Below are positions 1-64,000 of a DNA stretch of 64,000 nt, piece by piece. The stretch is from NCBI RefSeq assembly GCF_030253575.1, contig NC_080568.1, positions 6,609,501 through 6,673,500 of the forward strand. Direction: 5' to 3'. The notes under the pieces are model-generated. The model had not been told where the DNA came from, made no database searches, and saw only the letters and a program-made list of their open reading frames with translations. Position 1 is the stretch's first letter, and each line of letters starts with the position of its first letter. A program made the position numbers and the translations under genes. This DNA is from Rhododendron vialii. Its lineage: Eukaryota > Streptophyta > Magnoliopsida > Ericales > Ericaceae.

Positions 1-282
1 TTTTAGAGTTATCAAACGGTTCGAAGTTTTCATGCTGAAACCGGAGCAAGCTGGACGTGCTGAAACCGTAAAAGGGTTCCCTCGAAATCAATTTGTACAC
101 CATGACTACTTGATTGGTTTCTACTTTCTTCAAGTAACACATGGGAGCCGAACTGACTCTCAGTCATCCAAAGGGCTTCTTGACTTTTTTCATTGACAGC
201 CAGAGCATTTGCTCACAGCCATGCGAGGAATCACCACCGCATATACATCCATGAGTTGGTTCCCTACTTTTTTCTTGAGCCA

Positions 283-1055
283 GACTACGACCACCACCAT
301 GCGCGGTGATCGTCCACCGCACGGCCAAAAATACAGAAAAATATTTATAAATTTTAAAATGATATTTTATGGGGCCCTGTAAACAATCAGCTCCAACAGA
401 TATCGGTAGATATGCTTTTTAAATTTATAGGAGCGAAAACTACGAAACTGAGCAGTTTCGTTCCTACAAATTCAAAAAACATATCTATCGATATTCATTG
501 GAGTTGATTTTTTACAGGGCCCCATTAAATATTATTTTAAAATTTATGAATATTTTTCTGTATTTTTGTAGGGCCCAAAATAGACCCCAAAAGGCGTGCG
601 GTGGACCATACACCACATAGAATGCGCTATGCGGTGTACCTAGACTTTCGGTTTTTTCTTCTTAGCAGGATTACGGTCACCACATGGATTTCGTGGTGAC
701 CGTCTACCGCACGCCTATTGGGGTCCACTCCGGACTCCAAAAAAATACAAAAAATATTCATAAATTTTAAAATAATATTTCATAGGATCTTGTAAAAAAT
801 CTGCTACAACGAATATCGGTAGATACATTTTTTGAATTTGTAGGGACGAAACTGTAAAACTAAACAGTTTCGTTCCTACAAATTCCGAAAAACATACCTA
901 TCGATATCCGTTGGAGCTGATTTTTGGCAGAATCCCATAAGATATTATTTTAAAATTTATGAATATTTTTTTGTATTTTTTTAGGGCTCGAAGTGGGTCC
1001 CAATAGACGCGCGGTGGACGGTCACTGCATTTTCTTGCGGTGTACCTGGACAGTC
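283..1055. mobile_element. Two tandem copies of a palindromic MITE-like unit
   Basis: Each roughly 390-bp unit has a central inverted repeat: CAGCTCCAACAGATATCGGT pairs with the reverse complement of its right arm (360-540 in unit 1, 785-960 in unit 2), around CAGTTTCGTTCCTACAAATT. Units start with a GGTGATCGTCCACCGCACG-type sequence. Copy 2 lacks the whole insert (junction near 17365). Superfamily unclear; no clean target duplication seen. Confidence 0.6.
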
Positions 1056-1249
1056 TTTTGCACGTTTTTGCATCAATGCATTTCACGTGATGAAAAGCTG
1101 TCACAGTACTACATGGTCACAGAAGAAGAATTACATGACGTGTAATGGAAGAATTACATGATGTGTAATGGGGCCCACCCCGTGACGTGTAAGGGATGAA
1201 TTACATGATGTGTAATGGGGCCTACCCCGGGTTCTGATGGTAGATTGAA

Positions 1250-1490
1250 AGGATTCCGGTTTTTTTTTAAAATGAACTTTTATAAAAAGGAAGGTAATTT
1301 TAAATTTTAAATTTATGTATTTATATAAATAATTTTTCTATCAATATGAATCTTATTTGATAGATCTTATTGAGATTTTTTAAACGGTATAAAAAAATTG
1401 AAAAAATATTTTTTATTTTCATTATATTTGAATTTGAAATTACATTCTTTTTGAAAAAAAAAGTATTAAAAGAAAGCGGAACGCCCCCTT
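1250..1490. mobile_element. AT-rich MITE, same family as 54712-54944
   Basis: Contains TTGATAGATCTTATTGAGAT and TAATTTTTCTATCAATATGA, which match the reverse complement of the 54.8-kb element. Ends resemble GGATTCCGG/AGCGGAACG. Borders approximate. Confidence 0.45.
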
Positions 1491-1542
1491 ATAATCTTCC
1501 ATTTTTGTTCGTCATTTCGGGTAATCCACCTAAAAACTCATA

Positions 1543-1776
1543 CTCCGTGCATTCCAAAAAAGATGACAATTTTTGGAATTCATGTCATTTTTTATCGTTT
1601 ATATCTTTTAATCGATAAAGTTTTTCATAAGTTTAAAAATTTTGTATAATAGAACTAATCGAGAACCATTAAACAAGATTCATATTGCATATTTTTTGAG
1701 ATCCACATTGAAAGATATAACGAATTGAAATTGACATAGATTTCAAAAATTGACATCCAATTTGGAACGGAGAGAG
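1543..1776. mobile_element. Stowaway-like (Tc1/mariner) MITE
   Basis: Ends CTCCGTGCATTCC and, inverted, CTCTCTCCGTTCC, continuing as paired arms (GATGACAATTTTT / GATGTCAATTTTT). Flanked by TA on both sides (1541-1542, 1777-1778). Confidence 0.68.
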
Positions 1777-1778
1777 TA

Positions 1779-2206
1779 TTAATGTAGGACAAAAGCAGAG
1801 AATTTTTTTTATATTTTATTTTTATTATTTTAGAATAAGAATTTGACTTGGAGTATTTTTCGTTTAATTTAGAATTATTAACTTTCCGGATTCAATTTTA
1901 TTTTGATTTCTATCTTTATTAAGATTCTTGGTCTAGCTACAAGAATTAGAATGGAAATATCTTTTCTTTAATGCCACTTGTTTTGGCATGATTTAGAATT
2001 TTTTTTTTAGTAGAATTTTTAGGATTAGGGTATTGTAAAAAGGGTTGTAACCTAATCAATTATTAGCTTGTCTATCAATAATATTCAGAGTTTCTCTCTA
2101 TTTTCTTTGTAAGCAAGGTTTTCTTGTGGACTCGAATTTATCAATCGTTTAGATTAATTAGTACGTAACTAATCTCTCTTGTGAATTCCGTTGCGTCACA
2201 TATTGA
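1779..2206 (+). mobile_element. LTR fragment, related to the LTR at 26904-27479
   Basis: Shares GGGTTGTAACCTAAT, ATATTCAGA, TTAGTACG(T/C)AACTA and the CCGTTGCGTCA end with the 27-kb LTR. The beginning (AATGTAGGAC) is poorly conserved. No internal retrotransposon sequence next to it. Confidence 0.5.
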
Positions 2207-2233
2207 CAGGAGATTAATACATGCTATGTTTTA

Positions 2234-2539
2234 GGGAAAATACTACAATACACACCCTTTATTTGGGTGTATATCATATGCATCCGTCAAAATGTTATAA
2301 ATTATAGAGAAAATGTTACGAATCGTATTGCTAAAAAGTTACGAATCGTATAAAGGTTACGACTTACGAGATACTCCAAAATGTTATGATTCATAATGAA
2401 AATGTTACGAATCATACTACTGAAAGGTTATAAATTTTAGAATAAAAGTTATGAAACACACTAAAATATTATGAATGAACCATAAAATAGGTGCATATGG
2501 TACACCCTTCTAAGGGGTGTATATTATAGGCTTTTTCCC
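2234..2539. mobile_element. MITE with internal TGTTACGAATCAT repeats
   Basis: Terminal inverted repeats GGGAAAATACTACAATACAC and (inverted) GGGAAAAAGCCTATAATATA. The interior repeats GTTACGAATC about six times. Copy 2 lacks it. Confidence 0.6.
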
Positions 2540-3005
2540 ATTCTGTAGTATGCGTTTTGCTTTAAAAAAAAAACTGTTGATGAATCTTGCGGTTTGAATC
2601 AAATAACAGGATCCGCGGTGGGCTCCATAATGGGTGCACGTACACTGTCTCCTCCAAGAAAGGAGTATGTGTGCATTGCGCAATGCACAACATGCACGCT
2701 GTGCTAACAACCGATCCTTGATGTGTTTTTGTTGATTCAGTTTACTTTCTTCGCACATGACTCAAGTGGAAATTTAGGTTGATCGCACATCGATACATAT
2801 GTGATCGGAGTATTTTTTTCGTACATTTTATTGTGCAAATCATTCTATCTGTTTTTGTATTGATGAGGAATTTGCTCCAATCAAATATCTGTCAATGTCT
2901 AGCCAACATGAATAATCCACGCGTGGTTTATTCTCAGTGCGCGTATATTATTCTGGGTGAGACGAAGGAAATAAACGATTCAATTAACTAAAACGGATCT
3001 GGGAT

Positions 3006-4505
3006 TAAAATCTATGATTTTAATGTGCCCCAACAGAGAAGAAATGGAGAAAATGGTCAATGAATAATGTCTTATTAGGTGGTTCTCTGAAACTAAGCCT
3101 TGGGATGGTGAGGCGGCGTGCGTTGAAAGGTTTGTGTGGCTATGCTATTATGGAATTCCACTCAATGGTTGGAGTAATACTTCTTTCAAAGCTATTGGTG
3201 AATTATGGGGCTCTTTCATGTGTACTGATGAATCGACACTGAAGATGTCTTCTTATCGCCACTAACACTAACAAGGAAATTGATGAGTGAATTACCGTAG
3301 AAGTTGAAGGAAAGCGGTATATAAAGTCAAGGTGATGGAAGATCCGTGCGACCAACCACATGAGGCGGAGAAACAAATTCCTAGAGCAAGTCTTGATTTT
3401 TCCTTGAATTCAGAAGAAGAATCAAAGGAAGAGGAGGAAAATAAGGAGGATGAAGTGGATACTCCAGCTTCCGTGAGTAAAGCTAATGGGTCCTCTTCGG
3501 AGGCGGAGCTGAACTCATTCCGAGGGAGCGGAACCCATCGCGATTTAGACAATGGTAGGCATGGTGGAGCTGATTCTAGGATTGGTGGGGCGAATACTGA
3601 TGGGGATAATTTATGTGTGGCCGAATCTGAATTTTCGAGTCGTCTCCGAGTAGTGAGGAATTGACCTCTCAACTCGGAGTTTCTCAAGCAAATGAGAGGG
3701 GATTGTTCCTTTTGTTGACTCGGCAATTATTTTTGACTCTCAAAATTCGCCGAAAGCGTCACAAGTGGAGGGATTAAACTTAATAGTCGACTTGAACCAA
3801 AAGGAAGGTAGTTGGGTTGTACCACTCAGTCTTTCGAGGAGTATCGCCAAAAAAGAGATGAGAGGAGATTGTCTTTTGATGCTATCTTGAAGTTGAGAAG
3901 AGGAATGAGGAGATCGGAGAGAAAATTTAAAAAAAAAAAAAAGAAACATCTCGCGGAGATTGAGGCTAAGTTCGATAAAGTGAATGAAAGAAGAAGGGCC
4001 CTTATTTCTCTTTGTTCTTTAAGGAAGCTCGCAAGATGTTAGATATTGGTTCAAAGTTAGGCATTGAAATAAAAGGTGGGAGGAACTATAATTTGAAGAG
4101 ATTTGTTAAAATGCAAGAGGAAGAGTTAAGGGAAAGAATCCATGCTCTTGACGACTATGAGGAAGAATCTATCTCAGGGGACGATGATGATCTTGAGGAT
4201 GGAGCCTCTCTCTCTCTCTCTGGCTTTTTGATGTCGAGTTTTAGGCAGGTTTGGGGTTTTCTCCTGATTAGATTAATTGAGGTAGCGATGTAGTTTTTTG
4301 TGGTGGCAGTAGGAGGTTTTTGCTATTGTGGGGGTTGGCGGGGGGTTTTCCTTTGCCACTTTTGTGGTTCTTTTGGCGTCTAGTTGGCGTCTTGCCTTCT
4401 GTTAAGCCTTGGATGGCTTTTGCTGGTGTGTCATTGGTCTTTTTAATCTTTGTAATCCTTATAAAGATTAATAAACTCTTTTTGCTTAGGAAAAAAAATA
4501 AAAAG
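3006..4505 (+). mobile_element. LINE (non-LTR retrotransposon), ORF1-type, lacks ORF2
   Basis: Flanked by an exact 11-bp target duplication GGATCTGGGAT (2995-3005 and 4506-4516), ends in an A-rich tail at 4490-4505. At 3080-3260 the translation WFSETKPWDG..FVWLCYYGIPLNGW..GELWGSF matches the DUF4283/RRM-like ORF1 protein of plant L1 elements, followed by VEGKRY-like sequence and an acidic segment at 3332-3664. 3840-4210 encodes a Lys/Glu-rich stretch with a coiled-coil look. Several frameshifts and stops. No endonuclease or reverse transcriptase sequence: ORF2 is absent. The copy-2 paralogue at about 22183-22200 shows the unoccupied site. Confidence 0.87.
3332..3664 (+). pseudogene. LINE ORF1 acidic segment
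   Basis: Open frame of 110 codons within the LINE, rich in Ser, Glu and Asp (NSEEESKEEEENKEDEVD). It resembles the linker that follows the nucleic-acid-binding part of plant LINE ORF1. It starts downstream of the frameshifted DUF4283-like block, so it is not a free gene. Confidence 0.6.
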
Positions 4506-5203
4506 GGATCTGGGATGGTCTAAAACTCTTAAACAAATTAACTTACACAAAATTTTGAAACTTGTTTTCTAATTATATTTGCACAACCAACTGCTACTCG
4601 GCTACATAAATTGATAACATTTAAAAAAGAAGAAGGGCTATTCAGCGGCATCATAATTCATTCGATCCGTAGAAATCCCATTTGAGATTGACTGTAATTG
4701 GAGGCAGGATACTTTATGTTGATAACTCTTGTGCCTCTATGTCGAGGAGTTTTCCAGGATTAGCGACAGAGATGGAGGCGTGGAGGTTGGGGGAGGGGGA
4801 TGAGGAAGCGTGGAGGTTGCTCCTCCGAGAATGCGGTGTGCCAACGGCCCATCCTCAATATGTTTTTGTTAATGCAATTCACTCTCTTTGCACATGATTC
4901 AATATGTGATCTGAGTACATTTTCCGTACAATTTAGTTTGCAAAATCATTCTATCTGTTTTTGTATTGAAGACGAATTTGATCCAATCAATTATCTATCA
5001 ATGCTTGGCCAACATTAATCTACATGTGGATGATTCTCGGCCAGACGAGGAAAATGAACAATTCAGACTAACTGAACGAATACGTTGATAGGGCACAACA
5101 CAACCCATTTCCGGCGAAATTTTACCAAAACTCATCTCAATGGAAAACTTATTGAGATTGACTTTTCGTAAACAAAATTAACTTACAGAAGATTTTGAAA
5201 CTT

Positions 5204-5809
5204 TTTTTTTACCAGAAAATAAACTCGATTTATATATAAGAAAACATAGTACACTAAAAGGGGACCCTGTCGGTCCCAAAATATAGAAAAAAACAAAAGA
5301 AAATAAAAACAACAAACCAAAAAAACTAGCATCGAATTACGACGCCGAAGCCAGACCCGTTGAACACACCTGTGAAGAGGGGTTGGAGAGGCCACAAAGA
5401 GAGGCTATGTATGAACATAGAGCAAGCCCTTTTAGATGATTTGTCACACCAACTCGAACTCGTCCCGCCGCAGACTGGAGGCAGAAGTCGTTGCAGACTC
5501 CGTCAACATCGCCGGTACACTGATTCCAAGAAAACAAGTTCTAGAACCCCAAATCTGGCTCCTGAGTCAAAAAATGGAGGGGAAAATAGAAAATCTCAAA
5601 TCCCTAAGGAAAGAGTCTCAACCACCTTACAACCAGGAGTTGAGAGAGTAGAGCATAGGAATGGAGAGGAGAAAGGGGCTCTGCATCAGAGGGGGACTGA
5701 GGGGGAGGAAGAAGGAAGAGACAAAAAGGGGAAGAAAGAAAGAATGGGGGATCCCACTCTCTCTCTCTCTCTAGAACTCTCTCTGCTCTAGAACTCTCTC
5801 GCTTACTTT
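5204..5809 (-). mobile_element. 5'-truncated LINE, minus strand
   Basis: A T run at 5202-5210 is the poly(A) tail of a minus-strand insertion. A 14-bp target duplication AGATTTTGAAACTT flanks it (5190-5203 and 5810-5823). The body is about 600 bp of LINE 3' end, with only short unconserved frames and (CT)n near its truncated 5' end at 5758-5800. The homologous sequence at about 4546-4575 is uninterrupted and shows the empty site. Confidence 0.82.
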
Positions 5810-6161
5810 AGATTTTGAAACTTGTTTTCTAATTATATTTGCACAACCAACTATTCTGTTTACGTAAAATTCATACCATTTTAAAAAAGGCTATTCAACC
5901 GCCTCATAATTCACTTGGTCGAAATTCATTTGAGATTTGACTGCAATTGATAATCAACTTTACTGAGACTGGATTGAAACATCATCTTAACAACGGAAGC
6001 CATACAAGAGTAATAAGATACCCGATATCGATATGCCTAGTGTACAATACGGCCCCTGTGCTTGCCCCAGCTTCCCGGAGTACCCTCACCATGTTCCTTC
6101 ACCACTTGTAAGTTAGACTCCTTGCTTTGGTTGCTTATCTTGTTCTTGTTAAGGGAATCAG

Positions 6162-6455
6162 CAACAGGATAACCTCTGAAAATTAAAAGAAAAGGAGAGA
6201 ATGGGGGAGAAATTGATCACTTCGAGGGGATCGGACCTCCAACAAGACCACTTCGAGGGAATCTAGCCTCCAAAGCCTTTAGTTAATTGAAATAATAATG
6301 AGCCATACGGCATCTACATATTTGTAGACTCAAACTGAAAAGGAAATGCAATCAAAGGAAATAAATTAATGACCTAAATCCTAGACTTCCTTACTTAGAG
6401 CCAAAATCAAGCAACTAAATAACACAAATATGGAATTAAAAATAAAATCCTAACA
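6162..6455 (-). mobile_element. Small solo LTR (or TRIM-like)
   Basis: On the minus strand the 294-bp insert begins TGTTAGGATTTTATTTT. A perfect 5-bp duplication ATCAG flanks it (6157-6161 and 6456-6460). The paralogous site at about 25195-25205 reads straight through without it. The 3' end is TTG rather than the usual CA, or the border is shifted by one or two bases. Confidence 0.68.
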
Positions 6456-6950
6456 ATCAGGTTTTGAGCTAGGGTTTTCCCCTAGGTGATGGTCTGTAGA
6501 CTCTATACAAACTAATGTTATGACCAGAACAATTTCATGGAAAAGTGTTCAAAATACAGTGCGACGGGATTAAGTTCATCTTTGTTGGAGTGCCGGGTCC
6601 TTTATTTGTGAATGCAAGCTTTTCCTAGCCGGCCACTCTAGTTTCCTTTTGTCATCTTCACATGAAGCTGGCTGAAAAATCCTTTTTGTCATGGAATTTT
6701 CCAAATAAAAACGTGACCTTACACCAGCGAATCTGCAGTATGTGTTTTTTTTCTACCATGTTGGTTTCGAATTTTTGTGGGCAACTTTAGTCCTCTATAA
6801 TATATCTCTATTTGTGTATAATATATAGTTTGGTAGCCCACTCTCAGTATGTCATACCGGAGTTAAAGAAGTTTCAAGAACAACCTAAGAACAAGAGATA
6901 AAGAGAGAATGAGAGAGAGAAAGAAATCTCCATTTTCATTTCTTTTCGAT

Positions 6951-9343
6951 CCAACAAATTACACCATTCCCGACTAACGTTTTAGTCGCCAAATGTCCAC
7001 TTTTTAGTCGCCAAAGGGTTTTCCCGACTAAATAATTTAGTCGGCAAATTAGTCGGAGAATGACAGTTGGCAAATGTAATTGCCGACTAAATAAGGTTTA
7101 GTCGGCTAATGTATGGTTTTAGCGACTAAAAAACTTGGTCGGGGTTTCTATTTTAGTCGGCAAAAATTAACTTTTTGCCGACTAAATATTTAGTCGGCAA
7201 TTATAATTAACTTTTGCCGACTAAATATTAAGTCGGCAATAATAATTATTGTGGCATCAAATGTCATTACGAAAAAATCAGGGGACCAAAGTGAAAAAAT
7301 TTCATTTCCATTTTTGAGATATATTTGCCTTTCCCACCCAATTCATTTGATGGGAATATGGCACTTCCAGGTCTCGAACCTGAGACCTCCGCCTTCATCA
7401 CACGCGCACCTGACCACTCGACCACTGCTGTACTTGGTTTACTTTTCAGTAATAAAAATATTTATACTATTTAGTTTCGTCTGTTTTACCTTTATTTTTT
7501 TTCTTTGATAAGCTTTTAAATTTACTTTTTTTTATCTTTTCTTTAAATTTACTTTCTTAAAAAAAAAAAAAAAAACTCATTACTGCAGTTCATAATCTTT
7601 TTTAGAACTTACACACACTAAAAGAGAATTATTTCAATCACACATTCATAAACAGAACCTATTTCTTCAATGCACAAATTCGAACATTATCACCCAAACC
7701 CCACTTTGAGGTCTTTTTTTCCCCGGTTAAAATCATCTTATCTTTTGTTTTTATTAAATATGGTTTAAACGATAATTCTTACCGAGATTATAGTTGATTG
7801 TTTTTTATTAGACAATTGATTGCATGAAAATACTATTTATTCTAATGAGTTCGTGTCTCAATAAAGGGTTTTTTTTTTCTTTTTCTATAAAGGGGTTTTC
7901 TAAACCTAATCGAGCCGCAAATTTATGAGAATGAATTATTCACCGAGCGTAGCAAAATGAACAGTCTCGATCGTAATATTTTTCTCGTGGTCGTGTGGCT
8001 TTTGTAACAATGAGTGCAACATAAGACTTAGTTGACTATCATCAAGTAAATAAAAAAAAGCATAGATTGTAAACATAACTGCCGAGTAATTTTTTGTAAT
8101 ACTCGATCTGAACCGTTAGGATTTCACGTCTTTACCAATTATAGCATCGTCACCAAAATCAAAGACCATTCGATATCAGCGACCACATAATCAAAAACAT
8201 ATTTAATGCATTCGGAGACGTTTAAGTGTTATAGTGCACTAACCGAGCCCCGCCTGAGGCCTTATTTGGCAATCCAAATCATCTATCTTTTACGTAATAC
8301 AAATTAGATCATTTGTACCAAGAATGAAGTTAATCATTCATACCAAGAATGAAGTTAACTCTATTTGAATAGATATTTGATCAGACAATAATATTCTTTT
8401 TAATTAACAATTTGTGTGCCGATAAACAGCTTTCCTTAACCCAATCGAGCAAAAAATTTACAGAAATCTTATGATTAAGAAGGAAAAAAAATTGAACGGT
8501 TTCGATCGGGAAGGTTTCATCGTGTGATCGATGTCGTCGAAACAAATATTGATTTTCTTGAAATTTTGTTTCAAAGAGAGGAAAAATTGATATTCCCCAA
8601 CCAAATGTAATTTTAGTCAGCAAATATTTCTATTCCCTACTAAATTATTTAAATTATTTAGTTGGAAAATGTTTTTCATTTATTAATTTTTAAAATTTGC
8701 AAAAAAATAGATATTTGCCGACTAAATGTAATTTTAGTCGGCAAATATTAATATTCCCTACTAAATTATTTAGTCGGGAAATGTTTTTTCCTTCATTAAT
8801 TTTTTAAATTTAGGAAAAAATAGATATTCGCCGACTAAATGTATTTTATTCGGTAAATATTAATATTCCCTACTAAATGGTTTAGTCGGCAAATGTTTTT
8901 CGTTCTTTAATTTTTTAAATTTAGGAAAAAAATAGACATTCGCCAACTAAATGTATTTTAGTCGGCCAATATTAATATTCCCTACTAAATTATTTAGTCG
9001 GCAAATTTTTTTCGTTATTTAATTTTTTAAATTTTAGAAAAAAATTGATATTCGCCGACTAAATATAATGTTAGTCGGCAAATATTAATATTCCCTACTA
9101 AATGGTTTAGTCGGGAAATCGTTTTCATTAATTGGTTTTTAAATTCGGGGAGAAAATTGATATTCTCCGACTAAATTTATTTACTAGTCGGCAAACATTA
9201 TTATTTCCCGACTAAAACTAATTTTAGTCGGCAAACATAATTATTTCCCGACTAAATAATTTTAGTCGGCAATTGTTCAATAATTGGCGACTAAATTTAG
9301 TTTAGTCGGGAATTTTAGTCGGCAATTGTGTAATTTCTTGTAG
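6951..9343. mobile_element. Non-autonomous CACTA (En/Spm) element
   Basis: The right terminus is the reverse complement of CACTACAAGAAATTACAC at 9326-9343, the classic CACTA end. The left end is degraded: only CAACAAATTACACC remains near 6954. Both flanks carry dozens of copies of a subterminal motif TTTAGTCGGCAA/TTGCCGACTAAA, in both orientations, at 6970-7240 and 8590-9330, as expected for transposase binding sites. No transposase frame is present in 2.4 kb. The central 7450-8580 is AT-rich without genes. Confidence 0.87.
7360..7437 (-). repeat. tRNA-derived sequence (SINE head or tRNA pseudogene)
   Basis: Minus strand shows an A-box-like TGGTCGAGTGG (about 7413-7423) and a B box GGTTCGAGACC (7370-7380), spaced as in a tRNA promoter. 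The acceptor stem does not pair well, so it is not a working tRNA. It lies inside the CACTA element. Confidence 0.6.
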
Positions 9344-9497
9344 TGCGTTCTGATACAGAACTCAGCTATTGATTGATATACTGCGCACTACTCTTACCAG
9401 CATTTGTTACAAAACCAAACCCCAGTTAACTACTTCTAACTACAGTTAAACAAACTAGCCACACAATTAACGTAATTACAGTTTGGTCCACAACTAA

Positions 9498-11104
9498 CTA
9501 ATGAGTTCTCTTTACACCCCCCTTCAAACTCATGGGAGTATCCATGACCATGAGTTTGGCCTTCAAAGAAAGAAACCTGTCCACAGATAGAGATTTTGTA
9601 AAAAGATCTGCAATTTGGGCCAAGGTACCAATATGTTGAACCAAAATCTGTTTGCTGATAACTTTTTCTCGAATAAAGTGATAGTCCACCTCGACATGTT
9701 TGGTCCTTGCATGAAAAACAGGATTAGACGCCAAGGCAATGGCTGACTGGTTGTCACACCAGATGAAATGAGGCAAAGTAGGGGAAACATGAACATTAAG
9801 AAGTAACTGCTAAACCCAAGACACATCAGCTGCAGTCTGAGCTAAGGCTTTATACTCAGCTTCTGTGGAAGACCTGGCAACAGTGTGTTGTTTCTTTGCA
9901 CACCATGAGATCAAGTTAGAACCCAAAAATAGACAAAAACCAGTGGTAGACCTCCTATCTACATGATCTCCAGCCCAGTCAGCATCACTGAATCCTGTTA
10001 ACGTGAGGGAACTAGGAACAAAATGTAGTCCTTGGTGTATGCAGCCCTTGACATATCTCAGAATTCTTTTAACTGCAATGTAATGGCTTTGTCTAGGAGC
10101 ATGCATATGCTGGCATGCAAGATTGACAACAAAAGAAATTTCAGATTTAGTAAGGGTAAGATACTGCAAAGAGCCAACCACAGTCCTATACCAGTGTGGA
10201 TTCTCAAAATATGGATCAGGATCCAAGATAGCTGGTTTAGTAGAGGAGGGAGAAAGACTAGGTTTGCATTCATTCATACCAGACTTCACCAGCAGGTCTG
10301 TAGCATATTTACTCTGAGATAGAATCAAACTATTACCATGATACTCAACTTCTAAGCCCAAGAAATAACTAAGTGTCCCCAGATCTTTCATTACAAACCG
10401 GCTGCCAAGATTTCTGATTAATTCAGTGATATAAGACACATTGCTACCAGTGATGAGAATGTCATCAACATAGACCAGAACCAAAGTCACACCTTGATCA
10501 GTCTTGAGAGAAAACAAAGAAGGATCTGCTTTGCTGTTCACAAACCCTTGTTGAAGAAGAAAGCTAGAAAATAAAGAAAACCAAGCTCTTGGGGCCTGTC
10601 TTAAGCCATACAAAGCTTTATGCAATTTACAAACATGATTGGGATACGTGACACTCTGATAACCAAGTGGCTGTTTCATATACACTTCTTCTTCCACTAC
10701 CCCATGAAGAAAAGCATTAGTAACATCAAGCTGTCTGATAGTCCAGCCATGGTGCACTGCTAAACTGAGAACAATTCGAATGGTAGGTTGTTTGATAACC
10801 GGACTGAAAGTTTCTGTGAAGTCTAATCCCTCGGCTTGTTGATTCCCGTTTGCAACCAACCTGGCCTTGTATCTGGCCACACTACCATCAGAGTGTCGTT
10901 TGATTTTATAGATCCACTGGCAGCCTATCAAATTGACAGTTGGTGGAGGAGGCACAAGAGACCAAGTTCCCTGATGGACTAATGCTTGATACTCCTCTGC
11001 CATTGCAGCTTGCCATACAGAGTGTTTGATGGCTTCAGAAAAATGTTTTGGTTCAGTGTGTGGAGGTGCAGAGGTACTAGCAACTGCAGTGAGACTCACA
11101 ATGG
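9498..11104 (-). pseudogene. Ty1/copia pol relic: reverse transcriptase and RNase H
   Basis: The minus strand encodes the C-terminal half of copia pol. It opens inside the segment before RT (AAMAEEYQALVHQGTW, QWIYKIKRHSDGS), continues through RT with QLDVTNAFLHG, LYGLRQAPRAW and the catalytic YVDD at about codons 210-213 of this frame, then RNase H (SDADWAGD, SSTEAEY, HVEVDYHFIRE, KSLSVDRFLSLKAKL). One in-frame TAG at 9810-9812 interrupts it just after the ADVSWV motif; the frame is otherwise open to 9498. Gag, protease and integrase are missing: at about 11104 the pol frame runs straight into unrelated duplicated DNA. Confidence 0.92.
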
Positions 11105-11330
11105 TTTTGGCAACTTTAGTCCTCTATAATATATCTCTATTTGTGTATAATATATAGTTTGGTAGCCCACTCTCAGTAAGTCATACCGGAGTGACCAAAA
11201 GCCCAAGTTCAGTACGTGCCAGATAAGTGGGTTTGGCCCATGTCATGGAGTGAGTTAGTTTACTTCTTAGTTTGCTGATCAATAGCTGTGCAGAACTGCA
11301 GATGATCAATGACGGCTCCTCTACAGATGC

Positions 11331-11999
11331 CATATTGCCATGCATAGCAGCCTTGCGAGTGAATGCCTGGTTCTGAAAGAGAAAGAGCTGCTCAAGCGAT
11401 TTATTGTCAATAGGGAAGAAATCTTAGGCCGTGAGCAAACCGAATCTGTGATATCCTCTTGTTATCCAATCAGGGTTGTCTTAGATATCCATTTGTAAAG
11501 TTGAACAAGCACGGTATATATGCTCGAGTCGAGAGTGGTATTGGATGCAGTTACATGTAATTGGGAGGAGAACTTCATTTTTTGTAGCTAATTGATTGGA
11601 TGGCTGATGTCGAATCTCTCTCTGCTTGGCTGAACCGAAGAAGCTGCTCAGAACAAGTGCAAGCAGGAGGAATTAAAACTCTCGCTTGATTAGCAATGGA
11701 ACTCGTATCTCTGTGTTTAGTGCCTCTTGGATTATTGCATGGGAAGAAATTATGTTGGTTCGATGAGAGACATTTTCAGACTCGATTCTGATCGTTTCGC
11801 GTTATTCAGCTTTCATGTTACAGTGCTATACAGAAATCAGAAACGGATATGAACCCTCGAAGGCTTTCCATTTCTCGGATCTTAAAATATACATATATAG
11901 ACCCCGTTCCACTAAGGTTTTTTTTTTTTTTTTAAATACTTATTTTTTGTTTTACGAGACCAGTCATTTTCTCACAATACACCACATTTAGATTGGTTA
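11331..11999. other. Intergenic, no supported gene
   Basis: Holds a 40-codon frame (about 11342-11475; KEKELLKRFIVNREEILGRE) ending in TAA, possibly an exon remnant of the duplicated locus, and a T run at 11920. Nothing else recognised. Confidence 0.4.
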
Positions 12000-12284
12000 G
12001 AGCATCTCCAGCCTTCACCCATATTTTTCCTCAAATTTGAGTCAAATTTTGGGTAGACACATCTCCAACCATCAAACCCAAATTTTATACATCTCCCTCT
12101 TTCTCTCTCTCTAACTAGCCGTTGGAGAAATAGGTCAAGGCAAAAGTTGTCTCAGATTTGGGCAAAAAAATGGGTAAAACCCAAAATGGGAAAGGGTTTG
12201 GGTCAAAGATTGGAGAGAGATTTTTGTGATTTTTACCCCATTTTTAAATTTGAGTCTTAAAATGGATCAAGGCTGGAGATGCTC
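12000..12284. mobile_element. Tourist-like (PIF/Harbinger) MITE
   Basis: Inverted ends GAGCATCTCCAGCCTT / AAGGCTGGAGATGCTC with TTA target duplication on both sides (11997-11999, 12285-12287). 285 bp, no coding content. Lies about 400 bp downstream of the UGT gene. Confidence 0.85.
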
Positions 12285-12599
12285 TTAGGGCTCTCTGATC
12301 ATCAAAACAAAACATAAACGACAGTACTGAAGGTCATACAACATGATAATTTCATTTCAAAACAAAACATAACCCACTGTTTCTACAACAGGAAATGAGT
12401 AACAAAAGGGAAACACAAACCAAAACCTAACGGGAAAAAATAAATGACCAGAGAAAAAAAGGGAAACAACAAACACCATCCACACCCCCATGCACTTGCC
12501 GCTCATCATTCTTTGAGTTTCTTTGCATCAAATCAAAGTATTTGACGAGTTCTTTAAATTGGTGTGAAAAAAGTTTTTAAAAATTACGCACGAAAGTGT

Positions 12600-12605
12600 T
12601 TTATT
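12600..12605 (-). terminator. UGT poly(A) signal AATAAA
   Basis: The minus strand reads AATAAA about 95 bp past the UGT stop codon, a normal distance for a plant near-upstream element. No transcript evidence is available. Confidence 0.4.
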
Positions 12606-12700
12606 TAATTTTCGATCCAAAAATTGCACTACTTTTTATTCGTGACAGGCAATTTGGGACAGAGAAACTAACTGACAATATCCGATACTTGTCAACCTTT

Positions 12701-14836
12701 CTAGTTCCTACACTTCAAACGTTCCACAAATTCATCAATGCACTTATCAGAACTCCCTCCTTCACTAATTGCTTCCTTGGCCAAAGCCTTCAATTTACTT
12801 GCATTCCTCCTGATCTCAAGACTTCTCTCCCCTTTCCCCATGACTTGCTTCAAACAAGAAATTAGCTCTTCTCCCCTCAAAATTCCCTTCTCATCCTCCT
12901 TCGCTCTAACACCAACACCCCATATCTCCTCTATGAACTTAGCATCAGTCATTTGGTCAGCCCATTTAGGCACTCCGATCATCGGCACGCCGAGGCTTAG
13001 CCCTTCCAGCGTCGAGTTCCACCCGCAGTGAGTTACGAAGCAACCGATCGCCGGGTGCACTAGCATTTCCAGTTGGTTGCACCATGTTACAATCAGGCCC
13101 TTTTCTTTTGTCGAATCTGCAAACTCGGGAGGCAATTTTCCAATCTCGGACTCCCTCACCACCCAAATGAAGTGCGTATTGCTGCACTTCAATCCCAGTG
13201 CTATTTCCTCCATCTGCTCTGCTGCCAGTGAAACCATGCTTCCGAAAGAGACGTACGCCACGGACTCCCGTGGCTTTGTTTCGAGCCATTGGACGGTTTT
13301 GCTGCCGAGTGGATTCCACAGGCTTGCTCCGTATCCCTTGTCTCCTACAATCCGGCCGTCCAAAAATGCCGATGGCACCATTGGACCTATCAGTTTTCCC
13401 GGCCAGAGGTCCGATACGCCTTTTGCCGCCTTTCAATGAGTCATAAAACACATAAATCAGCTCTTTGCACTGAAATATTCATCACACAAAATATTGTCAT
13501 GTATGCATATTATGAACGGATTGGCCCAATGCTATGTTGTACCGACGCGGGCAAGCGACACGATATGGACAGGATACTGACACTTCAAAGTGCAATATTC
13601 CCAGAATCATTGAGGAAATGAGACTTAGGGACATGTTTCGGGAAACATATAATATGAGTATTATTATCGTATAAATACGAAATGAAAAAACAAGTCTCCA
13701 ACTAAAATCAATAGACCATATGTCCGGTATTCGCAAAAAAAAGACCACAAGTGTCCATAGAGTGTGCTGAGAACGTTCATAGAGCAGCCAAGAATGTCAG
13801 GAGTCTCCAGATAAAATAAAAAAAATAAAAATCGCGAAAAATTGAGGACACTTCTAATTTGAGTGCCAGACAAGTACGTGTCCGGAGATTAATGGTGTCT
13901 GCCAAGCAAGTGACAGACATTATTAACTCCTTGAGAAGATATTATGAAAATTAAAGATGTACCTGGCCTTCCAAATTTTCAAAGGTGTTCCCGAATACCC
14001 AGTCAGCCTTTTCCAAGTTAGAGTACTGTCTCAAATTCATGGCTAAGTATGCAGGGTGACTTTCTGGTGCCAAGACAAAGCTTGGCAAGTCAGGCAAGTT
14101 CAACGGCGGCAGGCCAGGCAGCAGCAGGGGCGTCTCGTCCGGCTTCACGGGCAGACTGATCAGGCCTCGGTGTATGCGACTGAATATCGCGCACACCGTG
14201 GCTGAGTTGGTGAAAAAGGATGCCCCGTATATGCCTTTTTTCTTCGCAACATCCAGAGCCCATGGCAGAAACGAATCATATACAACGCAGTTGACCGGAA
14301 AAGAAGAATCTTGGTACCTATCCACAGTGGCAGATTCAGAAATTCAACATTCAAGGATTAATAAAAAACATCAAAATATTCGGTCTTTTCTTTTCTTTGT
14401 TGGGCTTTTTTCAAATTTAGTCTATATGTTATTTGTTTAACATTTTTGGTTCTTCTAGTCAAACCAGAAAAAATATATATATTTGAAGATGAGCTGGAAA
14501 AAAGTTCACCAAAGACAAAAAGACAATATCAACTTTCCACATTCCCTACTTGTGGATGAGTTGAGACAAAGTTCTCGAGCCGTTGTCTCTGAAGGCCTTG
14601 AGGTACACATCCTCATTTTGCGCTTGAGAAAATCCTCCCTCATCGAACCCGTCGGAGATCGGCTCAACGGCGACGTTCGGGGCGCAAATGTACTTGACAG
14701 TGTAATGGGTCGTGGCTACTGTGGCTTTGACACCTTTGGAAGCTAAGCGTTTGGCAAATTGGAGGAGAGGGTTTATGTGGCCTTGGCTTGGATAAGGGAG
14801 GAACACAACATGGGCTCCTTGGTTTTTCTCTTCCAT
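12701..14836 (-). CDS. UDP-glycosyltransferase, UGT74-like, three exons
   Basis: Transfers a sugar, probably glucose from UDP-glucose, to a small acceptor in the cytosol; the acceptor cannot be told from sequence. Exons on the minus strand are 14836-14550, 14317-13963 and 13429-12701, with GT-AG introns of 232 and 533 bp. The joined frame is 1371 bp, 456 aa, normal for the family. The N-terminal GHINP motif places the catalytic His at residue 20, and the YDSF motif places the partner Asp at 110. The 44-residue PSPG sugar-donor box spans about residues 330-373, from WCNQ through HCGWNS to WADQ; the final Gln fits a UDP-glucose preference. The IGP-VPS and LEGQ contexts resemble UGT74 members (salicylate, IBA, thiohydroximate and terpenoid glucosylation). 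Intact splice sites and frame suggest a working gene. It lies alone between two copies of a segmental duplication. Confidence 0.93.
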
Positions 14837-14883
14837 TTTGGTTCAGCTGGATTTTGCTGCAATTTGGTTTCTGTGGGGAACTT

Positions 14884-14948
14884 CATTTATAGCTGGAATA
14901 AAATGATGAAGTTTTGTAAAATGTTTATATATACCATGTACACCACGT
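14884..14948 (-). promoter_or_regulatory. UGT core promoter: TATA boxes and G-box
   Basis: Reading the minus strand upstream of the UGT start at 14836, there is a CACGTG G-box at about 14943-14948, a TATATAAAC at about 14925-14933 and a second CTATAAATG at about 14884-14892. The farther TATA would give a leader near 60 nt, the nearer one near 20 nt. A G-box binds bZIP or bHLH factors, so light, ABA or stress control is possible but inferred. Confidence 0.45.
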
Positions 14949-15100
14949 GTTCAAGCTGAGGTGATGTAATATTCTGTGATTTTTTCCTTAACGACCAGGG
15001 TGTCCAAACTAGCTTATACACGCATCCCGACTTTCTCCTCCATGATCCAGTCAATGATAGGTCGACTATGTTGGGAGACCCAGGACTAAATGATTCACAA

Positions 15101-15585
15101 TAGGCCTGTCAATGGACCGGATTCATTCCGGATTCGATAAGACCCAATCCGATCCGGATCCGATAAGACTCAAATCCGATAGTGGTAATCCGGATCCGAA
15201 TCCGAAAAATCCGGATTCGATCCGAAAATCCGAATCCTATCCGGAAACTTTTTTTACTTCAAAAATTTTAGCCAAAAAATATATATATTTTTCAAAAAAA
15301 AAAATTTATTTTTTCAAAAAAAAAATATTTTCCGAAAAAAAATTTAAAAAATTAAAAATAAAAATACAACTTCTTAAACATTTTTTTTTTCAAAAAAAAA
15401 ATTAAAAAATTTTTAAAAATAAAGTTCGTATTCGGATTAATAACAGATTTAATCCGATCCAATCCGGATCCGTATTGAATTACCGGATTCGGATTATTGG
15501 ATTATCGGATCGACTTTATCGGATCCGGATCCGAATCGGATTTTCAGATCGGATCTGGATTAGATCCGGTCCATTGACAGGCCTA
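15101..15585. mobile_element. hAT-type MITE with perfect 8-bp target duplication
   Basis: Inverted ends TAGGCCTGTCAATGGACCGG match exactly, and ATTCACAA occurs directly on each side (15093-15100, 15586-15593). The interior is rich in ATCCGGATCCG/AATCCGGATTCG motifs in both orientations and has an A/T-rich centre. Low divergence of the ends suggests recent movement. Confidence 0.9.
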
Positions 15586-15699
15586 ATTCACAATAAATTT
15601 CTCTCGCGACCAGGCCCCAAAGAGTTGCCAGGTTTTGAACTAAAATGGGTGACGTCGTGTAACATTCACATAAGTTGGGCACCACAGCCCACAGGAGAC

Positions 15700-16190
15700 T
15701 GCCCCAAGACTCTTCCAGAGTTTCGCATGGTTGAATTGACATGTTAGACTCTAAACTCCTTGGACCGATACTACACTTCGTATTCAAATTCTCAACACCT
15801 TGGCCCATAACGAAACCAAATTGTATAAGTTCTTCGCCATTCACATAAATATGTGATGCATAAGGGTGTTAAGATACTACATGGCAACTCTGAACTTCTT
15901 GTGCCTACGCTAAACCAATTTGTATTCAATTTCTTAACACCTTGACCCATACAAACCAATTTGTATAAGCTCTTCGCCATCCGCATAAATATGTGGCGCA
16001 TATACATGCATAGTAATGCATGCCCTAAGATCATCCAATAATTACTCTCCCAGCATGACATGGTTGAAATGACATGTCAGACTCTAAACACCTTGGACCA
16101 ATAGTAAACCAATTTGTTTTCGAATACTAAACACGTTGGCCCATTCGAAACCAATTTGTAGAAGCCCTTCACGATTGACCTAGTGGCAAA
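15700..16190. repeat. Decayed tandem repeat, about 160-bp unit, three copies
   Basis: Each unit carries GTTGAA(T/A)TGACATG, a CTCCTTGGACC-like block, TTCTCAACACCTTGGCCCAT and CCAATTTGTATAAGC(T)CTTCGCCAT. Units begin near 15725, 15880 and 16050. No coding sense. Confidence 0.65.
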
Positions 16191-16888
16191 ACTTGAGATT
16201 TATGAGTTTGTTCCATTTTAGGTGTTAGTAATTCCTATAAGGTCATTCCACACAAGATTTGTCTCGACTTCGAATAGGCTCCTATTAGAAGACGGTGTGA
16301 TTAATCGATTTGCACACATAAATTGCCCGAACAACTCTTCTTTTTTTTGGAAATGATTTTGACACTTCATTTTTATCTGTTAGCACTCCTTTTTTGTCTT
16401 CATTCACTTGAAAGTACCAAATTGCCCTTCATATGGAACAAGTAACTCAAGAGGTAAGGGTAATTTAGTAATTTCAACTTGAATAAAGACAAAAAGGAAG
16501 TGCCAATGGAGAAAAGGAGAGTGTGAAAATTATTCTCCTTTTTTTTTTATCTGAACCCTAACACCTCAATGAATGTGTACACCTTGAACTGAAAATCCTA
16601 AAACCACTGACGGTGGGTGCACTAACTAGCACGTCGGGCCCACTCTGGGTCCCGCACAATAAATCCGAGCCATTCATTAACTTTAAAAAAAAATGGCCTT
16701 GTGAAAAATCAGTTCAATTGGATAAATGTAAGTGTTTGATCTAATCTTTCTATTTTTCATTCAAATTTCAAAACTTATTCAATTGAGCTAAATTTTTTCA
16801 CAAGGCTAGTCAATTTGTTTTAAAGTTATTGAACAGCTCAAATTTTCAATACTGAATCCGGAGTGGGCCCGACATGTCGGTAGGTGGC
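16191..16888. other. Intergenic, no supported feature
   Basis: Low-complexity and AT-rich sequence. A weak inverted repeat around 16635-16860 (GTGGGCCCGACATG / CGTCGGGCCCACT) may be an old MITE. No gene found. Confidence 0.4.
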
Positions 16889-17019
16889 CATGAAAGGGTT
16901 CCCTCGAAACCAATTTGTACACCATGACCACTTGATTGGTTCTACTTTTTCTTCAAGTTAACACATGGGGACCGAACTGACTCATCAAAGGGCCTCTCGA
17001 CCTTTTTCGCCGTCGTTTA

Positions 17020-17250
17020 GTCGTGGGTTTGAAAAAAAATTTCCAAATTCAAATCCACTCATTACCTTTATTTTCAATTATTTTTTTCATTTTTTTCTCC
17101 ATTTATTACACCTATATCTAATCATTAATCTCATTTCTCTCTCTATCTCTATCTCTCTCCACTCATTACCCATATCCTAATTTTTACCTTATTTTCTCTT
17201 CTCACTTATTATCCAAAAACAAAATTCAAATTTTTTTTCAAACCCACGAC
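17020..17250. mobile_element. MITE with GTCGTGGGTTTG inverted ends
   Basis: GTCGTGGGTTTGAAAAAAAA at 17020-17039 is mirrored by TTTTTTTTCAAACCCACGAC at 17231-17250. It interrupts a block that is continuous in copy 1 (near 185-200). Superfamily not assigned. Confidence 0.7.
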
Positions 17251-17399
17251 CGAAGAAGGCCTTCATTGTCATTTTCGACAACCAGAAAGCATTTGCCCTG
17301 AGCCATACGAGGAATTAGCACCGCATAAACATTCATGAGTTGGTTTACTACTTTTTCTTTTCTTTTTTTTTTTTGCACATTTTTACATCAAGAGTCCTT

Positions 17400-17530
17400 C
17401 TACCACTATATCCATTTACATACACACTCACACTCACAATAAAAGTGGAGCCCGCACACACTATACATCCAATGTGTATGGGCCTCACCCTTATTGTGAA
17501 TGTGAGTGTGTGAATGGATGTGGTGTTAGA
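17400..17530. mobile_element. Short palindromic MITE
   Basis: CACACTCACACTCACAATAA pairs with TTATTGTGAATGTGAGTGTG across a short loop near 17470. Absent from copy 1. Confidence 0.55.
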
Positions 17531-18626
17531 ATTATTATTTGAGTTTAAATTCTGCACGGTCCTCCGTGTACTCTGGATTACACGGCCAGCCATTCAAAAA
17601 CTTACACGTTGCTACTACAACAAAGAAATGTTAATAAGGCATCAACCCAGCCAAATCTAAGACGTGTTTTGAAGCCACCACATGTGGGGAAAAATGAATT
17701 TTTTTTTTCCTAGTAATTGGACGTTTGGATTAGTTTGAACACATTTGAACTAATTTCGTAGCCTAGAAGTTAACAATTGAACAAACTTCTAGTGACCCCA
17801 AAATTTAAAATACTTTGTTTTTATGAAAATGAAACATGTGACCTCACAAGTCACAAGGTTTTATGATTAAATACCCCATATACCAATACTCTAGTGAAGT
17901 CAAAACAATTGTGATGGTACTTAATTGGGACAATGAACAAGCCAAATCGACCTGAGCTTTAAAATGTTCAAGTTCATTCGATAAGTACTTGAATGAACTC
18001 AGAGTTGAGCTGAAGCTCAAAAAAATTTGATGAGCCAATCTTGCCTATGTTTCACTCAAACTCGAACTTATTTACGAGCCTTAACAAATCAAAATATTAG
18101 ATATTTACACTCTTATATAGGTCTAAAACTGCAAAAATAAATTTTATTTTCTACATAATAGATTATATAAATTATCAAACACGCAAAAAATTTAAGTTTA
18201 TACTATTAGTATTTTTGAAAGTTTACATATGTACAAGATATAAAATTTTCATTATGTAAATGTAAAATTGATGCTCATATTTGATTCGTTTAGTAGCTAA
18301 ATCAAACTAAAACAAATCTTTATCGAGTCAAGTTTCAAACAATTTACGAACAACTTGGTCCATTTTTAGCCCTAAATTAGTCCTCGTGAAAAGCCTGCTT
18401 TAAGTTTTTTTCAATTTCCAAGGGATTTATCCAAATTGATATGAAAAAGTAATAAGTGCTCCTTTACAAGATCACGTGTTTCATTCCTATAAATGCCAAA
18501 CATTTCAAACTTTAGGGTCAACTTCAGGGTTCCAAAATTAGTCAATACGCACTCAAACTATTCTTTTCCCTCGCATGCTGGCTTCACACCACGGTTTAGA
18601 TTTGACTCAATCACGTGATTAGGCTT
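17531..18626. other. Gene-free AT-rich stretch with an old hAT-like relic
   Basis: About 17930-18380 has the GAGCTTGAAC/GTTCAAGTTC-rich composition seen in the 20.5- and 44.7-kb relics. No coding frame supported. Confidence 0.35.
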
Positions 18627-19795
18627 GAGATCCTCTGTCCGACTCCCTGTCCCAGCCTTCAACATGTGACACCTGTCCCCCTCTAACTTATCTTCTAAAC
18701 CCTGTTACAACCCAGTTAAACCTCCAATTCTTTTCCTACTCCCCCATTTTACTAGTTCCCTACTTCCATTTCTTTTCAAAACCAAGTTCCACCAGAAACT
18801 ATTCCCCACTTCTGTTTCTTGTTACAATTGCCGCATTCTTTTTCTGCAACTGAACATATGCACTATTTATCACAAAAAAAAAAAAAATTACTCCCCCGTC
18901 TCTAATCTTTTGTCTCTCGTCCTATCTCAACTAAGTAAAAAAAACTAATTATAACTTTTAATTGATAATATTGTTTTTATGCAATATGAATTTTGCTTAA
19001 TAGATCTCAATAAGCTCTTTTAAACGATATTTTTAAAATTACCTAATATATGCACTATTTAACACGCACACTCCACCCCAAAAAAAAAACTGGACATATG
19101 CATTTTCCAGTGAGTGCTTTGATAAAGAGGAATAAAGAACGAAAAACATAGAACTTCAAAAATCAACATGGTAAGTTAGATTGGTACATCACAAAAAGAC
19201 ACATGAAATTTGCTCACTTTTGGGAATTAGCATAATTATAACATGTTATCAGAGTTAGCTTTTCAAAGATTTTTTTATTTTATTTATGTCATAGTTACAC
19301 TTTGTTTCATTATGATTTGTGTATTCCGGATTCTTTGTACATTGAGGAAGAATTATTCTACGCACATGGAGCACCATCATGAGTTTAAGGTGCGGTGTCT
19401 TAAACTCATTCTTCATCACATGTATGTCTTTCAGTAAATAGAATAGGAACACTGCTAGCGTGCATCGAACGTGAATGAAAAAAAATTAAACTATTTTTTT
19501 TATCAACTAGCGTTGTGAGTGTTCGATAAACATCACCGAAAAACACTAATGTAACTTTTTTTTGTCTCCTGCATTGAACGGAACATAGTGCTAGTAAAAA
19601 GTACTCCGTAAAAGGAAGTTTCGTCCGTGTAACAGGGGAACCAGGCCGGGGGGGACAGGTGTCACATGTTGGAGGACAGGTGTCACATGTGTAACTGGGT
19701 TGTAACAGAGAGAGGATGAGTTAAGGGGGAACATGTGTCACATGTTGGAGGCTGGGACAGGGAGTCGGACAGGCACAAGTCGGACAGAGGATCTC
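18627..19795. mobile_element. Long-TIR, MULE-like non-autonomous element
   Basis: About 100 bp at 18627-18725 (GAGATCCTCTGTCCGACTCC onward) recur inverted at 19640-19795. The right arm has internal duplications of the ACAGGTGTCACATGT block. The interior is AT-rich without a transposase. No clear 9-bp target duplication. Confidence 0.62.
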
Positions 19796-19984
19796 CAGCC
19801 GTGAAGCCGTGAAATTAAAGCTGTCACACCACGAACCCGAGGAGGGGAAGTCCATTCTAAGCCCTACGTACGACATGGTCACAGGAGAACATGATGTGTA
19901 ATGGGAGAAAGGGAAGCAGGTACACATTGTGGAGCCCACCCGGATCCCGATATTAGATTTCCCGCCGGGGCCCCAACGCACATG

Positions 19985-20430
19985 GGAAGCGGGGGGTGCT
20001 GTGCCCCATTTGTGGGCCCATCTCGATCTCGTTCTGATAATTGGATGCGTTCACTTTGTAGAGCTCGTCGCAGGAAGCGGAGAGGCTGCTGCCCCAAGGG
20101 GGCAGTGTGCTGCTGTGCCTCATTTTTGGGCCGACCCCAGTCTCGTTCCAATGATCGGAAGCGTTCACTTTGTAGAGCTCATCGAGTAGAATAATTATGC
20201 AAAAAAATAGCTTAATTGGATATCATTAAGTGCCTGATCGGAGTCCATATAACTCTCGGTCTATGGGTTATAGTGGATTTGATCCAGTGTTTCAGATCCA
20301 TTCTTTTCAAGATAAAAAAGTTTCGATTAGGCACTTAATGATATCCAATTAAGCTGATTTTTTGCATAGGTGCTCTACTCGACGAGCTCTACAAAGTGAA
20401 CGCTTCCGATCATCAGAGTGAGACCGGGGT
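19985..20430. repeat. Direct repeat plus long near-perfect palindrome
   Basis: GCGTTCACTTTGTAGAGCTC occurs at about 20048 and 20160, each preceded by a TCTCGTTC(T/C)-(A)ATGAT-like block. The second copy forms one arm of a palindrome of about 130 bp per arm: TTAATTGGATATCATTAAGT at about 20210 pairs with ACTTAATGATATCCAATTAA at about 20333. The loop is about 100 bp. Confidence 0.75.
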
Positions 20431-20497
20431 GGGCCTACTCCACGCACATGACTCTTGATAACTCCAACATGGGTCCCAATATTAGATTGAATCTTTC

Positions 20498-21062
20498 ATT
20501 TTGGGCCGTAAACGAGCCGAGTTTTACCGTGCTCAACTTTGTTTATTGAGTTTTTAACGAATCTGAGCTCGAGCTCGAGCTCAATGAAAACTTAACAAGT
20601 CGAACTCGAGCCGAGCAAACCTTGATTTGACTCGAGCTCGTACTTGTTCACAAGTCTTAACGGGCCAACGAAAAACATATATATATCCTGACATAGGCTT
20701 AATACAATCAAAATAATCAAAAATATTTTGATTGTGAAAGTAGATATTTTTCATTTTTCTATTCTACAAGAAGATTATCTCAATAATAACATGTAATATA
20801 TTTTTGTAAGGATTCTGCATCAGGGTATCAAAATGTTAAAGCTAATTATAGTAATTAACATGAAAAGTCTACTAAGTCTTGGCTTGCGAGCCAACTCGAG
20901 TCGAGCCTCTGCTGGCTTGTGTTCGGCTAGCTTGATAATGAAACGAGTTTAGAATTTGAGCTTGGGCTTGTTTATTTATGTCTCGAGTTGAGCTTGAACG
21001 AGTTTTTACCAAGCCGAGTCTCGAGTGGCTCGCGAGCGGCTCTGTTCGTTTGCAGCCTTTTC
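20498..21062. mobile_element. Degenerate hAT-like MITE rich in GAGCTCGAGC
   Basis: Ends GCCGTAAACGAGCCGAG and (inverted) GCTGCAAACGAACAGAGCC. Possible 8-bp duplication with two mismatches. The interior has runs of GCTCGAGCTCGAG. Confidence 0.5.
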
Positions 21063-21110
21063 GGATAGTTGACGTAAAAACTCATATAGATCGGAGATTA
21101 ATACATGCTA

Positions 21111-21340
21111 CTCCCTCCGTCCCTATTTTAATTGTCCACTACTGTTTTTTGTGCATTTTCAATCGACTTATATTTCTCGATGTATATTATGTTTTATATA
21201 TTTGAAATCATTATCTTATAGAAAAAATTGAGATCTATTAAACAATATTTATATTGCATATTTTTAGCAATATATGTTTAGATATAAGTTGTTGAAAATG
21301 CACGCAAAACCGTAATGGACAATTAAATAGGAATGGAGAG
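21111..21340. mobile_element. Stowaway MITE
   Basis: Left end CTCCCTCCGTCCCTATTTTA, right end inverted CTCTCCATTCCTATTTAA, TA target at 21109-21110. Copy 1 (near 2224) is uninterrupted at this point. Confidence 0.8.
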
Positions 21341-21562
21341 TGTTTTTAGTACACGTTTTGCTTTAAAAAAAAACCAGCTGTAGGTGAGTCTTGCGGCTTG
21401 AATCAAATAACGGGAACCGAGATGGGTTCCATAATAGGTGCACGTACAGAAAGGGGTATGTGTTGTGCGCAATGCACAACATGTGCGTTGTGATTGCGCA
21501 CAACATGCGCGTTGTGCTTATGGCCGATCCTCGATATGTTTTTGTTGATACAATTTACTTTT

Positions 21563-21967
21563 TTTAGTGGCGAAGTCAAGATTTTGACTCCAGAGCTAGC
21601 TTTGCAGACATATTTTTTCTCGGAACATATACTTATTATATCATAAAAGTTTAATTTTCAAATACATTACATTTGTATATTGAAATGATTCTAGCCTAAT
21701 GTAGTTAAAATATACCAATCATTTTATTTTTTTCATTAGGATACTTCGCCTGTCACGTGCTTATTTTTTCATTTATGAAAGAAATTGAGAAATACGAATG
21801 TAAAATATCCGGTTTTTTATCAAATCAAATCAAAATTACTAAGATTATAAATAGCTATACAGGAATAATTATCAATACTATTCAAAATCAGGTATATACA
21901 AAATCCTAAAAATTTTAAAACTCAGAAGCTCGGGAGACTGGGGCCGTGGTCCCCCGAGCCCCAACGC
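21563..21967. mobile_element. Unclassified insertion starting AGTGGCGAAGTCAAGATTTT
   Basis: About 400 bp absent from copy 1, where TTTACTTTCTT joins CGCACATGACTC directly (about 2742-2756). It ends in a G/C-rich stretch (GTGGTCCCCCGAGCCCC). No clear terminal repeats. Confidence 0.5.
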
Positions 21968-22252
21968 ACATGACTCAAGTGGAAATTTAGGTTGATCGAA
22001 CATCGATACATAAGTCATCGGAGTACATTTTTCTTACATTTTATTGTGCAAATCATTCTATCTGCTTTTGTATTGAAGACGAATTTTGCTCCAATCAAAT
22101 ATCTATCAATGTCTACCCAACATGGATCTACGTGTGAATTATTCTCGGCGAGACCAAGGAAACGAACTATTCAATTAACTAAACGGATCTGAGATGGGCT
22201 GACCTCGATAGGAGCTCAACATTCACACTCTTGATCGATAGGCCACAAGCAC

Positions 22253-22707
22253 TGTTAGAACTGTGGTTCATATGTTAAGTATGAAGAGATACTAAGGAGT
22301 TTTAGAAAGAAGGCCAAATGCTGGAGCGTAACGGAACGTGGAGCAAAGTGCAACGAGTGGAGCGGAGCGACGACATCTACCCCATCGCCGATGATCTAGT
22401 GAAAGTAGATTGGGCCTTCGGTCCAAGCGTTCCGTAATTGGGGGTGCGGGGGGCTTCACCCCCCGCGGTATGGTACGGTATCGTACAAGGGTATTTTCGT
22501 TATACAGGCTAAATCCGGTTAGGGTTAGAATAGAGTAGTTATAAATACTCTATGTTGTAATCCTTAATTCGTACTGTGATAATAAAGAACAACAGCTGTT
22601 TTCGCTCCTGTGGACGTACCCGATTTTGGAGAGCCACGTATATCTCTGTGTTGATTCTTTACTGTTTATACTCGTAAATCGTGTGCGTGTATGTGACTAT
22701 CCTAACA
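22253..22707 (+). mobile_element. Solo LTR (copia-like)
   Basis: 455 bp from TGTTAGAACTG to ATCCTAACA, with a 5-bp target duplication carrying one mismatch (AGCAC/AACAC). It contains a TATAAATACTC core promoter and a TTGTAATCC region as in an R/U5. No internal sequence. The homologous site at about 5095-5110 is unoccupied. Confidence 0.82.
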
Positions 22708-23211
22708 AACACAATACAACCCCTTCTCGCTGAAATATTACGAAAACTCTTTAACAAATTAACTTACACAAAATTTTGGGAAAAAAAAAAGGGCTATTCA
22801 GTCGCCTCATAATTAATTCGCTCGATCGGTAGAAATCCATTCGAGATGGACTGCAATTGGAGGCAGGATACTCTTTGCGAAAAACCCCAGTTCTTCCGTG
22901 CCGAGGGGTTTTCCAGGGTTAGCGATAGAGATGGAGGCTTGGGGGTTGGGGGAGGGGGATGAGGGGGATTAGGCTAGATAATTTATGGATAGGTCAAACG
23001 CCATCCAAAAATAATACCCCTTCGCCAGGATAGAAACCAAGGGGGGTGAGTTCATCTCCCTCGTCATTCTGCTTCCAAAAACAAAGATAAGAGTGGGTCC
23101 CACCGCCTCATCACCATTCATAATTCATCCCCCTCCTTAAGGCTCTTATCGTCAAAAATTAAGGACAATGATGACTTCAAATCTTTTAGTTGAACGATTT
23201 TTTTTTTTAAC

Positions 23212-25025
23212 CTTAGGGCCTACTTGGATGCAGGTAAAAAATCGGAAGTAAAAAATATGAAGGAAAGATAAGATAGTAAGTGGTATTAATTTTGATGGGT
23301 TGATCCACATCGATTTGATGTTTATGAAGGGAGAATAAAATAGTATGATGTTTGAATAAGGTATTAAATAGGGGAATAAAATTTGACTTTGTTTGGATGG
23401 TTTATAAAATGAGGGATAAGAAGGGGTGAATGATGGGAAAAGCTGTCAAATGACTATTTTGCCCATATACAGTGTTAAATTTGATTATATATTAAAATAA
23501 GTATATAAATTCAAAAATCAATATATTTAATCAATTTTAGACAATTGGAAGTATAACAAAATAAATTAATTAAAAAATGTCTATTCTAAAAAAATTATAT
23601 TAAAAAACGTTTTTTTAATTAATGGTTCGTATTTATCATTTTTTTTTGATAAAATCAATTCATTTAATCTATAAAATGTTTAACCCTTATAAATTCATTT
23701 AATCTAGAAAATGTTCATTGAGGGAGATGCAATTTTAATTGTTCCGAAAAATGGAAACATTTTTTTTTGGAAAGTGATTTTTTAAGGAATTTGATTTTGA
23801 CGATTGTGTTAGAATGAATTTTCATTATGTTGTTAAAGATCCTAATGTTAATCTAATTAGTTTTTGGAGATAAAATGTTAGTTTCAACCTCTTTAAACAG
23901 TTTATATATTAGTAAAAAATATATAGTTAAAGAACTAAGTGTTCCAAATTTCAATCCGTTTGAATCGGTGGAAAGATTATAGTTTTCTGATCATTTTATC
24001 TTAAATGGTCATAATTAAATTTTGACTCTAGGGCTCTCGTTGATTAGCCCTAAGAAAGTTGTAGAACCAAATATCTCTTAAGGCTAACTAACGAGAGCCC
24101 TAGAGCCAAAAATTAATTATGACCCTTTAGGATAAAATGATTAAAGAAATAGGATCTTCATACCGGTTCGAAAGGATTGAAAATTAGAGCACTTAATTTT
24201 TTAACCATATTTTTTAATATATAAACTGCCTAAAAAGGTTGAAAAATTAAGTGTTCCAAATTTCAATCCGTTTCAACCGGTGGAAAGATTTTAGTTTTTT
24301 AATCATTTTATCCTAAATTGTCATAATTAAATTTTCATTATATGGCTCTCGTTGATTAGCCCTAAGAGATATTTAATTCTACGACTTTCTTAGAGCTAAT
24401 CAACGAGAGCCCTAGAGTCAAAATTTAACTATGACCATTTTGGATAAAATGATCAGAAAATTAAAATCTTTCCACCGGTTCAAAACGGATTGAAAATTAG
24501 AACACTGATTTTTTTATACCATTTATATATATCAAAAAATATAGTTAAAAAATTAAGTGTTTCAATTTTCAATCCGTTTAAACCGGTGCGAAGATCTTAT
24601 TTTTGTTTTTTGTAATCACTTTATCTTAAATGGTCATAATGGATTTTGGCTCTAAGGCCTATCAATGTGCATCCTAAAAGAGCCCTAAAACTAAATAAGG
24701 AGTCTTAAGATATGTTTGAATAGAAAGTCTGATTTTTGGTAGAATAGAGAGTAGAAGTTGGTTGAATGGTGGATGGGAAAAAGGGATAACGAAGGGTATT
24801 TTTGTTCACAAAACACCCCTCCACAAGGGGATTATTTTTGGAGACCTCAAGAGGAGCCCAAAACTAAGACCCTACAATCCCTACAACTGGGGAAAACAAA
24901 AAGGGGCTGAAAAATAATAGGGGAACAAATTGGATTGCCAAACGGGAAAAAACAGGTGGACCCCTCCCCATATACCCCTTCTAATTTTTCTCCTCCTCTT
25001 TTCCCTTCATCCAAGCAAGACCTTA
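23212..25025. mobile_element. Possible TIR element, about 1.8 kb, gene-free
   Basis: TTAGGGCCTACTTGGATGCA at about 23212 and the inverted TAAGGTCTTGCTTGGATGAA at about 25022 could be its ends. The interior is AT-rich and contains the palindromic array listed separately. No coding frame. Not present in copy 1. Confidence 0.4.
23930..24660. repeat. Serial palindromes of about 270 bp
   Basis: Two complete palindromes (about 23932-24204 and 24244-24515) and half of a third (24550-24660). Each arm carries AAGTGTTCCAAATTTCAATC, a GATCATTTTATC-TAAA block and GCTCTCGTTGATTAGCCCTA, mirrored around a short centre. They are direct repeats of one another. Confidence 0.8.
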
Positions 25026-25760
25026 GTGGTAATTTATCAACGCAAAACATACAAGAGTAATAAGACGCCCGATATGCCTAGTGTACTATATGGCCCCTGT
25101 GCCTGCCTTGGCTTCCCGGAGTACCCTCACCAAGCATGTTCCTTCACCACTAGTTAAGACTCATTGCTTTGGTTGCTTATCTTGTTCTTGTTATGGGAAT
25201 CATATTTTGAGCTAGGTGATGGTCAATATATACTAATGTTATGACCTGAACAATTTCATTGCAAAAGTGTTCAAAATACAGTGCGACGGGGTCCCGGGGA
25301 TTAAGTTCATCTCGTCGGAGTGTCAACTGTCGGGTCCTTTATTTGTGAATGCAAGCTTTCAAGCATTCCTAGCCACTCTAGTTTCCTTTTGTTATCTTCA
25401 CATGAAAAGGCTAGCGAATAAATTTCCGAATTACCCACACACAAAAAAAACAGAGCTAGCGAATCTGTATGTGTTTTTTTTCTGCCATGTTGGTTTCGAA
25501 TTTTTGTGGGCAACCTTAGCCCTCTATAATATCTCTCTCTCTCTATCTGGAGTGTGTAATAGTTTGGTAGCCCACTATCAGTAAGTCATAATATCTGAAT
25601 GACCAAAAGCCCAAGTTCAGTGCCAGATAAGTGGATTTGGCCCATTTCATGGAATTTTTAGTTTACTTCTAAGTTTGCTGATCAATAGCTGTGCAGATGA
25701 TCAATGAAGGCTCCTCTACAAATGCCATGGATAGCAGCCTTGCCAGTGATTAATGCCAAG

Positions 25761-26130
25761 GACTGCTGGAATTAACCGGAAGCTACCTCTCGCACGTGCT
25801 GAGAGAAAGGCAACAAAGTGAAAGACAAACTGGGTGCGCGCGGATCAAGAGCCCCAAACGGTGTCCCAAGTTACGTACCTCGCCTGATCAAGAGATAAAA
25901 AGGCTCGTGGCGGCAGACTTGGCTGGAGTGTCTTGTGAGAAACCTTAGTTTTCTGTTTTCCTTTCAAATAACTCAGGGATTTGAGTATCAAGCAAAATCA
26001 TATTTTGGTTGGTTAAATTTTTCATTTTTTTTAATTATTAAGTAAAATTGGTTAATTCTACTTATGTGGCCAATAGTCATTGGATCTCTCTGTCCACACC
26101 AAAAATGGCATCCAGGTAGCTGTTGACATC
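25761..26130. other. Intergenic, no supported gene
   Basis: Continues from the end of the duplication. Short frames only. A GATAAAAAGG sequence at 25893 resembles a TATA box but no gene follows. Confidence 0.35.
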
Positions 26131-26140
26131 TCACAGCATC

Positions 26141-26420
26141 TCCAGCAGAATTTAGAGATATAAAGTTCTTTCGTGAAATTTCAACGGCTAGCAGTATAAT
26201 TTAGAGAAGAGAAGTTATTTCCTAAAATTTCAACAGCTAGATGTAGAAGAAATCCAACAATAACAAAGACAAAAAAAAATAAAAATAAAAATAAATATAA
26301 ATGGAACAAAGAGCGTATCCTTTTAATATTTGGAAGTTGTTACTCAACCTTTAAATTTGTAGAGAGAGGATAGAAAGTTGAAGGGTGGATTAACTTTTGA
26401 AGGTTCTGCTGAAGCTCCTA
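26141..26420. mobile_element. Degenerate Tourist-like MITE
   Basis: AGCATCTCCAGCAGAATTTA at about 26143 and the inverted AGGAGCTTCAGCAGAACC at about 26402-26419. Confidence 0.5.
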
Positions 26421-26903
26421 AAACATTATTGAACCTTTAAATCACTGACGTTTGCTACCTTTGTTGGAGATGAGGCATCATTTGATTAACGTTGTGGCTG
26501 TCGGGAATCGGGATTGTAAGACTTTGTGAACACGTATTAATTGTGAAACAATCTATGAGATAATGGGCGGCGTTATTTGTCACCAAAAAACTAAATTCAT
26601 TTGAAAAAAAGGAGAGATGTGGAAGGTTAACTTTGGGGAATTAATTGGAAATTGGGAAGCAGAGTTTTTTTTTTTTGCTGCTAAAACAATAACAGATGAT
26701 ATTACTAATCTCAATCAAAATACATCAAGTAGAAGACTCATCCCTAAACAGGAAACCAAGCAATCACGACGGTGGGGACTTAACCCAATGGCTATACCCC
26801 AACCTAGACAAACATTCCCCAGCCAAAAACACACACGTCACCATAAGTTTCGATTGAAATCCAATCGAAAAGTAAAAAGAAAAGAAATAGAAAAAAATCT
26901 CAT

Positions 26904-27479
26904 TGATGTAGAACACGTGGAGGCCCAATTTCATGATCAATTGGAGCGGTCGAAGCCTCGGAAGCCCAAATGTTGTTTAATTGCAAATTACCCAATTTGG
27001 CAACTTTCGGACGAGCTCGGATCGGGCTCAAACTTGGTGGGCTGACCTATTTTCGCGCTGCGGTCAATACACATCAACCTTAGTTGATGTGCAACGGTGT
27101 TTTTTGGCCTAATTCCTTTGATTAGGCCTCCAATTGGACGTTTTTGCCGCTTTAGGAAATATTTGTTTCGTTAATAACTTTTAGCGTATAATTCCGTAGA
27201 AGTTGATTCTTTTTGAGAAAGTCATGTTTTTCTTTCCTTCTTCCAATTTTATTATTTTCCTCAAATTTTAGGAATTTTCGTTTTTGAGTTAGGGTTTTAC
27301 TAGGGTTAAGCCTTTTTCCTATAAAAGGGGTTGTAACCTAATGTTTAAGCAACTTTTTATCAATCATATTCAGACTTAGTTTTTTTTTCTTGAGGATTCA
27401 AGAACTGCTCGTGGCTACGAGTACCTATCTTTCGTTTGATTAGTACGCAACTAGTCTCTTTGTAATTTCCGCTGCGTCA
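26904..27479 (+). mobile_element. Solo LTR
   Basis: From TGATGTAGAACACGTGG to GCTGCGTCA (576 bp), flanked by CTCAT/CCCAT. Contains a CACGTGG box, a TATAAAAGG promoter at about 27320 and TTGTAACCTAATG. Its 3' part matches the fragment at 2036-2206. No PBS or internal region follows. Confidence 0.62.
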
Positions 27480-27484
27480 CCCAT

Positions 27485-28300
27485 GCATCACAAATCCTAA
27501 TCTATCACCGGTAGAACCACCGCGACCACGACCACGACCACAAATCACAAATCTCCAAAATCTCCAACGACCTCGAGATGCTAACCACAACCATGATCAC
27601 CCAACGGCGACGTTTGCGTTGACGACAATAGAGGAGGAGCGGTGGAGGAGGGATTGGTGATGAAGGGAAGCCAAGAGAAAAGAAAAAGACGCGCGGGTAA
27701 TTAACCCAAAGAAACTCTTAGATCTAAGATCGAGAGAGAAAAATCCTCACCGGAAAGGAAGAGTTATTCAAAGCGAAAAAATCATCCTTCCAAAGGAAGA
27801 AAAACATATAATTATCAATTGTGAAACCCTACCCTCCCGCAGCCGCATAAGGGTGGTGAAAACCCTAGAGCGAGGGAGGGGAAGGAAGAAGAGAGGCGGC
27901 TAGGGTTTTTTTTTTTTTCCAGGGAAGCTGGGATTAAACACATGTGATTTTATCTTGGTCACTAGTTTAAGATAATTACCAATTACGAAAATTGGGATTA
28001 GGATGGAAGAATCCTATGCCTAGACCCTTGAAAGACAATCAATGTGACTCAACTCAACTAATAAAGCTCATCCAAATTCTCAACCACCTCGACTAATAAC
28101 AGTTTCCTTGTGTAAATTGGTTCTTTTTAACCAATAATGCCTAACCACCAATTGCTTCAATTTGAAGCAAAGGAATCCTCTTTTAGTGGGCTACTAATCT
28201 GTCTTTTCCTTAATTAATCCCTTATCTTTTCATCCATTTGATATTTTACCCCTACCACCATCATTTCTTATTTTCACCTCAGTTGCTTTTACAGGGGGCA
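27485..28300. other. Intergenic, GA-rich, no supported gene
   Basis: 27495-27545 has repeated CGACCACGA triplets. 27830-27920 has AAACCCTA-type telobox motifs that occur in many plant leaders, but no frame with coding character follows on either strand. Confidence 0.35.
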
Positions 28301-28301
28301 T

Positions 28302-28452
28302 CCAATGAAAATTTACATTTTGGTCTACTACTCTATTAATCATATTCTATTCCAATGAAAATGCAAATTTTGGTCTACCACTCTATTAATCATATTCTAT
28401 TCCAATGAAAATGCAAATTTTGGTCTACCACTCTATTATTCAATTCTATTCC
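28302..28452. repeat. Tandem repeat, 50-bp unit, three copies
   Basis: Units start at 28302, 28352 and 28402 with CCAATGAAAAT and contain TTTTGGTCTACCACTCTATT. Copies 2 and 3 are almost identical. Confidence 0.88.
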
Positions 28453-28993
28453 ATAGTAAGTGATTTCTTAGGAAACATAAACTGTAGTTACCTTAGTAAA
28501 ACACTCAAAGATTTGAGCAAATTTATAAAAAAAAAACAAACAAAAAGAAAAGCGGTAAAAAATCAACCTGGGTAGTTGAGTACCCTAGTTGAGTACCCAT
28601 CAATTCGCTCATAAAGGTGGGTGAAGAAATCATCATCTATTGTTTGAATTAAACTAGAAGTCTACAATCCATTCTCAAAGTAAAACTTGTAGGAAACGTT
28701 TTCGAGGTGTCTAAAAGTTGGCGTAAATTGAACAGATTTTCAATAAAAATAAAATAAATTTTCTTGACTTATTTTTAGTACTAGTGATTCAATACGTTTC
28801 TTTCGCGATTTGTATGTTTTGATGAGAAAACAAATTGAATTAGTTGAGCTTATTCCCCACGTAATACTTAATAATTTCACATCATCACGAGATGTAACTA
28901 TAGAAATGGCATGATATGAGATAGTGAAATTTCAACTACCAATCAATCTTCCCTATCTAGATCTATTTCATTTTGAATTCTTTTGTATTTCAG

Positions 28994-29374
28994 AAATGCT
29001 AGGCTTGCAACAAAATCTTACTCCCTCCGTCCCTAAATAAGTGTCCAACGCGCAAACCTAGACCTTCAAAAAGATGCTTTTGTTTCGTTAAAAAAATCAA
29101 ATTTTTTTCACAAATCAATAGATAGCAATGAGTTCTATTAGATTGTGAAAAAAAATTAAATTTTTTAATAAAAAACATGCATATTTTGTAAGGCCTAGTT
29201 TTGCGCACCGGACACTTATTTAGAGACGGAGGGAGTACAACATAGTTACAATATCATTACACGTCAACACTAGGGCCCAGAAACATCCTTACACATCGTG
29301 AGTTCTTGGGCCCCAGTGCTGACGTATACAAATGTTGTAATTGTGTAGTAGGATTTTGTTATAAGCCTAACATT
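28994..29374. mobile_element. ATGCTAGG-ended MITE interrupted by a Stowaway
   Basis: Left arm AAATGCTAGGCTTGCAACAA, continued after the Stowaway as TACACGTCAACACTAGGGCCC, mirrored by GGGCCCCAGTGCTGACGTA and GTTATAAGCCTAACATTT on the right. Confidence 0.72.
29021..29235. mobile_element. Stowaway MITE, nested
   Basis: CTCCCTCCGTCCCTAAATAA and its near-perfect inverse at the right end; TA target duplication (29019-29020, 29236-29237). 215 bp. Confidence 0.92.
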
Positions 29375-30168
29375 TTTATTTTGCCTTTTGCAATCAACAT
29401 GATTTTACTATTTTTTTCATTTTTCTACATGGTACTAGATCAAATTCTCACAAGAACTATACTGGTGAAATTACCTAAAGACATGCTTTTCCTCATGAAT
29501 CATGAGTGAGAAGAAAGATGTGGAACCCTAGAAAGTTCTCGGAAATCTCTCCAGATTGAGAACATGTGGTTTAATTTGATTCACTTGGATGTGTAGCATA
29601 GATTTAAATATCGGCCATTAGGTAGCATATCATAGTGGTTTTTTGACCCTCCAATACCGCTACACTTGGTAAACTGCTCTTGCCAAAAATTCAAAGTTGT
29701 AGCAGTCGATTCCCAATGTGTATCGCTATATATCCAGTTTTTCGTCCGCATCACAGCCGCGATAGCCACTACGTGACAACTAACTACGGCTGCTTCAAGT
29801 GCTCTGGCGGCAAAAATAATTTTAAAACATTCACGATCGCTACATCCCATTTTGCTATGTGTCATTCGATACTTTCACTACCACTACATCGTAACCGCTA
29901 CCGTTACGCAATCCGCTGCCGCTATTTAAAACCTTGTGCGGTGCATACACATCAAAGTAATAAATCTCGGCTGAAAATTTTAAATTCGTAATGGTTTTCA
30001 GGGACCAGATTATGGAACCATACCCACAATGATTAAGAACTAGATGAGTTTTGTTATTGTTTTTGTAGATTATGGGACCATAGACTTTTGGCCTTTGGTT
30101 CTAGATTGAAGAGAAACAGTCAATGACACAATATCCATCAACATAAAATAGCCATACATTAAAACATA
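29375..30168. other. Intergenic, no supported gene
   Basis: Overlapping short frames on both strands at 29580-29990 show no recognisable domain. A run of GCTACCGTTACG-like imperfect repeats lies at about 29840-29930. Confidence 0.35.
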
Positions 30169-30440
30169 CTCCCTCCGTCCCTTTTTTTGTGTCCAGTATT
30201 TCATTTTGGGCTGTCCCTTAATAAATGTCCATTTTGTAAAGTTAGAGGGGTAAAAGTTGGTGTATTGTCTATTTTATCCCTAAAAGTAGATTTTATTTTG
30301 AAAAGTTAGTGAGTAAAAGTGTAATGATGATGGGTAAGTAGGAAAAGTGGAGGAAAAAGTTGATGTGAAATGTGTAATGATGATGTCTTTTTAATAAGTT
30401 GGAGTTACGAAGCAGGACACTTAAAAAGGGACGGAGGGAG
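30169..30440. mobile_element. Stowaway MITE
   Basis: CTCCCTCCGTCCCTTTTTTT and its inverse, TA on both sides (30167-30168, 30441-30442). 272 bp. Confidence 0.92.
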
Positions 30441-30805
30441 TACTTGTCAGCAAATTGAGTTGAAATCAAAGCTTCTTGCAACAAATTCAAACTACTTGTA
30501 CTTGCGGATCAAAAAAAAACTACTTGTACTTGGCTCAGATTAAAAAATAAACTTGTAGTCTCCTTGCAGTACAGTAGTACACCAACTTCACCTCATTATT
30601 CATTAGAAAACAGCAGACACAGAAAATTTTCCAGAAAACCATCCAGAAATGCTATGCTGGCACCACTACTTCGTGATGGGACCCGGTTCCACCAAAATGG
30701 ATGCAGCGCTGCCGCGCTGTATTCGAAAAACTTCCTGCAAAAATTTCTAGGTTTGTAGTATTCTTATTATGCGTTGCCAGTACTCGCGCAACCTTAAGTT
30801 GTATA

Positions 30806-30962
30806 CGATGATGCTAGGTACCTCGAAAGTGCCCCGAAAAGAGCAATCAGTGGTTAAGATTCACTTTGGTGCTTAGGTCCCACACATTAAAGTGAATCTC
30901 AACCACTGATTGTTCTTCTCGGGGCAATTTTGGGTTAAGTTTTCCGGGTTCCTAGCATTACT
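30806..30962. mobile_element. Palindromic MITE, ATGCTAGG ends
   Basis: ATGCTAGGTACCTCG and the inverted ATGCTAGGAACCCGG, with inner arms AATCAGTGGTTAAGATTCAC / GTGAATCTCAACCACTGATT. The terminal octamer is the same as in the 28994-29374 element. Confidence 0.75.
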
Positions 30963-31335
30963 TGTATAACATGTATGAAGAAACAGTACCATAAATGGTT
31001 GCTGTACAAGGGCTGCTAAAGGTTATCAAAGACTTCAGTGATTTAGAGGCAATATAACAAACTCTGAGAATGATTTCTCATAGTATGGAAATCATGACCG
31101 CGTATTGTGGAAGGATAAATGGAGAGACAAGAAAAGATAAACGAAAAAATAATGAAGCGAAGAAGCTAAATTAATTCATCGGTTTCCCTTGTCAGTTCCT
31201 TTCACTAGGGTATATAAATCCCTCAACGGCTCTATGATCTAAACACAGGCATTTGAACCACCAATGATCGACTGAAGAAGATAACGCACCATCCAGCTAT
31301 ACAGGAGGATGTCATACCCCACTTCCGAATGGGCT

Positions 31336-32079
31336 TCAGTTACTATTCGAAAGCAAGCTCAACCCTAGATGAAGATCCAAAGTCTTACAACTTTGATTTG
31401 AACTAGGTAAGGGTGAAGGCTTGAAGATGACATGCCGGTTTTCCATTGATCGGTCAGCACGTGTCAAGGTGAAGGTACTTGTATCCTGCTGGAATGGACT
31501 TTCGGAAGGTGGAGAATATAAATCCGATAAATGGGATCCATTTAGATGAGCATGATCATGATCGGCCCGACCGAAGCTAATTTGGGATTCGTGGGGACTA
31601 AAATCAGGAGCATAACAAGAAGGATCGTAAAAAAATGGGGAAGAGCCATGGAAACTAAAAGTATGGCTGTTTTGGAAATTAGGCTGAAGATAATAGTTTA
31701 TACTAGCCCTTCTAGCTTGAAGCTGCAGCCTCTTCTTCTTCATCCTTTCCTTCTTATGGGCGTTTTGATGACCACCCAATGCTTGTGAGTTGGCAAACTC
31801 CTTAAAACAATACTGACACTCGAACTTCTTCTCCCCCGGTTCACAAACCGAGGATTTCTCCTTGGGCGAAAGTTTCTCCCGTCTTGAGGAAACCGTGGTC
31901 GATGAATTTACACTTTCATCTCCTTCCACAGAGCTCCTCAGGACGGCATGATTATTCTTATTTGGGTCCAGCTCGAACCCAAATAATCTCAACTTCTTAT
32001 CAGCACAGGATTTTGAAGAGTATTCATTATCTCCATCCCATGTTGGAGAAACAAGATTACTAGACATATCTTTCTCCAT
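31336..32079 (-). CDS. Single C2H2 zinc-finger transcription repressor (GIS/ZFP5-6-8-like)
   Basis: Intronless reading frame of 247 aa from the ATG at 32079. An in-frame ATG at 32100 adds seven hydrophobic residues, but MEKDMSS is the more plausible start. An LRLFGFELDP block lies at about residues 30-40, typical of the GIS/ZFP5/ZFP6/ZFP8 clade. One C2H2 finger follows (Cys88, Cys91, His104, His108) with the plant QALGGH signature at 99-104, then a basic KKERMKKKR stretch. The C-terminus carries an EAR repression motif, LDLHLGLSLL, at about 234-243, which recruits TOPLESS-type corepressors. Relatives act in the nucleus on trichome and root-hair development through gibberellin and cytokinin signalling; that role is inherited from the family. 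No lesions seen. Confidence 0.9.
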   Translation of the reverse strand: MEKDMSSNLVSPTWDGDNEYSSKSCADKKLRLFGFELDPNKNNHAVLRSSVEGDESVNSSTTVSSRREKLSPKEKSSVCEPGEKKFECQYCFKEFANSQALGGHQNAHKKERMKKKRLQLQARRASINYYLQPNFQNSHTFSFHGSSPFFYDPSCYAPDFSPHESQISFGRADHDHAHLNGSHLSDLYSPPSESPFQQDTSTFTLTRADRSMENRHVIFKPSPLPSSNQSCKTLDLHLGLSLLSNSN

Positions 32080-32181
32080 ATCTCTGAAAATGAGAAACAA
32101 AAAGTTTTTTTTTTTCTTTTCTCTCTCTCCTTTTCTAGTCTAGGACTAATGTACCGAGCTTTGTTTTGCTTCTCTTCCTTT

Positions 32182-32191
32182 TATAGTAAAA
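32182..32191 (-). promoter_or_regulatory. TATA box of the C2H2 gene
   Basis: The minus strand reads ACTATAAAAGG about 105 bp upstream of the ATG at 32079. Transcription would start near 32155, giving a leader of about 75 nt with a purine-rich GAGAGAGAAAAG run at about 32113-32131. Confidence 0.5.
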
Positions 32192-32627
32192 CCCAATTGG
32201 TTTTTTGACAATGCATTGTACCTCTAAACATGGGATAGTATTAAAATAATGAACAGGACCAGTACAGGATCAATTCAAAAAACTAAATTATAAAATAAGA
32301 AAAGTCAGAATAGGAAGCTATCTCTCATGCAATATTGTTTCAAAGCTAACATATAATATTGTAGTAGATACACTTGAAACTTTTTGCCAATCAAAGAGGA
32401 TTCAGTGGGTTATTAATTAACAAGGAAATTCATGGTCTATTAGCACTTTAGAGCATATAAAACATGCAATTATAAAGCCACTTGTCCATTAAAGACAAAT
32501 ATTCCATGCTTAAGTAAGAGATTAATGATATTATATCAAGTGTATTAACAAAAGTCAAAGAAAGATTGGGATGTAATCACCTGGGAGGAAAGAAGGGGGC
32601 TCTAACTTAGCAACAAATCTAGCTGCT

Positions 32628-32873
32628 AACCCCAAGGGGTTCGACAAGTGATGAAGGCCTGAGACTTAAGGGTTTGTTCCCTCTTAAAGTCTCAGGTTCG
32701 AAACCTCTCAGGTATTATCAACACTTTTGGGTCAGTCTGTATTTAATTGGGACCCCGCAAGTGGGCGGTGGGCAGCGTGGGCTTAGTCCCCCAGGATTAG
32801 CTTAGTCCCCCAGGATTAGTCAAGGTGCACATAAGCTGATCCAGACACCTGAGTTGTTACAAAAACAAACAAG
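32628..32873 (+). mobile_element. tRNA-derived SINE (Au-like)
   Basis: B box GGTTCGAAACC at 32695-32705 preceded by an A-box-like GACAAGTGATGAAGG. The 3' part GGATTAGTCAAGGTGCACAT..GATCCAGACACC is the conserved Au-SINE tail region. Target duplication of 13 bp with one mismatch, AAATCTAGCTGCT / AAATCTAGCTACT (32615-32627, 32874-32886). Confidence 0.85.
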
Positions 32874-32889
32874 AAATCTAGCTACTGCT

Positions 32890-33735
32890 GTACTTAATTA
32901 ATGGCTTAATTAAGATTACTTTGCTTGACCAACAAATTAGTGGATTCATGTATTGGTCTTTTTCTAGCGAAGCCCATCATTATATAAATTCAACTAAATA
33001 TTATACTAATATTATAGGTGCCCAGTCCCATCCACTACAGTTTAATTAGTTCTGCAAGGTTGAATTTCTCTGTAGATTTCGGATTAATCAGCACTTAATG
33101 AAGCTTCTTTGTGATGATCCATCCACCAACATGCAATAAAAAATGAGTAGAATATGAAAGGAGAGTAGTTGCTAAACAAAGGAATATAAGAAGTGGATAA
33201 TGATGTAAGCATATATTATACTAAAAAGGAGGTCTTCAAGGAGATCTGGGCAAATCTTCTTAGGGCAGGCAAACCTATATTTTATACCCAAAAAGCATAT
33301 GTTTATGTGATTCAAGTCATTAGCCTAGTATTAAACAAATCTTAAGTAAAGCACTTGTGTTGGCCAGTTGTTGATGTTGGACCCCACTCTGGGTAGCTTT
33401 GGAGACATTTTAGATTGTGTTGTTATTCCATTGTCTCTCATTAGATCTTCCATTGGTGGACTTCTTTCCCACCAATAGATCTCTCAATTCTCACCCATTC
33501 CCACTCCTTTTTTTGGTTCAATTTTTCTATCTAGGATCTATATTCAAATTGCTTTCTTGCTTTAGAAGAAGAAGAATTCCAACTATGCATGCTGTCATAT
33601 ATCAAGCAATTTTAACTATCCTTTACATGTGGAATAAAAACCAATCTGGGGTGGATTGGATTATGGAGGCTGGGTGGGTGGGTAGGATGATTGATTGATT
33701 TGTTCTCATTGCATTCATCACTGGATCCCTACCAT
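32890..33735. other. Intergenic upstream of the tandem duplication, no supported gene
   Basis: AT-rich; longest frame 93 codons (33417-33698) has no domain and a skewed Phe/Leu composition. Nothing else seen. Confidence 0.35.
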
Positions 33736-33736
33736 T

Positions 33737-34250
33737 AGCCACTTTAATCCAGTGATGGAGTATGGATTTCAGCCCAGAAGGGGCACTACTAAGGTCAGCT
33801 CAATTTTTTTTTTAAAAAAGGGTTCAAATAGCAAAATTGATTGAGGGTTAATGCTCGGTATGGTTTGGCTCATTTAGGGGTTCTATTAAAGTCAAGGATA
33901 ATGCATGGAGATAGGATTCCCCACCTGCCTACCCCAACTCTAACAAATACCCAATCCTGCTCATTTCATTCATCACTAGCTTAGATAAAGGATCTAGCCA
34001 CTTTAATCTAGTGATGGAGTTAGGATTTCAACCCAGAAGGGGCATTATTAAGGTCGGCTCAATGAAGAAAACAGATTCATATAGCAAACCACAATTGATT
34101 GAGACTTAAAGCTTGGTTTGCTTTCGTTTGTTTAGGGGCACTGTTAAGGTCAAGGATAATGCATGGAGATAGTATTCGATCTGCACCTGCGTACCCCAAC
34201 TCTGACAAATACCATATCCTGCCCATCGACCACTTCTCTCTAACCACTAA
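33737..34250. repeat. Tandem duplication, 259-bp unit
   Basis: Unit starts at 33737 and 33996 (AGCCACTTTAATC(C/T)AGTGAT). Both contain CAGAAGGGGCA, GTCAAGGATAATGCATGGAG and a TACCCCAACTCT block. Roughly 85-90 percent alike by eye. Confidence 0.82.
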
Positions 34251-35045
34251 CCCTAACCTTGATATGAGCTGTTATCGTTCCTTTGCAGATCGTTGTTCCC
34301 ACTCAGTACCAGTATTTGTGATATTGGGATTCGGGAAAGGTTATTATCACAATGCTACATTGTAGATCAGTAGATCATAACCTCATCTTAAAGATTAGGT
34401 TGTTGAGAGAATGGCAGCTTTGTTAACTATATATTACTTATGTCCTCAATGCGTCCCCTCAGGCATAGCTAGACTCTTGCACGTAAGTGGGTCAATCACG
34501 TGCAAGTATGGTCGTTATCGGATTGGCAGTGAGATTCAATACATGAATTTGAGTACAAGAAAATGAGAGAGATCAGAGCTTTGAGTATTTTGATAAAATA
34601 CATGAACGAAAACGACTTCTACTAAACCTTGATACTGTAGAACATAGATAATGCAAAAACGTTCAAAGTTGAGGTGTTTTAAATGATTTAGGGTACAAAT
34701 GCACATTTACAATATTTATATATGATACAAGGTAGATCCACCAATGAACAATACCGCATTCCCATCCACTGCATCTTGCTTACTTGTGGACAATCAGAAA
34801 ACAAACTTGAAACACTTCATAGAGGAAAAAAAGGGACAAACCCCACCCACAAACAAAGAATGCCAAAATTGACTGAACCATCAAGATCAGCAGTGATTAA
34901 AACAATAATTTCCCAAGATTGCAAAATATATGTGATGGGACAGTAATTTGGAAGAGGGTACATACGTGTTATTTTTGGAAGTTTCATATGTAATTACCGC
35001 ATTTGGCGCACCTTTCTGTATAATAATGGCAATTCAGATGTATTT
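34251..35045. other. Intergenic, no supported gene
   Basis: Short frames only (for example 34722-34946), without domains. It lies just 3' of the putative 50-aa gene and may include its 3' untranslated region. Confidence 0.3.
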
Positions 35046-38000
35046 TCAAACCTTGTCCTGTGCCTGCTGCTGAGATTGCAAGCCTTTCCACACCAACCAT
35101 ATGGTCTTTTCAGCCTCCATAATGCGAAAGGACCTGAAACAAGATGTTACATCACGGCTAATCTATAGTGGGAGTAAACGGCACAAAAGAGTTCTAAGCT
35201 AGCCTATGAACTTAAAGTCCTATGTATCACAAAGTTTGTCACACTTTTTTACTCCATTGTCACACTTTTTTACTCCATTATGATGCCACATTCAACTGTT
35301 GATCATTGTGTCTATAGCAAGTAGAGGAAGTTATCAAAGGCAAAATTGGTCATCAGTGACTCAGTGATATCATATTGGAAATAAAGTGTAACGGCAAAAC
35401 AACAGTAGTAGAAAGAAAAGCACTTAGAAAACGTGGCCTCAGGAAGCCTTTGGTCTGGAGTTTGACTCTCACCCGCCTGTCATCGATTGCTGTCCCGGGC
35501 AATCCATACAGGGCTTGACCGATTTTGATTGGGCCCGCCGCTAGTGGATTGCAGGATTGGTCTTCATATTAGTTTGTCTGGTGGGTCAGATACAGAGTTA
35601 TTAAAAAAAATGTTTCAAACTTTGTCTTTTATGGTGGGTTATTAGCACACAACACATGTCAACCATTTTGCAATTTAACAACTTAGCAGAAGATTTAGGA
35701 AGAGATTTGATGCGGCAGACACCAGTCTTATATTCACATGTATTCATTATATGTGTATTATATTGATATCAGGTGTTTTTCCTCTGGATATGCATTCCAA
35801 AGTTACTAGAATAGTTTTAGGATACTAAAATAATTAAAGCTACATTCCAACATGCATGAATGAACAGGTAGAATATGAACCTAACTAAACAAAGGCTCAA
35901 CTAAGGGAGAAATTATTAATTGCTCTTGGAGCACCGCCTCTCCAAGGGCTTCCACCACCACACATTCATGCGGAACCCATCACAATGTATATGGACCCCA
36001 TGTGAATATGTGGTGGTGCAGCAAGAACACAAAATAATCTCTCCAACTAAGGCTACTAAAAAAATGAATGGTAAGGCAAAAGTCAAAACAAGGCTCATAT
36101 CATAAACAATTGAGGATATTCATGTAGGTAGATGTCCTTGACTGTACTGCGCGTTCAAAGACCTTGGAAAATAAGGAAAAATCCAAATTTGAGTTCATCA
36201 GAGGAAGGGTAAAGTTGTAAATAAAAGCAAGGTGGCTGGTAAACCTAATCTTGCAGCCTCATGACCAGTTTTGGCATGATACAGCAGTTGAGATTTAGGT
36301 TATCTAATGCGCAGATAGTGCCTTGGAAGCTGAAAGCACTACATTCTATTCGATTTTGCATCAAAATTCAAAACCAAAATGAAACTTCTACAGAGTAACT
36401 AGGGGCTGTAGAATATACAAAGTATACTAGTGACGTCCTCTTAAGAAGTTGGAATTTTCAAAATGGACAAAAAACTAGGGAGCGAGGGAGTATTTTTCTT
36501 TGGGGGAATTTTTGTCTTTTTAGAAAACCTACTCTTTTGGAGGTTCTCATCTCAGTTGTCAAACATGTGATGGGATGTCATTGTTTACCCTTTTCTCTAA
36601 AAGCAAAGGAATAAGACTATTTGTGAAGAATTTATACTCCAAGGATAATTTGTAGAAAATGCATGTATTTAACAACCAAAATGTAGAGTGAAAAGGATTA
36701 AGAACAAAGTGGAAAGGAAATCAAAAAAGTGAACCCTTCTCACTTGCACTTGTTTGCCCAGAGTACAAAGTAGAAATGGATGTTTGAGCATCAAGTTGAG
36801 GAAAAGAAAAAAAAAAAAAAAAATAGTAAGCAAACAAAAGAATTTTTTAGCCTTTCCACTTCATCTTTCCCTTCCCTCCATCAAAACCCATTACAAATTT
36901 GTGATCCAAACAAATCCTAAGTGGTATGCATAGCTATTTGGCAAACCAAAGGGGACTAGGGATATCAAAGATGCACAAGCAAGATTTTCATTTCAACTTT
37001 GCTGTTAAATCTAATTGCTTTCCGTTACTTCTCCACAATTGATGAATGGAATGCTCAAATTGCTACTTGTGAGAGTAAATTTTTTTTAACCAATTCTATG
37101 GGTTACTGATGCATACCCTGACACTAACCTTAAAAGGCATCTGAATCTATTTTTTCTTTCGGAATCCTGGATAGGGCTTGCCAGCAGAAGTTGAACACAA
37201 GACCTTCAGGTTTAGATCGATTGGTACTACCTTGAACCTCTGGGCTATCTTGGGATGTTATAGCAAGTCCACCCATGAGCCATTTAGAGCAAGTCCATTG
37301 CCATTTAGGGAGCCAAAGCCATAATTTGACAATTTTTTTAGCAAAATCCAAGTCCACCCAAATGCCAATGCCATCTTTGGTGCCAAATTTGCACCCGAGA
37401 TGGCTATTGCCATTTCTCCCACATCATTCAAGCAATTTGATTTGCATCGCGAAATGAGACGAGTTTAATCCAAATGGCCTTAATTTGAGATTGTGCTAAA
37501 ATGGCACCAAATCAGTGCAACAAGATTGCTAATTTTTCACTTTTGACGGTGTAGCAAGCCAAAAAATGAATTTGGCGCCGATAAAAAAAAAGAAGACTTT
37601 GGCAGTCATTTTGGCACCAACGAGTAGACTTGCTCTTTGGCTGCCAAAGCTAAAAATTGACAGAATATATGGCAAAGTGGTACTCCACTAAGTCAAAGTT
37701 GTTGCCCGGAGATGACAAAGCCATCTTTAGAGCCAAATTAGGCAGCAATTTTGCCTTTGCAAAAGTCCCCACATCATTCAGGCCAATAGATCTTAATCGA
37801 GATGCGTTTGATGCAATGGTCTGAATTTGAAATGGTGCCATAATGACAACAAACCGGTACAATAAAAAAAAAATTCTACTAATTTTTTTTTTTTTGGGCG
37901 CCTTTTTGACACATTAGGAAAGCCGTCAAAATGGTTTTGGCTTTTGCCACCAACATGTGGACTTACTCTTAGGGCATCAAAATTTGATGGAAACTCATAG

Positions 38001-38560
38001 TTATAGGTTAGAACCAGCTATTTCTGGGAAGGTCCAATGTGTAATCCTATCCACCCATTTCCACAATTTATTGAAATTTACATACCATTTGGACTCTTGA
38101 ATGGTAATGACACGATTTTGTGCTTCAAAATTTTTTATTTTTTTTTGGTTTGACGGCCAAGGGTGTCCGGGCAGATCGGGCCAGCATACGCGCACCTCAA
38201 TAAATTCTCTCTCTGGTTCAGTCAAATGCAGGTCATTCCCATTGGGACTAGAGGATTCACAAAAAATTTCTTTCTTGCAGCCTGACTTCAAGAATCGAAT
38301 CATGGCCTGTCAATTGTTTGGGGAGCGAATCCACCAACAACCAGACCAACCCAGGGGCTGATTTTGTGCTTTAATCTTGGGGGCTGATTTTGTGCTTTAA
38401 TCTTGGATTCTAGTGGTTTGATATTTCATACTATTCCAATAACAATGAAGGCAAATCAAGAAGATAATGATAGAATAAAGATAAAGAGAGCTTACGCAGA
38501 TATGGATCGGCCACAGGCAAAAAAGAAGCCTTTATTTCCTGCTTTTCCCACCATTGTCAT
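35046..38560 (-). CDS. Possible two-exon gene for a 50-aa protein
   Basis: Not recognised. Exon 1 (38560-38496) encodes MTMVGKAGNKGFFFACGRSI and ends at a GTAAGC donor. Exon 2 (35133-35046) follows a TTTCAG acceptor and contains FRIMEAEKTIWLVWKGLQSQ before a TGA. The phases match exactly (2+1) and the join gives 51 codons including the stop. The intron is about 3.36 kb and holds a SINE, a MITE dimer and other repeats. No signal peptide, metal motif or clear membrane helix is visible. A chance pairing of two short reading frames cannot be excluded, and extra exons may be missed. Confidence 0.33.
35445..35605 (+). repeat. Possible SINE fragment
   Basis: GCCTTTGGTCTGGAGTTTGA resembles an A/B-box region (GAGTTTGACTC as a B box), followed by GGGCCCGCCGCTAGTGG and a T/A-rich tail at about 35598. 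No target duplication identified. Confidence 0.35.
37287..37968. mobile_element. Two head-to-tail Tourist-like MITEs sharing one TTA duplication
   Basis: Outer ends GAGCAAGTCCATTGCC and (inverted) GAGTAAGTCCACATG, flanked by TTA (37284-37286, 37969-37971). An internal end GTAGACTTGCTC at 37624-37635 closes the first copy; the second copy follows with the same internal landmarks (CCACATCATTCA, ATGGTGCCA/ATGGCACCA). Confidence 0.75.
38150..38350 (-). mobile_element. SINE (Au-like), minus strand
   Basis: Minus strand ends in TTGAGGTGCGCGTATGCTGG then CCCGATCTGCCCGGACACCC, the Au-SINE tail also seen at 32.8 kb, followed by a run of A. The tRNA-like head near 38300 is degraded. Confidence 0.65.
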
Positions 38561-38620
38561 CTCTACATGAATCCCCTCGTACCCACGTGAACCTTGCTTC
38601 CTTCTGTTTGTTTGGACGGG

Positions 38621-40349
38621 AAATGCGTGTGGCGTTTTTGCATCAATTCATTTCCCTGGGATTTTTTTTTTTTTGGGATTTAATTTAGCGGTATGACTTT
38701 GGATGAGTTCATTCGATATTTGGATGAGTTTTATTTTTCAGTTTTTTTGGTTTTTGTTTCCAATATTTTTTGAAACAGGTACCATAAACATATTTGTGTT
38801 ACTGTTTTTGTTTACAAAATACATAGTCAATTTTAATAGATTATGAAAATTCTAGAAACACAAAATTTATTTGTTTTGAAAATACTTTGGGCTACCCAAA
38901 ACACGAATAAACAAAAACTATTATGGCCACCAAATATGTTTTTTGTTTTTATTTTTTCATAAATAAACAAAAATTCATTTCGTATTTTTTATAAACGAAA
39001 CGAAAAACAAAAAACTCACAACTTTACTAAACAAAGCCGTAGTATAATTTTTTTTTTGTTTATTTTGCGTTCTCGAAATCCTTGTTAGATTCCCATTTTT
39101 TTTTTTTTTAGAGTCTAACATGTGAAGAATGATCACCAAAAAATTAAAAGAAAAAACCAAATGAAGATGAAAAAAAATCCAAAAAGCTTTCTTTTTTTTT
39201 TTTGCCCTACAGTATAGTCTTATTTGAAAAAACTTCAACTTTAGCGTCCAAATTTTTATACTTTTTCAAATTCTCTCATCAAAATGAAGGATTAATTAAA
39301 AAATTACAACGGAGAGCTAAACAAAAATTACAAAAAGTAAGTTTTATTCAAAAAAAAAAATTTAGCGTGAACTCACTATTTTTCCTAAATTTTAATCTCT
39401 TTTATTCTAAATTTCTATTGAATTTGCTTCAATTTTCTAGACAAATCACTCGTCTTAACAAGAGAAATATACAAAATAAAATATTACATCTAAAAAAGAA
39501 CCCAGTACAAATGAAAAAAATTTGAAACTGTTGTACGTGCTTCATGTTGTTTTTATCTAATTTTTTAGCGTCTCCATAGTTTAATATTTTACTGATTCCT
39601 CTCATTGAGACGAATAACTAATCTAAAAAAAAAATTTGACGAAAAACAAAACATAAGATTACTAAAAGCCAATAATACTGGCCACCTTTAAGGAAAATTA
39701 ATTTAGGCCAAACCCACAAAATGTTATTGAATTTCACAACTTCATCAACATTTCAACCAAAAAAAAAAAAAAAAATCTTTTGTGAGCATTATTTCATTTG
39801 TTCATAATCCTCATTTTTCCCTTTTAAAATCTCGGTTGAATTTCTTTTCAACTGGACCCAAGATCAAGGTAAACTATATATCAACGAGTCGACCTCAAAC
39901 ACTCTAATGCTCTTGGCTCTCCTACTTTGTACCCCAAAAATCTCTCCACCCAGAGATCGAACTCTAGGCATAAATAGAATTTAAAAATGAAACTACGAAA
40001 ATAAAACCAAAAGCTTCCCCTTCATTCATACTTTGTAACGGGTCTAACCCGGAATTATTAGGTTTTTCACCATTTAAGTTAACAGAAATCTGCAATCTCT
40101 AATCCTTTTCCCAGTATGCTTCCCAACTCAAAAGAATACAAAACTTCTTTACAATGCAACAACATTAAACCTTACAGCTATACTTGAGAAAGTACAAACA
40201 TGGAAGCCAATCAACAGCAGCGATCCAGACCAAACTTGGAATGAAATGCAGGATCAACTGGATGTGGAAATTCTGGAATAAAGTCTTCCCATGCGGTAAC
40301 AGCACTAATGCCCCATAAATATTCTCAGGTCTTCGAAAGTATAACTTGA
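38621..40349. other. AT-rich intergenic stretch downstream of the SAM gene
   Basis: Dense poly(A)/poly(T) runs (38665, 39090, 39190, 39760). Frames of 87-107 codons here are products of low complexity. No gene supported. Confidence 0.45.
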
Positions 40350-43300
40350 TCACAACGGTCTCTGGGAACGAGGCAGCAGGGCAAGCAGAATTTTTTTCCT
40401 CGGTCCCTGCAATTCAGAATGATATCATTAAATGTCTTGGAAAAATATCCTGTGAGAATTCTCCGAAATCCTGTTGCTGTGTTCACAGACTAGATGCTTG
40501 CAATTATTGAATCACCATAAAACAATTTGCCATCAGGTCATGTTCTTGTCTATTTCTGGAGTGATTCTGAATTTTCTAACCTCAAGCTGTTTTCTATAAA
40601 AACCGATCTTTGCTCTCCCTTGTTGATTTTTCACTGTCTATTGCTTGGGTGTCGCTCTAAGATAAATTTCTAGATCTAGACAGCAGTCTCGTGTGCACAG
40701 CACATTTACCATTGAAGGATGCAAGATAAACAGAAAAGCTATGTGCACAGCAGCTTATACACAGCAGCTGTGCACAGATGCCATTTTCTCCCGGCTCGGG
40801 TCGCACAAAGATGATCGGAGCCGCTCATTTTGTTCTAAATATGTCGTTTAAGGTCTCTGTAAAAAATGAGCTTCGTTCGATATCGTTAGAGGCATTAACA
40901 AAACACCCAAAATCACTACAGTGCTGATCATGCAAACGATACTGCCAAACTCAAGAACTACATATATTGAAAAAACGAACACTAAGTCCCATCCAGATGT
41001 CAAAAGTCAACTAAAAGGAAACACAAAAACAACAATACCATGGGTATTCCCAACTGTTTGAGGTCATTATCTCCCATCTGCCTCAGCGCAGTCATATCCA
41101 CCTGTAGTACACATCAAATGTGGCAGAGTTCAGCGTGATCAGAAAGACGATACATAAGCTCCCTCATCTACAGCAAGTTACTTCAATTTTACCAACATCT
41201 ATAAGGACAACACAGGATGTCCTTGATTAATAAATCAGTCCGAGATGGTTGAAGTATATGTAGACCTAGGGAAAGGACATGATGCGGTGAACTCAGTCAG
41301 CATGATGCCTGTCTAACGGCCTGCAAAGCAGGGAGAGAATGGAAAGTAATGCAATCCCATAAAATTTACTACTATTGAGGCTTGCTCATAGATGGTATCG
41401 CTGAATAAACAAAGCGTCTAGCTAACTATCCCCCATTGGGCGTAGGCCGTAGGTTAAGGGGCACAAGCTGAAAAAAAAGTAAGAACTTCAATACATTTCA
41501 CAGATTTCGCTACACTCCAAAGATTTCCATACATTTTTCGACACACTTTTTTAACCTTCACCACGCACTTTTTTAACCTTCACCATGACCCAAAAGGATG
41601 CTTAGCATTTTCCATAAACAAATGCTCACCTTTAAAATATCATGCACATGTCAACAAATAAAAAGCACAGAAATTCTCTTTACTTTCATCATAATCTTTA
41701 CAGTAATTAGTGAGTGACACTGACAATAGTTTGGGTATCATGGTTCGGTACCATACCATGTGTTACAAATATATAGGAAGAATTTTGGGTATCATGGTTC
41801 GGTACCATACCACGTGTTACAAATATATAGGAAGAATTTTGAAAGGTGGGGCCCATTCAACTAATGTATTGGGGCCCATTCAACTAATGTATTGATGCCC
41901 CATGAGATGGTATCCGAAATGTGGTACTTAAATGGGGTGTAGTACCAAGCGAGAGGTACTTCTCAGGTCCGAAATGGTGAATACTTCACACCAGGAAGCT
42001 TCCCCATGATTCCTATCTGCAGTGAACTAGAGAAGTACCACAATAACATTCGAAAATGAATATGGCTATGCCACCTCAACTGAGCACCCATTTCATTGCG
42101 CAATACAAAAGAAAATCGAAATATAAAAACTATCCTCAAGAATGTTGACAATTATATCGAGGTTAAATATGGTAAACGTAAACTGTATCAGAATACCACA
42201 CTGCACTGCCACTACAGTTAATTACCACACACCAACAACGCAGCCATAACAATAAACTTGTTTAGGTTAATTTTGGTAGATTTTGCTTCACACGAGCAAA
42301 AACAAGAAATCAGTTTACAAGCCTCAAGAATAAAGGTGATATCAGGGAAGCAGGTGAAAGGTGCACGAAAGAAGTGTGCAATGGCAGACATATTTATAAT
42401 GTTTAAATTTTTTTCCTTTTGGGATTCTCATCGAAATGACTGAAAACCCATACTGCTTCACGGATTACTTAAGCTGTGTAAGTCATTCGAAAGTTCAAGC
42501 AATTCTCAACATAAGACTACTAAAGGAGCATTCAAAGAAGGACGCAACAGATAACCACGTACTTCCTCAGCCTTAAAAGAGATGGAGTAACTTTCCAAAC
42601 CCAATGAATACAATAAGCCATCCACCGTAAGATGTTCATTGCCCTACATAAAATAACAGCAAACAAAACAAAGAAATATCATCAGCACGTGAATGAAAAG
42701 AACCAACATATGAAATGGATAGACCCGATAAAGCATGAAGTTGGGTGGGGGGATCCTCAAGAACAGCACAATAAGCTGGATTTTTATAAGCAAAAATACA
42801 ACCATTTCTACTTCCACAAAAACTTAAGAATGCATCTATACGGGGAAAAGGCCAGGAAAAACAGGGTTGCACTATTTACCATGCTATTGACCAATAGCAT
42901 AAAGACAATGAAACAAATCAACATGTTTGCTTGTAGAGCTGCAAGAGAATTATTATGCAGCTGCAGCATTGAATTTCAGGGAAAGAAGAGGAAAGAAAAA
43001 ATGCAATCGAGGCTTGTGATTTGTACCATGTATGAACTTCTATGCACAATCCCACTCGGTCGGGACGGTAAGGCTAGCGGTGGCACAAAAGACTTCAAAG
43101 GTGCAGAAGCAGTTGGTGGTTTTGTCATATAAGACGAAGTGCCCAAGGACCTTCCACGCTCAAGAATATCGCTGCTCATATATGACTGTGTTCTATCATC
43201 ATCATAGGCCCTCATTAACGGCCTTCTCGTAATATCTACATCATTCCTTTGTGGGGAGAGATTCCTAGAAGTACGAAAAACTACATCCGGTGATCTTCTC

Positions 43301-45326
43301 CTTACCCTATTCGGGGTCCAAGCTGAATAAGAATCTCTCAATGAGTCCATCCGGGGCAAGGCATCAGCACTTCTTGTATAAGGAATCTGACTCAATATGC
43401 TTGCACCCTTACGCTCAGGCCCAAGATCCCTAGCATGTCTTCGTTCAGGCATGTGGGGCCGCAAGTTTAGACTTGTTGTGGTATGCCGAACTGATCTTGA
43501 AGGCGCTTCACGTCGATCCACCTTATTCATCTGAACATCATTCTGCTCTCTTCCAAGCTTGTTTTTCCGCCTAAGTTTGAATCTGAGGTCATCTTTGTCA
43601 AGCCGTGCATCTTTAGATGTTTAAAGAAACCAAGATTAGTTCAAACTATGAAAATGCAGCATTGTCGCAGGACTTTTGAGTAAACTTATTACCTTCTACA
43701 CCATTCCAATTGTTCAATTTATTACTATATCCCCTTTGCCTGCCAGAAGGACAAAAATATTAAACAATGTGAGTTGAAGTGTCAAACTCAACCTTATATC
43801 AATGCTAACTCAAGTATTACGTCCTAACAACAAACATAGCCAGCATATTTTCAAGCTTCAGTACCACCATTATTACGGCAGTAAGTGTAAAATGCGAACT
43901 GAGAATATTGTACTCAATTTCAGAACTGAGAACTACATTGTCTCTAGCAACATCATTAAATTTGAAATACCAGTTGTGCATATTTGGGCCTGGCCTTTTT
44001 GTCAATATATGTAAAGATATTAGCTGAAGAGTCAACCCAGTATCAAACTACAAGCTATCTCACAAAAACAATAAAGAGAGAAATGCACCGTTTGTTGTTG
44101 AGTTGAAATCCATCAACATCAGTTCCCAGCCTATCTCTAATCGATCGCTTGCCTCCAATCGCTGGCCGAGAATCAGAAAAACCTCGATCTAACACTGCTC
44201 CTGCTCTTTTCACAACCTGTAAATAAATTCCTCAGAAGCGCATAGCTAATCTAAACACCCATTTCGGTCAACTCCGTAGCATCAAAAAACTTTCAGCAAA
44301 TTGGAACCGTCCAATCAAACATTTCAGATTCTACGGTATGTAGCTAGTGTAACCGGATATCCTTTGTATATTGAACGTTAATCAAATAGCCATTTAACCT
44401 TTCTTAGAGTTCGTATAGAGTGTCTTTTTCTCTACAACTGGGTGTCCCAGCCACTTTCTGTGCACGTCAACAAATTCAATGGCTTCAAGGTTTCGAATGG
44501 TTGGCCTTTAGGGGATTCAACCTTGCAACCTCTTGGGCAAGCCTTGCTGTTTCATGCCCACACGGGCTAACCCATTGGGGTTAGTTTATACTTTATATAG
44601 AGTGTTAGCTAACTAAGACACGAACCAACAGATTCTCATTAATATGGCAGACCAAGAAATGAACCAAGCTACGCGAGTTTGAGCTCATGTTCATTCATTC
44701 AAAGCTTGTTCAAGATCAGTTTGCTACATGAACAATCAAGCTTGAACAGTGTTTAAGCTTTCAAACCAAGCTCGAACAAGCTACTACTTGGCCTATTCGA
44801 CTTATCATGTATAAAAAATTCCAGCTACTTGAGATTTGCTCGATTAAAGCTCGTTCGCGATCAGCTCGTCCCATAATCAAGATAACCTCGAACATGTTTT
44901 GAACCTCAAAGCTTGAACAACTAACTGCTCCGCTCATTCGAATAATTTCCGCCACCAAATATGGTAAAACAGTAATCACCGAGTTCAGATAGATAACACA
45001 GCACCTCTCTTTAATCCCAAGCATTCAACCATAAGGAAGCTGCTCATCAACCGCAGCTAACTAACTGGACTATCTGGTACTCATCTTACATATTGAATCT
45101 TAAAACTTTATATTCACCTTGGGCACACAAATAATTGGATTTTCATTCGCCCCCAAAACCATGAATTGGAAAATAACAGCGTTTCTGATTAATTATAGCA
45201 ACTTTTTTATATGAAAAAAGAAAACTAGATTTGAGATGAAGAGGAAGGAATCAGGAATAAGAAACGACGAACCTGACCACTACGGCCCAGAGTGATTGTG
45301 AATTGAGACCTCGAAGTCTCTGCCAT
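40350..45326 (-). CDS. SAM-domain protein, seven exons
   Basis: Exons on the minus strand: 45326-45273, 44216-44089, 43739-43693, 43610-43027, 42643-42563, 41101-41039 and 40406-40350. All introns are GT-AG and the join is 1014 bp, 337 aa, with no internal stop. The N-terminus MAETSRSQFTITLGRSGQ and the basic VKRAG/KRSIRDRLG blocks match a conserved plant family ending in a sterile alpha motif. The middle exon (residues 77-271) is Arg/Ser/Pro-rich and looks disordered. The SAM domain occupies about 276-331, built from exons 5-7 (VDGLLYSLGLESYS, VDMTALRQMGDNDLKQLGIP, GPRKKILLAL). SAM domains mediate protein or RNA association; the partner is unknown. I recall Arabidopsis relatives annotated only as SAM-domain proteins. 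Intact, so probably expressed. Confidence 0.92.
41733..41893. repeat. Two short tandem repeats in SAM-gene intron 6
   Basis: A 54-bp unit (GGGTATCATGGTTCGGTACC...) at 41733 and 41787, then a 23-bp unit (GGGGCCCATTCAACTAATGT) at 41848 and 41871. Copies are almost identical, so both expansions are young. Positions fall between exons 6 and 5 on the + map. Confidence 0.87.
44480..44600 (-). repeat. Possible SINE fragment in SAM-gene intron 1
   Basis: The minus strand has AATGGGTTAGCCCGTGTGGG (A-box-like) and GGTTGAATCC (B-box-like). No tail or target duplication seen. Confidence 0.35.
44640..44960. repeat. Degenerate GAGCTTGAAC-rich relic in SAM-gene intron 1
   Basis: Repeated AAGCTCGAACAAGCT/AGCTTGTTC motifs as in hAT-like relics at 18 and 20.5 kb. 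Confidence 0.4.
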
Positions 45327-45448
45327 GTGAAGTTCGATTGAAAACCTTCAAACCCTAGACGAATAATTTGATCAATCAAGCAATCATCAGTTGAAGAAAA
45401 ATGTGATCCAGCAGAAAACGAGAGAGCGTCGACCGCGAAAAGTCGAGC

Positions 45449-45454
45449 GTGTGA

Positions 45455-45507
<53 letters not shown>
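45449..45507. repeat. Compound (GT)n-(GA)n microsatellite in the SAM gene leader
   Basis: A GT run passes directly into a GA run, beginning about 120 bp upstream of the SAM-gene ATG. On the transcribed strand it reads CT then AC, typical of plant 5' leaders and GAGA-like promoter elements. Length is likely to vary between individuals. Confidence 0.9.
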
Positions 45508-45509
<2 letters not shown>

Positions 45510-45512
<3 letters not shown>

Positions 45513-46489
45513 TTGAGAGAAATTGCAAAAATGCCATTGTCCATTGACTCAAAAGTCAAAACCCTACGACGCACTGTTCGTTCTTCATCGTTTACCTCTC
45601 TCTCTCCTCTCTACACCTGAGTTCTTGGCTGCGATTGGAGAAGACCCACCTTGCGATTTCCATAATCAAAGCAGGTATTCCTTCGCCTGCTCTTCTTCTT
45701 CTCGTGACCAATTTTCTATGTAAAAAAACGATCTGTTTTTCATCTGCCAAAACGATTTCGTTTGGGATTTCGACTGGGAATGAGTTTTTCTATACAGATT
45801 TCGACCTGAGTTCGATCCACCTTACGTTCTTCTAACCAGATTTCTTCTATTTTCGACTTTCTTATGTTCTTCTAAGTTCTATCTTCGATATCTTGTACTA
45901 GTTTTTGTTTGTGATTTCTTCTATTCTGGTCTTGTATATGCCATTTAAGTTTGGAGATTCTCAAGTAGTAGCAGCAAAACATGGACAGATGACCCTGTGA
46001 CTGTAGTGATAGCTAGAAGGATTGATATCAAATGTATCATATATGAGAGAATTCACCGAGGTCCATTCACGCAATCAATGGTTGAAATTGCTTTTCAATT
46101 TTGACGAGTAACAATTAATTTTGATCGGTCAAAATTGATTTTCAATCCAGACCGTCTAAAACCACTTTGAACGCGTGCGATTGGGTCTCGTAAACTGAGT
46201 TTACGGAAAAGCTCGGTAAAGGAGTTATTGTGATCATATATTTGGCGAAAGATTAGGCGCTGCAACTGGATATTGACTCTGTGACAGTATTGATCTTATA
46301 TCTATATTCATAGATAATTTCCATTCAGCTGGGTTTCTTCTATTCTGGTCTTGTATGTGCATTTTTTTTTGAAGCAATTGTAGTGGGGTTCAATGCATTA
46401 GTGTGCCTGAGTGTATTGCATCAATTTTCATTCTACAACTAATAAATCATTCTTTGATAGTTACTTATTAAGAATTACTTACTACAGAT
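45510..46489. other. Intergenic between SAM gene and Harbinger relic
   Basis: Probable divergent promoter side of the SAM gene. 46060-46230 has an inverted-repeat feel (AATTGATTTTCAATCC / GGTTGAAATTGC). No gene supported. Confidence 0.35.
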
Positions 46490-47158
46490 GGACAATATCA
46501 CTGGAAATGAGTTAGATTGTACATCAGAGGAGACCGAGGTGTTCACCATAGTGACACATTTGATCAAGCAAATCCAAATAGTATGTTGTGTGGCTGTAAT
46601 TGCGGTTCATGTTGCTCTTGAGAGGTATTACTCTTGACACCAATCTAGGTTTACAGAACCGAACCCCATTCCAAGAACGAATAGATCACATCAATCAATT
46701 ATTTTTGGGAATGACAGAGCAACTAGAGACATGGTTGAAAGTGCAGCTGATATTGCTGAGGCCTTAGATGATGAGGATGTAGCTGCCAATGAAACCGGTG
46801 ATGGTTCAACCACAGTTCTTGGTTCAACCCCTCAAGAGCCTGCAAAGAAAAAGGCTAAGATTTCTGAGAACATTATTGCTGGACTGGGTGATTTTGCTGA
46901 CAAGTTTGGGGTGTTATTGAGAGGACTAATGTTAAGCTAGAAATAATTGGAAATAGGATGGGTTATGAACACGATCTCTCAGCCAAAAGAGCCGCAGTTA
47001 ATGAAGCGATAAGGAAGCTTCCAATCACGACGGAGGATAGGGTCAAAGTTGGAATGGTAATCACCCAAGATGCACAAAAGGTTGATTACTTTTTCAGCCT
47101 TGATGAGGAGGAGGAAAAAATGATAATGGTGCAGAAGCTTTTGTCCTCAAATATCTAG
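46490..47158 (+). pseudogene. PIF/Harbinger-related relic (transposase N-terminus plus ORF1-like C-terminus)
   Basis: Two kinds of similarity sit side by side. 46590-46735 reads VHVALERYYS, then FGNDRATRDMV, the start of plant Harbinger-type transposases (DUF8040-like). From 46735 the frame runs into an acidic region, AKKKAKISENIIAGLGDFAD, and at 46958-47158 MGYEHDLSAKRAAVNEAIRK..DRVKVGMVITQDAQKVDYFF, typical of the C-terminal part of Myb/SANT-like ORF1 or L10-interacting MYB-like proteins. Frames are broken at about 46630 and 46937. No DDE region, no terminal repeats found. Confidence 0.55.
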
Positions 47159-47575
47159 TATAGTTGAACAAAAACATGAAACTATGTTTAATTTAGCTTT
47201 TGTTGGTCCGTGTGGGGTGCACTTTGAAATGGCTTTATGTGATGCCTTTTTGTGATGACTTTAGCAATATATTAGGACAGTAGTACAAGTTTTTGTTATG
47301 GAATTGGCCTTTTGTTATTGCACTTTATATGTCAACTATGTCGGAAAATATATGCCCAAGTTATGGAATTGTTTGGTTACAATGACCAGGTTATTGTTGG
47401 TTGGAATGCCCAGATTATTTTTTGGTTGGAATGCACAGGTTATTGGTTGAGAAATTGTTGGAAAAATTACCTGGGTTATGATTATTGATTGGGAATTTTT
47501 TTTGAGAATGCACAGGTTATGAATTGCTTGAGAAATTGTATTCCTTGGGTTTTGTTATTTGCTTAACATGGGAGT

Positions 47576-47578
<3 letters not shown>

Positions 47579-47621
<43 letters not shown>
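47579..47621. repeat. (AG)n microsatellite
   Basis: About 21 uninterrupted AG dinucleotides. Confidence 0.95.
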
Positions 47622-47624
<3 letters not shown>

Positions 47625-47835
47625 ACCTGTCTTTGAACAACATCAAAACAATCAAGTTTACTGTTTACCTAGTAGTACTATAAGGCATTAATTGAACAAC
47701 ACAATTGTAACAATTCGCGGTAACTGACTTGCTAACTCTTAGCCTAACCGCATGACTCAAAAATTATAACTCAGCTTAATACTAGTTGGTGGGTCTTACG
47801 TTAGAATCCGGGGTGCATGTTGTCCCCGAAGGAAC

Positions 47836-47921
47836 AACATGCGTGTCGGGCCGATCTCGGCCGTCCACGGCAAGCAATAACATGCGTGTCGGGCCGATCT
47901 CGGCCGTCCACGGCAAGCAAT
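47836..47921. repeat. Perfect 43-bp tandem duplication
   Basis: AACATGCGTGTCGGGCCGAT onward is repeated exactly at 47836 and 47879. Unusually GC-rich for this window. Confidence 0.92.
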
Positions 47922-48064
47922 GAACAGTCCAAATTGCATCTCGACCGATACATGCTATTGCTTACAATATATGCTATTGCCACATTTCATTATACAAGCG
48001 ATGTGAGATTTCACACCCCCACTATTAATTGGTTGTAAAGTGTTACTAGGGTAGTGCCCCGCAA

Positions 48065-48457
48065 TCATATGACACTAGGGTAGTGCCCTGCAACTCTGTG
48101 ACACCGGTTCAAAAGGACGTCACTCCTCCGCCAGACTTCGGTGGCATTGACGTTGGCATGATCGGGCGATGAGAGAAAATCCTTCAAGAGCTCCTTGTGG
48201 CACTTCTCTAGCGACATGAGCGCTATGCAACACTGCGGTTCCGCCGTACCGTGTTCGAGAAATAACTCGTTGCCAATCTGCTGCCCGCAATGATCTACAG
48301 CTAGCTTTTCACGACACTCGTTCAAGAAGCTTCGGTTTCCGCTGGCTGGTGGCGTGGGGACTAGATTGAGCCCTTCGGTCAAGAATATGATTCCGGTGAT
48401 GACGAAGCACAAGCCGGCGACCGTGGTGGAGGAGAATCGGGCGGTGGATTCTGCCAT
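48065..48457 (-). CDS. Secreted cysteine-rich prolamin-like protein (DD11/EC1-like) 1
   Basis: 130 aa, single exon. Residues 1-30 form a signal peptide (hydrophobic run AGLCFVITGIIFL). The mature part has six cysteines at 48, 57, 76, 77, 86 and 119 in the C-C-CC-C-C order of the plant prolamin-like family, which includes egg-cell EC1 and DOWN-REGULATED IN DIF1 11 proteins. The segment SSPDHANVNATEVWRRSDVL is shared with the second gene at 51 kb. Family members are secreted by female-gametophyte cells and act around fertilisation; that role is inferred. A TATA-like ATAAATA lies at about 48622-48628 on the minus strand. No lesion seen. Confidence 0.85.
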   Translation of the reverse strand: MAESTARFSSTTVAGLCFVITGIIFLTEGLNLVPTPPASGNRSFLNECREKLAVDHCGQQIGNELFLEHGTAEPQCCIALMSLEKCHKELLKDFLSSPDHANVNATEVWRRSDVLLNRCHRVAGHYPSVI

Positions 48458-49039
48458 GGTTCGCAGTGCTTGTGGGCGGAGGGAGAACTTTTGGTTTATT
48501 TTGTGAAACTGGAATTGGTGTTTCTGGGGTCGAGGAGATAATATTATGAGCTAGAGAGGAGGTTTTTGTTGCTGCTTTAATGGGTTTTAAGGATTAAGAA
48601 TGGTGTTTACGTTTCGATTGTATTTATGTCTCTTTAATTATGCTGTGGATTCTTTAATAGAATTAAACTAGTGAAAGACACGGCTCGAACATTCAGCACA
48701 CGCAAATAAATACTAAACAACAAATTCAACAAACTAAGACTCATAGAACAAATTCAAACGCATAAATTCAAAAAACACCATCATAAAACTACCCAGTCAT
48801 ATTATATATAGATGTGACTATATGAAAATCCATGTTATCTAGTATTTGTTTTGGCCACAAAGAATATTCCCTCACGTGACTAGCAACCAGCTCGTGTGCT
48901 TTTCAAATTAACAGGAGAGATATTCATCCTCCAGCACGCACGGCCGCACCTTAAGGCTGTTACAGCCCTTTTGGATGGTGAGAAAGTCCAAAAGAGTAAT
49001 TGAAGAAATTATTTTGGTGGCATTTGAAAATACAAAGAG

Positions 49040-49570
49040 TGTTGGAAAAACGTGTGTTTACTTTTTGTGATGAAAACCGAAAATATGAATGTAATAAAAT
49101 CGGAACTCAAAACTTGAAAATCAATGCAACAAAATTGGTGATCAAGGCGAGTGTTAGTGTGTAACACTCTGTACTTGAGACAAATTTGTCCCCGCTATGG
49201 TGCTCACGGTTTGCATGAACGTATGTCTGCCAGCACTACTTGATCGAATTCCCCGCAGAAGCAGCACTACAATCGATGGGTCTGTTGAACCTCAATGTGT
49301 TTTGTACTCTCTCAAAATGAATGACTCTGACTCGATGAAGTTATGGACATCAACGTCTTTTCTAATCGATATAGAATGCATGGGGAACATCCTATTTATA
49401 GACTACCACGTGACTACTCCCAATAATCACCAAGGGAAATGACACATTTGTTCATAAAGAATGCATCCATCTACAGTAAACAGGTGTCACTGAAAAGACA
49501 TGACTCTAAATCAAGTCAATTCACCTTCAAACCAAATAAAAATATTATAATCCAATAATATTTTCCAACA
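49040..49570. mobile_element. Solo LTR with perfect target duplication
   Basis: 531 bp with inverted tips TGTTGGAAAA/TTTTCCAACA, flanked by AAGAG (49035-49039, 49571-49575). No PBS, PPT or coding part adjacent. An orientation cannot be fixed with confidence. Confidence 0.85.
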
Positions 49571-50395
49571 AAGAGTAATTGAAGGTGGGTGAGAAGAGAT
49601 TTGTGGTGAAAGAGGAAGAGGAGCTGCCAAAAGAGGTGGAGAATGACATGGGCAACTGAAAATATGAAAAAATGGTAAAGGCCAAAGCTCTGTACATGAT
49701 TGTTGTTCTGTTTTCCTGGCTTTACCAATTCAGTCGGCCAAGGCTCTATATACTATTGTTGCTTGCTCTGTTTTCCTCTCTCTTGTTTGGGTTTTCCGTC
49801 CATGATTCTAACGGGGTGAGGAATTGGATGGATGGAGTAAGGGTTCGGTAGTTAGAGGGGGGAAGTGAATGCAAATTGGTAGTTGAAGGATGAAGTAAAG
49901 ATAAGTTCGATCAATAGTTTAAGGGGCAAGTAGATATATATTTAACCCAATCGAGAATATATTACTAATTTAGTAGGCTTAAACGGGCTCTGCATGCGTT
50001 GGCGGTAATAGCCAACATTATTATGCCACTTTTATCAGCTAATTTTGCTCCAAGGTTTATTAAAGGGTGCTGACGCACTTATCATTTTTGTGGTTTTGCC
50101 TTGAAGTATATAAAGATGTGATTTTCGCATGAACTATATAAAGATTGTGATTTTGCATAAACTCTTTCGACTTTCGTACACTTCTGCGCGATCTTATTCG
50201 TACAGAAGAGCAGCTCCAACCACACCCCCTCCAAATCACAAATACACATTAATTTTGGGTGATGTTAGACGCACAATATGAACACCCTAGATCACCGCGC
50301 TCGACAAAAACTCATCCCATTCCTTCTCTATCTTCCCCAAGAAACAAAATCAATTCCTCTGTTCTTGGGGTCTGGGGAGACGGAGAAGGAGAATA
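49571..50395. other. Intergenic, no supported gene
   Basis: Contains GGTGGGTGAG/GAGGAAGAGG purine-rich sequence and AT-rich stretches; no domain-bearing frame. Confidence 0.35.
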
Positions 50396-50965
50396 ATGGA
50401 GGAGAAAAGTTCTAACGAGAACCCCCCTGGCGAATCCACCCGAAAACAGAAAGCCAGGATTGTTTGAGAAGAAGACGACCTCGAGGACGGCGAGTGAAAA
50501 GTTTGAGAAAACCAAGATCTCAGACTTCCACGCACAGGGATGAAGAAAGTGAAGAAAGGAGTTACATTCTGAGTCTCTGACTCTCAATTCTTGATCTAAT
50601 AAAACTTTACTAATATTTTGAGATGATTTTGAAAGGCGCTTTTACACTATCGCTTGCACTCCTGCCTCTGTTCACGCAAGCATATTTTATGACTTAGGCC
50701 GAGATCCCAATTTTTTTGAATAGACCATCCTGTATCGATATGATTTCTTTCATATGCAATCCTCAACTTAAGATCATATATCCATCCTTGATCATGTAGG
50801 TATACCTAACAAATGACAGTTACAAGAGATTCTCTTTAAGTCAAAAGATCCGTATAAAGACTTTTCCTCCTCTTCACTCTCCCAAAAAAATCACAATTTG
50901 TATCCTCGATTACACAAAGCATTTTAAACACAAGTACTATTACAGAAAAGAACATAAAAATGCAG

Positions 50966-51316
50966 TCAAGGGTGTGGGGAAATTTTGGAACACCGGCTCC
51001 AGAGGACGTCACTCCTCCGCCAAGCTTCGGTGGCATTGACATTGGCATGATCAGGGGATGAGAGATAGTTCTTCAAAAGCTCCTTGTGGCACTTCTCTCC
51101 CATATCCACTAGGCGACTGCAACACTGCTGGTCCACCGTAGCATTCCCAGAATACAACTCGTTGCCAATCTGCCACCCACACTGTCCAGGAGCAAGCTTC
51201 TTGCGACACTCGGTTAGGAAATTTTGTTGGCCCTCGGTCAAGATTATTCCCATGATAGCGAAGCAGAAGGCGGCGATGATTGCCTTGGAGGAGAATTGGT
51301 TGGTGGCCTCTGCCAT
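50966..51316 (-). CDS. Secreted cysteine-rich prolamin-like protein (DD11/EC1-like) 2
   Basis: 116 aa, single exon, close paralogue of the 48-kb gene. Signal peptide residues 1-29 (AAFCFAIMGIIL core). Mature cysteines at 37, 46, 65, 66, 76 and 109 keep the six-Cys pattern. Relative to paralogue 1 it lacks a roughly ten-residue proline-containing linker after the signal peptide and has one extra residue between CC and the next Cys. An ATATAAATA TATA box at about 51397-51406 lies 80-90 bp upstream. It sits at the start of duplication copy A; copy B carries a broken version at 60.4 kb. Confidence 0.87.
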   Translation of the reverse strand: MAEATNQFSSKAIIAAFCFAIMGIILTEGQQNFLTECRKKLAPGQCGWQIGNELYSGNATVDQQCCSRLVDMGEKCHKELLKNYLSSPDHANVNATEAWRRSDVLWSRCSKISPHP

Positions 51317-51394
51317 GGTTCGTGGCGGGTGTGGGTGGAGGGATCGAACTTTGGTTACTTTGTGAAATTAGTTGGAGAGATATTGACAAAGGGT

Positions 51395-51407
51395 GTATTT
51401 ATATTGT
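51395..51407 (-). promoter_or_regulatory. TATA box of DD11-like gene 2
   Basis: The minus strand reads ACAATATAAATACACC about 80-90 bp upstream of the ATG at 51316, with a short leader following. An AAAACCCAT stretch just upstream is also found upstream of the 48-kb paralogue, so promoter sequence is partly shared. Confidence 0.5.
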
Positions 51408-51769
51408 AGCTTAAATGGGTTTTACGGAGTGAGAATTGTGTGTACGTTTCGTATTTAATTAATTCTTATGTTTCTCCATGTTGTAGATTCTTTAATACAT
51501 GCAATTGAATGAGACTAGTGAAAACGCTATGTTAATTGTCTATTTGTATTGGCATCAAGAATCTTCACTGGTGTGCTCCCCAATTTGATAGGAGATCCTT
51601 CCAAACATTAGACTGTCCCTTTGGATACTGAACAAAACCTGGCAAAAAAAAAAGCAAGAAAAGCCTCTTGACTAATCAAAACAGGCAAAGATAGGTACAA
51701 TAGTCATTTGCAACAAGCGAAATGCCTCTTGGGTAAAGAACAATCACAAGTTATCCATAAGTTTCCGCA

Positions 51770-52370
51770 TCCGAAAATACGAGTAGCAAATTTATCTCTA
51801 AATTTGCACAAAAGCGCGAATAGACAAACTTATATATGCAAAGTTTGTCACCATATCTGCACAAATGAACAAACAAAAAAAAAACTTATCTTTGCAAAAT
51901 TTATCCCCGTATCTACATAAAGTAATGAACACATGAATTTATCTTTGCAAAGTTTTTATTGTATGGGTCCAAAATAAAGAATAGAGAAACATATGTCTGC
52001 TAATATTGTCACCATATCTGCGCAAAATAACTAACAGTTAAGTTTTTTGTGCAAAATTTATATTTGCATCCGAACAAAATAATAGTACATCGACAAACTT
52101 GTCTTTGCAAAGCTCATCTTTGTATGTGTCAATATAACAAATAGATAAACTTATAACTGCAAATGTTGTGCACAAAATAAACTTATCTTTGCAAACTTTA
52201 TATATGTATTTTAACAAAATAACAAACAAATTAATTTATCTTTGCAAAGTTTATCTCTACACATGTGGCCAAAATAACAGAGAAATAAACATATCTCTAC
52301 AAAGTTTGGCTCTATTTTTCAACAGATGCAGAGTTAAAATTTGGAAAGATAAATTTCTTTGTTGAATTTT
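51770..52370. repeat. Decayed tandem repeat with TTATCTTTGCAAAGTTTAT core
   Basis: The core recurs roughly every 65-75 bp (51880, 51940, 52100, 52185, 52240 and others), alternating with GTATCTGCACAAAATAAC-like spacers. No coding meaning. Confidence 0.65.
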
Positions 52371-53212
52371 GATTCAACCATATCTTTCTTAATTTGGGTA
52401 CTGGAACTGTATATTTTGAATACCAACTAGTCACAGAATATCCCTCTTGTTATTCCTTTTTCGAGGTCCACAATATAGTAATCAATTCCCTAAATCTATA
52501 TAGTTTTCTAAGTAATTATTAGGGTTCTATGGCCGGTCTGTAACCTCTGGATGCAGAAGACATCCTTAGGGTGATCTCGGAGTTCCTACGCGGTGGAGAT
52601 GTTGGGGTTGGTCCCTAAATTTTCCTTCCTTTGATGCATTTCGCTCAATAGATTTAATTCATAGATTAAGGATGAAATAGAAAGAAATTAGATAGTTAGA
52701 GGACAAGAGTAAAATTTAGGCTAAATTTTATGAAAACATTTGGAACAGAAAAAGATTGCATCTCGCGAGAGAAAAATTTAAGTTTAACTTTTGGTGTTTT
52801 TAAATATCCATCCCAATTAGTCATACAACGTAAAATTTCATCCCACCCACTTTTTGTGCTTATGTTTTCATCCTTTCAATGCATGAATTACCCGTATTAC
52901 CCTTTTACTATATGATATAAATCTAGGATTGTGATTTTGGCACTCCAAAAATTGATGGAGGGGATCCAAAACTGAACTGTGTTGATACACAAAACAAAGT
53001 CGTTTTAAAGCCCCTCCATCAATTTTTGAAGTGTTAAAATCAATTTCTTAGATCTATATAGATATATACACATTTATTGTTTCCTAAATTAAGGGGATTG
53101 GGATAAATATATCAATCTCTGCAATTAAATGAGATATCATAGGAGGATTTCAAAATTTCAAATGTTCAAATTATTTCCAATGATATCTAAGCTGATTTCA
53201 ATATCCCTTCAA

Positions 53213-53760
53213 AATATGAATCGATTTCATAACAAATAGTTTCATGGTAAACGGTCCAAATAATTTACCATAAAAATGATAGGAATATACACAAACATAT
53301 TTCATGGTAAATGAAATAAACAATTTACTATGAAATAGATAAAACTAAATAAAACCAAAATCGAAAAACCCAGATTGAAAAATATGAATCAATTTCATAA
53401 CATTTGTCAAAAATATGAATTGAACAAATAGTTTCATGGTAAACGGTCCAAATAATTACCATGAAATGGTAGGAACATATACAAATATATTTCATGGTAA
53501 ATGAAGTAAATAATTTATCATGAAATAGATAAAATTAAATGGAATCGAAATCGAAAAACACAGATTGAAAATATGAATCGATTTCATAACATTTGTCAAA
53601 AATATGAATCAAACAAATAGTTTCATGGTAAGCAGTCTAAATAATTTACCATGAGATGATAGGAACATATACAAATATATTTCATGGTAAATGAAGTAAA
53701 TAATTTATCATGAAATAGATAAAACTAAATAAAATCAGAATCGGAAAACCCAGATTGAAA
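53213..53760. repeat. Satellite-like tandem array, three units of 168-190 bp
   Basis: Units start near 53213, 53381 and 53570 with AATATGAATC(G/A)ATTTCATAA. Each contains TTTCATGGTAAA and its inverse TTTACCATGAAAT twice, then AAATCGAAAAACCCAGATTG. Confidence 0.87.
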
Positions 53761-54711
53761 AACCAAAATTAGAGATTACAGATCGTGACCTTCTGGCATC
53801 AACTCCGACCGCTGCTGCCACAGCAACCGCGACCACGTCGTTCTTCTTCCACGAACTTTGCAACAATGGAGTCCGGACTAGTGTGGATTTTGCCGTTTGG
53901 TGTGGATTTCTACCGGACTGGTGTGGGTTTTCAAATGGAGGGGTTTCACTTATAGATGAAGATGAAAGCAACTCCAACCGCAGCCTTCTGACGTCAACTA
54001 TGACATAGGAATCAGAAATAGACCACTCAGTAAGGAAAAAAACAAAGGTAAGAACATGATTGAATACTTGAAAAACCATAACATTCCGACGAGTCGGCGA
54101 GGTTTTGCGGTGAATCGACGAGGTGTGGGTATGGCGTTTGAATATTGTAAAATAGAAAAAGAGAAGATTTTCAAAACCTGCTGCAAACCAACCGATAATG
54201 GAAATAACATATCATAAGGATTGCCAGCTAGGTAGTTACCTAAAATAATGGTGGAGGACTTCAATCTTTAGGTTTTAGTCCCAAAATTCTATGCGTATAT
54301 AGTATCAAGAAATTAGAAAAAATAATGCAATAAAGGTAAACTTGGGTTTTTTTAAATGTGAGGATGAAAATATAACCCCAAAAAATGGACAAGATGGAAA
54401 CATAAGTTCAATGGAGTCTGACTTAACTTATTATCCTAAGTTAATGTGAAATAGGAGCTTAACTTTCTTATTTCTTTGTCAAAGAAGAACGAACACTCCT
54501 CCTGACCTCATGAAGCCATATCCCAGACGTATCGGACACGGACACGCTCTGACAACGTCCTCAACACGTGTCTGACGTGTGATTTTATGTTTTAGAGTGT
54601 CTAATTCTTTTTTCTGAGTCAAACCCGAACACATCCGGGACACGCGCGGGACATGTTATTGGTCAAAGTATAATTTTAAAAACTTTAAATAGGGTAAAAC
54701 TACTAAATTGG
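53761..54711. other. Intergenic, no supported gene
   Basis: Short Ala-rich frame on the minus strand at 53780-53850 without domain support. Otherwise AT-rich sequence. Confidence 0.35.
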
Positions 54712-54944
54712 CTCCGTTCCAGAACACCTTCTTAAAAAATAAGTACTTATTTCACATTTTTAAATTTAAAAATAATGTAAATGAAAAATAATTTTTTAAT
54801 TTTTTTTGCACCGTATAAAAGATCTCAATGAGATCTATCAAACAAGATCCATGTTAATAGAAAAATTATTTATGTAAACACGTGATTTTTAAGCTTGAAA
54901 TTGCCTTCTTAAAAAATAAGTACTTATTTCCGTTTCCGGAACGG
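54712..54944. mobile_element. MITE with CTTAAAAAATAAGTACTTAT ends
   Basis: Inverted arms CCGTTCCAGAACACC..AAATAAGTACTTATTT and CCGTTCCGGAAACGGAAATAAG. The core GAGATCTATCAAACAAGATC matches the reverse strand of 1350-1375. Confidence 0.65.
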
Positions 54945-55335
54945 GAACGGAATGAAAAAAAAAAGTAATATACAGTAACTAAAGGGTGAAAACTGTAATA
55001 TGCGCAAAACACAAACCTATAAAAAGAGTCGATGTGCTCTGCTCCCCCGCTTTTTGCTTTCGGCGCACTTCAAAAATTGATGCAAGCACTTTAAAAAATA
55101 AATGAAAATGACTTTAAAATTATTCTGATTTTAAAGTGTTCGTATTAATTTTTAAAGTGCTAATATTATTCCCTAAAAGAAAACCAAAGCTTAGACATCG
55201 ATGGAGATAGAGAGAGAGCCATGACAGAGTCACAGAGATCAACTTAGAGAGGCAAGAGAGAGAGAGAGATTTCGTACGAACAAGAACTCGAAATCAAGCC
55301 CTGTTCTCTCTTCTCCGCAGAAACCCTAGACCCGG

Positions 55336-55336
<1 letters not shown>

Positions 55337-55378
<42 letters not shown>
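55337..55378. repeat. (CT)n microsatellite at the SIN3-like copy A breakpoint
   Basis: About 20 CT units lie exactly where similarity to the SIN3 exon begins, replacing the upstream exons still present in copy B. Confidence 0.92.
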
Positions 55379-55380
<2 letters not shown>

Positions 55381-55382
<2 letters not shown>

Positions 55383-56270
55383 GGTTTCAATACCTTTTTG
55401 CCAAATGGCTACGAGATCACCCTTCCAATTGAGGATGATCCCCTTCCTGCCAAGAAACCTGTTGAGTTTGAAGAAGCAATTAATTTTGTCAGCAAAGTTA
55501 AGGTGAAAACTGCATGCTGTATTTGAGTGGTGTATTTCAGTTTTTCCTTCAAGGGTTTGCAACTTATGGTGCTTTGCTTGCAGACAAGGTTTCAAGGCAA
55601 TGATCGTGTGTATAAATCTATTCTTGATATTTTTAATTTGTATCGGAAGGGAAACAAGTCCATTACCGAGGTCTACGAGGAGGTGCTTGGATTGGGTTTT
55701 CTTTTCATTAACTTTTATATAATCTGTGGCTCTTTTTTGAGTTCGGTTTCAGCTTCCTCCTATTGTAGGTTACACAGCTTCTCCGTGAGCACCCTGACCT
55801 GCTTGTGGAGTTCACGCATTTTCTACCTGATTCTGGCAGGAATTCTGTTTTCAGACGTGATGACAGGAGCTCAGTCTTGCCTGCAATGAGGCATATAAAA
55901 AAGGTAATTTCTCCTTTTACTTTTTTCCCTTCTTCCTCCAAATTTCTTCTTCGATTACTCATCTAACATCTCATGCAATATACTCCATACTAGAAGCCTA
56001 TAGTTTTGCATGTTGACCATGACCTGAAGTGTTGAGAGACCCGATATGGACCATGATAAAGCACTGATGAGAGCTGACAAAGAGCATCGAAGGCATGGTG
56101 AAAAAGAGAGAAGAGAAGACAAAGACCGAAGGGAAAGAGAGCGGAAATCTGCTTGTAAGATTGAAGACTCTGTTGCTGACCAATTCTACCCGGGTGGGGA
56201 AGGCATGGAAAACTTTGGCATGCACCCTGGTTCATCCTCGCATGATGATAAGTCTGTCATGAAAAGTGAG
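55381..56270 (+). pseudogene. SIN3-like PAH fragment, copy A
   Basis: SIN3 proteins are histone-deacetylase scaffolds with paired amphipathic helix (PAH) domains. Exon-like blocks: 55381-55502 ([32 protein letters not shown]), about 55584-55680 ([32 protein letters not shown]), about 55774-55903 ([20 protein letters not shown] to MRHIKK) and about 55990-56265 ([28 protein letters not shown]). Intron borders are still visible. The first PAH exon is missing: the copy starts immediately after a (CT)n run. One extra base at about 56029 (CTGAAGTG against CTGAGTG in copy B) shifts the frame just before the charged exon. Confidence 0.85.
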
Positions 56271-56825
56271 TAAAGTGTGCTGCTTGTGAATTCAGAGGCT
56301 TTAGTACTGTAATTATCATTAGCCAATCTTGTGGCCTCAAACCACTTCATAGCATATGTGACAGAAAATATTGGTTGATATGTTGTGATACTATATTGGA
56401 AACTCGCGAAACTCTTATCTGATAACGGAGCTGTGTTTCTAATTTTGGTTCTATATCCTTTAGTAATCAAGAGCACTCATATGCACTCATGTGAGGAGTT
56501 CTTTTGTTGGGATGCATCAATTTGCAAGTTTCTTTCGGTGTCTCTTTGTTCACTACGTTTTGTATTCTGAAATTAGCTGAAAGGATGCTTTAGAATTGCG
56601 GTTGAGAAGTTGTCGTATCACAAGATATTTCTCTGCTGTGGGTGGCTGCATTTAACTTGCTACTTAACTACCACAAAGGAAGGAACCTTTCTCTTGCTAA
56701 AATTGGGTAATATGAGGAAGATAATACACTTCTAAGCTACTCGAATTCAGAAACTTATCAAAGCTATATTTGACTGCTCAATGTTTCCTATTATTAGTTA
56801 ATATTTCGTTTCTCTCGTACACAAT

Positions 56826-57110
56826 GCAGCATCAGATGAACCCCTTATCTCACGAGAAGGAAGAACTGCAGTCAAACATTGTGAAAAAAAGTTAAGGAAA
56901 TTGAACATCTGAAGGAGGAAGTTGAACAACAGATTTTAGACAAGCAAGACTACGAGAATATGAAGAATTACTTGAGCTGGAGTTCGCTTTGGAAACTGTT
57001 ATTCATAAGTTGGGAGGTAATGACAAGGTAGGTCTGTTTCACCTGAGGTTGCCCGGGAATCAAGCGTCTTTGATGCACCTCCTTTGCCTACTCAGCCACA
57101 GGTAACGGTT
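56826..57110 (+). pseudogene. Coiled-coil exon joined to SIN3-like copy A, broken
   Basis: After a CAG acceptor this block matches the heptad-rich exon of copy B (HQMNPLSHEKEELQS, KEEVEQQILDKQDYENMKN). Copy A carries insertions at about 56885-56900 and a short deletion at about 56964, so the frame is lost. I do not recognise the parent gene; it is not a known part of SIN3. Confidence 0.6.
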
Positions 57111-57539
57111 TGCTCTTCTCTTGATTGTATATCTTATCGAGTAGCAGTTGATTATTTGACTGATGAGCGTTTGTTACCGCCTCATTATTTTCTGTTTTAG
57201 TTTTAGTTTGTTTGAGACGTACATGAGTTCCATCACTTTGAACTTCCATGGCTTCTTAGATGATTGGTTGAGTTAAGGTACATAGAAGGCACTCCCAGTA
57301 TATATTTCAAGTTCATCTCAATTGGAAAGTCGGAATTCGTTATTATGCTCTTTAGACATCTTTTCATGTATTTTTTGTCACACGTTAGCTATTTTTACCA
57401 TTATTTTGACGTTCTTCCTGGCTGACAACTTAAAGTGCAAAACTCTTCTACCACAAACAATTTTCTAGATAAAATGCAGTTGGTCACTTTCTCCATAAGC
57501 CTTTAGGTTTCTGCTTCCACAAAATTTTCTCATGGAATT

Positions 57540-57720
57540 TGAAGTTTAGTACTTCAAATAAATCAGAGCAACTACTTGTAAGACACCCACGGCTCGACAA
57601 ACTCGATCCCCTTCCTGGACTGGGACGTCCTCGGCTTGATACTGATTGTGTGGCTAAGAATACTGTTCCCCACCTTCTTCAATACCTGGCGTCAAATACC
57701 AGCTGGGCACCGGTAGCACT
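57540..57720 (+). pseudogene. Further exon relic downstream of SIN3-like copy A
   Basis: The frame KFSTSNKSEQLLVRHPRLDK then LDPLPGLGRPRLDTD runs about 60 codons and is also found, with a deletion, in copy B at about 63495-63610 (FSTSDKSEQLLVRHPRL). Presence in both copies suggests a real ancestral exon. Family unknown. Confidence 0.45.
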
Positions 57721-57730
57721 GTGAGTATTG

Positions 57731-58395
57731 AAACTCAGTGGACAACTCGATATCCTACTAACCTTTACTTTACTAAGCAACAGTTGATATCAATAAGAAG
57801 TGCAGAAAGGTAACAAGTCATCATCATTTTCCTCAATACATGAAGTGAAATCTAAGAATCTTCCCCACAAAGTCCTTTCCTCTCATATCCACCGACTATG
57901 ACGGTCTTATGGAACAACTCTCCTCTTGCTTGTCCTATACCAGAATCCTAAGTAAATACACCCATATCATCTACTTAGCATAGATTCACCTACGACCATA
58001 ACAACGGGACGACAACGATCTAGAGTTTCTCACGGCGCATCATCCATTAGGGCCAAAAAACATCATAACTCAAAACTAGGCCCCTGTTAGCACTCTTCCG
58101 CGATTTAGGCCCATTTGGTAACCTAATAACATCCGAGCCCAATTGGTAAACCTTATCATAACCATGGCTCATATCACTATCCACATTCCTCACACCTCCA
58201 AAACTTATCATTTTTTCTGCAATTTAATTCATCTACATGATTCCCTATTCAAATACCATCCCAGGAACTTAAGTCCATTCTAACACGTAAAACATCACAT
58301 CTCCAACAATCTCTTTAGTCCGTATAACCATGATACGTTTCAGTGACATAGCAAGAATAGCAATTTATATGAATGGGTAATTAAACTGAAAAGTA
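57731..58395. other. Intergenic between duplication copies
   Basis: AT-rich, short frames only. No gene seen. Confidence 0.4.
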
Positions 58396-58646
58396 GAATG
58401 GAGGAGAAAAGCTCTAACAAGAACCCCCTGGAGAATACATGAATGGGTAATTTCTTCTCATTACCTTGTCTTTCACTTTTCTTAGCCAAAAAAAAAAAAT
58501 TATTTTCAACACAAAACAGATCACACTAAATATCTGAAATTTGTATGTCCAAAAGGAACATAGATAATGGATGGAGGACGATAATTTTGCGAAATTCTAA
58601 ATAGATGACACTATCAAAAGTCGGCGAAAGAGGTGCAAATGCAGTG

Positions 58647-59153
58647 TCACAACATCTCTTGCGACTTTCTAACGCATCGACTGACTTTCTTCCTGAAATC
58701 GCCCCTTCTTTCTCTCCATTCTTTTGCAGCTTCCACATTTGCAGGAGACTCGTCGTTTGGACTTGAAAGCATTGATATGATGCTCAAAACTATGCTCTCC
58801 ACCATATGAACCGGTGTCCAACGCTCGCTTGCAAGTTCGTAGCCATTCGGGTCGTCACCGGGTGGATGAAGAGTTGAGATGCAAACATTTCCATCAGAGT
58901 ACACATTTGGATGCCATACCTCTGAGGTAAACCTCACTGCAGGAGGGCTGTTGGGGTAATCGGATGGGAAGGTCATGACCGCATTGAAGAATCCTCCCTC
59001 GTATAAAGTATCAGGGGGTCCGGTAATCACGACACTCCATTTGAATAAATTGCTTTCATCAACCAAACCAGCGGAAAAACCATCGACGGGTTGTTTACAG
59101 AGACCTTTGAGCTGTTTCTGGAGGAGAAGGCTTGCTTGTGACGGAGAAGCCAT
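58647..59153 (-). CDS. Ubiquitin-conjugating enzyme E2, UBC7/13/14 type, intronless
   Basis: 168 aa from the ATG at 59153 (MASPSQAS); the longer upstream reading frame is only leader CT repeat and a poly-G run. It accepts ubiquitin from E1 on Cys91 (GNVCISTLH) and passes it to substrates with an E3. HPN is at 81-83. After the cysteine the acidic loop PPGDDPNGYELASERW (about 97-112) is the insertion diagnostic of the UBE2G/UBC7 class, linked to ER-associated degradation. Length matches the family. The usual plant genes have introns, so this uninterrupted copy looks like a retrocopy. No poly(A) tail or clear target duplication is left. The reading frame is intact, so it may be functional. Confidence 0.85.
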   Translation of the reverse strand: MASPSQASLLLQKQLKGLCKQPVDGFSAGLVDESNLFKWSVVITGPPDTLYEGGFFNAVMTFPSDYPNSPPAVRFTSEVWHPNVYSDGNVCISTLHPPGDDPNGYELASERWTPVHMVESIVLSIISMLSSPNDESPANVEAAKEWRERRGDFRKKVSRCVRKSQEML

Positions 59154-59207
59154 CCAAGAGAGAGAGAGAGAGAGAACTTGTGAAGAGAGAGAGAGAGAGG
59201 GGGGTTC

Positions 59208-59300
59208 TTGGAGGCCAAAAGCGAAAGAATGTATTATTGGGGGGGGGGGGGGGGGGGGGAGTTTTTTGGAGGCCAAAAGCGAAAGATTATATTATTGATT
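59208..59300. repeat. 59-bp-spaced direct repeat around a 21-G homopolymer
   Basis: TTGGAGGCCAAAAGCGAAAG occurs at 59208 and 59267. Between them 59239-59259 is an unbroken run of 21 G. It lies in the leader of the E2 gene (C run on the sense strand). Confidence 0.9.
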
Positions 59301-59500
59301 GTGAGTAAAACATAGGTTGAACATGTCATTATATAGGCTACGAGACTTGTAAACAAAAAAGGAAAAACAGACAAAACAAGGAAACATAGGTTAACTAGGA
59401 AATATAAATAATATCCTAACCTAAACAGGAAATACAATAATAAAACCTAGAAAATTTGGATAACATAATATTCATAATATTATTCTAACGTTCCCGCTCA
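59284..59500 (-). mobile_element. Copia-type LTR remnant
   Basis: The minus strand reads CTTGAGTTTGAGCGGGAACG then TTAGAATAATATTATGAATA, matching a polypurine tract followed by a TGTTAGAATAAT-type LTR start, now mutated. It stops at the E2 leader repeats. No internal domain. Confidence 0.5.
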
Positions 59501-59835
59501 AACTCAAGTAGGTCTACCAACTTTGATATTCTGAGATGATCTTGAGCGACGCTTTTACAATTTAAACTCTCGCTCGCACCCTCTCTTCTGTGCACACAAG
59601 CACATTATATGACTAAGGTTGAGATCACAAAATTTTAGAATAGACCATCCGGCCTGTTAGCTAGGTCCCTCTGTAGGCTGTTTTTTTTTCTTTCTTTTAA
59701 CTCGTGTCGATATGATTTTTTTCATATGCAATCCTCAACTCAAGGTCATATATCCATCCTTGATCGCGTAGGTACCTACGTTAGTCTAACAAAGACAATT
59801 GCCGATTAAAAAAACAAACAAACAAACGACAGTTA

Positions 59836-60190
59836 GAGCATCTCCAACGGGAGATGTTAAATTATACGTGGACATGTTAACGGTAAAATTTGACACTAAA
59901 TGTCAATCCAACCCAACAGCATTCTTGGATGCCAATTCCTACGTGGATTTGAAGGCAAGCCTTTTCATGCCAACTTTGACAACCTCCCTCATTCATGCCA
60001 AATTTCAAAAAATGACTATTTGTATTTTGACATAAGGGTTGGAGATGAATAATTTGATGTCAAATAAATAGAATTTGACATAAGGGTTGGAGATGAGGTT
60101 TTGATGTTAAATTGGAGATACCAAAATGTCACATCAGCCTTCAAAAAAAAATTGGCATTCTCAATTTGATGTCAAGGGTTAGAGATGCTC
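59836..60190. mobile_element. Tourist-like (PIF/Harbinger) MITE
   Basis: Ends GAGCATCTCCAAC and (inverted) GAGCATCTCTAAC, TTA duplication (59833-59835, 60191-60193). The paralogous empty site is GACAGTTACAAGAG at 50815-50828. Confidence 0.92.
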
Positions 60191-60359
60191 TTACAAGAGA
60201 TTCTTTAAATTCAAAGATCCACAAAAAATTCTTGCAAAAACAGACATTTCCTCCTCTTCACTCTCCCAAAAACCTCTATTTGTATCCTTGATTACACAAA
60301 CCATTTTAACTCAAGTTTACAGAAATGAACATACAATACAATCAAGCATCTACCATAGG

Positions 60360-60529
60360 TCAAGGGTGTGCAGAAATTTTGGAACACCGGCTCCAGAGGA
60401 TGTCACTCCTCCGCCAATTGGCATGATCAGGGGATGAGAGATAGCTGTTCAAAAGCTCCTTGTGGCACTTCTCTCCCATATCCACTAGGCGACTGCAACA
60501 CTGCTGGTCCACCGTAGCATTCCCAATAT
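60360..60529 (-). pseudogene. Broken DD11-like gene 3
   Basis: Encodes a relic of the C-terminal part of the 51-kb paralogue: GNATVDQQCCSRLVDMGEKC, then SSPDHAN, then WRRSD. The six residues VNATEA are deleted in frame. The signal peptide, the first two cysteines and the promoter are gone, because similarity stops abruptly at about 60529. It belongs to duplication copy B. Confidence 0.85.
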
Positions 60530-60984
60530 ACACAGTCACCTCGTCCATCTCTAAATGTGGTTTGAAATCATTCACCTCTTCACGTCCTCACCTCATGTTC
60601 ATATATTTTTTCTCCTCCCCCACCCTACTCGTTACTGCCTTCTCTATTTTTCCAATTTCAGATCTAAAAATACCCTACTTGAGAAACCCAGGTGAAAGAA
60701 GCCACCAAAATTCAAGCATAACCCATGTCATTTTAGTTAACATTGTCGCATATAATTCCAGCCTACACGATTTATCGGGAGAAAGGGATTTCTGGGGGAA
60801 TTGAGGGAGATTTTAGTTTCTGGATCTGGAATTTTAGTTTGCATGTACAGCTATCCCTTTTCTTTGTATATAAAACAATTTCAAAATAAAATTTAAGAAA
60901 AATTGATTAAAACATTATTTATACATATTATACCCTATTATTAATACTAGGGGCAACATAGTAAAAAACCAATCTATAATTCAG
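60530..60984. other. Intergenic between DD11-like relic and SIN3-like copy B
   Basis: Pyrimidine-rich and then AT-rich; not matched in copy A. No gene supported. Confidence 0.4.
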
Positions 60985-62186
60985 ATGATGATGGGTGGAG
61001 CGAGCAGACCAGAACCAACAACAAATGATGCACTGGCATATGTCAATACAGTTAAGGACAAATTTCAAGACAATAAGCAGAAATACGTTGAGTTTCTCGA
61101 TGTGATGAAAGATATCAAGGCTCAAAGGTTTGCTCAACTATTCTTTCTTCTATTCAAGTGCAGAATCTTAACGAAGTTTATTAGTTATTGATCCTAATGC
61201 TACATTATTTTCTTGTTTGCAGAATTGACACGACTGGTGTCATAGAAAGAGCGAGAGAATTATTTAGAGGGCATCGAGTCCCAATTTTAGGTTTCAATAA
61301 CTTTTTGCCAAACGGCTATGAGATCACCCTTCCAATTGAGGACGATCCACTTCCTGCCAAGAAACTTGTTGGTTTGAAGAAGCAATTAATTTTCTAGACA
61401 AAATACAGGTGAAAACTGCATGCTGTGTTTGAGTGGCATATTTCAGTTTTTCCTTCAAGGGTTTGCAACTTATAGTGCTTTGCTTGCAGACAAGGTTTCA
61501 AGGCGATGATTGTGTGTATAAATCTTTTGTTGATGTTTTGAATTTGTATGGAAAGGGAAACAAATCCATTACCGAAGTCTACAAGGGGGTGCTTCGATTG
61601 GCTTTTCTTTTCATTATATTTTTTAATAATCTGTGCCTCTTTTTAGAGTTCGGTGTCAACTTCCTCCTATTGTAGGTTACACAGCTTCTCCGTGAGCACC
61701 CTGACCTGCTTGTGGAGTTCACGCATTTTCTACCTTATTCTTGCTCACCCTTGCCTGCAATGAGGCATATAGAAAAGGTGATTTTTCCTATTACTTTTTT
61801 CTACCTTATTCTTGCTCACCCTTGCCTGCAATGAGGCATATAGAAAAGGTGATTTTTCCTATTACTTTTTTCCGTTCTTCCTCCAGATTTCATCTTCGAT
61901 TACTCATCTAATATCTCATGCAATATATAATTTTACTAGAAGCCCGTAGTTTCACATGTCAACCGTGACCTGAGTGTTGAGCGGCCCAATATAGACCATG
62001 ATAAAGCAGCTGACAAAGAGCAGTGAAGGCGTGGTGAAAAAGAGAGAAGAGAAGACACAGACCGAAGGGAAAGAGAGTGGAAATCTGCTCGTAGGATTCC
62101 ACCAGGGTGGGGAAGGCGTGGAAAACTTTGGCATGCACCCTGTTTCATCCTCGCATGATGATAAGTCTGCCATGAAAAGTGAGTAA
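60985..62186 (+). pseudogene. SIN3-like PAH fragment, copy B
   Basis: Exon-like blocks with intact GT-AG borders: 60985-61127 ([36 protein letters not shown]1), 61223-61408 ([36 protein letters not shown]), 61490-61588 ([20 protein letters not shown]), 61676-61777 ([20 protein letters not shown]) and about 61949-62186 ([31 protein letters not shown]). Lesions: a one-base deletion near 61370 (GTTGGTTTG against GTTGAGTTTG in copy A) and an in-frame TGA at about 62025. About 70 bp spanning the end of the fourth exon are tandemly duplicated. It keeps the first PAH exon that copy A lacks. Confidence 0.87.
61727..61870. repeat. About 70-bp tandem duplication across a SIN3-like exon end
   Basis: TTTTCTACCTTATTCTTGCT to the T run before CCGTTC is present twice in near-identical form, duplicating the splice donor AAAAGGTGATT. 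Copy A has one. Confidence 0.88.
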
Positions 62187-62732
62187 AGTGTGCTGCTTGT
62201 GAATTCAGAGGCTTTAGTACTGTATTTATCATTAGCCTCACTTGTCAACTAAAACCACTTCTTAGAATATGTGAGAGAAAATATTGGTCGATATGTTGTG
62301 ATACTTTATTGGAAACTCGCGAAACTGTATCTGATAACGGAGCTGTGTTTCTAATTTTGGTTGTATATCCTTTAGCACTCATATGCACTTATGTGAGGAA
62401 TTCTTTTGTTTTGATGCATCAATTTGCAAGTTTCTTTCGGTGTCTCTCTGTTCGCTACGTTTTGAATTCTGAAATTAGCTGAAGGGATGCTTTAGAATTG
62501 CGGTTGAGAAGTTGTCATATCGCAAGATATTTCTCTGCTGTTGGTGGCTGCATTTAACTTGCTACTTAACTATCACAAAGGAAGGAACCTTTCTGTTGCT
62601 AAAATTGGGTAATATGAGGAAGATTTTAGACTTCTAAGCTACGGGAAGTCAGAAACTTATTGAAGCTATATTTGTCCTCTCAATGTTTCCTATTATTAGT
62701 TAATATTTCGTTTCACTCATACACAATGCAGC

Positions 62733-63008
62733 ATCAGATGAACCCCTTATCTCACGAGAAGGAAGAACTGCAGTCAACCATTGTGAAAAAAGATCAGGAA
62801 ATTGAACGTCTGAAGGAGGAAGTTGAACAACAGATTTTAGACAAGCAAGACTACGAGAATATGAAGAATGAAGTACATGAGCTGGAGTTTGCTTTGGAAA
62901 CAGTTATTCATAAGTTGGGAGGTAATGACAAGGTAGGTCTGTTTCACCTGAGGTTGCCCGGAAATCAAGCATCTTTGATGCACCTCCTTTGCCTACTCGG
63001 CCAGAGGT
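62733..63008 (+). pseudogene. Coiled-coil exon joined to SIN3-like copy B
   Basis: Open frame after a GCAG acceptor: HQMNPLSHEKEELQSTIVKK, then KEEVEQQILDKQDYENMKNE, then HELEFALETVIHKLGG. Strong heptad pattern, predicted coiled coil. A donor-like AAGGTAGG follows at about 62932; a read-through frame continues to the stop at 63008. Parent gene not recognised. Better preserved than copy A. Confidence 0.55.
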
Positions 63009-63454
63009 AACGGTTTGCCCTTCTCTTGATTGTATAGCTTATCTAGTAGCAGTTGATTATTTGACGATGAGCGTTTGTTACCTCCTCATTATTATCTGTT
63101 TTAGTTTTAGCTTGTTTGAGATGTACATGTGTTCCATCACTTCGAACTAAGAAGCACTTCCACTTCTTCAATGTTTGGTTGAGTTAAGGTACATAGAAGA
63201 CACTCCCAGTATATATTTCAAGTTCATCTCAATTGGAAAGTCGGAATTTGTTATGATGCTCTTTTAGACAATTTTCATGTCTGTTTTTTGCCATACTTTA
63301 GCTATTTTTACCATTATTTTAACGTTCTTAATTCCTGGCTGACAGCTTAGTGTGCAAAACTCTTCTACTATAGTTCTCATCAAATGCAGTTGGTCACTTT
63401 CTCCATAAGCCTTTAGGTTTCTGCTTCCACAAAATTAGGTCTTACAAAGGATGT

Positions 63455-63615
63455 AGAGTTATCATTTAAGGCTACATTTCATGGACTATGGAATTTGAAG
63501 TTTAGTACTTCAGATAAATCAGAGCAACTACTGGTAAGACACCCACGACTGGGACATCCTCGGCTTGATACTGATCGTCTGTCTAAGAATATTGTTCCTC
63601 GCCGCCTGTTTGTAC
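63455..63615 (+). pseudogene. Downstream exon relic, copy B
   Basis: Encodes KATFHGLWNLKFSTSDKSEQ then LLVRHPRL, with the KLDPLPG segment of copy A deleted, then HPRLDTDRLSKNIVP. Same unknown exon as 57540-57720. Confidence 0.4.
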
Positions 63616-63620
63616 CATAA

Positions 63621-64000
63621 CTGAGAATTCCTTTTTACCCGTCGATTGGGCGACACGTGGCAAGGGTAAATATGGGCAAATAAAAGAATAGAATGGACTC
63701 ACCTTAATAATTTAGAATGGAAGTAAATCGACGATGAAACTATAAAAAGTCTTGTCCGTCGATTGGCCTACACGTCGCGCATTCCTATGACCCTTTGGAC
63801 CGTCGATCAGGTGACAGGTGTCAAAAGAAGTTAAGTCCCATGTTTCCACGATTAAAGAGGATGTTAACCGCAATTAACAAAACAGTTTCCTCGACGTGGG
63901 CATGATCGGCAGTTGGAGAAGGTTCTTTATCAGAGTTCGAAGGAGTTTTTCAACTGCTACTTTGGAGGGAAAATTTGAATTCAAATTCAGGGAGGCCTAT
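63621..64000. other. Window end, no supported gene
   Basis: Three short CCGTCGAT(T/C)-containing motifs (63644, 63757, 63801) each followed by a GACACGT/TACACGT/GACAGGT element; meaning unknown. Confidence 0.35.

Follow-up and report, generated by a model that had tools for sequence, protein, structure and literature searches.

The collinear repeat found in the window (the whole 64,000-nucleotide stretch of Rhododendron vialii DNA that was analysed) belongs, with a probability of roughly 0.93, to a ~15-kb unit that occurs three times in tandem on contig C12. When the collinear matches were extended to the left of the window, three head-to-tail units (U1, U2 and U3) of ~15 kb apiece were found, each with one intact 456-aa UGT gene, probably of UGT74 type, on the minus strand and its own spacer. 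Gene and spacer are collinear among the units in the same orientation, over coding and noncoding sequence. The array is ordinary in kind, while the history of its introns is informative.

Architecture and gene content of the array

The window starts ~1.2 kb upstream of the start codon of the U2 UGT. The units, genes and junctions are located as follows (window coordinates unless stated; limits of U3 good to some bases):

C12:6591137-6593970, minus strand: U1 UGT, left of the window
C12:6606033-6608307 (window -1193 to -3467), minus strand: U2 UGT, left of the window
1..11361, no strand: in-window part of U2 (spacer); the unit starts at about -4264, left of the window
11362..25745, no strand: whole U3 unit (DCC1-like 3′ fragment, UGT and spacer)
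14550..14836, minus strand: U3 UGT exon 1, 287 nt
13963..14317, minus strand: U3 UGT exon 2, 355 nt
12701..13429, minus strand: U3 UGT exon 3, 729 nt, unbroken; split in two in U1 and U2
11358..11444, plus strand: U2/U3 head-to-tail junction with the last ~28 DCC1-like codons, protein 65.5% identical
25031..25749, plus strand: right-hand end of the unit; a search of the genome located it at this locus only

An earlier note had described a tandem segmental duplication flanking a single UGT. The duplication and its divergence stand, but the single UGT gives way to three units with a UGT in each. The gene is unduplicated, as had been claimed, only inside the window, for it recurs just to the left in U2 and U1; likewise it lies between the copies only as seen inside the window, each unit having its own. 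A fourth UGT was rejected, as tblastn of the U3 protein over 114 kb returned only U1, U2 and U3.

The recurrence of blocks in the same order and orientation, also claimed before, was confirmed: a comparison of 1-11400 with 16800-25760 (word 11, E<1e-5) gave 14 HSPs, 13 plus and 1 minus, by which 1-11362 recurs at 16818-25749. Under the same settings, no HSPs were obtained in 100 dinucleotide shuffles or in five other segments of the window. A more sensitive search of 1-12600 against 14801-31000 (word 7, E<0.01) gave 20 matches (18 plus, 2 minus), ten of which fall on one diagonal with 72–97% identity:

1-191 / 16818-17008
195-272 / 17277-17356
1586-1696 / 21154-21265
2546-2751 / 21347-21564
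2752-3005 / 21965-22195
4522-4557 / 22743-22778
4625-4805 / 22781-22964
5987-6160 / 25034-25202
6502-6856 / 25223-25590
11109-11362 / 25509-25749

They include the following blocks, listed with a local duplicate:

16818..17356, plus strand: blocks on the upstream side of the U3 UGT, with homologues at 1-272
2546..3005, plus strand: common block, homologous to 21347-21564 and 21965-22195
4833..5151, plus strand: second copy of the 2546-3005 block in U2, a local duplication

Four further matches (three within 4833-5133, one at 5883-5949) come from a duplication within the left copy itself; the 2546-3005 block was seen once each in U1 and U3, and U2 has the second copy. The remaining six are short off-diagonal or minus matches. 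One of them, 1328-1390/18967-19030, is part of a repeat that also occurs at 54758-54908 and is no evidence of duplication; the word 7 search against 31-64 kb gave one match per copy, both to this 54.8-kb repeat. Between the whole U2 and U3 units, 18 of 30 plus HSPs form one chain with 5326 of 6601 bits, against three minus HSPs with 172 bits. One HSP of the chain corresponds to the 54.8-kb repeat. The U1 spacer aligns poorly.

An alternative would be that a low-copy transposon inserted twice next to an unrelated UGT, the two similar stretches being its nested copies. Transposons are indeed present in the region, some segments of the spacer recur within U2, and the short chain match just mentioned is a repeat. 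Against this, block 25031-25749 (searched as five pieces) and block 2752-3005 (as four pieces) were found in the 532.6-Mb genome at this locus only, and a family of dispersed transposons was therefore rejected as an explanation of the diagonal; this genome-wide uniqueness refers to the two blocks searched, two of two, in a search that skips very common words. Moreover, the homology runs on through the UGT, its introns and the neighbour-gene fragment over three units. The transposon explanation is thus extremely improbable, and a tandem triplication is the reading adopted here.

That almost every transposon is private to one copy holds for the two insertions checked, 6864-11108 and 15101-15585:

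6864..11108, no strand: insertion private to U2, 4245 bp, one end of a Copia element with a nested DNA transposon
6780..6863, plus strand: left 84-bp direct repeat bordering the 4245-bp insertion, 83/84 identical
11109..11192, plus strand: right copy of the same repeat, 83/84 identical
15101..15585, no strand: MITE private to U3, 15/15 TIR, 8-bp TSD

The Copia piece contains an LTR and, on the minus strand at 9810-11099, an RVT_2 ORF; the DNA transposon is nested at about 6952-9345. The MITE, which we take to be of hAT type from its 8-bp TSD and TIR, lies upstream of the U3 UGT, 265 bp from the ATG; its site is empty in U2, and it has many copies in the genome.

Concerning the junctions, the left breakpoint of the unit is inside the last exon of a DCC1-like neighbour gene (match to PF04134; end of the parent copy at window coordinate -19467), and the right breakpoint is near 25737-25749 (about window 25740). 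The last ~28 codons of this gene recur, fused in an identical way, at each of the two internal junctions; those at -4265..-4179 are 89.7% identical. The fusion GCGAGTGAATGCCTGGTTCTG is common to both junctions, and the L and R parent sequences are found at the two ends of the array. The identity of the fusions points to a single illegitimate join, of microhomology type, by which the first tandem copy would have arisen; the third copy would have come from unequal crossing-over between copies, after which the spacers would have been worn down by transposons and deletions.

The ancestral unit, whose gene content had been left as a question, carried the UGT itself along with the 3′ end of the DCC1-like gene in truncated form. 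A lost unrelated gene was rejected as far as scanned. The window has 14 ORFs of at least 120 aa; the Pfam scan covered ten, six of them inside 1-27045, and among these six only the last exon of the UGT and the Copia piece gave hits. The window gave no hits to Rfam at gathering scores, nor any in a tRNA scan.

With predicted splicing, the three UGTs have a CDS of 1371 nt without internal stops, and all contain the 44-aa PSPG box. The U3 protein, the only one scanned, matched Pfam UDPGT (PF00201). Among the best six PDB matches three were UGT 74F2, and the top three were named only 'Glycosyltransferase'. His20 and Asp110, which we take to be the catalytic His and Asp, are present in all three proteins. 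Judging from the family, the enzymes presumably glucosylate small acceptors, e.g. hormones or phenolics. The dN/dS ratios among U1, U2 and U3 are 0.15–0.24, and purifying selection of this strength would have kept all three frames open.

Divergence of the copies and probable gene conversion

The protein tree grouped U2 with U3 (UFboot 99, with an over-long 949-aa ORF, L038, as one of the outgroup rows). The U3 last-exon query matched in two parts, 95% and 91% identical to U2, and 93% and 90% to U1. The pooled best-HSP noncoding K2P distances, taken from different blocks, were 0.148 for U2-U3, 0.137 for U1-U2 and 0.149 for U1-U3; as U2-U3 is not the closest pair here, the branching order is near star-like. 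The exon dS values among the three genes were 0.239, 0.238 and 0.211, and MAFFT alignments of intron 1 and of the U2-U3 3′ flank gave K2P of 0.15–0.25. Greater conservation of exons than of neutral flanks was rejected as proof of conversion (dS 0.21–0.24 versus K2P of 0.14–0.15 pooled and 0.15–0.25 with MAFFT): exon dS is not below noncoding divergence, so the exons as a whole were not homogenised and only mosaic patterns speak for conversion.

Two such patterns were found in the CDS. One is a U1=U3 run at CDS 854-933, with a permutation p of 0.00033 (~0.002 corrected for six walks). The other is in exon 3b, where polarised shared-derived sites were 7 U1=U2 versus 1 U2=U3, compared with 6 versus 30 elsewhere (854-945 left out); the contrast has a Fisher p of 0.0003, with segment limits chosen post hoc. 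U1-U2 dS in exon 3b was 0.116.

The mosaic could also be the product of chance and unequal rates in three near-equally related copies, with no conversion at all. The near star-like overall dS agrees with this, as does the lack of significance after correction in the other five of the six walks (p 0.018, 0.034, 0.044 for the exon 3b run, 0.065 and 0.147). Many of the odd sites are, in addition, single-copy changes: the 15 U1=U3 sites of tract 854-945 comprise 7 that look like U2-only changes, 5 shared-derived and 3 of neither call, and 6 of the 17 U1=U2 sites of exon 3b look like U3-only changes. However, the p value of the U1=U3 run and the polarised contrast, even with its post hoc limits, make this explanation improbable. 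The site patterns fit gene conversion between copies, by which short tracts would have passed from one to another.

Presence and origin of the third intron

A third predicted GT-AG intron interrupts the U1 and U2 genes shortly ahead of the PSPG box, at CDS 972/973; it is exactly missing in U3:

13099..13101, minus strand: third-intron site in U3 (AAAAG/GGCC); the intron is 327 bp in U1 and 397 bp in U2

The alignable part of the intron shows 21 mismatches in 162 columns between U1 and U2. Positions 21-139 of the U2 intron match a dispersed repeat, so part of the intron is an insertion. For that reason the unalignable 5′ half (MAFFT K2P 0.39 for the whole intron) was rejected as a sign of great age. 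Positions 235-397, common to U1 and U2, match only those two, and terminal inverted repeats were not apparent by eye in the intron; a simple transposon origin was rejected on these grounds.

Precise loss of the intron in U3 is favoured over gain, with little more than even confidence. The loss, the least certain step of the history proposed, would have been cDNA-templated or by AGG-microhomology deletion. Known mechanisms of precise intron loss are recombination with cDNA and microhomology deletion. U3 resembles such cases in that the removal is exact at the splice sites, affects the 3′-most intron and involves an AGG repeat from the splice sites; it differs in being a presence/absence difference between tandem copies, whose direction is inferred.

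The less probable, though serious, alternative is that the intron is new and U3 keeps the ancestral intron-free state. It would have arisen in U1 (or U2) and then been transferred by conversion with exon 3b, or in an ancestor of U1 and U2 only. The site is uninterrupted in five paralog copies (C1, C2a, C2b, C2c and C6), the U1=U2 tract starts near the intron (first site CDS 981), and the U1-U2 divergence of the alignable intron is close to the exon 3b dS; a near star-like branching of the units in the pooled noncoding distances is also compatible with gain. On the other hand, both the protein tree and the site patterns of the promoter, introns 1 and 2 and 3′ flank favour U2+U3, so that gain needs transfer too. 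Besides, the divergence of the alignable intron is similar to that of other noncoding sequence between U1 and U2 (0.137). The C4 pair of paralogs has an intron 1 nt away, in phase 1 rather than 0, so an old intron at this site is possible; only short weak matches were found between the third intron and the C4 introns. In plants, intron gain is rarer than loss. The complete scenario of a new spliceosomal intron in one UGT copy, passed by conversion to its neighbour together with the PSPG exon in a tract starting at the intron, is unlikely. If true, the array would hold the intron-free and intron-bearing states together.

Relation to other UGT clusters and significance

Like other plant tandem UGT clusters (GT1, group L / UGT74), this array consists of intact neighbours in one orientation produced by tandem duplication. 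It differs in what was duplicated, an entire ~15-kb segment whose founding junction can be mapped to the DCC1-like gene, and in the unequal intron number of its three copies. In Populus, 2 to 15 similar UGTs, frequently from a single group, are reported to lie together in clusters, and one UGT74 has four introns (PMC9498546), so there is precedent in the family for extra introns. For peach group L, 6 of 18 genes are reported with no intron, 12 with one and none with more (PMC5360731). U1-U3 share one intron position with the C1, C2b and C4 paralogs of this genome and, unlike the peach genes, have two or three introns in total.

The gene content of the duplicated unit is thereby settled, and the case shows how a gene array can escape notice at the edge of a window. 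Located within the neighbour gene, the founding junction is a diagnostic marker with which the array could be dated in related species. Three intact paralogs, one precise intron apart and with probable conversion tracts adjoining, constitute a compact test case in which to ask if copies that differ by an intron are kept from exchange, or if introns travel by conversion.

Tandem duplication and the UGT triplication behind it

A sensitive self-comparison of the window gave 20 matches in all, and the diagonal of constant order and orientation described in the earlier note was present: 10 blocks, from 1-191 to 11109-11362, pair collinearly with 16818-17008 to 25509-25749, at 72–97% identity. The comparison of 1-11400 with 16800-25760 produced 14 HSPs at E<1e-5, 13 of them in the plus orientation, and the same comparison run with 100 dinucleotide shuffles of 16800-25760, or with five other window segments, produced none. 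The earlier note had described the UGT as not itself duplicated in the window, which is true only inside the window (C12:6609501-6673500). When the 50 kb to its left were added to the comparison, two further copies appeared just there, in head-to-tail units with the following limits.

Units of the array (window coordinates; negative values lie left of the window)
U1: about -19550 to -4264; UGT on minus strand
U2: about -4263 to 11361; UGT on minus strand
U3: about 11362 to 25745; UGT on minus strand

The start codon of the U2 gene is at -1193, so this gene falls outside the window. With the last exon of U3 as query, two parts matched U2 at 95% and 91%, and U1 at 93% and 90%. The collinear chains comprised 18 of 30 plus HSPs for U2-U3 (5376 aligned columns; 3 minus HSPs), 20 of 23 for U1-U3 (4353 columns; 1 minus HSP) and 14 of 19 for U1-U2 (3640 columns; 2 minus HSPs). 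Block 2546-3005 occurs again within U2 at 4833-5151. A short repeat found at 1290-1439 (U2), 18967-19026 (U3) and, inverted, at 54758-54908 imitates one duplication block; the match 1328-1390/18967-19030 is explained by it and was discounted as evidence of duplication. Two shared blocks matched only this locus in a search of the genome (532.6 Mb, 13 contigs) that skips very common words. The duplication is thus real, specific to the locus as far as searched, and explained by UGT triplication.

No UGT beyond these three was found by tblastn with the U3 protein in the 114 kb covering the array. With splice sites predicted from GT-AG borders and paralog alignment, each of the three coding sequences has 1371 nt (456 aa) without internal stops. 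All three proteins contain the 44-aa PSPG box and the predicted catalytic residues His20 and Asp110. The U3 protein matches Pfam UDPGT, and three of its six best PDB sequences are UGT 74F2. Over the whole CDS, dS and dN/dS were 0.239 and 0.24 for U1-U2, 0.238 and 0.22 for U1-U3, and 0.211 and 0.15 for U2-U3, so all three genes look constrained.

Founding junction and private insertions

When both internal junctions were aligned with the two array ends, they displayed the same fusion of right-end sequence to sequence located, at the left end of U1, in the last exon of a gene. This gene, whose exons were assembled by eye, matches PF04134 (DCC1-like; E 1.1e-26), and its last ~28 codons are repeated at -4265..-4179 (89.7% identity) and 11358-11444 (65.5%). 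Since both junctions share the fusion, the ancestral unit is a UGT plus the truncated 3′ end of its DCC1-like neighbour, which answers the question of what gene that unit carried. In the simplest history, the array would have been founded by one end-joining event, with a few bases of homology at most, and unequal crossing-over may have followed.

The earlier note had also regarded almost every transposon as private to one copy and many insertions as a relative clock, and this stands for the two insertions examined. One is a MITE in U3 (15101-15585), with an 8-bp target duplication and 15 of 15 terminal bases inverted; its site in U2 is empty, which places it after the U2-U3 split. Unlike the two shared blocks searched, it has at least 117 match rows in the genome, with 40 of 619 candidates scored. 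The other is in U2.

Private insertion of U2
6864-11108: 4245 bp, Copia end plus nested DNA transposon
6780-6863 and 11109-11192: 84-bp direct repeats around it, 83/84 identical

The insertion contains one Copia end, the 3′-terminal one (LTR and reverse-transcriptase end); in a full-length relative of this element on C8, the 263-bp LTRs are 99.6% identical. Nested in the LTR is a DNA transposon of ~2.4 kb (6952-9345) with TTTAGTCGGCAA-type inverted subterminal repeats, whose copies on C13, C4, C11 and C6 are 96–99% alike, which suggests recent activity. These near-identities indicate that the U2-private stretch is young. LTR elements usually leave a 5-bp target duplication. The 84-bp repeats far exceed it, which makes normal integration seem less likely than capture during repair of a staggered break.

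Elsewhere in the window, a second same-orientation duplication (~2.3 kb, 84% identity; 55378-57669 and 61285-63598) places one copy on each side of a UQ_con (ubiquitin-conjugating) gene at 58647-59276. The region of a Prolamin_like gene (PF05617) is repeated in diverged form at two further places (48065-48457, 50990-51523 and 60242-60532 in all).

Branching order and probable gene conversion

With six distantly related UGTs of this genome as outgroup, the protein tree clusters U2 with U3 (UFboot 99) and makes the paralogs of the C1/C2b/C4 group the sister of the array (support 93). Site patterns favour U2+U3 in the promoter (125 vs 64 and 60), intron 1 (24 vs 13 and 15), intron 2 (80 vs 10 and 20) and 3′ flank (96 vs 31 and 25). 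The pooled noncoding distances, taken over different blocks (U2-U3 0.148, U1-U2 0.137, U1-U3 0.149), do not favour that grouping, so the order of the units is near star-like.

Sites where two units agree against the third switch partner along the CDS. Positions 854-945 have 15 U1=U3 sites, 1 U1=U2 and 0 U2=U3, while exon 3b, the CDS part after the third-intron site, has 17 U1=U2, 10 U2=U3 and 4 U1=U3. Among six site-order permutation p values, only that of the 854-933 run (0.00033) survived correction; the others were 0.018, 0.034, 0.044 (exon 3b run), 0.065 and 0.147. After polarisation by the paralogs C1, C2b and C4a, exon 3b showed 7 sites derived jointly in U1+U2 vs 1 in U2+U3, against 6 and 30 in the remaining CDS (854-945 excluded), a contrast with Fisher p 0.0003 for limits picked post hoc. 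The rest of the U1=U2 sites in exon 3b were 6 U3-only changes and 4 of undecided polarity; the 15 U1=U3 sites of 854-945 were 7 U2-only changes, 5 shared-derived and 3 undecided. U1-U2 dS was 0.42 before the intron site (exon 3a) but 0.116 after it (exon 3b). Counting against conversion, overall exon dS is not lower than noncoding divergence.

Intron differences and their meaning

The first intron of the array (14318-14549 in U3, with homologues in U1 and U2; phase 2) is missing from all eight first-exon paralog matches, the C2c first exon lying outside the stretch examined, and was therefore probably gained on the stem lineage of the array.

The last exon of U1 and U2 is interrupted by GT/AG-bounded inserts of 327 and 397 bp, respectively. 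The inserts separate codon 324 from codon 325, and the PSPG box lies five codons downstream; at this point U3 reads straight through, without a single base added or missing. Five of seven other paralog copies spanning the site (C1, C2a, C2b, C2c and C6, some of them broken genes) are intronless at it. Two UGT74-type genes on C4 (C4:14984933-14996074, L044-L045) have an intron 1 nt off, in phase 1 vs phase 0, by either sliding or parallel insertion. Part of the U2 intron is a dispersed repeat; over the 162 columns that can be aligned, U1 and U2 show 21 differences, with a further 3 gaps, a divergence about equal to that of their other noncoding sequence. The favoured reading, with a probability of roughly 0.55, is that the intron was present in the ancestor of the array and precisely lost in U3. 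Gain of the intron, whether or not conversion then transferred it, is a somewhat less probable alternative; it was weighted up, and loss weighted down, since U2 and U3 do not come out closest in the pooled noncoding distances, which makes their grouping less secure.

A literature search returned no publication on this array, judged by the titles of the papers returned. The UGT literature drawn on concerns Populus (PMC9498546), peach (PMC5360731) and flax (PMC3412749). The UGT triplication is an event of an ordinary kind, and the intron difference and the conversion history are modestly interesting.
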